Position numbers and translations under genes: made by a program
The notes under the pieces: model-generated
Databases searched by the model: none
Told to the model about the DNA's origin: nothing
What the model saw: only the letters and a program-made list of their open reading frames with translations
Assembly (NCBI GenBank): GCA_947561395.2
Contig: OX387183.1
Coordinates: 42,266,901 to 42,330,900, forward strand
Source of the DNA: Buxus sempervirens
Lineage: Eukaryota; Streptophyta; Magnoliopsida; Buxales; Buxaceae
Length of the DNA: 64,000 bases
Direction: 5' to 3'
In this document: one piece after another, positions 1 to 64,000 of the stretch
How the letters are laid out: each line of letters opens with the position of its first letter
How positions within the stretch are numbered: the first letter of the stretch is position 1

Positions 1-269
1 AACCCTAATTTTGAGCAAAAATCATGTATCTGACATATCAGGTCGGATACACAAGCATCTATATGTATCCGACATATGATGTCGGATACATTAAGGTCTG
101 CTTGTATCCAACAACTTATGTCGGATATAAAGGGATATGCTTGTATCCGACCTGAGTTGTCGGATACAAGGAAAAATGCCTATTTTCTCGAATTTTGTGC
201 TGGTTTCAAAGGAGATAATGATTTTTGCCAATTATTCATCATTTTTACTGTGCAATTTGGGTGTCTACA
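1..269 (-). mobile_element. LTR fragment (U3 end) of degenerate Tat-lineage Ty3/gypsy element
   Basis: On the minus strand this stretch begins with TGTAGACACCC at 269, the same LTR start as the full-length element at 29889, and it is preceded by a polypurine tract. It is therefore the start of a 3' LTR whose remainder lies beyond the window edge. It carries four copies of a 25-bp palindrome (separate entry). The flanking gag relic at 1036-3272 is on the same strand, so 1-3272 is one internally deleted element. Family assignment rests on gag similarity to the element at 29889-51081. The LTR itself is clearly a different subfamily. Confidence 0.75.
26..167. repeat. Four-copy palindrome array, word GTATCCGAC-N7-GTCGGATAC
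   Basis: Units lie at 26-50, 65-89, 104-128 and 143-167. Each has arms of about 9 bp around a 7-bp spacer that differs between units (atatcag, atatgat, ctgagtt). Spacing is an exact 39 bp. It sits in U3, upstream of where the LTR promoter should be. The same word reappears at 774-837 beside a TATA box. Confidence 0.85.
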
Positions 270-288
270 ACTGCCCCTCTTTGCGGGA
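270..288 (-). other. Polypurine tract for plus-strand priming
   Basis: Read on the minus strand, a purine-rich run containing AAAGAGGGGCAGT directly abuts the LTR start. The intact element has AAAGAGGGGCAGC at the matching place (49256-49268). This fixes the orientation of the left element. Confidence 0.75.
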
Positions 289-773
289 GTTGCGAAGCAA
301 TGAGCTGCAAAGATTAGACAAGCCCAAATTGCAATTAACCATGATTTGCTTGGTTCAATTCAATTTTGTAAAATAATTTTTGGGTGAAGATTTGCCAAAA
401 AGCCCTAACTTTAAGGGGGGCATCTCTCCAAGATGTCTTAAATTCCACTGAGCTCTTGTGGATATGAAGTGGATTTCAAGCCCAAAAATAAGATTTTTGA
501 AAACTGATTTTTTATCAGACCAAGTTAAAAATTGAATGAATATCTTCCTTTTTGACCAACACATTTCCCCAAGTTGTCCCAAATTCCACTGAGCTCTCGT
601 GGCTGTTAAGTGGATTTTAAGGCAAAATAGGGTTTTTTGTGAAAATAGCAGACTTTTAGCATATTTTTTCTTGCTTTTTCATTTTTTTTTCTTTTCATTT
701 TCTCTTTTTTTTCCTTTTTTCTTTTCTTTTTCTTCTTCTTCTTTTTTTTTCTTTTTTTTTTTGTTTTTCTTTT
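289..773. other. 3' spacer of left Tat element, no gene
   Basis: This is the stretch between the polypurine tract and the antisense promoter. It contains two related segments of about 70 bp (around 420-490 and 555-625) sharing AAATTCCACTGAGCTC and a following AAGTGGATTT. A T-rich run (CTTTTT repeats) occupies about 660-770. Open frames through the T-run are low-complexity artefacts. Confidence 0.5.
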
Positions 774-852
774 GTATCCGATATGTTTAGTCGGATAAGA
801 AGAGTCTCTCTTGTATTCGACATAGTATGTCGGATACACTATGTTATATAAG
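774..852 (+). promoter_or_regulatory. Antisense promoter relic: two palindromes plus TATA box
   Basis: Two copies of the GTATCCGAC-type palindrome (774-798 and 813-837) are followed directly by TTATATAAG at 844-852. The orientation is plus, opposite to the element's gag. Just downstream, GACCGCGACTTC around 860 matches GACCGCGACTTT on the minus strand near 48785-48796 of the full-length element, in the leader of its plant-mobile-domain gene. I infer that this is the promoter of the antisense gene, kept although the gene itself has been deleted. Confidence 0.6.
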
Positions 853-1002
853 TCGCGCGCGACCGCGACTTCTCCTCTTCCTTTCTTTCTTCTCCGATTG
901 CAAACCCCGGCCACATACATCCTCTCCTATGCCGATTGTCGACTTTCTTTTCCTCTGGCGACTTTTACTGGTTCCGTCGACTTCCGTTGTTGCCGGTGAT
1001 AA
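853..1002 (+). pseudogene. 5' leader relic of the deleted antisense gene
   Basis: The pyrimidine-rich sequence with repeated TCTTCTCCG and CCGGTGA-like motifs resembles the leader of the antisense gene in the full-length element (about 48560-48800, minus strand). No plant-mobile-domain coding sequence follows, because gag sequence resumes after the inverted repeat at 1003-1035. A plus-strand open frame from 827 crosses into antisense gag and is not a gene. Confidence 0.45.
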
Positions 1003-1035
1003 CTATTCTCTCCGGCAACACTCCGGAGAGAATAG
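1003..1035. repeat. Perfect 13-bp inverted repeat at deletion junction
   Basis: CTATTCTCTCCGG at 1003-1015 and its exact reverse complement at 1023-1035 flank a 7-bp loop (caacact). Homology to the gag-pol reading frame of the full-length element stops at about 1036. The inverted repeat therefore marks the point where the deleted pol and antisense-gene block was joined. Confidence 0.8.
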
Positions 1036-3272
1036 CTTCAGGGAAATGGCATTTCACTGTTGGAGTTTTTTTTTTTTGGAAGCCGCGTCAGTTTGCCAAA
1101 CAAACGTTGCTTCAAAGGTAAGGGGAGTTTCCTCCCAATTGTTCAATACAGAATTTTTGGGAGCAGGGGAAATTGTGCAAGCTTGCTCCTCAAACCCAGA
1201 ATCCGATGCCATCATCACCGGGTGGGTACTGCCCTTTTCTACTACGGGGCCCAGTCCAGATATAACCTCATCTAGAATCTTCACTGTTGCCCAGTCAATG
1301 AATGGCAGGTCCATGTCTGCTTCTGTCTTATCGCCTCAGTCATGGCGAAGAAAGCCCCAACATCTTCAGAGAAGTCCACCTGCTGCTCGGGCTGTGGCCC
1401 AGGCCCGCCCAATGTTCCAAGCATAGGAGATGGGTTATAGGGCTGCAAGGTCGGAACAGAAGGCTTTTGGTATAGGTTGATATTATGGTAGGGAGGCTTG
1501 GATTGGTCCATAGGAGGAGATAGTTGGATTATGCACGAGGGTTTTGGTAAACTTTCCCTTAAATGAGGGAATTTTCCTTTACTTATTTTCTCTCCTTCTT
1601 CGTGCTTCATCCTCCTCCATCCTCGGGGTTTAAATCCCAACCCTACTTTAGGGATCAGCTTTTGGCCTTGATGGGCTCCACCATCCCCTGCAAATTTATT
1701 CCCAGGCCTTTTCCCGGGTGAAAGTGGTATTTCTCCATCATTTTCTTCACCATGTTCTCTGCAGTAGTCCCTTTTCTTTCTTTTTTCTCACAACCCCCGG
1801 GTATGAAATTGACTGTTTCAAATTGAAACGAGTGAAACGCAATCTTGTCAATAATTAAGTCTACATTTATCAAGGGTACATCAGGTGACACAATGGGAGG
1901 CACCAAATTCTCAGCTAGGACTGTTATCACCCTTTGCCCTCTTATGTATTTCACCCTTTAGTGGAGCATGGATGGTATTGCCCTAGCCGAGTGTATCCAC
2001 GGCCTTCCTAGGAGCAGATTTAAGGCTGCTGGAATATCCATCACTTCAAATGTGATATTGAAAATATTCAGTCCAATTGTGACCGGCAGTTCAATCTCCC
2101 TTAGGGAGTGTGTCTTAGAGCTTTCAAAAGCCCTAAAAATCTTCCCATTTTGCTTAATCTTCGACTGATCCAGACCAAGCTTGACAAACGTGATTAACAG
2201 GCAGACGTTTAACGCCGAACCGTTGTCAATTAAAACCCGTGCGATCATACTGCCCTTACAAAGCACTGTGATGTGCAACGGGTCAACATGATAACACCGA
2301 CCTGGGCTTATTTCACTTTCGGAGAAACTTATCACATTATGTGACAAGATTTGACCAACCATTTTGCCTAGCTGGTCTGGATCGATAGTCTGGGATACAT
2401 GTGCACTCTGTAGCACCCTTAACAATGCGTTCCTGTGCTTTCAGAATTTAGGAAAAGGCCCAGAATTGAAATCTGGGCCGGGACCTTGTTTAGTTGATCC
2501 GCAAGATTGAATTCACTCTTTTCTATTATTTTTATGAGGTCTGATGCCTCATTTTCTGCACCCTGGGGGGTGTCTTCTCCTACTTTTGTTTTTCCCTTCA
2601 TTTTTCATTTTTCTTCAGTTTCTTTTTTTTCTCTCTCCACCTCTATTTCTTTTTCTTTCTCTACTCCTTCCACACACTTCCCCGACCTCGTCATGAGGTT
2701 CACCTCCTCCTGGTTCTGGTTCTGGTTCCTGGCTACTGGAATCCTAGCTGTGACCCCCTCGCTGTAATTCCATGGTACAGCTGCCTCAGAATAGGCTAGT
2801 TTAGGGACATTGACCACCAACTACTGGAGTTTGGACTGGGATGTATGGGCCGATCTAGGGACACTGTAGGAAGTAGGAATGTTTACAACCATGGGTTGGA
2901 GTTTGGATACAGATGTGGCTGATGGAACTGAAGAGGTGATGGATGCAATGGTGGGGTCCAGGTTGACGACCAAAGGAGCCTTTGATGGCTTGGCTGGAGA
3001 ATAGGTAGGTGGACTGCAATTGAAGACCAAAGGAGGCCTTGCAATATTTATTTGGGCCATAAGAGAGGAGCTGATATCCTCAGCAGCATGCTCATTTTTC
3101 TGGGAGACCACATTGACCTCCTCTTCTTCTTTCTCTTGGAAAAAATGGACCTTGACCGAGGTCCCCACGAAGTGCTATAAGTTGAGATGGGTCAAAGGCC
3201 CTTCTCCTGGTAGATATGGTAATGATGGAGTTGGATGGACCTGCCCCATTGTGGTACGGCAAGGGGTTTTGT
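1036..3272 (-). pseudogene. Degenerate gag-protease of Tat-lineage Ty3/gypsy element
   Basis: Read on the minus strand from 3272 down, broken frames match the full-length element at about 35700-37880. They cover the proline-rich C-terminal part of gag, the aspartic protease segment with IDNGSALNVC (frame 1958-2425), the LLGRPWIH motif, and a linker ending in FEATFVWQTD. At least six frames are needed to cover it, so it is non-functional. Reverse transcriptase, RNase H and integrase are absent: homology ends near 1036 at an inverted repeat. At the site where the full-length copy has an amber stop (36442), this copy still has a glutamine codon. Confidence 0.85.
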
Positions 3273-3403
3273 CACTGCTAATTCAATTAGTGACAGTATT
3301 ACCAATGACGTTGTGGTCTACCGCCGGTGATACTTTTACCGGCGGATAAGTTGTTTTGTCTGGTGGTAAGCTACCACCGGTAAAAGTGTTCTTTTTTGTA
3401 GTG
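3273..3403 (+). mobile_element. CACTA (En/Spm-like) transposon terminal fragment
   Basis: The segment ends in CTTTTTTGTAGTG, the reverse complement of a canonical CACTACAAAAAA terminus. It carries subterminal inverted motifs typical of CACTA ends: CCGCCGGTGATA, TTTTACCGGCGG, and GCTACCACCGGTAAAAG. Its left side abuts gag homology abruptly at about 3272. The other terminus was not found. Confidence 0.65.
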
Positions 3404-3758
3404 AGTGACCATTTTTTTCTATTTCAACACATGCATAGCACGTGTGCATTCCGCTAGTGGATTTAAAAGAGGTCATGAGCAAGATCCAAAGTAGCTGAAC
3501 AAGTTTGGCAAGACCTTGCCTTGGTTATGCTAAAAAAATATGTCTTTTGAGCCTGTTAGGTTTTAATTATGTTCTGTTGGCTTAATTCCAAGCCAAAAGT
3601 TTGTTTAGAGTATTTAGAATAAGTAAAGATATCTATGTACCAAATGGTGTTAAAAACAAAGTTGAAATTGGGCATTTTATGGTTACAGCTAGACCATCAC
3701 TAGAGAGTGCTTGATCAATCCTTCAAATACTATTAAAAGCCTACAACCTGAGACTAGG
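3404..3758. other. Unassigned spacer; possible Helitron 3' end at 3430-3457
   Basis: No gene is visible. The segment ATGCATAGCACGTGTGCAT followed by TCCGCTAG and then T looks like a Helitron 3' terminus (a hairpin close to CTAG before a T). No matching 5' TC end was located, so this is only a suggestion. Confidence 0.3.
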
Positions 3759-6178
3759 TGTAATGCCCCGGATCCGGTGCAATTAACCAAACCCGAAGTG
3801 TTAATAAAAATGGGCCAGAACAAACTAAATATTTAGGGGAATTTAAAATTTTATTTAAAACAGAGTTCATTTGGAAGCATAACATAAGTATTTTTATTTA
3901 AACAAATTAATTTACAATAAATGGTTCTCTAAAGCTGAATTAATTTCAGGTTCATGAACATAATTCTACCCATGAGCAAACTACCCCATTTTTTACAATC
4001 TCTTCAAGCATACCTGAAAAATAGGGGAAAACCGGAGTGAGATATAAATCTCAACAAGTAGCAAGGTGCATACAAGAAAACAGTCCACTTTATGAAATAG
4101 TTATGAGGTATAACAATAAATCAAATCAACGGTAAATAACTTCAGTTCAACCATAAACAGATCCCAATCAAAAAGACAAAACATGCTTAAAACAACATTT
4201 GTGACCTCACAGGACTCATGAAGAAAGATAAGTCTTTGAAAAGTAACTAAATCACCATTATACCACCTTACGACTTATTGCAATGGCAGTAAACCACAGT
4301 TCCCACCATACCAGCAAAGGTAAATCTCGAAATATGGGATTTGGCCATCGTCTTATTATGCAAAAAACTCACATACCAACACTATAAATATTGAAATATG
4401 GAGTTTTGGCATGTACTACCATGCATGCAGCAAAGCTAAATCACAATCATGGGGGTAGCCACAGTGTCACCACATACAGGGGTAACATCATTAGCACCAT
4501 AAATTTGAAATGAGCCTCACCAGCAACTTAAATCTGAAATAAGTCCCTATTGTACATAAAGACCCTCCAATGCAAACTAACTTACAAAAGGAAGTGTGTA
4601 TCGTAGAGTCAAAGTAACTGACCAAAGTAAATGCCTCTTCACTATCTAGCTTAGCCTATAGATTGATATACTGCTATGCCCTCTAGACACAATATACACT
4701 CAACACATTTATTAAGTTGATTATAATAAGATTGTCATTCAATATGCAAAGCTTTGTAATTCATAATAACATCTCATCTCAATCCCAGTGTGAGACATGG
4801 AAAATCACCTACGTGACTTCCTAATCATCACACGGGATTGACAAAAATAAGGAGTTGCCACCGTTCAATTTTAGGTGTGAGTGGACACCAAAGTGATCAT
4901 GAAAAAGGAAAAAGAGAGCTAAAGTAGCTCTAATTCACAGTTAAATCCAAAGATCAGGTAAGGGGATTAGGTTACGAGTAGGGGAAGGTGTTAGGCACCC
5001 CTACTCATCCACACAAGGTGGTTGCCATATGCTATTCATTCTCTAAATAGTTGCTTGCAAACAAAATTCAAATAAAAGTGTTTATAAAAGACACAAATAT
5101 GTATGGTTTCTCCATATGAGTGGTCCAATTACTTTTGCAATCTCTATATGAATATACCACTTCTATGGATTCATGAAAAATCAAAATAAACTCAATGGAA
5201 ACCAGGTTTAAAACCAAACTTGAAAATTCAACTTAAGGTTAAAGCTTTAAAAAACTCAATCGATTAAAAGTCTTTCAATCAAAACCCTGGCCGACTAAAC
5301 AAAAGCCATTTGAAGGTTTTCATGAAATAGCAAATACAGTAAAATTCCACTCAAATCCGGTGAAGACCAAAATGAATACACTTTCTGAAAACTACTTGTT
5401 AAAATTCATCAAAAGAAAGAGTGACCATGCAATATGAATTGAGATCACTCGAAATGTGTTAGAAAACAAATTCATAATCATTTAGGGTACAAATCTGACT
5501 TAGATCTCTCATTAACTGAAGAGAAGAAGCCAAATCCTTCCAAGTTGATAACAAAAACATCAAAATAAGAGAGATTATACCATAAGGTCTTCTCCCCAAG
5601 ATTGAAATCATTTGAAACCATTTCACAAAACCCTAGAGATCATTCTAAGGCTCTTGATCTTAGATCTACCATATTGATCATGGTAGATCCAAAATCTAAG
5701 CCTATATTAACCAAAAGAAAGAAGCTAGTGAAGTGAGTGAAGTTGTGAGAGAAAATCAGATTTTTAGGAGGAAAAAGAAGATCTAATGCTATTAACAGCA
5801 TAGATCCATATGATTCCTCCAGATCTGAAATCATATCCTAAAAGTACAATCACACACAGAATATCAAAGGCTATACAAAGGATCATCATAAAAAGGGTTA
5901 TAATCTAGAGATCCATTCCCATTCTCGTTTCCTCTAGCTCTCTTTTCACGTTTTACGGCTAGAGAGGGTACTTAAGGTACTCAGAGGTAGGTTTGGGGCT
6001 ACAAGCACAATTAGGTCTCTATACTACAGAAAGGTAGAAGATCAGACTATCCTAAGATTAAAAAAGTAAAGTAGAGAGGATAGGCTTACCTTGGTTTGAG
6101 AAAGCAAAGAGGCAGGGGTTCTCTTCTTCTTCTAGAGCTCTCCAAGCTTTAATTCTCAGCCTTTTGCTTGAGGAGAAA

Positions 6179-6510
6179 TGTAATGCCCCAGATCCATACC
6201 CAGCAAGATATTGTCAGCTCTGGGCCCAATGGGCCCTCACGGATTTGTTCTCAAGGGATAACATGAGAAAACTTCCCAGTGGTCACCCATCCTAGCACTG
6301 CTCTCACCCGAGCATGCTTAACTTCAGGGTTCCAAGGGGATTTAGTCCCGTGTTGTTCCTTAAAAGGCCTCTTGCTTAGTAGGGGGTCTTAAGACTATTT
6401 ATAGCATCCCCGAGAGTTATGGGATCCCAACCATATGCATATCCATGCCTGGTAGCTCGCCTAGTGAGATTACCCATTCATCCGCCCACTCAGGCAGCCA
6501 AGATGTCACA
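6179..6510 (-). mobile_element. Cassandra 3' LTR (minus copy) with 5S-like core
   Basis: On the minus strand it runs from TGTGACATCTTGG to GGGGCATTACA. Between about 6255 and 6335 it contains a 5S rRNA-derived promoter region (GTTAAGCATGCTCGGGTGAG and GGATGGGTGACC). A 5S-derived core inside the LTR is the defining feature of Cassandra TRIM elements. Confidence 0.85.
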
Positions 6511-6590
6511 TACTCCCCTCCATGGGACAACGCATCCTCGCGTTGGGCCGAACCCCCACACTTCCGGTCGGGGCAGGCTCTGATACCATT
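6511..6590 (-). mobile_element. Cassandra internal domain with primer binding site (minus copy)
   Basis: The internal region is only 80 bp. Its minus strand carries AATGGTATCAGAGCC, the initiator-Met tRNA primer site, next to the 5' LTR, and a purine-rich GGAGGGGAGTA next to the 3' LTR. There is no coding capacity, as expected for a TRIM that depends on another element's proteins. Confidence 0.85.
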
Positions 6591-6922
6591 TGTAATGTCC
6601 CAGACCCATACAAAGCAATATATTGTCTGCTCTAGGCCCAATGGGCCCTCACGGATTTGTTCTCAAGGGATAACATAAGAAAACTTGCCAGTGGTCACCC
6701 ATCCTAGCACTGCTCTCACCCGAGCATGCTTAACTTTAGGGTTCCAAGGGGATTTAGCCCCGTGTTATGCCTTAAAAGGCCTCTTGCTTAGTAGGGGATA
6801 TCAAGACTACTTATAGCATCCCCGAGCGTTGTGGGATCCCAACCATATGCACATCCTCGCCTGGTAGCTCGCCCAGTGAGATTACCCATTCACCCGCCCA
6901 CTCATGCAGCCAGGATGTCACA
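6591..6922 (-). mobile_element. Cassandra 5' LTR (minus copy)
   Basis: Near-identical partner of 6179-6510, again with the 5S-like block (about 6680-6760). It runs TGTGACATCC to GGGACATTACA on the minus strand and abuts the U6 fragment at 6922/6923. Confidence 0.85.
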
Positions 6923-6994
6923 TACAAAGAAGATCAGCATGGGTCCTACGCAAGGATGACACGCACAAATCGGGAAATGGTCCAAATTTTTTTT
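6923..6994 (+). pseudogene. Truncated U6 snRNA sequence between two Cassandra elements
   Basis: The segment holds AAGGATGACACGCACAAATC and GAAATGGTCCAAATTTTTTT, the 3' two thirds of plant U6 snRNA including its poly-T terminator, with about six substitutions. Roughly the first 36 nucleotides of U6 are missing, and no upstream U6 promoter (USE plus TATA) exists because Cassandra LTR directly precedes it. It is a chimeric retro-fragment, not a functional gene. Confidence 0.9.
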
Positions 6995-6999
6995 TAATA

Positions 7000-7353
7000 T
7001 GTGACATCCTGGCTGTCTGAGTGGGCGGCTGTGATGTGGGCGGGGTGAGAGACATGGGCAAACTACCATAGTGGTGAGCTACCAGGCGAGGATGTGCATA
7101 TGGTTGGGTTCCCACAATGCTCAGGGATGCTATAAGTAGTCTTAAGACCCCCAAATTAGCAAGAGGCCTTTTAAGGAGCAACACAGGACTAAATCCCCTG
7201 GGAACCCTAAATTTAAGTGTGCTCGGGTGGGAGCACTACTAGGATGGGTGACCCCTGGGAAGTTTTCTCGTATTATCCTTAAGAAGAAATCTATGAGGGC
7301 CTGTGGGCCCAGAGCGGACAATATCTTGCTGGTTATAGGTCTGGGGCATTATA
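7000..7353 (+). mobile_element. Cassandra 5' LTR (plus copy)
   Basis: It runs from TGTGACATCCTGG to GGGGCATTATA, with the terminal CA mutated to TA. It contains a 5S-like block at about 7195-7275 (TTAAGTGTGCTCGGGTGGGA, then GGATGGGTGACC). Some 5S control positions are altered relative to the downstream LTR. Confidence 0.85.
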
Positions 7354-7441
7354 AATGGTATCAGAGCCTGTCCCGACTGAAAAGTGTGGGGGTTCGCCCA
7401 ACGCGAGGACGCGTTGACGCGTTGTCCCATGGAGGGAAGTA
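7354..7441 (+). mobile_element. Cassandra internal domain with PBS and PPT (plus copy)
   Basis: TGGTATCAGAGCC at 7356-7368 is the Met-tRNA primer site, and GGAGGGAAGTA just before 7442 is the polypurine tract. The rest (about 60 bp) is non-coding. Confidence 0.85.
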
Positions 7442-7796
7442 TGTGACATCTTGGCTGTCTGAGTGGGCGGCTGTGATGTGGGCAGGGTGAAAGACTTGGG
7501 CGAGCTACCACAGTGGTGAGCTACCAGGCGAGGATGTGCATATGGTTGGGATCCCACAACACTTGGGGATGCTATAAGTAGTCTTAAAACCCCTTAATTA
7601 GCAAGAGGCCTTTTAAGGAGCAACACGGGACTAAATCCCCTGGGAACCCTAAAGTTAAGCGTGCTCGAGTGGGAGCACTGCTAGGATGGGTGACCTCTAG
7701 GAAGTTTTCTCGTGTTATCCTTAAGAACAAATCCGTGAGGGCCCCGGGGGCCCAGAGCGGACAATATCTTGCTGGTTATGGGTCTGGGGCGTTACA
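7442..7796 (+). mobile_element. Cassandra 3' LTR (plus copy)
   Basis: It runs from TGTGACATCTTGG to GGGGCGTTACA. Its 5S-derived core at about 7641-7715 is the best preserved in the window: AAGTTAAGCGTGCTCGAGTG matches the A box and intermediate element region, and AGGATGGGTGACCTC matches the C box of plant 5S internal promoters. Polymerase III initiation is possible in principle but unproven. Confidence 0.9.
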
Positions 7797-8008
7797 AGAG
7801 ACCCTCTATTTATAGGCAAGGCCAAGGGTATAGGAGGTCATAAGGGTAGGCCAAAGTTTCCTTCTAGATTCTTCCAACTCAATTTTAAGGCATGAGTTAG
7901 AGTGAGTCCAAAAGATTCAGAGGGCAAATAGGAAAGATCAAGTCTCCCAGAGAGAGGTAAAAAGGGTAAATAAGGCTCAGATCCCTAGCCTTCGCGAAAC
8001 TACGCAAA

Positions 8009-8066
8009 ATGAATGTGTCTGCATATATAATGTGGTCATGTTCAGTTTGCACTATATATGCGGACA
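8009..8066. repeat. Imperfect inverted repeat with TATATA arms in solo LTR U3
   Basis: TGTCTGCATATATA near 8017 and TATATATGCGGACA near 8052 form arms of about 14 bp with a couple of mismatches around a short spacer. It lies upstream (minus-strand sense) of the LTR TATA box, the position where other LTRs here carry palindromic words. Confidence 0.5.
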
Positions 8067-8734
8067 AGACCAAACCACACTTACAGTGCGGGCAAGCTTC
8101 GTTTGCAAACAATATGAGAACAGAACAAAACCACAATATAAGTGTGGGCAGCACACCTTTGTACAGCCTTGACCCCTACCTGCACAGGCAATACTTATTT
8201 ACATATAATATCATTTAAGTAAATGTCCTCGTATTTTTTAATTTCCATTTACTTAAGATATTACATGTAAATAAGCAAGCACCCCCTCCCCCCTCCATTT
8301 GAATCCATTAAAAATAGTTCCAGACCCAAATTCCAAGTGAATAAAAAGTCAACTTTCTAGATCAAGGCTAAATTTCAATTTTTTAGGTCCGGTAAAAAGA
8401 TTCAACATGTTAATACCAAGGTATTTGTTAAGATTTAAAGGCTCAAAAATTCATTTATGCAATAACATTGCTAAAAACCTGATTATCGGGAAAAATTATC
8501 TTGAAATCTTGCTTAAAAAATTATTTCATTTTTTTGGGTCAAAAGTCAACAAAATTCAACCGAAAAAGTTTGACTTTGCACAAAAGATTGAATTTGAGGC
8601 TCTTTCTTTGTGGTTTTGGATTAAAATGGGTTAAGGATCTCAAATCCAATGCTAAGAATTGAAAATTCCAATAAAATATTTCTCTCCTTCAAGATTTATC
8701 AACAATCGTGCAATTTTGGGGTGTCTACGCCTAG

Positions 8735-9215
8735 TGAGAGGAAATTTACCAACTCCAGGGTACACAAAATATTTCAAACAATTCCAATATCAGATCCATG
8801 ATTCCAAATGTAATTATTCACAAGTAATTCTGTGTTCAATAAAATTTCTCAAATCAGGGAAGTAAAAAAAGAAATCGCTTTTATAGTTTAAAACCATGCT
8901 CATCATACCCAAAACTCGTATAAAATAATCATGACCAATTCCAATACTCAAAACATGTTTAAAACAATCTTTTACAGGTGTAGGAACCAACAAATTTGAC
9001 TTGAAACAAAATATGGAACCAAAACTCACTTTAGTATCAAAACAAGACATATTTTAGTTGATTGTGCCCAAAATCTTTATTAAATTGAATTTATATATTC
9101 AGCCAATGAAAACATCTCATAAACACCTATTTTGTATTGGTACATAGGTTGGATTTGCACAAAAATCATTTTATAATTGAAAAGTACTCAAAATTGTCAA
9201 GAATCAAAATCTGAT
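8735..9215. other. AT-rich body of the 3759-10775 LTR, no gene
   Basis: This is the continuation of the outer LTR after the nested solo LTR. It is AT-rich and has no coding frame with recognisable content. A 78-codon minus-strand frame (8814-9050) has no family features. Confidence 0.5.
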
Positions 9216-9219
9216 AATG

Positions 9220-9535
9220 GGCGCTCAATGTGGTGCTCGAAAGTGTAGTCGAGTGGCCTCTATTATCTGAATTTTGTAATAGTTGCTCAAATGGGTGCTA
9301 AATGCAGCACTCGAGCTCTCAACTTCTGGGTTTGAATTACTTGGGCGCTCGAAGCGGCACTCGATATGATGCTCGGGCCACTATTCAAGCGTCGAACTCT
9401 CGGGTTTGATATTTAAAAAAAAAACAGGTGAGGCGCTCAAGTTACCGCTTGAGCATCATTAGGCGACAGAACAGATTGTTGAGCGCTCGATACTGCACCT
9501 AAGGTGTATTCCAAGCGCTCGGCCAAAAATCATAG
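9220..9535. repeat. GCGCTCGA-type word cluster in long LTR
   Basis: A GC-richer island in AT-rich LTR. It contains repeated GCGCTC / CTCGA motifs and short inverted repeats such as GCTCAAG-ttaccg-CTTGAGC near 9436-9455. It is comparable in position to word clusters at 23830-23940, 28605-28760, 56580-56700 and 62520-62690 in related LTRs. Confidence 0.55.
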
Positions 9536-10063
9536 ATCGTGAAATTTTCCTAATTTTCTGTTTTTCTTATTTTCTTCTCCAATCTTTCTAAACTCAATTC
9601 TATTAAATTAATTCATCTCCAAGACATTCAAAATCATCTATCTAACATACCAGAACATTCCTCATCAATCAAATTTAAAAAATTTCGTCAATCTTAAATA
9701 AATCTATTTTCCTTCATGAACACAGAAACTTCCCAGGGAAAACAATTCAATCCATTAAATCATGATTTTATTTAAATCAAAACATTAGAAATCATCCAAA
9801 ATCACAACAAACATGCAATTTTTCCAGTTTTCAAGTGATTGCTACTTGCCACATTACGCAAAATCTATCTTCCCGATAAACCCGGTATTACAGCCTCGTT
9901 TTTGCCATTATGTCATTACTCTAGGATTTTCCAAACAAGATCTCCACCGTTCAGATTGAAGTATCACCAGCCATGAGTAAAACCTCCAAATTTGAGTTCG
10001 ATCCAACAGTTAATTATCTCCAGATCAAACTTTGATGAACGCTAGTCAGAAATTTCTACAGCG

Positions 10064-10066
<3 letters not shown>

Positions 10067-10119
<53 letters not shown>
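10067..10119. repeat. (TC)n microsatellite, about 53 bp
   Basis: An uninterrupted TC dinucleotide run inside the long LTR, near its presumed transcribed portion. It is likely polymorphic in length. Confidence 0.95.
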
Positions 10120-10121
<2 letters not shown>

Positions 10122-10775
10122 TTTGCTCCATACTATTACACTATATTTTTTCTCCTTCTCTCCATTAAATATTCAATTTAGAAGAAACCCTAATTCTTCT
10201 CTAATATTTTACTTAAATAGATTAACCAAATAGGAGTCCAATTAAGATTTGAAAACTTTCTAATTAATCCCACTAGTCTCTCCCATTCTAATTTTCCTTT
10301 CAAAATCTTAACTCTTAAATCCCCTATAAAAGAAACTCCTAATTTTAAAGAATTTTCGTCCATAATTTAATACCTATTTCTAAATATTACATAAACACCT
10401 CATTAAGTCACTTTTTCTCAAAATTAAGGCCCCTAATTAATTATAATTACCAAATAGCCCTTTTTCCTTCTTTTAAGCCATAAACATTGTTATTTAACTT
10501 CAAACCTAACCCAACAAAATTTTAATTTCTATTTTCCAATTCTATTAATTACCTAATGATATAATTTATTGATTGGTCCATTTGGAATTTACTGAAATAC
10601 CCTTTTATCCTCCTAAATTGATTTCCTTTCAAAATTGTCTTTTAATTTAAAATTCTTATTTATTTAAATTATTAATCCTCTAAATTTCTTCTCTTTTATT
10701 TTGAATTTATTCATACCCCTATTTTCTTCTATTTAGTTATACGTTAATTATTTTCCAAAAATTCGCGGTTTTACA

Positions 10776-12219
10776 GATGAGATGAACATGAGATGATGGC
10801 TAGAGCATGAAAAATAAGAAACGTGAGCTAGTTGCTCTAGCGGTCCTCTCATGTTGGACACTATATGTGGTTTTTTCCGCGTTAGATGATCAGGAGACAA
10901 TGATAGAGCGATGAAGCCATATAGCAAGAAACATGCAACGCATGGCTCGTTTGGTGCTTTATATGGAGGTTTATTTGTTAGTTTTTCTCTGACCGCTCAA
11001 TCTGAGCTCAACAATGCTCAAGCTGCCGATTCCAAAATTTTCTTAAAATTTTGAAGCCCTAAACCTACTTATTATTGGAGATATTTTCAAAGCCTTACCT
11101 ACGTTTCTCTTGAAGAAAAAGCATCTTCATGTTTTTCTTCTTGAGCTACCACTACCAATCCTCCTTTTATTCTTTCTCCTTCTACCTTGGAGTTCTAGGT
11201 TGAGGGAATCGCACGTAAGAGTTCGTACGAATACCAGACGAGTTCATTTGGATGATCAAGGAGATCTTAATAATTCTGAAGTGTTGTTATAAAGCAAACC
11301 TAAAGAGTTTTTCAGATACTTTCTATAAGTATTAGAGTCTTTTGTGTTGTTTCAACCACTATGGTTTGTAAGTAATCTTCTCTTAGTGATATCCTTTAGG
11401 TGATACTAGATAGCCTAGAAGGTTTTTCTCTCATAGAGAGTTCTCATTGAGTTTTCTTTTATCACTAAATTTCCTTGTGTGTGATTTACTTATTTGCTTT
11501 TATCTTCATATTTGCAATTTGTGTGTTTTGCTTTTCTTGCGACATTGACATATATTTCTCTCCTTTTTCTTTCTTTCATTCAAAAGTGGCAATTATTTTC
11601 CACCCTTTTTTTCAGCTACTTGTTGATGTGGCAAGCATATATTGGGTACTATTGAGCCATTTTACGGGCTCGACAATGGATGATCACAATCCTATATCTT
11701 TGTATTCTCATACTTCTTGCTGAACATTAACAAAAACCTTCGAATTCCATGTTTTTAGGAGTATTCCTCGAACACTTGAGTTTGCCATTCAAGACATCCG
11801 AAAGGGTCCCCAAAAGCTTGAGGTTCCCATTCACATTTGCCGAAGGTAGAAATTCTTCGTGTTCCATCCACATATTAAAAATTTTGAAGTCATTCTTACC
11901 TTTAACTTTTTTTTCTTTCATGAAAGATTTCAGAAGAGAACAATTATCACACTGGACATGGGTCAAGTTAGTGACTATTATGAGGGAATATCCATGAGAA
12001 CTACAAAATTTAATAGAATTCTATCAAATTGTACCATATTGTCGTCGTAGTGCAGAATAAATTTTTGCTTTTAGGTTTTATTAACCATTATAATAAAACT
12101 GGCAGACTAGTAATATAATGATTCCTTTTTAACTTTCTTGAGTATTTATAAACTAAAATATTACTATTCTAGTAAATAATTAATAGAAAAATATTAATAA
12201 ATTAATATTAAATCGTTAT
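10776..12219. other. Unassigned intergenic sequence
   Basis: The sequence follows the LTR end and is AT-rich. The longest frames (11475-11723, 11749-11997, 11727-11966) overlap on both strands and show no domain or codon signal. A pyrimidine-rich stretch around 11100-11180 and a cluster of short frames could be an old LTR, but I saw no paired termini. Confidence 0.4.
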
Positions 12220-12221
12220 TA

Positions 12222-12365
12222 TTTATTCAAAATGAAAGAATAACAACCTTTCTGCCGAAAGGATGGAAGACACCAGCTATATATTAAATCGTTATTATTT
12301 ATTCAAAAATGATAGAATAACAGCCTTTATGTGGAAAGGGATGGAAGATACCAGCTATATATTCT
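12222..12365. repeat. Tandem duplication, unit about 75 bp
   Basis: Two adjacent copies begin ATATTAAATCGTTATTATTT and end near CACCAGCTATAT or TACCAGCTATAT. They differ at a few positions, for example the central CTGCCGAAAGG versus ATGTGGAAAGG. No known element was recognised. Confidence 0.8.
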
Positions 12366-12429
12366 ATTCATAAATTCATTTGATATTCCATGCTTTTCTA
12401 TTATAGAATTTTAAAAGGGGATCAAACCA

Positions 12430-13080
12430 GGTTGTAGAACCGGTAAAACCTAGACTGCCCACACCATGTATGCTGATTCAGTCCCCATTTAATGTGAGAT
12501 GTCAAACCGGAGAACCACTCTAACCCATGTGGTTGAACCAACTACGCTGGCACTTTGATAGTCTATTTCGCAAGAATAATCTGTTCACCTTAGCACCTTC
12601 GTTGAAGAGAACCGCCGGCATGACCGGTTCAACATCCGGTCTGATTTTGTTTTAGAAGGACTGGCTGCACCAGGGAATTGATCAACGAAAGCATATTTGT
12701 TCTATAAACCGTGGTTCTTTAATTTGATTAAACAATCATCTAAAAATCTTAATCGGAACAACACGCAGCAAGAGCGGGTCAGGTTGTTCCCAAAATCAGG
12801 GCCAATTGGACCAGACGCGCATATTGGCTCGAAAATTCAAGCGAGCGAGTCCACCACAAACCCAACCGTGAAAGAGCAACCACATTCAATCAACAAAGCA
12901 GCCGAGATGACAAGACAAGACAAGACAGTGCATCGACAATCCAACCAAAGAAACAAAGAAGAAGAACCGAACGACAAACGATTCAATCCGCAAAGCAGCC
13001 GGCGAGACCAGACAACCGAATCTAAAATCAACTAAAGCAATAAAGTAAGAATTGTTCCACTAATAACAAAGATTTTTCAA
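12430..13080. other. Unassigned sequence, weak open frame rejected
   Basis: Includes a 112-codon plus frame (12697-13035) rich in Gln, Asn, Arg and Lys, with no recognisable domain or start context. Nothing else was identified. Confidence 0.4.
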
Positions 13081-13084
13081 AGTA

Positions 13085-13216
13085 ATGGAAGAAAAATCAT
13101 AGTTAAGGGTGAATATTTTGGGTTATTTACAAACATATGCCACGAGTAATTTTGAGAAATATCATGGTTAAGGGTGAATATTTTGGGTTATTTACAAACA
13201 TATGCCATGAGTAATT
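13085..13216. repeat. Tandem duplication, unit about 62 bp
   Basis: Two near-identical copies share GTTAAGGGTGAATATTTTGG and ACAAACATATGCCA, followed by GAGTAATTTTGAG. They form the outer part of the left arm of the inverted repeat described in the next entry. Confidence 0.85.
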
Positions 13217-14070
13217 TTGAGGGAAAAGTGAAACTTTTTGAAGTTAATTGCAATGAAGTAAAAAAATGCTGTAGCGTTTTCTTCTCTTTCAAGTTTGTCC
13301 TTTCCTTTTAAAACATAATTTTTTTTTGGGTGCAATTGTAACTTCTCGATTAATTGCTCTATCTATCTGGCAAATAATCGAGCAATCTAAAGATTAATGT
13401 GATTAATCAACCTCTTTCACGATTAATCGCCTAATAACTGATGATTAGTCGACCAATAATAAGCACGATCATTGTGTGATCAATGCAAACAGGATCATCC
13501 TAGGATACAAGCGAGATCATCGTGAGATACCAGCACTTTCATCTCTTGTAAGTTAGTGATTAATTTGTAGTTAATGTAGGACTTTGAGTGTAATCCCTAG
13601 TTATTAATTGTTTAATTTCAAACGAAGTTGATTAATCATCAAGTATTGGTTGATCGATTAATATTTTGGGTGCTCAATTAATATTGGAATCAGATGATTA
13701 ATTGAGAATCTATACTAATATATGAGGGGAATAGGGAGGATTTGAGCCTGAAATTCATTCCCAAATCTCTCCTCATATTTTCCCCGTTTTACATGTTAAT
13801 TTGCTATACCACATCATCATAACTAACAATGGCATATTCACTATTTTAACGTGAATTGTTTTTTCTAAGTGGGCCTCAGGATTTTAGTTATTTGCTATGT
13901 GCGTAGCGGGTGCAGTCCTCTAATAATTTAAAAAAAAAAAAATGGCAAACTTTTAAGAGAAGAAAATGCTACGTTTTTTTCCTTCATTATAATTATTTTC
14001 AAAAAGTTTATATTAATTTCACTTTTTAAGGCATGTTTTTTGTAAAGAGCCCAAAAAATTCATGTTAATG
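13164..14070. mobile_element. Diverged fold-back element (MITE-like) with long inverted arms
   Basis: The left arm (about 13164-13310) and the reverse complement of the right arm (about 13940-14070) match in order. Matches include GTTATTTACAAACATATGCC against CTCTTTACAAAAAACATGCC, and GCGTTTTCTTCTCTTTCAAG against GCATTTTCTTCTCTTAAAAG. The centre holds GATTAATC-rich sequence (13360-13705) and the Helitron at 13709. No target duplication was resolved. Arm identity looks low, so this would be an old insertion. Confidence 0.4.
13709..13923 (+). mobile_element. Non-autonomous Helitron (215 bp)
   Basis: It starts TCTATACTAATATATG preceded by A and ends TGCAGTCCTCTAA followed by T. This fits the Helitron rule: 5' TC, 3' CTRR, insertion between A and T. 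An inverted sister copy lies at 16704-16923, sharing the start and internal motifs such as TTCTAAGTGGG. The two copies define both ends independently. Confidence 0.8.
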
Positions 14071-14265
14071 TCCCATTATAATATATTATAATTTTCCCAT
14101 TATAAGATATCAACTTCAAATATGCCACTTCTGTTCCACATTAGCAACAGTATTATACCATATTCTTATATATTGTTTATTGAGCTGACAAGCAGAGATA
14201 GATACTTAATAACTAGACTATGAAAAGCAGAACAATACATTGTGATGACGATTAATGATGATGGA

Positions 14266-15720
14266 TTAGGAAGTAGCAATGCAGTATGGTTCCCATGTCA
14301 TCAGCTTAGACCTTCTAGCCTCCTTACAACCGCTCAGCAAAGGATCCAGGTACTCTGCGTTGTTCCCTCGCTGCTGTTCTTTTGATGACTTCATGAGTGT
14401 GCCGGTGGTCACTGAACTGCTTCGCCAGCCATATTCGTATGCATTGATAGAAGCTGCCGTTCTGGGCGAGGACCCTGGCGGTGCCACAGGCAGCCGCGTG
14501 GGGAGTGACTGTGGAAGTGGTGTTGGATCCTCCCAACAAACTATCTTCAGTAACTTTGGTGACCAACTTGGGACTGGGTTCTCATTTGTCTTGGGCCTAT
14601 TAAATGACGGTGCTGATCTGTGTATCTTTATCAACCCACTTGGCAAAGCTAGTGGTGACTCGCTAGTCTTCACCTCCATAATTCCCTCTTCCTTGATCTC
14701 ACCTTCTTTCTCAGATGTCTCAATCTCTTGCTCTTCTTCCCCTTCTAGTTCTTCTACCAAGTCGTCAGTGTCAAACAAGTCTTCGTCTTCTTCTTCTTCT
14801 TCTTCCTTATTTTCTTCCACCTGCTGTTCATCGCTGAATATTTCTTCAGCGGTGGAACTGTTGATAAGGGTAAGAAGGAGGCAGCCATCTTCTCGATGAG
14901 GATGGAAGTAGCTGTAAGAAGAGACGGAGACGGCTTCGATGACTAATCGACCATCTTTGCGATGAGAGAGCATGCGGAGCTCTGGTTTTTCACGATGACG
15001 TAGAGAAGGAAGTGGCGGAGGAATCGATCGAAGAGATGATATTTTGTTTGCAGTGAAATTGTATGTTACACCTCCTGAGGTTTCCTCCTTGCCGACGACC
15101 TGCAAGTCTTTCTCATCATCATCTTCTTCTTGATCTTCTCCGCTCTCCGAAGATGGGGACGAGGGAAAGATTTCAGACCCGGACTCAGATCCGAGGCTCT
15201 CAGTGCAGATCTCCAGGCTCTTCGCACTCAAGGATCTTGCTGGTTTTTTCACAAGTGGGTGGATGTCAGGAGCAGGAAGGGATGAAGATTTTGACGAGTC
15301 TTCTTCCTTCATTGATAGAATTGAGCTCCATGTATCAAGCTGTTCTGTCTTTTCAAGCTCTTTCTTCCTCTCTCTATACTCTTCTTCACCTTCGGATTCA
15401 GATGAAGATGAACCTGTGGAAGAAACTAATAAGCGAGGAGATAAATAAATTAGAAGATGATATCTCTAATAATTAGAAACAGAGTGAAAACCTTCAGAAG
15501 AAGCTACTTTCTTCAACTGAGACACCCCATATTGCTCTAACCATTTCTTGGAAGACATATCTGCTGACATGGTCCGCCGAAATGAAGAGTCAGTTCTTGG
15601 TCTTTCAAACTCAGATCCCAGAATGGATTTGATTCCCCGTTCGCTGGCTTTAGCTTCTTCTTCCATTCTCAAAGCTGACGATGATAATCGGAGGCCACTC
15701 TTTCCGGGACTTGACATCAT
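14266..15720 (-). CDS. FANTASTIC FOUR (FAF)-like protein, two coding exons
   Basis: The model is 15720-15492 joined to 15413-14266, giving 458 residues. The 78-bp intron reads AAG|GTTTTC to CCACAG|G and keeps the frame. The start at 15720 follows a likely 5'-UTR splice acceptor, and the upstream in-frame sequence is only polypyrimidine. Visible features are SFRRTMSADMSSKKW near residue 50, CTESLGSESGSEI near 140, the FAF core around 195-240 (SIPPPLPSL through RKDGRLVIEAV), and an acidic run around 270-310. FAF proteins of Arabidopsis influence shoot meristem size. This one most resembles the divergent FAF-like (chloroplastic) branch, whose role is unclear. It is the only intact host gene seen here. 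Confidence 0.88.
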
Positions 15721-15752
15721 CAACTTAGAAGAAGAAGATGATGAAGATTTAC

Positions 15753-15990
15753 TGAAAAATACATGCAAAAGAAAAATTAGAAAAAAAAAAGGAAGAAAAA
15801 AAGTGAGAAAACAAGAAGACATCAACCAAGTAATAAGTTTAATATACTAATGCTCTCAAATACTGAACAAACACAAGCAAACTCTTCCCATAAAAAAAAA
15901 AAAATACACAAGCAGACTCATCAAGTCTTGCTTCAAAGCGTGGACAGGACTAGACACAAAGTTAGGTATAAAATAAAACTTGGTTTTTAC
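15753..15990 (-). other. Probable 5'-UTR intron of the FAF-like gene
   Basis: The donor TTTGAG|GTAAAA lies at 15991/15990. The acceptor is TTTTTCAG after a long T-rich tract, near 15752. A short upstream frame beginning at 16080 starts at the TATA box itself, so it is unlikely to be translated from this promoter. The intron is inferred from splice signals only. Confidence 0.55.
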
Positions 15991-16078
15991 CTCAAAGAAG
16001 CACCAACATCCAAGGAAGAGCAAGAGTTGTATGTCAGAGTTGGCCGTGACGGATAACAGAGGAAGGGGAGAGCTTGGC

Positions 16079-16090
16079 ATTTATAGGTAG
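16079..16090 (-). promoter_or_regulatory. TATA box of the FAF-like gene
   Basis: CCTATAAATGCC on the minus strand, about 360 bp upstream of the start codon and about 90 bp upstream of the inferred 5'-UTR intron donor. Position and sequence fit a plant core promoter. Confidence 0.6.
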
Positions 16091-16486
16091 AAAAAGGGCT
16101 CTAGAACCGGGTTCATGGTGGCCCTATCCATCTCAGCCTACGCCATCATAAGAAAAGCAGGGGGAAAGTTTGTCTGCTAACAACAGTGTAGACCGTGTGG
16201 TATGCTTATATTTTCTTTCACTACAAAAAAGAGCGGGGCTTGTGCATCTTTCTTTCTTCTTCAAACACCTTTTTATGTCCCTCGGTAAATCAAAGTTTGG
16301 TTTTTTTTTTTTTTTTGGTAGTGAAATCAAAGTTTGGTTCCAATGCTCTTCCTTACTTCTTTAAGTGGGTATAAAAAACAAAAAAAGAAAAAAATCTAAA
16401 AGGTTTTCCTTACTCGACAGGAAAAGAAAAGATAAAATTTCTTTCGAAATTAAGGGTGCTGCCATCTCATTTGGGTTCTCTGCCCT

Positions 16487-17398
16487 TAGGGGCTGTCAGT
16501 GCTAGCTCGGCTCAAGCTGGCAGCTCTATTTTTAGGCTTAAGAATAGCAGTTTGAGAAGATCATGGTGAGCTAGACTCGGTTTACGCTTGACCTTATGCT
16601 GTTACATAAGTAAAATTTTCTTTTTCCTTTAAATGCAGGTCTTAAATTCTGTTAATTCCTAATATTTGGTAGAGAAAGGACATAATGATTGGGTAAAGAA
16701 GTACTAGGGGATTGCACATTTTATACACATAGCAAATTAAAAAACATGTTTGTGGGACCCACTTAGAAAAAAACTCAAGGGTTTTAAGAGTCCAAATCAC
16801 ATGTGATTTGGTTATGTTGATGTGGCATAACTAATTAGTAAAATACAGAAATCTCTGAAGGGTGATTTGCGCATAGATTATCAGGTCAGAATCTGGATAG
16901 TTCTCTTTATATATTAGTATAGATTAGCATATTTTCTATTTAATTTTTGTTGTTGTCTCTTGATTTTGTTCTTTTTAATCATCCATTTTATTCGATTTTT
17001 TAGTACAATTTTCCCTATATGATGCATTAGGACTTGGCGCCTTATACCTTTGTGATCTTGAGAGCAATTTTGAGATTCTTTCTTATCAATTTCTTTTAGA
17101 CCAGATATTTGTTGATCACATGAGTAGATTGGTATTATTTTTTCTTTACATATATCTAAATAACATACAAGTTAGAGTCATTTTTAATGAATCAAGCCTC
17201 TTGTGAGGTTAGCTATTGATGAAATATGCTCTTGTGAGCTTTGTTTGAGCTCAAGAAAATTTAATGGCCTTGAGTCAAGCCTTAGCTCAAAAATTATTAA
17301 CAAGCTTGAGCCCTACCCAAGCCTTGCCCAAGGTTTATGAGTCTGAAAGGTTTATGAGCCTGAGCCTAGCTACGAAGCTCGGCTCGTTTACAGCCCTA
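16487..17398. mobile_element. hAT-like non-autonomous element (tentative)
   Basis: The left end TAGGGGCTGTCAGTGC is followed by TAGCTCGGCTC. The right end, reverse complemented, is TAGGGCTGTAAACGAGCCGA. Similar TAGGGxTGT... termini rich in GAGCCGAGC are typical of plant hAT elements. The left TIR is diverged and no 8-bp target duplication was found, so confidence is low. The Helitron at 16704 sits inside. Confidence 0.4.
16704..16923 (-). mobile_element. Non-autonomous Helitron (220 bp), inverted sister of 13709 copy
   Basis: On the minus strand it begins TCTATACTAATATATAAAG after A and ends GCAATCCCCTAG before T, matching Helitron rules. It lies upstream of the FAF-like gene, while the sister copy lies downstream in the opposite orientation. 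Confidence 0.8.
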
Positions 17399-18596
17399 CA
17401 TATTTAATACTTTTTTCTAATTCATATTTAATACCTTAATTTTTCTAATTAATACATTACTTTTTCTAATTCTCTAGCTCAGCACCGTAAATAGTAGGGG
17501 TGTGAGCTCTAGGTCACTAAACTTTCTCCTTTTAACAAAATAGCAATACTTTATTTATTCCCATGACAAGTCCTAGTCTTGTTCATAAAAGCGTGGTATA
17601 TATAGGGTGTGGAGTCAATGGTTGATAACAAACGGAGGTAGTGCTTTCACAAACAAAAAAATGACTAAGTAATAAAAATTTGAGGTAGTGAACCGTAGAG
17701 ACCTTTAATTAGGGGGCGACATAAAGAAGCACTGGTTGAGCTAAATAGCTTAAGGAAGAAGCAAAGTAATCCTTTTGAGGAGTAATATGGTTGGGCAGGA
17801 TAAAACAAAGTAAGGTGAAGAGAGAGAGGGAATAAGAGAATCCATAATGGAGTTACAGAGAGATATTAATAAAATAAAAAAGAATAATGTACGTGGAAAC
17901 AATGGAAACGTCACCTTGTGTTAGTGTTAAGTGATGGGGCCCTTGCAGAAGATGTCCTTTCGTTTGGATAAGTCTCCCAGCCCCAAAGGCGGTGATGTTG
18001 ATCAAACCATTGTTATAGTTGATCCTTTAAGCTAAACTGGATGGATAATTCAATTAAGTTTGGAATGCATTTGAAGAACTTTATATTGGCGGTGGACTGA
18101 TCAATTGAATATAAGTAGGGAAAATTATCGAATTAATCATTTCTACGGTTAAACCTCCGTTTCATTTAAATAAACCCTAAGCTATACATTCGGCATATAT
18201 AATTTTTTATTTCTTGTAAATTGTGTGAATTGATAAATAATGATGTCATGTTATATTTTATATGTACAAGTGTGTGGCACGTGCAATATTTTATATGCCC
18301 AATAGACAATGGCTACACATTTAAAAATTTTCAACAAATCGTACACAATTATAAACATGAATATGGAGTCTTTAAAATTGGGAAGTTTATTGAAAGGGGC
18401 TGCTTTTCCACTTATTTACAAAAAAATACTTGGAAAAGTCAATGGTTCCAAAACATCCTACTTTTCTAAAGTAATTGCTACTAAATTCAAAAACACTGTA
18501 ACTTAATGTTTTATTCTCCAAATTTCCTTATGAAGAATGTGTAAGTATCCTACGATGATTGGACTGATATCCCTGCCTTGTATCCAACGATGATAA
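17399..18596. other. Unassigned intergenic sequence
   Basis: AT-rich, with no recognisable gene, terminal repeat or RNA. Short frames at 18221-18506 overlap one another and show no family features. Confidence 0.4.
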
Positions 18597-18847
18597 CACA
18601 ACAAAAAAAGGTACTCTTAGCAGCGGACAAAGACCGCCGCTAAAGCCCAACCCAGACGACACCTGTCTGCCGTTGATTCGTCCGTCGCTAAATCTTTCAG
18701 CGACACTAAAGCTCCTCTTTTTTTTTTTAGATTTATGTTTTTGTTTTGATTTTTACGACCCCCTAATTTTTTATTTTTACGAATAAACCCCTCCCACATA
18801 CCCCCCACGCGCATGCATTTGACCCCTGTATACCCCCTTAAATACCC

Positions 18848-18955
18848 GTACCCGACCCGACCCCCCACCCCCACCCCCACCCCCACCCCACCCCACCCCT
18901 CTATACCCGCACCCGACACCCACCCCACCCACCCCCACCCCGGGGCCCCCCCTCT
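18848..18955. repeat. (CCCCA)n-like tract, G-rich on the minus strand
   Basis: About 100 bp of CCCCACCC-type repeats inside the CACTA subterminal region. The minus strand has many G-runs of three to six with short loops, a pattern able to form G-quadruplexes. Confidence 0.85.
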
Positions 18956-19464
18956 TTCTCTCTTACCTACAACCGCCCAAATTCAACCAAATGAAGCAAA
19001 ATAAAAAAATAATAATAATTTGCAAATTTAAAAAAAAAAAACATTAATTTGAAACTTGTACTTTCCATTACAATATTAATACCAAGCCAAAAAAAAAACC
19101 TATTCCATGACATTTGATGGTTCAAAATTCATCTACAAACCTGATTAGAAAAAACAAAAACAAAAAAAAAATTGTTCACAACCATGATTTGATGCTTCGA
19201 AATCCATCTCCAAACCTTCAAGCTCCACTGCAAAAACACCAATAACACCAAAAATAGTCATGACAATAAAGTGACTAAATACACATGCTCCAGTTGCGTT
19301 AAACATACCTATCCATGACACGGTGTTAAGTATACTCAGCTAAGGTTCATCGATCATTGTTAGAGCCCTCATAAAAAGTATTTTAATTTACTAAATAAAA
19401 AATATAGTAAAGCCTAAAGTTAAACTAATAGTCTATTAATATCTAATAATAACGATTACCTCAT

Positions 19465-20880
19465 TTGATCGCCTCCCTGGTTCTATAGGAGCCTCTTGTT
19501 GGCTAAAATGTTCACCAACCTACATAAAAAGATGCTAAGACATTAGTTGGCTATCAAAATTTCATCCTAAAGTATCTTTGGGCAAACTATAAATAAAAAG
19601 AAAAAAAATCTGTCTAAGTAAGCTTTGAACTATGTTCCTAAGCTCCTGCATCTCAGCATCATTTTGCATCAAACCATCTTGTAAGGATTTAACCTGGTCC
19701 TTCAACTTGCATCTTTTGAACTAACTAGACAAAACATCAGAATAGGTTGAAGATGACCCCCAAAGTTTGGTGGGGTTGGGGCCTAATCCACAACCATGGA
19801 CACGACCACGTCTCTCAGGTCCCATGACCTGAGAGAAGATATCATGGCGGCCCGTGATATCTTGTGAGCCCTCTGGCATCTATGCCTTCAACTCCTTCAT
19901 CTGTTGCTGCAAAATATGTCGTAATATTTGTTAGTAATTGGAATTGACATTTACTAGTATAAAATACCAAAGTAAATCTAAAATTAAATTATTCAACTTA
20001 CAATTTTTTCTCGTGACAATCCATCAACAGCTGAACCATCTTTCCGAATGTGTGTCTTAATAAAAACGTCAGCTCTTGATTGGAACTATTCAGTTGCTAT
20101 TGATAACACAGTATATGGATTAGTAAAGCATGTGTTGACATACAATATGAAAATAACCATACTACATGAAATCATAAAACAGGTATACCTCTTCATGCCT
20201 TATGCTAGCAAAGCTTTTCTTCCCCAAGGTATGAGACATTGCTTGGTGCGAACGATTTATTTTATTTCTATCGCTCATTTTCTGCATTATAAAAATTTTA
20301 GAGTTGGTTAGAACATAAGGTGAATAAAATCATGCAAGAGATCTTATTTTCTTTATAGAAAATTATACCTGGCTCTCTTGAGAAGTCCAAAATTGCACAA
20401 GATTATGCCATTTGTTGTGCAATACTCCTTCGGGGTGACGGCATACAATGCTGGAATAGCCATCTCAGGGTCATAATACTTCCTCTTTATCCCACACTTA
20501 AACTACCTCCACTTTTTGCTCACCGATTGTAGGATGAATTGGTGACCCGATTCCTCAATATCAAATTTCATCTACATAAGATAATTAGAGCAAGTTGTTA
20601 CAATCATAACTTTTGTATTTATCAAAAGAAAGTATTATACAGTTTTACCTGTACTGCAGCCAACACGTGTTTCTTTGTGTCTTTGTCAAAGTCTCTCCAA
20701 CTTGGACAATCAAGACGTAATAATTGGCCATCATGTGCCAAGATGCCGCAGTAACTTTGAAGTTTAGCGGCATTTTCCCCTATAGGTTGTCCCATATCAT
20801 TGAGGCATACTTTAAACTTCTGCCCTTGTGGAAGCTTATACAAATCTATGCATCTTGTACAACCTCGGACTTGTTTTTAA
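19465..20880 (-). pseudogene. CACTA TNPA-like gene with Transposase_24-type domain, broken
   Basis: Read down the minus strand, exon-like blocks end at good donors. Block 20843-20655 contains LPQGQKFKVCLNDMGQPIGE and CPSWRDFDKDTKK, the signature of plant En/Spm Transposase_24 proteins, ending CAG|GTAAAA. Block 20570-20370 has FDIEESGHQFIL, a stop where the family has WRDFK, then KYYDPEMAIPALYAVTPKEY. Block 20283-20194 has NRSHQAMSHTLGKKSFASIR. Later blocks carry FIKTHIRKDGSAVDG. At least two in-frame stops make it non-functional. TNPA proteins bind the subterminal repeats of their element. Confidence 0.75.
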
Positions 20881-21746
20881 GTCCCCGCACTACTAGATGC
20901 TTCTATCGAATCCATCTATCATGTCAAATAAAGAGGTTAGTTTTTCTGCTGGCTCCTTCACAGCAGTATCCAATGGGTTTCAATCATGGTTTTCAATGGG
21001 TTTCGACTCGGACTCTTTATACCATGATTTAAGATGCTAAAGAAGGCTTAGCTACAAGTGTGATGCTGTTCTATGTGCTTGAGTTTGTTAAAAGTCCCTA
21101 AATGCTTGAATGCATGTGAACAATCTTATTATGTTGCAATCTTAGAGAATCTGAGAAATTTATTATGATCTTAAGGTGCTGGGGACATGATCTTCAGGCC
21201 ATAGCCCAACCAAAACTAGAGAGCATTTGTAAAATTTTTGGGTCGGTTTAGAGGCTATTGGAGGAATACACTCTTTAGCCAGGCTAGATCCACCCATTCT
21301 TACATTTAAATGGATTTATAGTTGGTCAACATATGCCCAACCCATTAAAAATAAAGCTACGTAACATCCAGGTTTGCTTGCATCACTGAAACACAAACAA
21401 ACCCAGGCTTTACTTTACAGTGTTGGTGATTCGGTTGTAACCAAATAAGCTAATAAAGTTAAAAATATTATTTCAATGGAAAATTAATTCCGTGGCTTGC
21501 AACAGATTGGGTGAATACATAATAAAGCAGGAGGAACAAGGAAATAGAAACATGTAAGTGAAAGGAGATCGAACTTATAGTCAAGAGAGTTCCTTAAAAT
21601 TAAAAACAGAGAATGAACCATAAGAGAAGAAGGCTACTGTTACCATGCAGAAAATGAACTCATAATGAACTCAAGATGGATATGCTTGTTTCATGAACAA
21701 GATGTAAACACAACAAAAAATCAAAGTAGTGAAGAGTGTAATTCAG

Positions 21747-22064
21747 TCAATCTTCACCAAGGTCTAATCCAACTTCATCATCAAGATTATCGGTAGGAGC
21801 ATATTCCACGGATAGCATATGAGAAGGCACATCAATAGTTGTTCCAGCAACATTTTCTCGCACCCAATTGACACCATCATCGCTATGAATTGCCATGTCA
21901 TTTAAATGTTGATCACCGAAGGGCTCATTCTCCAAAAGTTCATAATCATCCTCAATATATTCCTCCATATCAAATAAGTCCCTTGGTTTGGTTTTAATGA
22001 CAACATGAAAATCTTGTTCAGTTGGATCTTGTACATAAAACACTTGCTCTGCTTGAGTTGCCAA
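21747..22064 (-). pseudogene. CACTA TNPD C-terminal (DUF4216-like) remnant
   Basis: The minus-strand frame carries QVFYVQDPTEQDFHVVIKTK and PRDLFDMEEY, followed by an acidic tail. This closely follows the conserved C-terminus (DUF4216 region) of plant CACTA TNPD transposases. The catalytic Transposase_21 region is missing because the element is cut at 22133. The order (TNPD end, then TNPA, then terminus) is normal for CACTA. Confidence 0.75.
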
Positions 22065-22698
22065 AACATAAGGTTAATCCCTCACTTGCTGAGAAGAAAA
22101 TAACAATCATGTAAAGTTTACAAGCGTGAAACTTGTAACGCCCCAGATCCAGGTTATGTAAATAAACCGTAACACGTCTCCGGAGGTTAAATATAACACA
22201 AGATCGCAATATCAGAGTGAAGGAAAAACAATGAATGACAATACTAGACAATCAGAGTACGCTAAAATCCCAAACTGAAATAAACTCACATGATCGAGCA
22301 ACTACCTGCAGGAATCGTCCTCTCCAAGAGCAGCTAAAAACAAAGCAAAACAATACGAAATGAGATACGAATATCCCAGTAAGCAGCACATGCATGCACA
22401 AAAAAATTTAGTTCCAGTTCTAAAACATACCACGGTGCAAAACATATACGACGACGATAACACGTATAATCCGAACAATCCAATAGAATTCCAATAGTCC
22501 ATGTGATATAAATGCGTAAATCCATAATTTAAACCAATCAATAACGTCCGTCTCAAATCATGAAGATAACAATAAAATAATGAATAACTGACAACCACAT
22601 AGCGAAGAAATCATAATTCCACAACTCAAGATATACTTCCAGACATACCCAGTGTCATGTAAGCAAAGTCACCTCATTACCATGTCCACTCCTCCAAA

Positions 22699-22798
22699 TG
22701 TATATCCGGCCTACTCAGGGTTTCGAATACTGAAATGACAGTCTACTCAGGGTTTTGTCATCCCATGCCAGCCTAGTCATCGGGTTTCGGCATTGACA
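22699..22798. repeat. Hairpin array block 1: constant loop, variable stems
   Basis: Three units share a loop close to CCTACTCAGGGTTT. The middle unit is flanked by ATGACA and TGTCAT (perfect), and the third by ATGCC and GGCAT. Stems differ between units while the loop stays the same. Confidence 0.7.
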
Positions 22799-23003
22799 AC
22801 ACCAAACCACTCAGGGTCACAATGCTGCTCTACATCGGTGAGAGATACAAATACCAAATAACAGATAAAACATAAATACCAACAAACCAGTGGATAAACA
22901 TCTTGTGACAAATAAAGTCAAAACCCAACATTGTTCAATGTCATGTAGTTGCTTAAATTGGTTAATTGACATGCCAAGGCGACATCCACACCTCCATGTA
23001 CAC

Positions 23004-23128
23004 AGTTCCGGCCTACTCAGGGTTTCAGAACTCTGAAATGACGGCCTACTCAGGGTTTCTTCATCCAATGCTGGCCTACTCATCGGGTTTCGGCATTGAC
23101 AACCAGGCCTACTCAGGGTTTCTGGCTG
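23004..23128. repeat. Hairpin array block 2: four units, constant loop, variable stems
   Basis: Four units of about 33 bp share GCCTACTCAGGGTTT, with a CATCGGG variant in the third. Flanking arms are AGTTC/GAACT, ATGACG/CTTCAT, AATGCTG/CGGCATT and CAACCAG/CTGGCTG. Each arm pairs with its own partner, usually with at most one mismatch or a G-T type pair. Confidence 0.75.
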
Positions 23129-24579
23129 CTCTAAACCAGTCGTGGCAACACTCAAGGCCATGCAATTACACCAATAAAGCAATAACATTACATTACTAAG
23201 CTTAGACATGGATCCAGGACAAGATAAACCAGCAAATAAAATCAAATCCCCAATTTAAACTAAGATGTAACTCAACATATAATCCAACGTATAAAACACA
23301 GATATCCAAAAGTGATCAATACATAACCTGGGTCACTCAAAACCGACCCACTCCATCATGGAGTTTCCAAAGTAACTTCTCAAGTAAATTCACAATACAA
23401 AACACTATGCATTTCCAAAGTCAACTTCCAAGATTAAACAACATTCAAGTAAAGCATTCATGAAATAATCTGTACACTCAAATCTGTCCCAAATCATTAA
23501 AGCATGCAAAATCCGTCCAAAATCTAATAGTATTTCAAATCTGCAGTTCTAGAGATTAAACATATTATACAGAAACCCAAAGTCAGTATAGGAACTTCGA
23601 TTAAGCTTAACCAGAAATCAATTCCCTAGATTGCTAATTTCATTGACTTAAATCCCTTCCACCTCTACTTAATTTCTGTTATTATATTTATACCGTAGGT
23701 AACCTTTGACTAGGAACCAATACAAATTAATTGTAACACTCATTTAACTCTAATTGGATGTGATTTGGAGGTAAAAACCATGAAAACCCCTTTAGAATCA
23801 ATTAGCCGCACGTAATTGAGCAAAACACACCTGGCGCTCACCGCCAGGGGTTGGCACCAGGTCCAACAGGTCGGCGCCCGACTAAATTTGAGCCGGCGCT
23901 TACCTCATATAGGTTAGCGCCAGATGCCTAGCGCTAAGTGCTAACCCCATTCCCAACTCGGTAAACTTTTCACCCCTTGTTAGGTGATTTCCGACACCTC
24001 TGAACATAAACCCCTCGCCAAACTCAACTCCAATCACCTTCTCCACCTCCTAACAAACCGATTACCACCAATCGAAATTAATCCCATCAACAATCCACAA
24101 GAAATCGCTCTATCTTCACTAATAGGTCATAATAGGACTTACAACAGATTCAAGCACAATTAACGCTCTAAAACACTTCGTATGCCAAAATCTCGATTAA
24201 ACAGAGTGCTACTCACCTGCTGTGGGATTCCTCTAGCTCAGCAACTCAAATCTTTGACTGAGCACAACGGGTGGAAATTCCAACGTCCAAATTCTCTACC
24301 ACTCACCTCTGATTTCTGATTCCTCTGCCAAAAGTTCCAGATCTGATTAGATCTGGACTCTATTCCATTTCGTTAAGAGATCAGCTACAAATTAAACTCG
24401 AACTTGACTTACCAGAACATTCCGTGTTGTACGATCAATCTGAATATGATTCCACCGCTACAGTCGCTCAAACATAGATCAGATCTTACATCAATTTGAT
24501 CTCTGACCACCTCCATTGATGATCCTCAAATCTCCTCCTTCTCTTCTCCACAAACCTTGTTGAACTCCAGCAGCAACAA

Positions 24580-24903
24580 TGTAACACCCCAGACCCATAA
24601 CCAGCAAGATATTGTCAGCTATGGGCCCAATGGGCCCTCATGGATTTGTTCTTAAGAGACATCACGAGAAAACTTCCCAGTGGTCACCCATCCTAAGAGT
24701 GCTCTCACCCGAGCATGCTTAACTTCAGGGTTCCAAGGGGATTTAGTCCCGTATTGTTCCTTAAAAGGTCTCTTGCTAATTTGGGGGTCTTAAGACTACT
24801 TATAGCATCCCCGAGCGTTGTGGGATTCCAACCATATGCACATCCATGCCTGTAGCCCTCCATGTGAGACTACCCATTCACAGCTGCCAGGCAGGATGTT
24901 ACA
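24580..24903 (-). mobile_element. Cassandra solo LTR
   Basis: It runs from TGTAACACCCCAGACC to GGATGTTACA, the reverse orientation of a Cassandra LTR, with the 5S-like block at about 24680-24735 (GGTCACCCATCC and CGAGCATGCTTAACTTC). A short internal region or second LTR is absent, so it is a solo LTR or a fragment. Flanks AACAA and TAGGA do not match. Several small deletions occur near its 24850-24900 end. Confidence 0.8.
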
Positions 24904-25004
24904 TAGGAATGATTGTGTGAGTTTTGTATTTGAAAATAGTCAAAAATAGTTGAAAACCCGACCTGGCGATTACTCCTGAAAGTTGGCGATTAATCCTGAG
25001 CAAC

Positions 25005-26286
25005 TGTAGCGCCCTAGGTCCGGGTCTGCCCTATCACGGCACCGACCCGTCCCCGAGACCTACTTATGGGCCCAATAAAACCTGATAAACACAATTTCCT
25101 GGGCAATTACAATGTAATTATCAGATTGCATGACTAAAGAAGCATGGAATAAAAATTTCCATATAATCAAAAGATCATCTGTACTATAATCTTCAAAACA
25201 TGATATACATGTGAACAAAATACAATTAAGGCAACTAACCATTTACGATGATCTTCCCAAAATATATCGACATTTACAAAAGATTCTCCCAAGAGTATAA
25301 GTCCAAAAATGATATTTACATTCCATATATAATCCCCAAGACAAGATACAACATCATAAAAAGAATCCTACTACGGGTAGAAATAGTAGCCCTCTAGCCT
25401 TTACTCAAGCTCACCCTCAATAACTGCTCCAGTACGCGGCTCACCAAGCGGATCTGAAAACAAATCCGGTAAAACAAAACACCCGTGAGACATAAAGTCC
25501 CAGTAAGCAGCAAACATGCATGGATAGAAACCGTTTATGCAATTTTATAACATCATAATGATATTCACAATTATACAGTACTAAATGTAAACCAAAACAA
25601 TTCAATCGGATATAAAAGAAATTCCAATTCAAATATCTCAATCAAGTAACCCACGAAATCAAATCAACAAATACGATCAAATACTGTAAACATGTCTTAT
25701 TAGGACTCGTGGTTAGCGTGTCTGTAAATTAGGTTAATGTCCACTGTCCATTTGCCACCTACACGACTTACAGAGAGAAGCCTAGCTAGGGCATCTCAGC
25801 AAGCGGAGCACCCACGTATGAGCTGGCAAGTGACAACCAAGGTAATAATCAAGGCTAGGTGGAATACCCCATCCACTGCCGGATCAAACCATATGAATCA
25901 AAAGAATGTCCCACCGATGCCCCACGGTGGGTGGTTGCCGCAGCACCTCTATGCCCCAAGAGGGCCTCACTGATACCCCACAGTGGAAAGCTGTATGGAG
26001 AAGGAAATTAACGCTAACAAGCCAGCACCAACACACAATTTAGACTCACTGTGGATCCACACTAAGAACAACGTCCAATTAGACGACTCACAATTTAAAC
26101 CCAACCAATCAAATCAAAGAGTAAAACCAGTGCTTCAACCGAAGCCAAGTGGAATTCCCCATCCACTATTAAATCAACTGAGACCAAGTGGAATTCCCCA
26201 TCCACCATTAAATCAACCGAGACCAAGTGGAATTCCCCATCCACTACCAGTCCATACCAAGGGCAAGTGGAATTCCCCATCCACTG
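25005..26286 (-). mobile_element. Host LTR split by later insertions, first part
   Basis: Begins TGTAGCGCCCTAGGTCC. It continues after the solo LTR (29415-29888) and again after the 21 kb element (51082 on). The continuation is shown by the CACTG and GGTTC target duplications and by a shared module (AAGTTGACTTTTTATTGG, then TTTATTGGTTC) that is also present at 28370-28435 in the inserted LTR. Its far end is not resolved. Confidence 0.6.
26142..26286. repeat. Array of four 39-bp units with GTGG...CCAC arms
   Basis: Four consecutive units carry AAGTGGAATTCCCCATCCAC, in which GTGGaAT and ATCCAC form the arms. A diverged fifth copy lies near 25855. The next LTR inserted at the end of the fourth unit. 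Confidence 0.85.
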
Positions 26287-29200
26287 TGTAACGCCCCGAA
26301 TCCAGGTCATTTTTTTTTCTCAATTTGACTCAGATCAAGGCATTAACTTTTGGTATATTACAATCAATTCAAATATAAGGAAATAAAGAACTAAAATTTA
26401 TCAGAGTGCTAGGAAGCTTAAATCGTTTATTAGAAATTGAATCTCCCTATTGCATCAATTAATCAAATGAAAGGTAGCTACAAATTTTTACTAACTCAAA
26501 AATCCTTCTAGATCACCTACTATTAGGATCCCAATAAAACAAACACAACTATATAAAATTATCCTACTCTTTTCATATGGAATTTCTAGACTTCACCCCA
26601 CTATCTGTCTAATCCGTGGCGTCCTCTCCAAGATGACCTAAAAAATAGAATATGAAATAGGGGTGAGATACGAATATCTCAGTAGGAAAAACAGTTTATA
26701 TATAGAAAATAACAGTGGTTTCATGCACGGTAAAACAGGAGAGTAATTACAATCAATAAGATAAACGAATAATCACGATACAAAACAAACATTGAATCGA
26801 TGCTCGAATTAAAGGAAGTTAATCATGTACATTTCATTTCAATTTAAAGGACCATGTATTATAATCCACATTCCCATGGTGTCTGGTTTATTTCAATTAG
26901 TTTCCTCCCAAGAACAGTTCCACATTTTATTCATGATTCCATAATATTCCATTTTAACAGTTCTCATTAAATCATAGCAATTCTATTCAATTATGACATT
27001 TCAATATTTCCTTTTAAATAAACAATCTTATCAAATACGTTCAAATCAATCCATCAATTTGAGAATCAATCAATATATCAGTAATAAAAGCCAACCTTCA
27101 GGTAGTAGCCTATCTTTACCGCAGGACGCAAACACATAGTATCCACACAAGCTCCGTAGGAGAATGCACATCTCTACGACTACAGGTACCCCCTGCAGGA
27201 GATAGCATAACTCTACCACAGGATGTGAACACCTAGCATCTACCTTTATTGTAGGAGATAGCTTCCTCAACTTCCAGTGGTAACTCACAAACCCATCCTC
27301 CATGTGGGATGCAATCACGCATAATCACATCTCCCATACATGAGGTATCTCTCCTGTAGGATGCAATCCATCGGAAATACATCTACCCCACAGGAGGTAA
27401 TGAATCTCTCCCGCAGGAGGTAATGTCTCCGCCACCAAGCGGGTAATGTCTCCGCCACCAAGCGGGTTATCTCCGCCACCAAGCGGGTTGGGTCTCCACC
27501 ACCAAGTGGGTAATGTCTCCACCACCAAGCGGGTTATCTCTGCCACCAAGCAGGTTGGGTCTCCGCCACCAAGTGGGTTGGGTCTCCGCCACTAAGCGGG
27601 TTATCTCTGCCACTAAGCAGGTTAGGTCTCCTCCACCAAGCGGGTTGGGTCTCCGTCACCAAACGGGTTAGGGTCTCCGCCACCAAGCGGGTTATAATCT
27701 CTGCCACCAAGCAGGTAATAATCTCTGCCACCAAGCAGGTTATTTATAAAACAGGCCACCAAGCCATTGTACAATCATTCTTATTCCAATATTGTTTATA
27801 ATCATAGTTCTTGCATGTTCAATCGGTAATCCAAAGTCTTGTTCCATAACCAGTTCATTATTGTGTACTTATATTGATTATGGGATTATCTTAATAATGG
27901 AAGACTCAGGTGGTTAAATATCTAATATGAACCTTTTAGTATAATTAGCTTTCAGAGACACCTTAAGAATAATCTTAGAGAAGTGTTACAAGTGGTGGAA
28001 ATCCTAATAACCTATTTTATAATGATTTGGGACTAAGAATGTTGTAAAGTTCTCAAAATACATTTTGGATGAGTGGAATAGTCTCAGGATTCCCAATAAG
28101 GTCACCATACCAAAAATCAATCAATTTCGAAACAAAAAGTTCCGGACCCCAAAATATTCTAAGTCTGGTTAAAAACGTTAACTTTTTGTATATAATATTT
28201 CTAGACAAATCTACAAGGAGTTTCGGGCTCAAATTTTGGTTGTAGTCTATTGAAGGGTAAACACATCTCCTAGAATTTTATGGGCTTCTGAATCACTCAT
28301 CTGGGTATCAAACCCAAAACGGGCTTTTTTGATAAAAACCGGGAAAACTGGAAATTTAGGCATGAACTGGAAAGTTGACTTTTTATTGGCTGGGAATTGG
28401 ACCTTGGAAGTATTTTTATTGGTTCCAAATGAGGGGTAAAACCTTATTTATATGTAAAGACTTAAGTAAATGGAGCAATAAATACACAAGACATTTACTT
28501 AAATGTCTTTCAGGTAAATAAGAGTGCTGTGTAGGAGGCTCAGGTTATTTGGAAAAGGGTTGGAGAAGAAAAGGGGATGAAAAATTGTCAAAATTGCATT
28601 TTTTTGCTAGAGCGCCTAGGATCGCTCAGGATCGCCTAAGCGGTCAAAGGTCGGCGGTAGTTAGTTTTTGATTGCCAACGATACGTCTTCAAGCGGTCTT
28701 CGGCAGTCTTAATTTTTCAACGAGCGCCGAGGATCGCCGAGCACAGTCGAGGTCGGCGGTCTCCCAAAAACGAACAAAAACACTTTAAAAACGTGATTTT
28801 TCCTATTCTAAGCAATCCCATAATACTTATAATGATTATATCATATATCATACATATATTTACATCATAAAAACATGGTTTGAAGATTAAACGAACGTTA
28901 AATACAAAAACAAACGTGAAACAGTGTCACCTACCTCTTACGATCGTTTCCTCTCCTTCTTTATGAACAGCAACAACACAGACACTACGACACTCCCTTG
29001 GGATGAAGAAAAAAACCAGAGCAACCACTTTCCTTCTTCTTCTTCCCTGGTTGCTCAGTCGCTCTTGGGTGTGCGTTTTCTCCCTTGCGGCTAAAGGATA
29101 CCAACGAATACGATTAGAATACCTTCTGTATTTTATTAGGTTATTTTAGCATATATATATATATACCTTCTATCCCACGCAACGCACACACAACAAACTC

Positions 29201-29409
29201 AATGCACATCACCCAATCAAAACACATTAGCTTTAAAATCTTAATCCTATCGCGATAACTCGCGATCAGACGCTCCGATCTGCGCCAAACTCCTGATCTC
29301 CACTAATAACGATATTCTCTACAATAATAAATTATTTTCATCCATAATAATCCTCAAGAATATTAATTATTATTTTATTTTAATATTTGGGAAAATTCGG
29401 GGTTTTACA
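26287..29409 (-). mobile_element. Solo LTR, 3,123 bp, with perfect 5-bp target duplication
   Basis: It starts TGTAACGCCCCGAATCC, ends AATTCGGGGTTTTACA, and is flanked by CACTG on both sides (26282-26286 and 29410-29414). Boundaries are therefore firm. Its termini are themselves inverted: CCCCGAAT near one end against ATTCGGGG near the other. It carries the array at 27427-27743 and a word island at 28605-28760. A second, opposite copy of the family begins at 61573. Confidence 0.9.
27427..27743. repeat. Array of 14 units, CACCAA loop with co-varying 4-bp stems
   Basis: Units of about 23 bp read CCGC-caccaa-GCGG, with variants CCAC/GTGG, CTGC/GCAG (four times) and CCGT/ACGG, plus a few one-sided changes that leave G-T pairs. 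The loop CACCAA (or CACTAA) is constant. The sister array at 63447-63727 shows the same pattern on the opposite strand. Confidence 0.85.
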
Positions 29410-29414
29410 CACTG

Positions 29415-29888
29415 CCAATAAAACCATAGGTCAAAGCCTTGTCAAATCATATAAGAGTTTTTCAACATCGCTTTCATAAATCCAAGCCAAATCAAAACGA
29501 AGGTCATAAAATCCTCAAAACATATTTTCGATGAGTGGGTTGATCTTAAAAATCCCAAATAAGTCACCATACCAAAATTCAATGGATTCCAAGACAAAAA
29601 GTTTTGAACATAAAAAATATTACAAGTCTTGTTGAAAATGTTGACTTTTTTATGTCGAATTTTTCTAGACAAATTTACAAGGAATTTGGGGCTCAAATTC
29701 TGGTTGTAGTCTATTGGAGGGTATACAAATCATCTAGAATTTTCTGGGCTTTTGAATCACTCATTTGGATATCAAACTCAAAAAGTGGTCTTATTTGAAA
29801 ATCGGGAAAACTGGAAATTTAGGCACAAACTGGAAAGTTGACTTTTTATTGGTTGGGAATTGGGCCCTGGGAGTATTTTTATTGGTTC
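29415..29888 (-). mobile_element. Host LTR, middle segment between two insertions
   Basis: Continues the LTR begun at 25005. It aligns by eye with about 27950-28435 of the solo LTR (for example CACCATACCAAAA and TCTAGACAAAT). It ends in GGTTC at the integration site of the 21 kb element. Confidence 0.65.
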
Positions 29889-30005
29889 TGTAGACACCCC
29901 AAATTGCACTGCCAAATGAGAAAATAATAAAAACATGTAATTAGAGCTTAAAACAGGTCAAAATTGCATAAAAATTGACAAAACAGGCTTTGCCCGTATT
30001 TCCTT

Positions 30006-30107
30006 CACGGGCCCATCGCGCCCGAAAATTATCTACGGTCAGGCGTGCCCGTGGAAACTATATGGTCACCATTGGACCGTAGTCCATTTACGGTCACTAA
30101 AGACACG
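30006..30107. promoter_or_regulatory. U3 palindromes, word TACGG(G/T)C...G(C/A)CCGTA
   Basis: Four units lie at 30006-30024, 30034-30053, 30061-30081 and 30088-30107, with arms around 7 bp and spacers of 6-7 bp. The base next to the spacer changes together on both sides: CACGGGC/GCCCG in the first unit, and GGTC/GACC in the third (a perfect TACGGTC/GACCGTA in the 3' LTR). They sit about 190-290 bp upstream of the TATA box. Confidence 0.75.
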
Positions 30108-30408
30108 TGCGAGTTTTGTCCTTCTCTCGATTTCCGAGCTTTATCTTTAGTCCAATATATCTTTAAATGAGCGAATTACGTATTTTATTCGCTGAAGCCA
30201 CCTTGGTTGGCTATGGATGGGCATTACCTCCAATTTTCACTCTATCCTGAGGATCAGGATATATCCTTCAGGACCAGTCTTGCCCCTGTGCTTGCCTATA
30301 AATAGAGGCTCTCTCCTCTAGCTAAGGGCCACGAAATTTTGAGTCCAAGGAATTCTAAGAAGCTCCAAGAGAAGAGAAAGAACTCTTGCTGCCTGCCTGC
30401 TCAATCCA

Positions 30409-30416
30409 GGTAAGTC
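30409..30416 (+). promoter_or_regulatory. Splice donor in the LTR leader
   Basis: CCAG|GTAAGT is a consensus 5' splice site about 105 bp downstream of the TATA box. A related LTR on the minus strand keeps AAG|GTAAGC at about 6090. Another (near 58020) has the first intron base mutated. A matching acceptor (TTTTGTATCCAG, 34165) lies just before gag. Splicing would remove PBS, leader palindromes and the 19-copy array from a gag mRNA. Confidence 0.55.
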
Positions 30417-31704
30417 CCCTATCCCTTTTTATTTTCTGTCTTCAATTCTAGAAGTAATAGGATCATTTCTATTGCTGTAGAATAAGGCCATATCTATTTT
30501 CGTATTCTTAAACTTGTCTCTAAGTACCTCAAGAGTCTTTCTAGTCGTAAAACGTGAAGAGAGAACTAGGGGAAAGGGGAACAGGTGGATCCCTAGAATA
30601 GAACCCCATATCTGTTTTTTTCTTCTCATAGAATAAGGCCTGTGATTGTGTTTGTGTAACCAAACCTATCTCTAAGTACCTCAAGAGTCTCTCTAGCCGT
30701 AAAACGTGAAGAGAGAACTAGGGGAAAAGAGAACAGGTGGATCCGTAGGGTAGACCCCCATGTGCTCTAATTTGTGAGATGTGGTGGCTTTGAATATCCT
30801 GATCATGTTTTAATTGTTTTTATGATGAATCTAAATGAATAACATGAATCTATGATGTTTATAGCATGAGATCCCCACTTTTTGCTAAAATTTGGATTTT
30901 TGCCACTTTTGCACCTACAACACTGTTTTCGTGATTTTTGTGATTTTAGGCTAGGATCTTGGATCTATCATGATCAATATGGTAGATCTAGATCCAGAAG
31001 CCTGAAAGTAAATTCTAGGGTTTCATGATATGGTTTTTAAATTGTTTTTCATTATTGAGAGAAGACCCTACGGTCTCAGTTCTCCCCTTTTGATGTTCTT
31101 CATCAACGTGGGTATTTTTTGTTTTGATTTTCAGATTTAATGTGATATTTGGGCTTTATCTATGTCCTGGACTATTCAAGTTCAATTTTGAAATATTTTA
31201 TAAAAATCATATTTTTCTAGATTTCTAAAATTTAGCTTGAAGCCAGATTTTTGGATTTTTCACTTTAAATTGATTTTATTCGATTTTATCTCAATTTTAT
31301 TTTGATCATGAAACCCTAGGAATGGTATGATCATATTTGAGAGTTCTGGATCAATCAAACTATTCATATGAAAAAACCATATATTTTTGTCTTTTTTGTG
31401 ATTTTTCATGAAATTTATAGCAAGCCTTTTTCCTTTATTTTAAACATGAACAAAACCTGGCAACCACCTTGTGTGGATGAATAGGGGTGCCTAACACCTT
31501 CCCCTGTTCATAACCTAATCCCCTTACCCATCTCTGGTTGTTTTTAAAGGAGGGTTATTTTTACCCTAAAATTGCCTTTTGTGCTTATTTAATATTTGGG
31601 TGTCCATTCACACCTAAATTGAATGGTGGCGACTCTTTGTTTTATTTAATCCCGTGTGATGATTAGGAAATCATTAAATTGATTTTTTTTCCATGTCTCA
31701 CAAT

Positions 31705-31722
31705 TGGCGACTCTGCTGGGGA
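31705..31722 (+). other. Primer binding site, tRNA-Arg type
   Basis: TGGCGACTCTGCTGGGGA starts 2 bases after the LTR. It is complementary to the 3' end of plant tRNA-Arg with about two mismatches. An Arg-type primer is usual in the Tat lineage. Confidence 0.75.
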
Positions 31723-32921
31723 CTTGTGGATTTGAGCCTTTTGGTGTTTTAGTTCATGTTTTTGATTTTTTGATTTGCTTGCTATTTTATGTTCTTAAGC
31801 ATGTTGGGTATGTTTTAAATCTGAATTATTGCTTAAGAATTCATGGGGGTAGAAACATGTTTAATTTTGATTTATAGGATTGTTTCTACAAACATGTGTA
31901 GGGGAGGTTCGTTTTGCTGAACCATGCTTATTTCTTGCTATATTTTTATGATAGCATGTTTTAATTTTCAGCATGATCTCCATGATGATTTTGGGTGTAT
32001 AACATGATCATATGTTTGCATGATAGATGATTTTTATGAGCATGTTTTAGGTGCTATAGGATTGCTTTATTTACTTGTTTATTTTAAATATGCTTTCCTA
32101 TTATGCCTTGGTTTGTTTATGCATGGCTGCGAAAAGAGTGGCAAGGGTTTGGGACGTTGTGAATGTAACTTATTTTTACAATGCACTGTGCACCTTTTAT
32201 TTTTACACAGCCTACCCTTAACCTATAGGAAGTTGAACCCAAATGTGTATAGCTTGGCGCAACGAGGTCGATACTTCAGGAAGCGAAAGTGAAAACATTC
32301 ACCTTAGAACTTTGAGCTAATGATGTGATGATAACGTGGATCTGGGATTCTGGTCATCACTAGGCTTGAGTGCTAAGTTGCCATTAAGCCAAAACCCAAA
32401 ACCCCTACGCTTGAAGGTGGAGTTACACGTTTTTGGCTAAAGTATACAATTACGTGGGAATATGGGTTTGTATGATTGAGGGAAGGCCGTATGCATGGCT
32501 TACAAACCAGGGCATAATGCGGATGACATATTGAAGGTAAACAAGGTAATCCTATTGTTTTGCATTATTTTCATAGGGGTGTCATGGTGCCCATTGGTTC
32601 GGGATAAAATTGGTCCCAAAATATGCATATTTTCTAAAATTGGTGCAACCCATAGGAAGAGTTTCTAACTCTGTTTAGAATCAATCCTACCCAATGTTCA
32701 TACAAGAGGCAACACAAGGGTACCAAATTCTAGAATATGGAGTCAATTCAGAGGGTACATGTGCCCTCCTAAGCATGTGTTTTAGCAAAAAGGCCAAGGT
32801 CCACTTTGGGACAGTTTAGAAGCCTTGCACTGGGTGAACCGTATGTTTGGATGAGCAATTAAAGTAATCAAACCATGTAAAAACTGGAAAAATATAACAG
32901 AGTTCCGTAAAACCGCATTTA

Positions 32922-33042
32922 GTACACGGGCTGGGCTTCCCCGTATTGGTTATACGGGCTAGGCTCGCCCGTGTTTTCCATATGGTCACGGCTTGCTCGT
33001 AATTTGAATACGGGCAGGGCTAGACCGTACTATGTATACGGT
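32922..33042. promoter_or_regulatory. Leader palindrome cluster, same word as LTR
   Basis: Units include ACACGGGC-tgggctt-CCCCGTAT, ATACGGGC-taggctc-GCCCGTGT and ATACGGGC-agggcta-GACCGTAC, plus a degenerate TATGGTC-acggctt-GCTCGTA. They use the same 7-bp arms as U3. No TATA box was recognised directly downstream, so a promoter role here is uncertain. Confidence 0.65.
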
Positions 33043-33187
33043 TTTCTCGGGATATTCAACTTTAATCAGTTTTTCCCCACTAAAATCTTCCTTTAACCTT
33101 TAAATAATGATAAAGGGAAACAAGTTTGAATAAAATGCTTCAAAAAAAATAATTGAAAAAAAAAATGTGAGAGAAAGGTTCCTTAGG

Positions 33188-33971
33188 CTTCTGAAAGCCT
33201 TTGAATTTCAGACTTTTTTAAAACTCTTGGGCTTCTAAAAGCCTTTGAATTTCAGACTTTTTCAAAACTCCTGGGCCTCTGAAAGCCTTTGAATCTTAGA
33301 TTTTTCAAAAAATCCTCGGGCCACTGAAAGCCTTTGAATTTCAGACTTTTTTTCAAAAAAAATCCTCGGGCCTCTGAAAGCCTTTGAATTTCAAAAAATC
33401 CTAGGGCTTCTGAAAGCCTTTGAATTTCAGATCCTTGGGCTTCTGAAAGCCTTTGAATTTCAGACCTTTTTCTTTTGGGCCTCTGAAAGCCTTTGAATTT
33501 CAGATCCTTGGGCTTCTGAAAGCCTTTGAATTTCAAACCTTTTTCTTTTGGGCCTCTGAAAGCCTTTGAATTTCAGATCTTTTGGGCCTCTGAAAGCCTT
33601 TGAATTTCAGACATTTTTCTTTTGGGCCTCTGAAAGCCTTTGAATTTCAGATCTTTGGGCCTCTGAAAGCCTTTGAATTTCAGACTTTTTTCTCAAAAAC
33701 TCTTTGGGCCTCTGAAAGCCTTTGAATTTCAGACTTTTTTCTCAAAAACTCTTTGGGCCTCTGAAAGCCTTTGAATTTCAGACTTTTATCAAAAATCCCC
33801 GGGCCTCTGAAAGCCTTTGAATTTCAGACCTTTTCTCAAAATATCCCTGGGCCTCTGAAAGCCTTTGAATTTCATACCTTTTCCAAAAACATCCCTGGGC
33901 CTCTGAAAGCCTTTGAATTTCAGACCTTTTTCAAAAACCCCCCGGGCCTCTGAAAGCCTTTGAATTTCAGA
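33188..33971. repeat. Interspersed array, 19 copies of TCTGAAAGCCTTTGAATTTC
   Basis: Nineteen copies of a core of about 23 bp, with arms CTGAAA and TTTCAG around GCCTTTGAA, are separated by T-rich spacers of varying length (unit spacing about 30-55 bp). The core is nearly invariant while spacers vary in length and sequence. Both strands have open frames through it because stops are rare in the repeat, but these are not genes. Confidence 0.9.
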
Positions 33972-34218
33972 TCTTTCTCTCTTTTGTGGGACCTGTTGGA
34001 AGCCCTAGAATATTCCAACAATTCAATTCAAAAAAAAAGAAAAGAAAAAAAAGCAAATAAAGAAAAAATCCAAACTCGTGTTCACCCAGCTTGCACGTAG
34101 GCATTCCTAAGCATGTGAATGAGATTAATTGGGCACTGATATTTTTTCCTTTATTTTGTATCCAGGTACTAATACACTTGCAATCATAGCTCCTGTAACC
34201 AGATCAAGAGCTCGTGCC

Positions 34219-36444
34219 ATGAATCCCATTGAAGATGAAGTTGATGCTCCTCATCCAGATGTTGTTCTACTCCAAGAACAAGTGGCAGGATTAGCCCGAA
34301 TGCTAGAGAACATACTGTCAGTATAGGCCCAACAAGTGCAGGCCCAACAAATGCAGGCCCAGAACCAGGCATCCACATCCAACCCTGCAACTCCACCCCC
34401 TGTCAATATTCCACCTCCAGTGCAACCAACTCCTGAACCCGTCTATGAACCCACCCCTGAACCTATACTGACCAGGGATGAGACAGCTGAGTCAAACAAG
34501 GCTAAGGAAAAGGAAAGGATAAGGGAAGAGGTTGAAAGAAAGTTCATGCATAAGCTAGAAATGATCCAAGATGAACTAAGGGAAGTCAAAGGGGTAAACA
34601 ACTTTGGAGGCACCAATTTTGAATACCTGTGCCTATACCCCAATGTTAACCTGCCGGCTAAGTTTAAGTGCCCAGACTTGGACAAGTATGATGGCACTGG
34701 TTGCCCTATGAGCCACCTAAAGTTATATTGCGGTGCCCTATGCCAGTTCGGGCAGGATGAGGGTATCTTGATCCAACTTTTCCAAAGGAGCCTGACCGGA
34801 ACCGCATTAAGATGGTTCGCCACTTTGGACCATGGAAAGATCAAAAGATGGAAGGACCTAGCCGATGCCTTCCTGGCTCAATACCGGTTCAATTCAGAGA
34901 TCGTGCCAGACAGGTACGACATCATGAGGATGAGCAAGGGAAGGGATGAGACTGTAAGGCAATATGCCAAGAGGTGGAGGGAGACGGCCTCCCAGGTCAG
35001 GCCACCCATGCTAGAACAGGAAATGATTTCTACTTTCATCAGCACTTTGGGTCAACCATTCTACAGCCACCTGGTGGGTCAGACCACCACTAATTTTGCT
35101 GCCTTGGTTCAAGTGGCTGACCGAATAGAAGACGGGATCAGGTCAGGTAAGATAATCGACCACTCTGCCATGGTTAGTCAGCAAGACCCTAATCTGAAGA
35201 AAGGAAGCGGGATAAAAAAGAATGGGAACAAGAAGGAGGGTGAGGTAAACATGGTACAGCCACCATCTGGCCCTAACAAGCCTATACAAATCAACATGCC
35301 AGCTCATTTTCCTACTCCACCTGCTCCATCTACCCCGGCCCCCATGAGGGTTAATGTTCCAACAACACCTTCAGACCAAAAAAGGGTTTTTACTAAGGAG
35401 GAAAAGGATGCCTATTTTACAGCAAGGAGAAATAGGGTTTTCACCCCTATTCCCATGACTCCTTCTCAGTTGCTGCCCACTTTATTGAAAGCAGGGTATG
35501 TCACCTTAAGAGAACCTAATCCGAATGCATCCAAGGGGAGAAATTTTGACCCTTCCACCACTTGTGATTACCATATGGGAGCACCTGGGCACCCTACAGA
35601 CAAGTGCTGGCCTTTGAAACATGCCATTCAGGATTTACTAGACCAGAATACCCTGTCTTTCAATACAGGGGCTCCCAATCCTCCAAGAACCGATATTGGA
35701 CAAAACCCACTGCCCCAGCATCACGGGGCAGGCCCATCTAATGTCATAGGAGTCATCTCTTCTGACAAAATAACCTTTGACCCATCTCAATTAATTGCTC
35801 CCATAGGGACAACGGTCAAAGTATATTTTGACAGGAGAAATGAAGACAAAGAAGTAAATGTGATTTCAAAGGGGAATGATAGTGCTGCAAAGAACATTAG
35901 CTCATCTTTGGACCGGGTCTCATCCCTCATGGCCCAGATGAACATCGCCAAGCCACCTTTGGTCATTAATTACAATCCATCCACTTTTACTCCACCCATT
36001 CAGTCAAAACCGCCATTGGTCATAAACTGTGACCCCCTTAGTGCATCAGTCACTTCTACAACCCCTCAATCAAAGCAACTTCCACCTCTGGTTATTAATG
36101 TTCCATTTACCCAGACTTCCGCATCCAAGTCCAAACTTCCTCCATTAGTGGTAAATGTCCCTAAGCCTTCCTACTCTGAATCGGCTGTACCATGGAACTA
36201 CAGTGAAGCTTTTACCACAACATGCCCTGCAGCTGAAAGCAAGGAAGAAGTAAACCTCATGATGAGGTCAGGAAAATGTATAGGGGTGGAAGAAAAACAA
36301 AAAGAGACAGAGAAAGAAAAGAAAGAAGAAAAAAAAAATAAAGGCAAGGCCAAGGTAGGGGAAGAGGCCCCTCAGGTAACTAACAGTGAGGCTGCTGACC
36401 TCATTAAGGTAATAAAAAAGAGTGAGTTCAATGTCATCGAGTAG
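34219..36444 (+). pseudogene. gag: gag polyprotein, two amber stops
   Basis: The start at ATG 34219 is the first after the inferred acceptor at 34165. Codon 36 is TAG (34324-34326), inside a Gln-rich stretch, and the frame then stays open to a second TAG at 36442-36444. The gag core occupies about 34610-35150 (KCPDLDKYDGTGCP, then ALRWFATLDHGKIKRWKDLA and YAKRWRETASQV). A zinc-knuckle-like CDYHMGAPGHPTDKC follows near 35562. A proline-rich linker and a lysine/glutamate-rich tail end the frame. Gag packages the RNA into virus-like particles. The stops truncate it unless read through. Confidence 0.9.
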
Positions 36445-38429
36445 TTGAACAAAGTCCCTGCCCAGATCTCAATTCTGGGATTATTGTTAAATTCTGAAAA
36501 ACATAGGGACTCCTTGTTAAGGATACTTCAAGGGGCACATGTGCCTAAAAATATTGAACCAGACCAACTAGGCCGGATGGTTGGTCAAATTTTATCCCAC
36601 AATGTGATAACTTTTTCTGAGACTGAAATCAGTCCAGCAGGGTACCATCATGTTGACCCATTACACATAGCTGTACTCAGTAAGGGTTGCATGATAGCCC
36701 GGGTCTTGATTGATAATGGGTCAGCCCTCAATGTCTGCCCGTTAGTAACCTTTGTTAAGCTCAATTTGGAGCGAAACAAAATAAAACAAAATGGAAGAAT
36801 CATAAGAGCATTTGACAGCTCTAAAACACACTCCCTGGGGAGGTTGAACTGCCGGTCACAATTGGACCGTATATTTTTAACATCACATTTGAGGTGATGG
36901 ATATACCTGCAGCTTTCAACCTACTCCTAGGAAGGCCGTGGATTCATACAGCTAGGGCCATACCATCTACCCTCCACCAAAGAGTCAAATATATTAGAGG
37001 GCAAAAGGTGATTACCGTCCTAGCCGAAAATTTGGTTCCCCCCATGTGGTCCCCTGATGTACCCTGTATTAACATGGAAATGACTACTGACAAGTTGACA
37101 TTTCACTCTTTTCAATTTGAAGCTGTGAATTATATACCTAGGGGGTATCAGGAAAAAGAAGGAAAATTGACCTGTGCTGAGAAAATGGTCAAGAATGTGC
37201 TAGAAAATTACCATTTTCACCCTGGAAAAGGTCTGGGGGTTAACCTACAAGGAAGGATAGAACCGGTACAGGTTAAGAAGATGGTTCGCACAGCAGGGTT
37301 AGGGTCCAAGCCAAGGAAATGGAGAAGACAGGGGCAGATAGAAACCATGAAATTCCCTCATATCAGGGAAACTTTTCCAAAGCTTTCTCACATGATTCAA
37401 CTGTCTCCTGCTGAGGATCAGTCCAAACCTCCATACTACAATGTCAACCCATTCCAGAAACCCAAACCCTCAACCGTACAACCATATGTTCCACCTCCAC
37501 CTCCACAAGCACCGGGTGGGCCTGGGCCACAGGCAGAACAGGAGCAGGATTTTTTAGAGGACATTGGAGCATTTTTTGCCATGACAGAAGGCAAGCAAGA
37601 AGAAGTAGCAGAGGAGCTACCCTTTATTGATTGGGCTGCAGTAAAAGTTCCATCTGGAACTGGCCTTACAGAAGAAACAGGCGATGCAACTCACCCAGTA
37701 TTGGTGATTTCAGATGCAGACCCTGAGCTTGAGGAGCAGGCTTGTATCCCTGCCCCAGATTCTTTTATTCTGAATAATTGGGAGGAAACTCCCCTTACTT
37801 TTGAAGCCACGTTTGTTTGGCAAACAGACATGGCTTCCAAAAAAAAAACTCCATTAGTGGAATGCCCTTTCCCTGAAGGTTTTAATGAGCCTTCGTCTTC
37901 AGGGAAAGATTTTGTAGAAGGCTCTCAAAAAACACAAAAAGATTTTTCAATTTTTTCTAGAAAAGATAAAGTTTTCAAAAAGGTCCAAACCATTTATGAA
38001 CCATATAAGCAAACGGAATTGGATCAGGATGAGTATTACTTCGACCTTGAGCTCGACTTTGACCTAATGGGGGTTGAAGAAGAAACCGAGGACGAAGAAG
38101 ACGACCCTCCAAAGGAAATCACATATCAATTGGAGCGTCATGAAAAGGGGGTCCAACCCAATATTGAAGAAACCATATCAATAAACCTAGGGACCGAAGA
38201 TGACCCAAAAATAGTGAAGATTGGGGTATGTCTATCTGAGGTACAGCGGGAAGAAATGATACGGTTCTTAGCTGACTATGAAGATGTATTTGCATGGTCG
38301 TATCGGGATATGCCTGGACTAGACACAGACATGGTTGTACATAGGCTACCAATTCTGCCAGATGCTAAGCCAGTTAAACAGAAACTGAGAAGGTTAAAAC
38401 CTGAATGGACATTGAAGGTTAAAACCTGA
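36445..38429 (+). pseudogene. pol: Aspartic protease and linker region of pol, frameshifted
   Basis: Continues in frame after the amber stop. The protease motif VLIDNGSALNVCP has its catalytic Asp codon at 36712. Near 36840 a single-base loss in a G-run shifts the frame: the first frame runs out at 36897 and the next opens at 36894 with DIPAAFNLLLGRPWIH. The relic at 1036-3272 lacks this shift, which locates it. The linker then runs to an acidic segment and the N-terminal edge of reverse transcriptase. It ends at 38429 because of a 25-bp tandem duplication. Confidence 0.88.
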
Positions 38430-38441
38430 ATGGACATTGAA
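38392..38441 (+). repeat. 25-bp tandem duplication at the start of reverse transcriptase
   Basis: Two identical head-to-tail copies of a unit beginning GGTTAAAACCTGAATGG. Because 25 is not a multiple of three, this breaks the pol frame. It is a recent slippage-type lesion, since the copies are identical. Confidence 0.95.
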
Positions 38442-40098
38442 GGTCAAAGATGAAGTGGTTAAACAATTCCAAGCCGGATTCTTAGCAGTCTCCACGTACC
38501 CTGAATGGCTTGCAAATATAGTGCCAGTACCAAAGAAGGATGGAAAGGTCAGAATGTGCGTAGATTACAGAGACTTGAATAAGGCAAGTCCAAAGGATGA
38601 TTTTCCACTTCCACATATTGACATCTTGGTGGACAACACTGCTGTACATAGTCTATTCTCATTCATGGACGGGTTTTCTGGATACAATCAAATTAAGATG
38701 GCTAAGGAAGACCAAGAGAAGACAGCCTTTATCACCCCTTGGGGTACCTTCCACTACACTATCATGCCATTTGGACTTAAGAACGCTGGGGCAACCTACC
38801 AGCGGGCCATGACAGCCTTATTCCATGATATGATCCATAAGGAGATGGAGGTTTATGTGGATGATATGATAGCCAAATCATGTGAAGAAGAAGACCACTT
38901 GATCAATTTGAAGAAGGTATTTGACCGGCTCAGGAAATACAGTCTAAGACTTAACCCTGCGAAATGTGTCTTTGGAGCTACATCAGGAAAATTGTTGGGC
39001 TTTATAATAAGCAAAAGGGGAATTGAGATTGACCCAGCCAAAGCAAAAGCAATCATTGAAATGCCATCACCCAAGACGGAGAAGGAAGTTCGTGGTTTTC
39101 TTGGAAGGATTCAGTACATAAGCCAGTTCATAGCACAGCTCACTGCTATCTGTGAACCAATTTTCAAACTTCTAAGAAAGAATAACCCGACAGTCTGGAA
39201 TGATGATTGCCAAGAAGCCTTTGACACAATAAAGGAGTATTTATTGAACCCACCTGTGCTAGTGCCACCAACTCCAAGGAGACCATTGATCTTATACTTG
39301 TCAGTTTTGGAGACATCAATGGGATGTGTTTTGGGACAGCATGACGATACAGGTAGAAAAGAAAGGGCGATTTACTACCTAAGCAAGAAGTTTACAGAAT
39401 ATGAAGCAAAGTATTCCCCCTTGGAAAAGACTTGTTGTGCATTAGTGTGGGTAACTCAGAGGCTGAGGCACTATTTCCTTAGTCATTCCACCTTATTGAT
39501 ATCTCGAATAGACCCTTTGAAGTATCTATTTGAGAAACCGGCTTTAACAGGCAGAACAGCAAAGTGGCAGTTATTACTCTCTGAATTTGACCTCACCTAT
39601 ATCACGCAGAAAGCCATTAAAGGTCAAGCCATAGCTGATCATTTAGTTGCACACCCTTTACCAGAATACCAACCCTTGAAGACCAACTTCCCTGATGAGG
39701 CAATCCTATTTGCTGAAGAAGAAGAAGGTGAAAGCTCATGGCAAATGTTTTTTGATGGGGCCGCCAATATGAATGGAAATGGAATAGGGGCTGTGTTGAT
39801 CAAGCCAGATGGGGCACACATCCCGATCGCAGTGAAGTTAAGGTTCCAATGCACGAACAATATAGCAGAGTATGAAGCATGCATAATTGGGTTGCAAGCT
39901 GCCTTAGACCATGAAGTAGAGGAACTTGACGTATATGGGGATTCGAGTTTTATCATCTTCCAAACAACTGGTGAATGGAAAACCAAGGATCACAAATTGA
40001 TCCCCTATCACCAGTATTTGGAAGAAATAAGCAATAAATTTACTCGAATTTCCTTCAATTATATGCCAAGGCCAAAAATCAGTTTGCGGATGCTCTAG
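38437..40098 (+). pseudogene. pol: Reverse transcriptase, RNase H and archaeal-type RNase H
   Basis: Reverse transcriptase spans about 38510-39100 (VPVPKKDGKVRMCVDYRDLN, FGLKNAGATYQRAM, and YVDD at 38854-38865). The gypsy RNase H follows (about 39280-39650). Its first segment reads LYLSVLETSMGCVLGQ, lacking the usual leading Asp. A second RNase H (about 39740-40090) has MFFDGAANMNGNGIGAVL (Asp at 39754), NNIAEYEAC and VYGDSS. This archaeal-type copy is the hallmark of the Tat lineage, where it appears to have taken over from the degenerate first one. A one-base loss near 40072 shifts the frame shortly before the end. Confidence 0.92.
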
Positions 40099-40103
40099 CA
40101 ACA

Positions 40104-41468
40104 TTGGCTTCAATGGTCAGTATGCCAGAAGGTGTTGATATTAGACCATTGGAACTTGAAGTCAGAGATGAACCAGCTTATTGCCTTGTTCTAGAAGAAA
40201 CCCCAGAAGAAGATGTACCATGGTTCCAAGACATTAAGAACTTCCTAAATGATCAAAGTTTGCCAGAAAATGTCACCTCTACAGAGAAAAGAACAATACA
40301 GAGGCTGGCAGGACAGTTCTTACTAAGTGGTGGTCAGTTGTACAAAAGATCACACAATGATAAACTACTCAGATGTATTGCAAAGACTGAGTCAGAAAGG
40401 ATAGTTGAAACGGTACATGGAGGAGTGTGTCGACCCCATATGAATGGGCATATGCTTGCCAAGAAGATTCTGCGATTGGGATATTACTGGTCGACTATGG
40501 AGCATGATTGCTATATACACGTTAAAAGGTGTCATTTATGCCAAGTGTACGCGGATAACAAGAATGCACCCCCAAGTGAATTACACAGTATGACATCTCC
40601 GTGGCCTTTTTCTATGTGGGGTATAGATGTCATTGGAATGATCTCTCCAAAGGCATCAAATGGACACAGGTTTATACTTGTAGCAATTGATTACTTCACC
40701 AAGTGGGTAGAGGCAGCTTCATATGCAAACATTACAAGTAGCTACGTTTTGAAATTCTTGAAGCACAATATCATTTGTCGCTACGGTTTGCCAAGTGCCA
40801 TAGTAACAGACAATGCTTCAAACCTTAAGAACAAAGACATGAGGAAGATGTGTGAACAATTTCAGATTACCCACCACAAGTCAGCTCCTTACAGACCAAA
40901 GATGAATGGGGCAGTGGAAGCAGCGAATAATAATATAAAGAAGATCATTCAGAAGATGGTAGTGAGTTTTAAAGATTGGCATGAAATGCTGCCACTTGCT
41001 CTGCATGCTTACAGAACCTCAATTCGAACTTCTACAGGGGCAACCCCGTACTCCTTAGTATATGGAATGGAAGCAGTTTTACCAGTGGAAGTGGAAATAC
41101 CTTCATTAAGAGTGCTAATGGAAGCAGAATTAGAAGAAGCTGAATGGATACAATCAAGACATGATCAACTCAATCTAATAGAGGAAAAGCGATTAAAAGC
41201 GCTTTGTCATGGCCAATTGTATCAGAAGAGAATGGCCAGGGCTTACAATAAGAAGGTAAAGCCCAGAACTTTCCAAGAAGGAAATTTAGTATTGAAAAAA
41301 ATTTTACCCTTTTTGGAAGATCCTCGTGGAAAGTTTAAACCAAATTGGGAAGGACCTTATGTGGTCAAGAAGATCCTATCAGGGGGTGCTCTCATCTTAA
41401 CAGAAATGGATGGGAAGGATTTTCCTGAGCCAATTAACTCTGATACAGTAAAGAGATATTTTCCATGA
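40104..41468 (+). pseudogene. pol: Integrase, intact frame but cut off from upstream pol
   Basis: Opens with the end of the second RNase H, then the H-H-C-C zinc domain (HGGVCRPHMNGH through CHLCQVY, about 40417-40550). The catalytic core has Asp in WGIDVIG (40626), Asp in VTDNAS (about 40809) and Glu in NGAVEAANN (about 40917). The C-terminal part has FQEGNLVLKK and NWEGPYVVKKIL, and the frame ends in VKRYFP. No chromodomain is present. The frame itself has no stop, so integrase is the best preserved domain, but it lacks its own start context. Confidence 0.92.
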
Positions 41469-42422
41469 ATAAATATTACTAGGAAATGATCTGAGGCCAT
41501 TTTTCCTTATATCCCAAAATTTGCATCCCTAGTCAAGCCAATTTGAGCTTGTTCGTCTTTTTTGTTAAACCTAAACTGGACTTATAGTCTTATACTGGGG
41601 CAAAGCCAATAAGGGCAAAGCCAATAGGAGCAAAAGGAAAAAAAATGAGAAAAAAAGAGAGAAAAGAAAAAAAAAGGGCAAATGAAAACCAAATACAAAG
41701 GAAGGGGAATGGGATCGAATTCACCATGACTGTAAGTCCAGTTGACCCATTTTTCATACTTAGAAAATTTTGAGCCTTTAATACCTTTCTTTCATAAACC
41801 GAGCTTAGCCTTTGTTTCGTCCTATTATTAAGACCTCGGTGATTTTAGTATATTCATTCAACTTTCAGAGTAAGATTGGTGATGACGGAATGTATAGGGC
41901 AACCCTAGTGAAAACTGTAATTGGCACTAGGGACAACAAGGGCAAAAAGAAAAAAAAAGAAGAGAATAGAAAAAAAAAAAAGAAAAAAAATCAAAGGTTG
42001 AGTTGATCATGTGGTCTAAATTTAATCAGCATGAGCACTGGAAACTAAGCAGATTAGCAGGGCCCATCATGAAGGTAAACCATTAGAGGATGATTCTAAA
42101 GGTCACGGGGTAGACAGATTTGGTCTCTCCCTATTGCTTGGACTACCCTTTTCATTATTCAACATGATTTTAATTCCTTTAATTATATGTGATTAAGTGT
42201 TTTGGATCAGCTTTAAAAAAAAAAAAAAACTATACTTTGGCCAGTGATGAGAAATCAAATACTTTTTCATAAAACTTCTGTTTTTATAAGCATCTGAGAA
42301 TTCTAAGGCCAATAATATAAAACCTATTTTTGAATTAAATCTATTATCTTTCCACTAATGTAGTTTGTTTTTGTATAAGAGTATGAAAAAAAAATGAATG
42401 AAAAAAAAAGAGATAAAAGAAC
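41469..42422. other. Spacer between integrase and antisense genes
   Basis: Purine-rich (AAAAAGAGAG-type runs around 41635-41685 and 41945-41995), with a short direct repeat GGGCAAAGCCAATA near 41600. It contains the point where sense and antisense transcription units converge. No gene was recognised. Confidence 0.5.
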
Positions 42423-44272
42423 CTAATCCCTACTCCCTAACTGCTCCTCAAGCTCCCTAATCCTAGCTGCCTGAGTTGCAATGACTCCAGAAGCACCCTC
42501 TGCATCAGGATCACTCAAAAAGGAGATGACCTCATCTGAAAAAGAAAGCTTGATCTTCAACGCCCTAAGGTCGGCCAAGGAATCCTGATACTTCTTCCGC
42601 ATCACTCGGACTTCAAAGCGACGAGCCTGCCTTTGTTCTTCAAGCTTCTTCTCCATGGCAATGTGGCCAGACTTCTGCTCTTCAAGCTTTCTCTCCAGAA
42701 CAAGGACTTTTATCCTAAGTTCTTGAGCCTCCCGTACCCATATTTGTTGAAGTCGCTTATGGGTTGCCCTTTCTGACTCCAGAATGTCCTCATAAGTAGG
42801 AGGAAGAACCACAGGAGGATCTTCTGGTACTGGGGCATGACTCTGCACCTGCTCTTTGATCCAGAATTGATAATCCTTCACATGGGACTCTGAAAAGACA
42901 GGACCCTGCAGAAAACGGACGTAGGACCACTCTTTCATTAATTGAGCAGTTAGCCCCATGGAGGCTGGTGTAAGTGGCCCTAAAAGCTTCTCATAGCCAG
43001 TAGGGATCATAATCCCCTGGATCGCTCTAAACTGCCGAAGAACCCTCAAAGGAAGTTAGAGAACAGCAGATTTCAAGCCTGCTAGGACCAGAAAGTTTTT
43101 ATCTCTAAAGCTGATCACTGTCTCTGGAGTGGGCTGATAAGTGCCAAGCCATCTCACTTGATCATCCTGGAGAGTACCCAAGAAAGTGAACCAGCCTTGC
43201 TTGCCGCCTTGGATGTTAGGACATCCCCTATTGCTCATCAAAACAGGAACTTTCAATCTTGGAAAGAAGCGGTGAGTTATTTCTTCAACCTGGCTAAGAT
43301 GGTCAAGCAACCAAAGCTGCAGAAAGAGGGAATATTTCAAATTATTTCCAAAAAGAAAAAAAAAGAAAAAAGAAAAAAGAAAGAAAAAAAAAATAAAGAA
43401 AAAAAAAGAGAAGGAAAAGAAAAAAAAAAGAGAGGAAGAAAAAGAAAAAGAGAAGAAGAAGAAAGAAAAAAAAAAGAAATAAAAAGAGAGAAAAAATAAT
43501 TATTATTATTTCTTTTTACCTGTAGGATAGGGGCGCAGGCAAGGAAGCGCTTCTTCTTCCTGAAATAGCAGTCAGTAAGGGCCTGGTATATCTCTGCTAG
43601 GATCATAGGGGATAATCTCTCACGTTCCCTAACCTGGCAGATAACTGAGATGAGAGCCAAGTCAACCTGGTCATCACCCCGTGGAAAAAGCAGCTAATTG
43701 ACCACTACCAGGGTCAATGCATTAAACCTAGCGTCCTTGTCTTCACTCCTCAGAAGTTTTTCAGTCAAAAAGGTCTTAGACAAGGTCAATAGTGCATCAT
43801 AATTTCCTAGGTCCTTCTTCCCTATACCCAAGAAAGTGGAAGCCTCTTTTTTATAACTAAGCTTTAGGGGTGGGTTTACAAATTTTTCAGAAAATCTTAG
43901 GCCAAGGATGGTTTCAATTTCTTCTATGGTAGGAGTCATCTCTTTATCATCAAACCGAAAAAGATTTAGTTCAGGAACCCAGTGTCCAATCAAAGCTTCA
44001 ATAATTTCCCACTTAAAGGGAATTTTAGGGTGTAGAATATGCCCTAAGTGGATGGAACCCCAGCTAATCTCCTCATCAAGGGTCATGGAGTTAACCCGCC
44101 TGTCATAGAAAGAGTCCACAATGTTGTACCTGGTGAGATTAGGAGGTTTTGATCTAACAGGTTGTCTTGCAGGAGGAGATTCAACGGCAGGAGAAAGCGG
44201 CGTAGGGGAAGCCATGGAAGCGCCAAAGAAGCCAAGGAAAGCGAGAAAAGACGTGCTCAGGGAGTTTTCCAA
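42423..44272 (-). pseudogene. Antisense gene A: DUF7745-like protein with C-terminal coiled coil, two exons
   Basis: Exon 1 is 44272-43520, ending CTACAG|GTAAAA. The intron is 43519-43317 and contains a long purine/pyrimidine tract. Exon 2 is 43316-42423 after TTTCTGCAG. The joint is phase 0 and codes about 548 residues. The N-terminal half (GHWVPELNLFRFDDKEMTPT, then LALISVICQVRERERLSP, then LWLLDHL) follows the pattern of plant DUF7745 proteins. The last 120 residues are charged and coiled-coil-like. Two in-frame stops disable it: TAG at 43694-43696 and TAA at 43056-43058. The function is unknown. It lies inside the retrotransposon and opposes gag-pol. Confidence 0.75.
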
Positions 44273-44306
44273 CTAATAAAAGTGTCACAATGACGTTCCC
44301 TATGAG

Positions 44307-44454
44307 TTTATATAGAAAAAATCGTAAGGCAGTAAATTCCGTAATTATACTATGGGCAAAGCTCGCGCGTATAGGAACTACGGACACCCTTGACCGTGAA
44401 AACTTCACGGGCAGAGTGCGCCCGTAGTAACTTTACGGGCACGGCTTGCTCGTA
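44307..44454 (-). promoter_or_regulatory. Promoter of antisense gene A: TATA box plus four palindromes
   Basis: On the minus strand CTATATAAA (44307-44315) lies 35 bp upstream of the ATG at 44272. Immediately upstream of it are palindromes at 44351-44372, 44379-44399, 44405-44426 and 44433-44454. They use the LTR word, best seen in TTCACGGGC-agagtgc-GCCCGTAG. This is the same arrangement as the LTR U3. Confidence 0.7.
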
Positions 44455-44681
44455 GGTTAAATACGGTTCCTTCCGAAAAATGCAAAAAATGGGGCATTTT
44501 TAATTTCTTTGTTTTCCTAAGCTTCACCTGTTCCTGTTTTAACATTCATCATGTAATAAAAAACTGAAAAGAAAGAAGAAAAGTACACAAATGAACACAA
44601 ATCAAACTTCTTTTATATATATGAATGAGTACATCAGTTTGTCAAAATACAAATATACATAAGAGAATCCTAATCTACTGT

Positions 44682-47543
44682 CTACGTAGGTCCACCCCTA
44701 CGGCCACGGCCTCGTCCTCTGCCTCGACCACGGCCTGAAGATCGCCTGTGCTCAAAGACATGCCGCACAACATTGCGGGCTGTGCTACGCGTCATCCTGC
44801 TCAAAACAGACTGAATATCATGCCACATATATAAAGGCACAAGGCCAGCAGTGGGATGATCAGGAGGGACATACCCTGAAGTATCTACATCAGAATCAGT
44901 ACGGGAAGAATCCGTTGACGTATCAACAGCAGCATGCGTCTCCTCGGCATCCTCCATAGCAGGACTAGCAGGAGCAGAGGTCCCAGGTACATCAGCATCA
45001 GGACCGGGCTCTACAGGATCAGCTGTAGCCTCCTCCATCACCACGGCCTCCACGGTAGGCTTTACCACAGCGGCGTCCATAGCCAAGTCCGTATCAACAT
45101 CAGCAGATGCATCAGGAGCAGTCTCAGCTACTGGGGCAGACTCTGGCACATCCTCAGTAGCAGGTACAATATCAGCCTCGACCTCGGGCTCTGCTGCAGG
45201 AACCTCTACTGGACTAGGAGACGTCACGAACTCCACCCGTGCCACAGAAAATACCTCATCCCGAAAATGCATGGGCATGGGTGAAGCAGGTGAAGAAGGG
45301 CCGGCTGTGTCCTCCTGAAACTAAGAGAAGGAATTTCAGTCAGAACAAGACAAACAAATGCAAGAGCAGGAATAGAAATAAAAGAAGAAATTAACCTGAG
45401 TATAAGATGGACCCGCCTGGTCCTGTGCATCAGATGGACCGTCCTGGCCCTGAGCTCTGGCTAGCTGCCCCCGGAGGTCTGAAATGGTGATATAGAGGGC
45501 ATCCCGCTCGACGATCGCAGCATCTCGCTGGCGCTCTAGATCAGCATATCGAGACCGGATCTCTGCCAACTGAGCCTCCTGAAATAGAAAAGAAAAAAGT
45601 TAGAAAAATGCTAAGTTCAGATGAAATGAAAATAGAAAGGTGAAAAGGAAGAAGGCATACCGTGGTGTCATAGGCCCTAATCACTACCCCTCCAATCTCA
45701 GTAACTCCGCCATGGACAGGCATAGGTGGCATGAGGCACCCAACAGAAGCTCGCCTGAACCAGGCATCATAGTCACCCTCCTCCAATAATGTCTCTTCCT
45801 CAGTCCAATCTAGGAACTTGGCGGGATCAACAGGCATAGGAGGGTAGGAAGGAGTAGTATCTGGCGGGATGGCAGGAATCCGCGGCTCTCCCACATGCTG
45901 AAAGAAGAAGCGCTCGCTGCAGTACCAGATGCTGCCCAGCTAACCAATAAAGAACTGGTATCTCTGTCGTCTTTGGTCAGGGACAAATGCATCATCTCTG
46001 GCTGCCTGCAGGGCCAGCACCTCATGAATGTCCTCCATCCTGGGGACAAATAGCTGACAAACAGAACAGGACATCAGATATGTGATTCAGAAAGAAAAGA
46101 AAAGAAGGAAGCAGAGGAATTAAAGAAGATTACCTCAGACCGGTACAACCTGTCCAAGTGGGCCCGCGCGGACCTGGGACGACTCTTTTCAGAGTCGTGC
46201 TCTACATGACACCATCTACGTGCCATGGGATATGTCTCCTCAGACATCTAAAGGTAGGACGGAAATAGGGTATATAAACTCTAGCAAAAAACTGCAAAAA
46301 GAAGAAAAGAGTTAGAGGAATAGAAAAGGAGAGATAAGAAAAAGAGAAAGAGAAAGAAAGAGAAGAGAATAAGACATTTCACCTGCAGAAAAGGCCAGAA
46401 AAATCTGCATCCAACTCCAGCCCCTCTGGAAGTAGAGAGGCCGCTCACTGATCGGCGAAGGCCGGCCAAAATAGTACCAAAAATGAGCGGGCCCCATGCA
46501 TACCTCCTCGCCCGCTGAAGATCTCCCAGTAAGCTCAGGAAATGAGGACTGACTGAGGTCGTGTCCTCTAAGAAGAAGCAGGATCCCATCATATACAGAA
46601 AAAGAAACCGGAAGGCAAATGGGAAAACATGATCACCGGCAGCAAGCTGGCCAAACTGCCTCCTCCTTAAAATCTCTCTCAACCATGTCAAAGACAATCT
46701 CGCTCTCCCCCGATCCCAGGCCTTTGGAGGCAGCACAATATATCCAAGATAACCAGCAATCTCATCAGTCTCTGGCATCGCCATCTCAGGAATAACATCA
46801 CCGATCATCCTAATCCCGGTGATGAGCGTGAAGTCAGAAGGCCGGATCCCAATCTCAATATCTGGGAAGTGAAAGCTCAAAGTCTCCGGGAAGAATCTCT
46901 CGAGCAGTGCAGCAATGAGGGCCCGATCCAGGCGTACGTCCGGAATAGTAATAAACATGCCAAATTCATATAAGCCTAACTCCCGACGGTAGGCCGAACT
47001 ACAAGCTCCCAAAAATCTAATGAAGCTAGCCCAGCTCCCTCTATAGTGGGACATAGCAAACTCCAAAGGGATATCCGCCCTAATACACGCTGAGGGATGA
47101 GTCCTCAAGCCATGCAAAAGATCGATATCCCTAATCTGGGCAGCCACCTCCTCAGGGATCTCAACCCTGGTCCTGGCCTCATCTCTGCCACGGCCCCCTC
47201 TGCGGCCTCCTCTATGGCCCTCATCATGGCCTCCATCTCTGCCGCCAACTCGACGCCTGCTACGGCTCCGATCTCTGCCCGAAGCCTCAACTGCCGGCTA
47301 AAGGAACAATTGGAAAGAAGAAAGGATCAAGGGGATGTTTTTATGAAAGAATGTTAAATTCAAAAAGTTAGAGTATACCTCTGGGGTCGCCTCACGCGAA
47401 TCCCCAGAAGGAAGATCAGGGACATCTGAATCCGAATCCCTCTCGGCCCTCGAAGACGAGGCCACATCAGCAGGATCACGCCTAACTCTTGAAGAGGAAG
47501 GCTCATCTGCAGGATCCCTAGAAGCTGATCTAAGGCGGGCCAT
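44682..47543 (-). pseudogene. Antisense gene B: plant mobile domain (aminotransferase-like) protein, six coding exons
   Basis: Exons read from splice sites are 47543-47379, 47297-46383, 46247-46134, 46053-45661, 45578-45396 and 45320-44682, all phase 0, giving about 802 residues. Exon 2 starts with an Arg/Gly-rich segment and then the plant mobile domain (SFHFPDIEIGIRPSDFTLIT, then AFRFLFLYMMGSCFF). Exon 5 is a short coiled coil (LERQRDAAIVERDAL). Exon 6 is acidic and alanine-rich and ends in an RGRGRGRGRG tail. One TAG at 45940-45942 interrupts exon 4. Plant mobile domains occur in both transposons and host proteins such as MAIN/MAIL1. Its role in the element is unknown. Confidence 0.78.
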
Positions 47544-48519
47544 CTACGGTTCAAATCAGGGAGATGATTAATTATTCATTTAAATTTTTTATTTGCTTGA
47601 TTATTCATTCTAACAAAGTTTAATTGATTTGCAGGAAAATGAAAATTGGGGAATGAAAGAAAGTGCTTCAGAAACTCCTGACCAAAATCAGAAGTCTACT
47701 AAGGAGTTTATTTTGAGAAATTTCATTGTTACCTGTCTTGGTTGTGATAAAAAATTTATAGGAAGTTTAGGCTTCCTGTATATTCTCTTTATAAGAAAAA
47801 GAAAAATACATGTGTATTAAGGTGTTAAGATCTTAATTTCCTCTTTTGGATTTTTTTTAAAGAGACCTAACCATCTAAATTTACTTGGTTTCAGGATGGA
47901 AGGTCAGGCCTACTTGTGTGAATACTAGCAAGGTAGGAGAAATGCAAAATCGGAAATCTAGGATGGAGTGTTCAACCTCAGCAAGGGCTCTACTCGAACT
48001 AGTGTGTTCAAAACAAAAAAAATAAAATAAAATAGGCAAAGCATGAAGGTCAAGTATGCAAAAGCAGAATAGAATCAAGGTTCACACATACAAATGGAAA
48101 ATTTAAAAGTACATTGGAGTTGTCACAAATCAGATCATCATATGTTCAACACCAGCTAATGATCAGATATAGCAATCCAGAGTCAGCATCTCATTAGGCA
48201 AAACAGAAAATTTTGGGGGCAATTCACTGGACTTCAAGAAGTCACAAAGGGAAATAAACAAGATTAGGCTGTATGAAATCAATTTCGGCCAAAATAAGAG
48301 AACTAAAACAAAGACAGCAGAATTCAAGCATTCAAAAGAAATCACAGCTACCAAATGAGACATTCAAGCAATATACCATGAGCATTTGGGAATTTTCATA
48401 AGCAATGCACATTACGGATGGAGGGTCCAATAATTTTTAAAACTTGGTTCGATCAGGAGAAAAATTAAAGACGTACCTGAATGGAAACTAGGCAAGGAAA
48501 AATTGAGGCTTGGTCTTAC
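47544..48519 (-). other. Probable 5'-UTR intron of antisense gene B
   Basis: On the minus strand a donor CGG|GTAAGACC lies at about 48519, and an acceptor CCGTAG lies directly before the ATG at 47543. The roughly 975 bp between them are AT-rich without coding features. This model puts the start codon at the first base of the second exon. Only RNA data can confirm it. Confidence 0.45.
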
Positions 48520-48800
48520 CCGAATTTCCAGAATAAGAGAAGTCGTTCACGGTCGATTACTATTTCAGGTGGTCACGAATGAAAAAAGATGTTGCTAGAA
48601 GAGTCGGTGTCAACAATGAAGTCACCGGAGTACAGTGAGAATCGCCGGAGAAGAATAGTAGTCGCCGGAAAATGAGGAGCTCGTCTGAGATGAGGTCGGA
48701 CTGTTGGAGAAGAAGAAGCAGGGACCGGAGAGAAGAATACGGGCAGAAGAGGTTTAGGGCAAAATGCGAGCAGAGAAGGAAAAGTCGCGGTCACGAGGTT
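48520..48800 (-). other. Untranslated leader exon of antisense gene B
   Basis: CT-rich on the minus strand with repeated TTCTCCGGCGA-type motifs, matching the relic at 853-1002. A 73-codon frame (48573-48794) is in the right direction but lacks domain features and is more likely leader. Confidence 0.45.
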
Positions 48801-48829
48801 AAGAAGAGGGTAAAATCCGTAAAATCAGT

Positions 48830-48905
48830 ACGGGCATCAGACGCCCGTGAAAGCAATACGGTCTCGTTCGCCCATGAACAACCTACGGGCAGCATCAGCC
48901 CGTAA
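48830..48905 (-). promoter_or_regulatory. Palindrome cluster upstream of antisense gene B
   Basis: The units are TACGGGC-atcagac-GCCCGTG (48830-48850), TACGGTC-tcgttc-GCCCATG (about 48858-48877) and TACGGGC-agcatca-GCCCGTA (48885-48905). They lie just upstream of GACCGCGAC, the sequence that follows the TATA box in the left element's homologous promoter. Here no clear TATA box remains. Confidence 0.65.
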
Positions 48906-49255
48906 GCCAAATACAGGCGAAGCCAAAAACAACATATTTTTATTATTTTCTCACAATTTTCAAAAGATTAATGTCCATATTAGTTGTAAGTTGCAAGGAT
49001 TGCCACCTTACCCACGTTTGTTTAAAATTTTTTTCTCAAATCTCACTTCATAGCCCACAAGTTCTCAGTGAGAGGAGAGAGGAGGATTTGGCCCTTAAGC
49101 TGAGGGACTTCTTAGCAAATCTTCCACAATCAATTCTTTTTTTCAAAAATCATCCATTTAATCCTTGCAAAGTGCAATTGATTATACAAAAATCTTAGAA
49201 AGTGCAATTGGTGGGTCTTTTTGCTCTCTGCTTGTAATTGGTTCCAATTACCAGC
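48906..49255. other. Spacer between antisense promoter and PPT
   Basis: AT-rich, with the short repeats GAAAGTGCAATTG / GTGCAATTGG near 49170-49212. No gene. Confidence 0.5.
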
Positions 49256-49268
49256 AAAGAGGGGCAGC
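49256..49268 (+). other. Polypurine tract of the Tat element
   Basis: AAAGAGGGGCAGC directly precedes the 3' LTR start at 49269. It is the expected plus-strand primer site. Confidence 0.85.
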
Positions 49269-51081
49269 TGTAGACACCCCAAATTGCACTGCCAAATGAG
49301 AAAATAATAAAAACATGTAATTAGAGCTTAAAACAGGTCAAAAATGCATAAAAATTGACAAAACAGGCTTTGCCCGTATTTCCTTCACGGGCCCGTCGCG
49401 CCCGAAAATTATCTACGGTCAGGCGCGCCCGTGGAAACTATACGGTCACCATTGGACCGTAGTGCATTTATGGTCACTAAAGACACGTGCGAGTTTTGTC
49501 CTTCTCTCGATTTCCGAGCTTTATCTTTAGTCCAATATATCTTTAAATGAGCGAATTACGTATTTTATTCGCTAAAGCCACCTTGGTTGGCTATGGATGG
49601 GCATTACCTCCAATTTTCACTCTATCCTGAGGATCAAGATATATACTTCAGGACCAGTCTTGCCCCTGTGCTTGCCTATAAATAGAGGCTCTCTCCTCTA
49701 GCTAAGGGCCATGAAATTTTGAGTCCAAGGAATTCTAAGAAGCTCCAAGAGAAGAGAAGGAACTCCTACTGCCTGCCTGCTCAATCCAGGTAAGTCCCCT
49801 ATCCCTTTTTATTTTCTGTCTTCAATTCTAGAAGTAATAGGATCATCTCTATTGCTGTAGAATAAGGCCATATCTATTTTCGTATTCTTAAACTTGTCTC
49901 TAAGTACCTCAAGAGTCTCTCTAGCCGTAAAACGTGAAGAGAGAACTAGGGGAAAGGGGAACAGGTAGATCCCTAGAATAGAACCCCATATCTGTTTTTT
50001 TCTTTTCATAGAATAAGGCCTGTGATTGTGTTTGTGTAACCAAACCTATCTCTAAGTACCTCAAGAGTCTCTCTAGCCGTAAAACGTGAAGAGAGAACTA
50101 GGAGAAAAGAGAACAGGTGGATCCGTAGGGTAGACCCCCATGTGCTCTAATTTGTGAGATGTGGTGGCTTTGAATATCCTGATCATGTTTTAATTGTTTT
50201 TATGATGAATCTGAATGAATAACATGAATCTATAATGTTTATAGCATGAGATCCCCACTTTTTGCTAAAATTTGGATTTTTGCCACTTTTGCACCTACAG
50301 CACTGTTTTCGTGATTTTTGTGATTTTAGGCTAGGATCTTGGATCTATCATGATCAATATGGTAGATCTAGATCCAGAAGCCTGAAAGTAAATTCTAGGG
50401 TTTCATGATATGGTTTTTAAATTGTTTTCCATTATTGAGAGAAGACCCTACGGTCTCAGTTCTCCCCTTTTGATGTTCTTCATCAACGTGGGTATTTTTG
50501 GTTTTGATTTTCAGATTTAATGTGAAATTTGGGCTTTATCTATGTCCTGGACTATTCAAGTTCAATTTTGAAATATTTTATAAAAATCATATTTTTCTAG
50601 ATTTCTAGAATTTAGCTTGAAGCCAGATTTTTGGATTTTTCACTTTAAATTGATTTTATTCGATTTTATCTCAATTTTATTTTGATCATGAAACCCTAGG
50701 AATGGTATGATCATATTTGAGATTTCTGATCAATCAGACTATTCATATGAAAAAACCATATATTTTTGTCTTTTTTGTGATTTTTCATGAATTTTATAGC
50801 AAGCCTTTTTCCTTTATTTTAAACATGAACAAAACCTGGCAACCACCTTGTGTGGATGAATAGGGGTGCCTAACACCTTCCCCTATTCATAACCTAATCC
50901 CCTTACCCATCTCTGGTTGTTTTTAAAGGAGGGTTATTTTTACCCTAAAATTGCCTTTTGTGCTTATTTAATATTTGGGTGTCCATTCACACCTAAATTG
51001 AATGGTAGCGACTCTTTGTTTTATTTAATCCCGTGTGATGATTAGGAAATCATTAAATTGATTTTTTTTCCATGTCTCACA
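49269..51081 (+). repeat. 3' LTR of the Tat element
   Basis: 1,813 bp, TGTAGACACCCC to CATGTCTCACA, about 98.3 percent identical to the 5' LTR by hand comparison, followed by GGTTC. It keeps the TATA box (about 49677-49685), the CAG|GTAAGT donor (about 49789) and the palindromes at about 49386-49487. Confidence 0.95.
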
Positions 51082-51520
51082 GGTTCCAAATGGGAGGTAA
51101 AAGCTTATTTACATGTAAAAACTTAAGTAAATGGAGCAATAAATACACAGGACATTTACTTAAATGTCTTTCATATAATAAGGGTGTTATACGAGACGCT
51201 TGGGTTGTTTGGGAAAGGGTTCGAGAGAAAAAGGGTGAAGAACAGGCAAAAAACAGGTCCATGATTAGCCCCTGGATTAATCGACCAGGGGCGATTAGCT
51301 TTAGCACGTGGACGTTGAGGTTTAAAGTGCACGCGCCAGGTTTAAAACAAGGTCGACGCCCGTGCGCTAAGGTTTGAGGTTCGTGCATTCAGGCAATACG
51401 CAAGGCAACATTCGCGCGTTCCCTTTGAACGTGCGCGCGTTAATGCTCTAGATTAATCACCCAAGTTAATCTTGATTCGCGATTTAAGATAATAGAGACT
51501 TGATTTAGGTGATCTGAGTC
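51082..51520 (-). mobile_element. Host LTR, third segment
   Basis: Continues from 29888: the first 100 bp match 28432-28530 (for example ACTTAAGTAAATGGAGCAAT). A palindrome GCCCCTGG-attaatcga-CCAGGGGC lies near 51270-51295, within a GC-richer word island to about 51440. The end of this LTR could not be fixed. Confidence 0.55.
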
Positions 51521-52139
51521 TGATGGGGTGGGCCCCGTTGGAAGGCCCACGGTTGCCTTGGTGGGCTTGGGTAAACCCGCATATCCCATGTGGGCCTCTG
51601 TCTAAGCCTAAGAGGCCCTTCGGGTTTAGGTTTAGTGAATTGATTTTATTTCAAGGTTTAATTCAAGAATTTAAGTGGCTTCCATGCAAAAGTGGGTCGG
51701 TCTCAGTTGGCGGGCCCCCATGGTGGTTGCCAAAGTATTTTGGATTTACTTTATTTAAATTTGCCAAAATGCACTAGACATTGGGCTTGGGGCCCGTAGT
51801 CCGGTTCCGGGTTTGAAAGCCCGGATTCCATGAAGTTACAGTTTAAACCCACACTTGGTTTGGTTAGTGGGCTTTGGCGGGCCCGATAGGCCCTAGCCCT
51901 GGGTCTTGGCCAAATCATGCAATTCACATCATTCTAGGAAACAAGGTCCGGGTGGGCCGCATTGGGTTTGGCCCGTCCGGTTCAATTAGTTCTGTTTACT
52001 CAACTTGCTTAATTACATGTTTTTTGGGTTTATCAGGCTTGGTGGGCCCCGTTGGAAAGCCCATGAATGTTCCAAGTTGGGCCTATGGCCCAGGTCCCAA
52101 GTTGGGTTTATTTGGTTTTGCTAAAAATGACATGAAAAT
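51521..52139. repeat. GGGCC-rich palindrome region, unassigned LTR-like
   Basis: Contains GTGGGCC-ccgttggaa-GGCCCAC near 51528-51552, a second copy with the same loop near 52040-52065, and CCGGG-tttgaaag-CCCGG near 51807-51826. Open frames on the plus strand are rich in Gly and Pro and reflect composition. It is probably part of an LTR, but termini were not found. Confidence 0.45.
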
Positions 52140-52280
52140 TCGACAAGGAACACAAAAATTAAGAAAACTGCATTTTTATCATGTATCCGGCCTTAGTTGC
52201 CGGATACACACAACCCCTAGGTGATCCGGCCTGAGTTGCCGAATCACATTAAAATAGCCTTTTTCCGAATTCTGACCATT
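52140..52280 (-). mobile_element. LTR U3 fragment with GTATCCGGC palindromes
   Basis: Two palindromes (GTATCCGGC-cttagtt-GCCGGATAC, and GATCCGGC-ctgagtt-GCCGAATC) lie in sequence resembling 1-240, ending in TGGTTTCAAAGGG like TGGTTTCAAAGGA at 202. It is therefore a relative of the left element's LTR, in the same orientation. The expected TGTAGACACC start was not found nearby. Confidence 0.55.
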
Positions 52281-53500
52281 GGGGTGGTTTCAAAGGGCTT
52301 CCTAGGGCCTTCTACGACCTGTGCGGGCCCTTGGTTGGGCCCCCATTGATTCAGGTTCAAGGGAGAAGCCTCACTTGGCTTCTTTGGGGGGTTTTCCAGC
52401 AAGGCAATGCGGAAGGGGAGATGGCATGGGGTTGCTGCCCTCTTACTTTCCTCAACAATGTAACAGCAGCCAGGTAGGGGTCTAGGCACCCCACATTCCA
52501 TGGCTCCATATCATCCATCAATAAACCATTAGGGATAAACACCTAGACATTTCAAGCTACATAACTCAATCACCATGAACCCCACATGTTATAAGGCATA
52601 GAACAGCGACAATTAAAGAATAGAGTCTAATGGGCAGAGATTAAAACATTACTAAAGAGGGTGAAGGATGCATGGGGGTGTGCAAATCTGCTGGGAATAG
52701 CAGTAGCATCAGGGCCTACTGCTGTTCCCTACAGCAACTTGTATGGTTTTGCATGGGGGAGTTGTAGGGGATGGTGGGAGCATGCTTGCATGAGCTATGG
52801 CAGCAAGTGAGGAGGGGGTGAGGGATCATGCATGCATGCATGTAAAAAAAGAAAAAAAAAAACAGGTAACTAAAGCCATGTCGATGCACCTAATCAGTAG
52901 CACATACGTCAAAAAAAAAAAAAAATACAGCAATGGAAGGGTTGGGGTGGGTGAGCCTGGTTGCATGCATATGGCTAAAAGAGCAGGTGATCAATGCAAG
53001 GTCATGCTACATAATCGGTAACCAGCATATTTTATAAACAACAAAGAAAAATCAGCAGATTCAAGGAAGAAGAAAGAAGATGCATTCCCTCTTGATAATA
53101 AGTAGCAAACAAGCACATGAAAAAAAAAGAGAGAACAAGAAGCTAGAGCAGGGCTGCGACCAATCAAACAAACATTGAAAAAAAAACATAGAGAAAGATG
53201 AGAAGAGAGAAGAAATGTGAAGGGAGTGGGGGCTGATACGTGGGTACATTAGATTGTAAAGTAAGAAGGAACATGCTCCTTTTGAAAAAGAACTTAATAT
53301 GAACCCATGGACAGCAACCAAAGGAGATTAAAAATGTGTTCAAATAAACTCCTATGCTTCCTTAAAAACCCTACGTAAACTTCTTACCGGTGGTGGTTCT
53401 CATGCCATGAAAGAAACAGTAATGCATGCTCAGATCACCATAGAAAAGAACTCATACAAGGGATGAAGCCAAGCTCAAAAAATCATTTTAGAAAATTCCT
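52281..53500. other. Unassigned LTR-like body
   Basis: Mixed sequence with A-runs at about 52846-52862 and 52910-52925 and ATGCATGCATGC near 52830. The frames on both strands have no domains. It is probably the transcribed part of the LTR whose promoter lies at 53823-54085. Confidence 0.4.
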
Positions 53501-53839
53501 ATTTTAATATATATGCAATACAAAGCTATTAGGAACCTCACCTGGTGGTCCTTGATCTCCTAAGCAATGTGGGGGTACTTCCTTGGAGCTGGACAGCAAG
53601 TAGGAGCAGCTTCTCCAGCAACTACAGCAGGTACACCTCCTCCAAAATGGCCTCAAGGTGAAGAGGGAGAAGGGAAGAGGTGGTTGGAGCCACCTTGGGG
53701 TGGAGTGGGAAGGTGGTGGAGGCAAAAGGGCTCAAAAGGGAGGGGTTCGGATGGGAGCAGGTGGGAGAAGAGAGCTGAAGAACAGAAAAAAGTAGCCAAC
53801 CTCCGGAACTGGGCTGCTGTTGGCCTTTTATAGGCAAAC

Positions 53840-54090
53840 TTAATGTATCCGGCAACTCAGGCCAGATACACTAAGCCCTCTTCATAGCTGGCATATATGG
53901 CCGGTTACACTGGTGTTCCTTTCTATCCGGCATTCAATGCCGGATACAAAACATAATCATCCGAAAATTAAATGCCGCCGCGAATTTGTCGGGTGATAGG
54001 CACGAATCTCACCGATTGATCTCTTTGTATCTGGCATTTGATGTCGGTTATACACAAACCTATGTGTATCCGATATATTTGACCGGATAC
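53840..54090 (-). promoter_or_regulatory. GTATCCGGC palindromes directly upstream of a TATA box
   Basis: Five units occur: GTATCCGGC-aactcag-GCCAGATAC, a degenerate GCTGGC-atatatg-GCCGGTTAC, CTATCCGGC-attcaat-GCCGGATAC, GTATCTGGC-atttgat-GTCGGTTAT and GTATCCGAT-atatttg-ACCGGATAC. On the minus strand they precede the TATA box at 53823-53835, as in the other promoters. Confidence 0.7.
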
Positions 54091-54256
54091 AAATCAAAAA
54101 ATTACGGATTTGCCCTTCGACTTGACCAATTCGACCGATTTGACACTTTCGGATATCTACGGATTGCCCCCTGCGAATTTTGGTTTGGTCCCTGAGATTT
54201 TTAGCAACTTTTGGATATTTAAGATTTAGTCCCTGAGATATTTTGCTGTGTTGGCT

Positions 54257-54316
54257 ACCATGTGTGCAGTTTCTTCACCACGTGTGCAGTTTCTTCGCCA
54301 CGTGTGCAGCTTCCAG
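54257..54316. repeat. Triple 19-bp repeat with G-box CACGTG
   Basis: Three adjacent copies of CCACGTGTGCAGTTTCTTC (the first has CATGTG, the last AGCTTCC). Two contain CACGTG, the core bound by plant bHLH and bZIP factors. It lies in the U3 region of this LTR. Confidence 0.8.
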
Positions 54317-54895
54317 TTTTGCTGCGCGGAAACTTCGACAGCTCATATCTCCTTCATCCGAACTCCGATTTGAGCAAACTCAATTGCATTAGATTCGTAT
54401 TGGAGCCCTCTATTCAATGACATAGGGCTAAGCACTTGGCACGGGGTTCGAGGAAAAGTCAACTTTCGGCTCATCCTCAAGTTTGACCGGCCCACAGAAC
54501 CTCATCCAGACTCCGATTCCAGCAAACTCAGTTGCGTTGGACTCGTGTCGGGATTCTCTATCCATTGAGATAAAGCAAGGTGGCCAATTATCACTTGATC
54601 AAAAGGTCAAATTTCGACCCCCTAGGGTTTGACTTTCTGTCCAGGGTTTGCATTTCCGGCTCTTCTGGGAGCGCAAAAATGAGGTGCTTACAGTCACGAT
54701 GCTGCTATACACTGGCGGAAAAGATATTAATACCAGATAACCGATAAACCACATTCAGTGAACCATAAATACCAATATACAGACGGATAAAGCATATTGT
54801 GCCAATATAAACAAATCCCCATTGTGGTCAATGTCATGTAGTTGCTTAGATTGATTAATCAACATGCCTGAGCGACATCCACACCTCCATGTACA

Positions 54896-55020
54896 CAGTT
54901 CGGGCCTACTCAGGGTTTTGAACACTCTGAAATGACGGCCTACTCAGGGTTTCGTCATCCAATGCCGGCCTACTCCGGGTATCAGCATTGACAACCAGGC
55001 CTACTCAGGGTTTCTGGTTG
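54896..55020. repeat. Hairpin array, four units, constant loop
   Basis: Same layout as 23004-23128. Unit 2 is perfect (ATGACG/CGTCAT) and unit 4 is perfect (CAACCAG/CTGGTTG), where the 23004 copy has single mismatches. Confidence 0.8.
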
Positions 55021-55142
55021 CTCTACACCGGTCGTGGCAACAATCCATGGCCATGCCATTACACCAATAAAACAAAATACATCACATTACTAAGCTTAGA
55101 CTTTGGATCCAGGACAAGCTAAACCAGTAGTAAGTATATAAT

Positions 55143-55230
55143 AGGGGTACTTTAGTTATACAATGGGGGTACCTTAGTTATATAAGAGAGGTACTTTAGT
55201 TATACAAAGGGGGTACCTTAGTTATATAAG
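55143..55230. repeat. GGTACC minisatellite, left part
   Basis: Four units of GGGGGTACCTTAGTTATA with the variant GGTACTTTAG. The array resumes at 61197 after the inserted LTR. Confidence 0.85.
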
Positions 55231-55852
55231 AGGGTGGTAACACCCCGGATCCGTGTTGTTCAATAAAGGTATAACACGTCTCACGGAGTGTTAGGTAAGG
55301 ATCTAAAATAAGTGTGATCACTGGACAATCACCTAAGTTATACCATATCAGAGGGCACAACCAAATATTAACTAAGAAGTTCAAAAATAAACTTAATTAT
55401 AATCAAATGGTTCAACCTCAAACTACTTTATTACACTTCCAAATTAAAGAAATCAAAAGAGTCAAAGTTTCCAATCTAAAAATAAACCTACAAATCTAAG
55501 AATCGTAGTAATAGTCCTCCTCCCTATAAGTCTCAGTCGGATCTACCCCAGTACTCGCCTCACCAGGAGTATTTGAAAACAAAAACAAAACAAAGGAGTG
55601 AGATACGAATATTTTAGCGAGTAGCATATGCATGCAGAAATAGTTATCAACAGTTATAAATATGCATCGATAAATAACCAGCATGATCAAATCAACAAAG
55701 ATAATTCCGAAGGTTTAAATCCAATCCCATTAACAGTTTTACACAAAAGACCAACCACAATTACCGATTATACATCGAATGGTCAATGTCATGACTATTG
55801 TTTGAATTGATAAATTGACATGCCAAGGAGACATCCACACCTCCATATACAC

Positions 55853-55983
55853 AGTTCCAGCCTACTCAGGGTTTCGGAAACTCTGAAATGATGTCCTACT
55901 CAGGGTTTCGTCATCCAATGCCGGCCTACTCATCGGGTTTTGGCATTGACAACCAGGCCTACTCAGGGTTTCTGGCTGCTCTA
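55853..55983. repeat. Hairpin array, four units, constant loop (third copy)
   Basis: Arms are AGTTCC/GGAAACT, ATGATG/CGTCAT, AATGCC/GGCATT and CAACCAG/CTGGCTG around CCTACTCAGGGTTT or its CATCGGG variant. Confidence 0.75.
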
Positions 55984-56722
55984 CACCAGTTGTGGCAACA
56001 CACAAGGCCATGCAATTACATCAATAAACAATACTATCAAATTACTAAGCTTAGACAAGGATCCAAGTGAAGCTAAACCAAAACAAAATAACAACTACAT
56101 AAAACTCAGCATTTGCAAAACAATAACCAACCTTGGTCACCATCATGTATAACCCAATACAACGTATCACAAGTCATTCCAGACCAGAACAACAACTCAT
56201 GATATCTCAGTAAATATTCCAACCCAAAGCACATGTCCAACTGATAGTAAGATCCATTTACCCACACCAAGATAAATTTTACAAATACAGTTCAGCACCT
56301 TGAAATCAAGCAAACCAAGATTAAACAAATTCACAATCGAAAAACAATATAAGACATAAATAAAACTAAATCATTAACCCATAGTGACAGGAACAGCAAA
56401 ATAACTTACCAACAGTCCTTCAATTATCACTTCGGGAACTCATAAGCCTGCCAATAAATTTGACTTAATGATCTCCGGGTGTTTTAAGCAGATAAAATAA
56501 TTCTAATATCCTAATCTACTATTTGGCTAAGAGGTTGAAGCCTCAAAGTATCAAAATTGGGGTTGGATTGGTCAGCCGCACTCAATTTCGCATTTTAGTG
56601 GGTGCGCTGACTTCAGGCACTCGGCGCCAGGTCGGCGCCAACTCGGTGGACCCAAATCTTTAGATGCGCCAAACTGCCACTGAGGTAAATAGGTAGGCGG
56701 CAGCTAAACGAACACACCTTAC

Positions 56723-58532
56723 TGTGAGACATGGAAAAATAAATTTAATGACTTCCTCATTATCACACGGGATTGGTTAAAAACACAGAGTCACCACCAT
56801 TCAGTTTAGGTGTGAATGGACACCAAAATCATCGAATAAGCACAAAAACAAATTTAGGGTAAAAATAACCCTATTAAAAAAAACAACCAGAGATGGGTAA
56901 GGGGATTAGGTTATGAACAAGGGAAGGTGTTAGGCACCCCTATTCATCCACACAAGGTGGTTGCCAGGCATTGTTCATGTTTTTCAAAGGAAAAATGGCT
57001 TGCTACGAAAATCATAAAAAATCACGAAAAGACAAAAGTGTATGGTTTTTTCATACGAATAGCCTGATTGATTCAGAACTTTCAAACATGATCATACCAT
57101 CCCTAGGGTTTCATGATTAAAATAAAATTGAGATAAAATCAAATAAAACCAAAATAAAGTGAAAACTTCCAAAATCTGGCTTCAAGTTAAAATCTAGAAA
57201 TCTAGAAAAATATGATTTTTATAAAATATTGCAGAATTGAACTTGAACAATCCAGGACATAGATATAGCCCAAATTTCACATTAGATCAAGAAATAAAAA
57301 CCAAAAATACCCACGTTGATGAAGAACATCAAAAGGGAAGAACTTAGACTATAGGGTCTTCTTTTAAAAGTGAAAAAGGACTCAAAAACCACATCATGAA
57401 ACCCTAGAAGTTACTTTCAGGCTTCTGAATCCAAATCTATCATACTGATCATGATGGATTCAGGATCTTAACCTAATATCACAAAAATCATGAAAACAGT
57501 GTTGTAGGTGCAAAAGTGGTGAAAATCTCAATTTTAGGAGAAAAAGAGGATTTTATGCTATAAACATCATGGATTCATATGATTCATTCAGATTCAAAAT
57601 AAAACCATTAAAACATGATCATGATCAGGATATCCAAAGCAGCCACATCTCACAGATTAGAGCACATGGGGGTCTACCCTACAGATCCACCTGTTCTCTT
57701 TTCCCCTAGCTCTCTCTTCATCTTTTACGGCTAGAGAGGATTCTTGAGGTACTTGGAGATAGGTTTGGTATACAATCACAATCAAAGGCCTTATTTTAGA
57801 ACAAAGGAGAAAAGCAGATTATGGGGTTCTATTCTAGGGATCCACCTGTTCCCCTTTCCTTTAGCTCTCTCTTCACCTTTTATGGCTAGAGAGGATTCTT
57901 GAGGTACTTGGAGGCAGGTTTAGGAATACAAGTACGTGATGGCCTTATTCTACAGCAATGGAGAAGATCCTATTATCTCTAGAATTGAAGACAAAAAATA
58001 AAAGGGAAAATGGACTTAACTGGATTGAGCAAGCAGAGCAGTAAGGATTCCTCTCTTCTCTTGGAGCTCCTTGGACTTCAAAATTTTGTGGCCTTTTGCT
58101 TAAGAATCTCACATCTATTTATAGGCAAACCCAGGGGCATGATTGGTCTAGAGGGATATACCATGATCCACCAGATTGGATTAAAAATAGGGATAATGCT
58201 AATCCTTGGCCAACTAGGATAATTTGGACAAATAAATAAGATAATTCGCATATCCCAGAGATATATTTGGATGCAGATAAGGCTCAGAAATCGAGAAAGG
58301 ATAAATTCGCACAAAAACCCCTGTGCCCGTATATATATTACGGGCATGCCCTGCCCGTATTATTAATACGGGCACGCCGTGCCCGTATATCAACTACGGG
58401 CATGACCAGACTGTAAACAAAATATGGGCATGACCAGTTTGGCCAGATTTTATATTTTTTTGACCTATTTCAAATCCCAATTAATATTTTCAATTATTTT
58501 CTCATTTTTTAGTGCACTTTTGGGTGTCTACA
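56723..58532 (-). mobile_element. Solo LTR related to the 21 kb element, perfect target duplication
   Basis: 1,810 bp, TGTGAGACATGG to TTGGGTGTCTACA (reverse orientation), flanked by CTTAC on both sides (56718-56722 and 58533-58537). It carries a minus-strand TATA box CCTATAAATAG at about 58113-58123 and a mutated splice donor near 58020. Its palindromes at 58322-58440 use the TACGGGC word. Confidence 0.92.
58322..58440 (-). promoter_or_regulatory. TACGGGC palindromes in solo LTR U3
   Basis: Alternating GCCCGTA and TACGGGC arms occur, for example TACGGGC-atgccct-GCCCGTA and TACGGGC-acgccgt-GCCCGTA. Here the units are almost contiguous, so each arm can pair with either neighbour. Confidence 0.75.
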
Positions 58533-58714
58533 CTTACGATTCGTAACTCTCTGTTAACTCCAAAACTCCATGTCTAACCAAATTTTAGAACTCTGTAACT
58601 ATTTTCCGGTGGCTCTACCATCCCCGAAAGATGATCCAATGCAAAACGAATTTAATCTAACGTACTTCAAAATCACACCTCAAAATCTCATTGAAAACCC
58701 TAGTCCGAAACTAA

Positions 58715-60544
58715 GAGGGTGTTTGGTAACGTGTCTGAACACAGTTTTTTGGTTTTTTAAAACAGAAAACCGAAAATGTGTTTGGTTGAAAAAAATTTGA
58801 AACTGATTTTCAAAGAAACGGTTGAAAAATAACCCGGTTTTCAGAAACCGAAAAATTCCGTTTCTGAAAACGATGAACCGTTTTTTTGTCGGATGGTATT
58901 GTAGTAATTCTTTTTATTTTTTTTATTTTCGACAGAAACGACCCCAAGCTCTGGAACTCTGGCAATGGAGTCGTCTTCTTCCCTTAGAACCAAGCCGATC
59001 CCACCCTTCACGTGTCATTTCCACGGCCAAAGCCTCCACCTGCTGCAAAAGATTATTCTCCTCTTTCTGCCATACATTTCCGTGACTCAAGAAGCTCTCC
59101 ACTACTCGAGCATTCGCCTTCTAGTCCTCCTTACTCCCGGACTACATTGCCTCAGCTGTTCTTCCCGCCAAAATCCTGGAGACTTTGTCAGGATTGGCTG
59201 GAAAAGTGAACGGCGATGGCGAACGCTACGGGGGACAATGCACTTGAAGGTGATGAGGTTGTTGAAAGGTAATATTCCAGCGGGATTCGCCGGCGAAGTC
59301 GCATTGTTCCGAAAAAGACAATGTTATCCATTTCTGGAATTCGATAACAACGGGATCTCAGACGGGATAACGAGAAGAACTTCCCAATCGGGCAAGAGGA
59401 CTGAATCTGGAAGTAATGAATCACCCAAATATGAATTCTGGCGGCTATGACTCTGCAATTCTTCTCTGATTGCGTAGTTAAGCTTCTGGAGACTACCGGA
59501 TCGGTTCTCGAGACTAGCCGGAGAAGAAACATGATCTTTACCAAAGACTACCAGACGAGTGTTGTACGGATTTTCCGGCGCATATTTGCCAACTATGCGA
59601 GAGAGAGAGCGATAGGAGGAGGAGAGGCAGAAGAGCTTGCAGTTGAAGAGAAAGGAAGACGGCTTTTAAGTTCTCTCTTCCTCGTGTCAATTAATTTTCA
59701 TTTATACAAATTGCTCTGGTCACAAACTCTCCAGGCGGCTTTTGACCAGGGTACTTGAACCTAGATGCATAGCCTGCAGAGGCTACACGCATACCTCACT
59801 CTATATTTTATATTCCCAATTTAGCCTCATTTAGTTAAAAAATCACATATGCATGCTTACTATGGGTAACTCTTGTTGCTGGAATCAAATGGAGGAAGAG
59901 AAGAAACAAGACAAAGCCAGGATGGCTAGTGTTAAAGATTGGGGCACTAGAAACAAGGATGGGTGGAAGTTTTAAGAACAAGATTTAATGGTATCAACAA
60001 AAAATAGTTTTATATAAAGATACTCTAAAGTGACCATGTAAATGTTGGTTTTTATGGAGATGTTGGCAGAAGTGAATGCCATTTGGTTGGCTTTCTTGTG
60101 TTTCACTTTTTTTCTTAGAGATTATAGGTTCTTAGGCTATACCAATGCCTTTCTATACTACTGATGTTTTGTTTTGAAGAATGGTGTTTTTGAGAATATT
60201 ATTGTTAGCTTTTTAGATTGCAGTAATTACTACTTTATTATGCAATTGTTATTATGCTTAGAATGTAATTAGGGAAGAAGTTGATGGGATTTATCCTTTT
60301 TTTTTCATAGCAAATTTGTTTTAGTTCAATGGGCTTGCAGCATATTTGTTGATTTTGAAAACTTGAATCATTTTTTTTATCAATTGTTACCAAACGGGTT
60401 TTTTGTCACCTGTTTTCAAAAACCTAAAAAACAGTGATTGTTACCAAACGGGTTTCTTGTCATTTGTTTTCAAAAACCCAAAAACAGTTGGAACTGTTTT
60501 TAGTTTTCAAACTGTTTTTAAAAAAAACGTTACCAAACGGCCTC
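58715..60544. mobile_element. PIF/Harbinger-like element with captured sequence
   Basis: Terminal inverted repeats GAGGGTGTTTGGTAACG and (reverse complement) GAGGCCGTTTGGTAACG are flanked by TAA on both sides (58712-58714 and 60545-60547). Short TIRs rich in GTTTGGTA and a TAA/TTA target fit PIF/Harbinger (Tourist-like). No transposase is visible. The middle (about 58935-59760) looks like captured gene sequence. A direct duplication of about 58 bp containing TTGTTACCAAACGGG lies at 60383-60490. Confidence 0.6.
58962..59758 (+). pseudogene. Captured coding-like sequence inside the TIR element, unrecognised
   Basis: The segment has higher GC and longer frames than its surroundings: 58965-59450 (161 codons, starting MESSSSLRTKPIPPF), 59012-59209 and 59447-59758. 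I recognised no domain, and no single frame covers it. A minus-strand frame (59188-59544) overlaps. It may be a frame-broken piece of a host gene, as TIR elements often carry, or partly leader sequence. Its function is unknown. Confidence 0.4.
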
Positions 60545-60547
60545 TAA

Positions 60548-61196
60548 GACATTCCATAAACATTAAGTTCGGCTAATATCCAAGATCAAAATCCAAAACA
60601 CAGATTAAAATGATGCTACTCACCTCTTGTATGCTCAAATCCTTGCACTGGAACTCTGAGAACTGAAAGTGCAATATAAATCTTCTCCCACAACCTTCTC
60701 TGATCGTGTGATGGTTCCTGAATTGAAAGCTCGCTGATCATAGGAAACCCACGAGTCTGCTCTTCTCCCAAACGCCCTAGAACTCCAGCCGCTATCTTTT
60801 TTTTCAAAACTTAAGGTATGCGAAAACCTACGCACCTAAATACATGAAGTATTTATACTTACCCTACGCTTTGCTGCTTGACCAATTTTTAAACTCATGA
60901 TTTAGTACACACTCGCCCACAAGACTTCCCTACATACACAGCTTTCTAGCCTTTGATTCACTAACTTGACTCTCCACCTAAACACCCATAAATAAAGATT
61001 TTATTTATAACTCCTAAAGTCAAACAGCAATATACTTCTAATTAAATTTACACATTACTCACCTTATTTCATCTGACTTCATGCCTAATGTCTCAAATTC
61101 CAAATACACCCCTACTTGCCAAATTTTCTGCAAATTTCACCCATACAGACTTATTAATTCTCATAAAATAAACATGCAGAAATTCGGGGTTTTAGA
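60548..61196 (-). other. Remainder of the 55235 LTR, no gene
   Basis: AT-rich sequence similar in layout to about 24190-24560 (CTACTCACCT, then AACTCAAATC). Two overlapping minus frames at 60616-60835 lack domain features. Confidence 0.45.
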
Positions 61197-61572
61197 AAGG
61201 GGTACCTTAGTTATACAAAGGGAGTACCTTAATTATATAAGGGGGTGTACCTTAGGTAAAACAAAGGGGTACCTTAGGCATTCAAGTGGGGCACTTTAGG
61301 CAATACAAGGGGGTACCTTAAGTATATTGAAAGGGTACCTTAGGTATACAAGTGGGGTACCTTAGGCAACATATGGGGGTACCTTAGGCAACTTAAGTGG
61401 GGTACCTTAGGCAATAAAATGGGGTACCTTAGGTATTCAAGTGGGGTACCCTAGGCAACACATGGGGGTACCTTAGGCAACACATGGGGGTACCTTAGGC
61501 AACTCAAGTGGGGTACCTTAGGCAGTAAAAGGGGTACCTTAGGTATTTAAGTGGGGTACCTTAGGCAACACA
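61197..61572. repeat. GGTACC minisatellite, right part, about 17 units of 22 bp
   Basis: Units such as GGGGTACCTTAGGCAACA repeat with alternating tails (GGCAACACATG, GGTATTCAAGT, GGCAATAAAA). The 6-bp palindrome GGTACC is kept in about 14 of them. The run ends exactly where the next LTR starts. Confidence 0.9.
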
Positions 61573-64000
61573 TGTAAAACCCCGAATTTTCAGTAAATAA
61601 ATAAATAATAACTAAATATGAATATTTGGTATGTCAATAAATTTGTCAAAATAAATTAGAGAATAAACTTAGAAATCTCGGAAGAAATCGAGTGAGTAGA
61701 TGTAAATTATCAAGGGAATGGTATTTTGGCCAATTCATATTAATTATTGGTAAATAATTAAATACATAAATTAAGTTATTATTAGACTTGAGAAATAACG
61801 ATAGATTTAAGTTGGGTTTAGATTGCCAATTAATAATGATATTTATAGCTTGATAAGTGGAATAAGGGCATAATGATAAATATAGTTGAATTGGAGCCTT
61901 AAGTTGAGGAGACAAGAATTCTATTGAAGGATTTTAATTATAATTATAGAAGATCACAGTGATAGAGGAGATCAGGAGTTTGGCGCAAAATCTAACCATT
62001 GGATCGTGATAGATCGAGCTGAGAATTCAATAATTACGAAACTGTGTTCTAATTGGATGGTTGTCTAATGGGTGATGCATGTGTATTACGCAGGATCATG
62101 GGATATAAAAGAATAGGGTTTATACCCTAGAGAATACGTTTTAGTATTTGCTATTGTATTTGTCTGTTGGGTTATTTGACGGCCGAAAGAGAAGAAGAAC
62201 GAGAGAAAAAGAGAGAGACCGAGAAGAAAAGAGGAAGGAGGAGGGAGAGGGAGCGTGATCTTTGGTTTCTTAGTATCCCGGGAGTGTTTGGCATCTGTGA
62301 AGAGAGGAAACGATTGCTGGAAAGAAGAGGAAGAGGTGATCTCGCGTGAACAGAGGTAGGTAGCACCGTTTTCTCGTTCGTTTTGGTTTCCTGTAGTTTA
62401 TTCGATTCGATTGAATGATTTATGGTTGTATAAGTATGTAGATAGATTGATCTTATGCTTATAATAATGTTAGAACTGCTTAGAATAGGGAAAAATCGAA
62501 GATTTATACACTGTTTAGCCGCTTTCGTTAGAGCACCTACCTTGGAGAGGTCGGCGGTCCTTAGCGCTCTTAGGCACTAGTACAAAAATCCTTGGGCGCC
62601 GTCGACGCTTACTGAAAGAAGCTCGGCGATCGTGTTTTGAACTACCGCTAACCCTAGACCGCTTGAGCGACCCTGAGTGCTCTAAACAGAAAATCCAATT
62701 TTTTGTATTTTAATCCCTATTTCAATTCTAAACCATTTTTAATAAATTTTAATCATTACATAAGGTGTTTTAGGACCAAAATAAATTATCAAATACCCTG
62801 TTTTGGAAGAAAAATAAATAGGGAATTATTTTGGGAAATTAGTTGCCTAAACTTGATCTTAAATAAGAAATTCTAAGTTTAATGCAGATAAACCTTTATA
62901 GATTAGACTAATTAATTAAGAGACATTAATTTATATATCAGCAACCAGATTTTTACAAATAGAGACCTTATATCAGAAACCCAACCTAGTTGAACTACCT
63001 TTGATAAATTTTAAGTATCAGGATTATTAAGCCTTACTGGTAAGACTTTAAACCAGAAACTACCTTATCAACATTGGAGAAAGGACCTTATATACCTTTA
63101 GGCCACATTAGTTAATTGAATTGGGCTACTCTAAGTTTCTCTACTAAAATACCACATACTTTATTATGATATGTCACCACCCCTAAATTCTACCTGAACT
63201 TCTTATTAAATAGCAAGAACCATATTATCCCTAAACTTACATAAATAGCAAGTATCTTGTTACCCTTAAACTTTATTCTCTAAATTACCTTATAACTTTA
63301 CATAACCTTTAATTATCACATAACTAGACCGGGCCATTATGATTACAAACTAATGAACTGAATTTGGATCAAGACTTTGGATTAATGATTGAAACATTAG
63401 TCAACAACAATATAAACAACAATGAAATACAGATTCCTGATACAATGGCTTGGTGGCAAGTTTTATTAATAACTTGCTTGGTGGTAGAGATGTACTGTAT
63501 ATTACCTGCTTGGTGGCAGAGATTATTACCTGCTTGGTGGCAGAGATTATTACCCGCTTGGTGGCAGAGATATAACCCGCTTGGTGGCAGAGATATAACC
63601 CGCTTGGTGGTAGAGATAACCTGCTTGGTGGCGGAGACCCAACCTGCTTGGTAGCAGAGATTAACCGCTTGGTGGCGGAGATACCTGCTTGGTGGTGGAG
63701 ACATTACCCGCTTGGTGGCAGAGACATTACCTCCTGTGGGAGAGACATATTTCCTCCTGTGGGGCAGATGTATTTCCGATGGATTGCATCCTACAGGAGA
63801 GGTACCTCATGTGGGGGATATGTGTTTATGCGTGATTGCATCCCACATGGGGGATGGGTGTGTGAGTTACCACTGGAAGGTGAGGAAGCTATCTCCTACA
63901 GTAGAGGTAGATGCTAGGTGTTCACATCCTGTGGTAGAGTTATGCTATCTCATACAAGGGGTACCTATAGTCTTAGAGATGTGCATTCTCCTACGGAGTA
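61573..64000 (+). mobile_element. LTR of the 26287 family, opposite orientation, cut by the window edge
   Basis: Starts TGTAAAACCCCGAATTTTC, the reverse complement of the end of the 26287-29409 LTR, and follows it in order: word island at 62520-62690 (compare 28605-28760), then the co-varying array at 63447-63727 (compare 27427-27743), then GGATTGCATCC-type repeats. The far end lies beyond the window. No gene was seen; a purine-rich frame at 62167-62349 is compositional. Confidence 0.85.
63447..63727. repeat. Array of about 13 units, TTGGTG loop with varying stems
   Basis: Reverse-strand counterpart of 27427-27743. Units include CTGC-ttggtg-GCAG (several) and CCGC-ttggtg-GCGG (near 63664-63679), plus one-sided variants such as CCGC/GCAG that leave a G-T pair on one strand. 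Confidence 0.85.

Follow-up and report, generated by a model that had tools for sequence, protein, structure and literature searches.

The Tat/Ogre-type LTR retrotransposon at positions 29889-51081 of the window (the whole 64-kb stretch of DNA that was analysed) carries five arrays, each a row of 8-10 TACGGGC half-sites whose orientation strictly alternates, with a step of 14 bp from one half-site to the next (spacer N7, now and then N6; Table 1). Inward and outward dyads alternate unbroken, and the arrays therefore form a lattice rather than a series of separate palindromes. The lattice geometry, its place near the TATA boxes of the LTRs and of antisense gene A, and the conservation of its arms in U3 are as good as established, and so is its spread through at least two LTR families. 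The arrays are very probably a regulatory platform for a DNA-binding protein. By analogy with the VANC proteins of Arabidopsis, we propose, with a probability of about 0.43, that a cooperative dimeric factor acts through this platform on the elements' own promoters, the candidate readers being their plant mobile domain (PMD) proteins.

Arrays in the window

The five places at which the original prediction had located TACGGGC units are all real, with spans now defined as chains of half-sites. The word is absent as a lattice from gag-pol (best word-free score 25), in line with the prediction, which had noticed no such units elsewhere in the element. Spacers compared from one array of the element to another share 24-46% identity, for the most part no more than permuted sequence. 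The arms are conserved and not constant, because one inward dyad (48884-48904) and one outward dyad (44420-44440) alone match letter for letter. With the solo LTR counted in, 43 half-sites were obtained in five arrays.

Table 1. Positions of the element, its antisense genes, the half-site arrays and the TATA boxes in the window
Feature	Position	Strand	Remarks
TATA box, third LTR	7807..7815	-	202 bp from array
U3 lattice, third LTR (about 70% identical)	8017..8149	.	word TGCGG(A/G/T)C; 10 half-sites
Tat/Ogre-type LTR retrotransposon	29889..51081	+	TSD GGTTC; LTRs, flanks, domains
U3 lattice, 5' LTR	29992..30095	.	8 half-sites
TATA box CTATAAATA, 5' LTR	30296..30304	+	201 bp past array
Leader lattice	32925..33043	.	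9 half-sites
Antisense gene A region, DUF7745/PMD-like	42426..44272	-	in pieces; in-frame stop near 43694
TATA box (CTATATAA), gene A	44308..44315	-	22 bp from array
Lattice upstream of antisense gene A	44337..44468	.	10 half-sites
Antisense gene B region	44685..47543	-	in pieces; plant mobile domain at 46284-47297, PF10536 1.5e-15
Lattice upstream of antisense gene B	48815..48918	.	8 half-sites
U3 lattice, 3' LTR	49372..49475	.	8 half-sites
TATA box, 3' LTR	49676..49684	+	201 bp past array
Solo LTR, same family	56723..58532	-	82% identical; TSD CTTAC
U3 lattice, solo LTR	58325..58429	.	8 half-sites; first six letter-perfect

The whole window holds 35 dyads with two mismatches or fewer, where 20 Markov shuffles gave 0-2 apiece. 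A word-free scan for alternating 7-mers in 14-bp steps reached at least 27 of 35 at exactly seven places in the 64 kb, namely the five arrays of the element, the solo LTR and the third LTR; by itself, this threshold of 27 gave 41 false clusters in 100 shuffled windows. As rigid chains of 8-10 half-sites, the leader, solo LTR and third LTR arrays beat all 60 shuffles, and the U3, gene A and gene B arrays did not, since each is thrown out of rigid register by a 6-bp spacer, identically placed in all three; support for these arrays is word-based and genome-wide. A chance origin of the lattice was rejected on the shuffles, the window scans and the genome-wide dyad counts. The word-free scan also scored with 22- and 11-bp steps, which are probably ordinary repeats.

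The host element and its antisense genes

The two LTRs of the element are 98.2% identical. Its RVT_3 domain (residues 446-553) follows RT and RNase H, and the integrase lies one frame on, so that a second RNase H stands between RH and INT, the mark of the Tat/Ogre lineage according to PMC6317226. Within this lineage, the PMD in an extra ORF (PF10536, 1.5e-15) places the element with Ogre and not with Retand; a PMD is found in the extra ORF of 57% of Ogre elements and Transposase_28 is characteristic of Retand (PMC11963269, PMC6317226, PMC5418596). PF04195 was not among the matches at E<=1 in eight pieces. For gene A, DUF7745 scored 30.5 bits in one piece (above the cut-off) and 25.0 in the other (below it). 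Protein searches with a single piece of each antisense gene gave no match in a database apparently holding few or no plants, a PDB sequence search gave none, and a viral contig set held no relative by pattern or by protein. One viral contig that matches the primer-site word is GC-rich, densely coding and without the lattice, and was judged by eye to be a phage.

Genome-wide distribution

In the 676-Mb genome, 7,890 exact dyads were counted, and the reversed control gave 0; among the 7,962 dyads with gaps of 0-30, these 7,890 (99.1%) have a gap of 6-7. Twenty dyad loci were fetched, picked from the head of the dyad list (about 30 clusters, C1 0-9.6 Mb) and not at random; nine carry the element's LTR family and 11 a second LTR family, without detectable similarity to the first. 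The word is not special to the 29889-51081 element. The original prediction had named as evidence against itself a word equally common inside gag-pol or outside these elements, and the outcome is divided: the word is common outside the element, but all 20 loci contain LTR sequence of the two retrotransposon families and gag-pol is lattice-free.

Arrays of the second family, whose chains were called without a shuffle control, contain 4, 6 or 8 half-sites, that is, steps of 28-bp dyad units; a third array at one locus (L009) is weak (6 half-sites, score 6). They end at -13 from the TATA box in 10 of the 11 loci and at -14 in the other.

Position relative to TATA boxes

In the element's two LTRs and the solo LTR alike, 201 bp separate the U3 array edge from the TATA box; in the third LTR the distance is 202 bp. 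For a wider comparison of U3, 12 copies aligned over at least 75% were used, the window's three and nine from seven loci; the 75% rule left out L014, L017 and the third LTR in L024. A simple end-finder gave 199-200 bp to the TATA box in seven of the 12, with outliers of 187 bp (L024_4868) and 122 bp (L024_1140, a stray word), and with 214 bp in the 3' LTR, where the last half-site has two mismatches; L007 and L010 are without an exact CTATAAATA. The gene A array was correctly predicted to lie directly upstream of a TATA box, with 22 bp to TATATAA on the minus strand. A promoter-linked module, as first proposed, is thus borne out by TATA distances at the LTRs and at gene A, and no TATA match among the patterns scanned adjoins the gene B or leader arrays, whose link to promoters is putative.

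Conservation of arms and spacers

Across the 12 U3 copies, column identity is 0.873 in arms, 0.764 in flanks and 0.589 in spacers (arms vs spacers, p=5e-9; arms vs flanks, p=0.004). Arms > flanks > spacers is again the order when the arrays of genes A and B are set against one other copy (L025). In the leader pair (window and L015), arms (0.937) are above neither spacers (0.946) nor flanks (0.985), and in the second family arms are highest (0.957), with spacers (0.846) above flanks (0.787). The conserved arms and unconserved spacers of U3 support putative recognition as DNA. In addition, agreement between neighbouring arms is at chance level (p=0.65 and 0.29) and no array shows complementary spacers around its centre, as independent DNA half-sites would lead one to expect; both tests had few sequences and limited power.

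These comparisons bear on two other accounts of the arrays. The palindromes could act as RNA or extruded-DNA hairpins, for example as a packaging signal or small-RNA source, which we consider improbable. Each of the six arrays has a better fold than its 200 shuffles (z -3.9 to -7.5), although this must hold for dyad arrays in general, and a study of Sirevirus palindromes reportedly deals with small RNAs; however, the chance-level agreement of dyad arms and the non-complementary spacers, within the same limits of power, argue against hairpins, as does the position of the U3, second-family and gene A arrays upstream of a TATA box. An RNA hairpin as the main function was rejected on the arm and spacer tests and the folding results. 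A neutral tandem repeat, in which slippage and gene conversion spread a functionless short palindrome, is disfavoured as very improbable: differences between arrays by 28-bp units, the shared place of the 6-bp spacer in U3, gene A and gene B, and the fairly alike spacers of the second family would fit it, but U3 arms are more conserved and U3 spacers less conserved than the flanks, the TATA distance is fixed, and the look of slippage is that of the leader satellite, in which 16 dyads have an identical spacer. Plain slippage was rejected on this satellite pattern and on arm and spacer conservation.

The word itself varies. Across two families, position 2 is A in 42 of 43 half-sites and G in 10 of 10, and a G-type array is also present at L012:1193-1269, in an LTR remnant resembling the second family. 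CpG observed/expected is 1.17-1.53 in the five family arrays vs 0.20-0.37 in the rest of LTR5, the leader and the solo LTR, partly because the word itself holds CG; in the third LTR, CG is kept in only two of 10 half-sites. NAC-type palindromes have YACG cores 7 bp apart; such an assignment is unlikely here, as neither positions 5 and 7 nor the TGCGG variant agrees with it.

The candidate reader

The original prediction spoke of binding sites for a dimeric factor; the layout is indeed of the dimer type, and the binding is putative. Its further proposal, that one cis-module coordinates sense and antisense promoters and may be read by an antisense protein, is conjectural. A candidate sequence-specific protein would sit as repeated dimers on the alternating 7-bp half-sites, 14 bp apart. 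We infer that this reader may be one or both of the PMD-family proteins that the element encodes. By binding to U3, to the leader and to the promoters from which they are themselves expressed, they would switch these promoters or protect them, on the model of VANC on the short motif repeats in its own VANDAL transposons. The word change from TACGG to TGCGG would then be a change of protein specificity. The arrays precede the genes of two PMD-family proteins, which points toward an element-encoded reader, as do the A or G at position 2 of the word and the G-type array in the L012 remnant, and gene A- or B-like homology was found at L014 and L025 (same family) and at L006 (beside a second-family LTR); against such a reader, gene A-like homology occurs in only one of the 11 second-family loci (10 kb each). 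In a non-exhaustive literature search, no paper was seen to report that PMD proteins bind DNA sequence-specifically. That the effect would be anti-silencing, and not simply activation or repression, is a guess that we hold rather unlikely. A fuller scheme, unlikely as a whole, would have Ogre-type PMD proteins exert word-specific anti-silencing or trans-activation on lattices at all promoters of their own family, with dialects (TACGG, TGCGG) evolving in step with the protein; the spacers would be free to change, or even driven to, and would thereby escape host small RNAs without loss of the protein sites.

The main rival to an element-encoded reader is a host transcription factor, whose tandem site the elements would have captured as an enhancer that the antisense genes also use, a kind of origin put forward for other plant LTR boxes; we regard it as a serious, though tentative, possibility. 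That two LTR families with no detectable similarity share one word is just as compatible with a host factor, the authors of the Sirevirus study liken its CGG-CCG boxes to host stress-factor sites, in a superfamily for which the excerpted text mentions no PMD genes (PMC2829016), and Tnt1 BII boxes bind defence-induced host factors (PMC3316501). On the other hand, both the third LTR and the L012 remnant have an altered word, a change for which a single host factor would not call, and the antisense PMD-type genes themselves carry arrays.

If PMD proteins bind the word, element-encoded sequence-specific self-regulation would reach LTR retrotransposons, beyond DNA transposons. An abundant, defined word at the promoters makes the function of the antisense and PMD genes of giant plant retrotransposons accessible to a simple binding test.

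Comparison with known systems

In maize En/Spm, a CACTA DNA transposon, the element-encoded TnpA binds numerous short sites, both direct and inverted, close to the promoter of the element; word and spacing differ from those of the lattice. For Tat elements, a PMD is typical of Ogre and a regulatory role has been proposed for Retand TRP28 proteins, and the excerpts of the papers on antisense and extra ORFs mention no cis-motif that LTR, leader and antisense promoters share (PMC11963269, PMC6317226, PMC5418596). In the open-licence literature, no paper was recognisable by title or abstract as having already reported a motif of this kind for Ogre/Tat elements.

The VANC/VANDAL system of Arabidopsis, as far as the excerpts of PMC5735166 and PMC10398659 describe it, has in common with the lattice family-specific short motif repeats in the non-coding regions of the element that encodes the reader (here a candidate), a motif that differs between related families, and repeats that turn over fast. 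VANDAL, however, is a MULE DNA transposon and not an LTR retrotransposon, its motif YAGTATTAY holds no CpG, with no inverted layout mentioned in these excerpts, and VANC, which binds its motif and removes methylation, has had its binding shown by experiment, whereas the reader here is a candidate.

The closest published architecture is that of the Sirevirus RM boxes (Bousios et al., 2010; PMC2829016). These have a palindromic CGG-CCG core in 8 to 32 copies per element, lie in the LTR upstream of the TATA box with extra clusters upstream of an additional gene, are CpG-rich and form CpG islands, and differ in word from element to element. The lattice has in common with them CGG-CCG palindromes in at least eight copies (here eight half-sites per U3) upstream of the LTR TATA box, CpG-rich arrays, extra arrays before additional genes, and a word that differs between elements. 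The carriers differ, Sirevirus being Ty1/copia and the element here Ty3/gypsy (order RT-RH-INT), and the additional gene is a sense env-like gene in Sirevirus, whereas here antisense PMD-family genes and the leader carry arrays. In addition, the Sirevirus boxes are short and stand apart, and their consensus extends across the middle, in contrast to the continuous 14-bp alternating lattice with variable spacers. The Sirevirus boxes thus gain a counterpart in the other LTR superfamily, which invites a search for a reader common to both or for a strategy on which they converged.

Structure and position of the arrays

Each array is an unbroken lattice of 7-bp half-sites of alternating orientation, 14 bp apart from start to start, in which inward (TACGGGC-N7-GCCCGTA) and outward (GCCCGTA-N7-TACGGGC) dyads take turns with a 28-bp period. 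A scan of the 64 kb that assumed no letters recovered all five arrays of the original prediction, placed in both U3 regions of the LTR retrotransposon, in its leader and upstream of its antisense genes A and B, and also marked the U3 of a solo LTR and that of a third relative. Of the shuffling controls, some favoured the arrays over chance and others did not. Among the 43 half-sites summed over one U3, leader, gene A, gene B and solo LTR, the letters were T 35/C 8, A 42, C 38, G 41, G 40, G 29/T 11 and C 38, with 0.85–1.84 bits of information at the seven word positions and 0.03–0.65 bits at the seven on each side. Inner and outer dyads are not equivalent, as A+T makes up half of the inner spacers (71/144 bases) and three quarters of the outer ones (139/182; six arrays, p=5e-7). 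CGG and CCG triplets lie 11 bp apart in both kinds of dyad. Gal4-type zinc-cluster sites of fungi have this 11-bp triplet spacing; no plant factor of this type is known to us.

A single 6-bp spacer, always the fourth, occurs in each of the U3, gene A and gene B arrays, and the half-site after it starts with C. This match suggests common descent of the three arrays or exchange between them. The array-to-TATA distance is 202 bp in the third LTR and 201 bp in the others of the window. The third LTR array has kept its geometry and place; position 2 of its word is G in 10/10 half-sites, and the array shows decay, CG being present in just two of the ten.

Features of the window and of the sampled loci (L numbers)
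Feature	Position	Strand	Remarks
Element, called Tat/Ogre-type	29889-51081	+	LTRs 1.81 kb, 98.2% identical; 5-bp duplication GGTTC
U3 array	29992-30095
Gene A array	44337-44468
Gene B array	48815-48918
Leader satellite	33190-33970		between leader lattice and gag
G-patch match	36825-38429		in pol region; 8.9e-06
Solo LTR	56723-58532	-	duplication CTTAC; 82% identical to element LTR
Third relative's LTR		opposite to element	70-72% identical, LTR pieces
Repeated sequence in third LTR	6179-7739		downstream of TATA box; three copy families, one also at 24580
U3 array, apparently longer copy	L015:1559-2008
Gene A (DUF7745)-like homology	L006:376-1667	sense	downstream of second-family LTR
TGCGGTC/TGCGGTT-type lattice	L012:1193-1269		6 half-sites; LTR remnant resembling second family

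The element and its genes

The element carries gag, RT, RNase H, RVT_3 (a second RNase H-type domain) ahead of integrase, and G-patch, and it is called Tat/Ogre-type. Genes A and B both run antisense to the gag/pol domains. DUF7745 was above the cut-off in one of two pieces of gene A, where the plant mobile domain (PMD) appeared below the cut-off only; gene B matched PMD at 1.5e-15. PMD is reported in 57% of Ogre elements (PMC6317226), and Gypsy elements are described as the sole encoders of PMD clades A1 and A2 (PMC5418596). Transposase_28, given as a hallmark of Retand (PMC11963269), was not among the matches in the eight pieces searched. The repeated sequence listed in the table interrupts the third relative's LTR.

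Genome-wide distribution

TACGGGC-N6/7-GCCCGTA occurs 7,890 times in the 676.5-Mb assembly, of which the window is C3:42266901-42330900, against a chance expectation of about 5 at equal base frequencies, and the reversed pattern does not occur. With gaps of 0–30 the count was 7,962 (control, 121), so that the 29 remaining gap lengths contribute 72 in total. The word is not peculiar to this element, but all 20 sampled loci (10-kb stretches, each around a dyad among those listed) held LTR sequence of one or both of two families. Nine had window-family LTR sequence (L007, L010, L014, L015, L016, L017, L022, L024, L025) and 11 had a common second LTR (L006, L008, L009, L011, L012, L013, L018, L019, L020, L021, L023), which had no blastn match to the window LTR; L011 and L018 also contain a window-family LTR fragment elsewhere in the stretch. 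Across the 20 stretches, 149 of 154 exact half-sites had a lattice neighbour. Eleven further 3-kb stretches were chosen independently of the word, and one of them (L026) held a lattice, beside second-family sequence.

In second-family LTRs the proximal array, of 4, 6 or 8 half-sites, ends at -13 bp (10/11) or -14 bp (1/11) relative to CTATAAATA. A second array lies between -257 and -150 in 10/11 loci, and a third, of 8 half-sites in 10/11, within +766 to +933 (all three as chains without shuffle control). Further along, at +1534 to +1680, 11/11 loci have TGGCGACTC, with which the primer-site sequence of the window element begins. Homology to gag lies downstream in two loci (L012, L021) and upstream in one (L019). 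From its sequence, L006 looks as if a gene of type A were placed before gag, not antisense after pol. The lattice in the L012 remnant places the G dialect outside the third window LTR as well.

Conservation of arms and spacers

In 12 U3 copies, mean column identity was 0.873 for arms (56 columns), 0.764 for flanks (317) and 0.589 for spacers (48), indicating that arms are kept and that spacers change faster than flanks (arm–spacer p=5e-9, arm–flank p=0.004, spacer–flank p=6e-6; the copies are related, and the p values are guides only). Between the 5' LTR and the solo LTR of the window, 45/56 arm, 23/48 spacer and 211/307 U3 flank positions (one gap) were alike, the excess of arms over flanks not being significant (p=0.11). 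Outside U3, comparable arrays were those of the leader in L015 and of genes A and B in L025; sequence upstream of gene B is present in L016 and L022 as well. Against L025 as the one other copy, arms, flanks and spacers scored 0.943, 0.906 and 0.774 for gene A and 0.946, 0.922 and 0.646 for gene B. Two comparisons run against this order. In the leader pair the values are 0.937, 0.985 and 0.946. In the second family (0.957, 0.787 and 0.846) spacers are more alike than flanks, as expected if duplication renewed those arrays. In L015 the U3 array end and the TATA box are both shifted 28 bp further along, with the TATA distance still 200 bp, and the array seems to be one dyad unit longer.

The leader satellite is a control inside the element: its 16 dyads, TCTGAAA-GCCTTTGAA-TTTCA, have an identical 9-bp spacer in 16/16, and could be RNA hairpins or sites of another protein.

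A candidate reader of the lattice

In the simplest account, a DNA-binding dimer would contact one half-site per 14 bp and bind cooperatively across 4–10 half-sites near promoters. Although all six arrays can fold, a role in RNA is less likely, because the two arms of one dyad agree no more than chance and no pairing of spacers is seen about the array centres. As the reader we tentatively propose a PMD-family protein encoded by the element (probability about 0.43), since arrays precede the genes of this protein family itself and the word differs between families, also in the L012 remnant. A host factor would account for the same word in two LTRs that are unlike each other, and it is also favoured by the Sirevirus boxes described below; we regard it as a slightly less probable candidate.

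Comparison with known systems

Sireviruses (Ty1/copia) are described as carrying 8 to 32 CpG-rich palindromic boxes per element, 12/13 with a CGG-CCG core, upstream of the TATA box and, where present, of the env-like gene (PMC2829016); the cis-architecture of the lattice is therefore of a known kind. In the open-licence literature we found no report of Tat/Ogre-type elements with such an architecture, of a continuous lattice with variable spacers, of leader and antisense-gene arrays, of word dialects or of a genome-wide count. VANDAL transposons have VANC proteins that are reported to bind short repeated motifs, varying from family to family, in the transposons' own non-coding DNA and to remove silencing marks (PMC5735166, PMC10398659). 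By analogy, the lattice system could act alike, although it is not a member of the VANC/VANDAL system.
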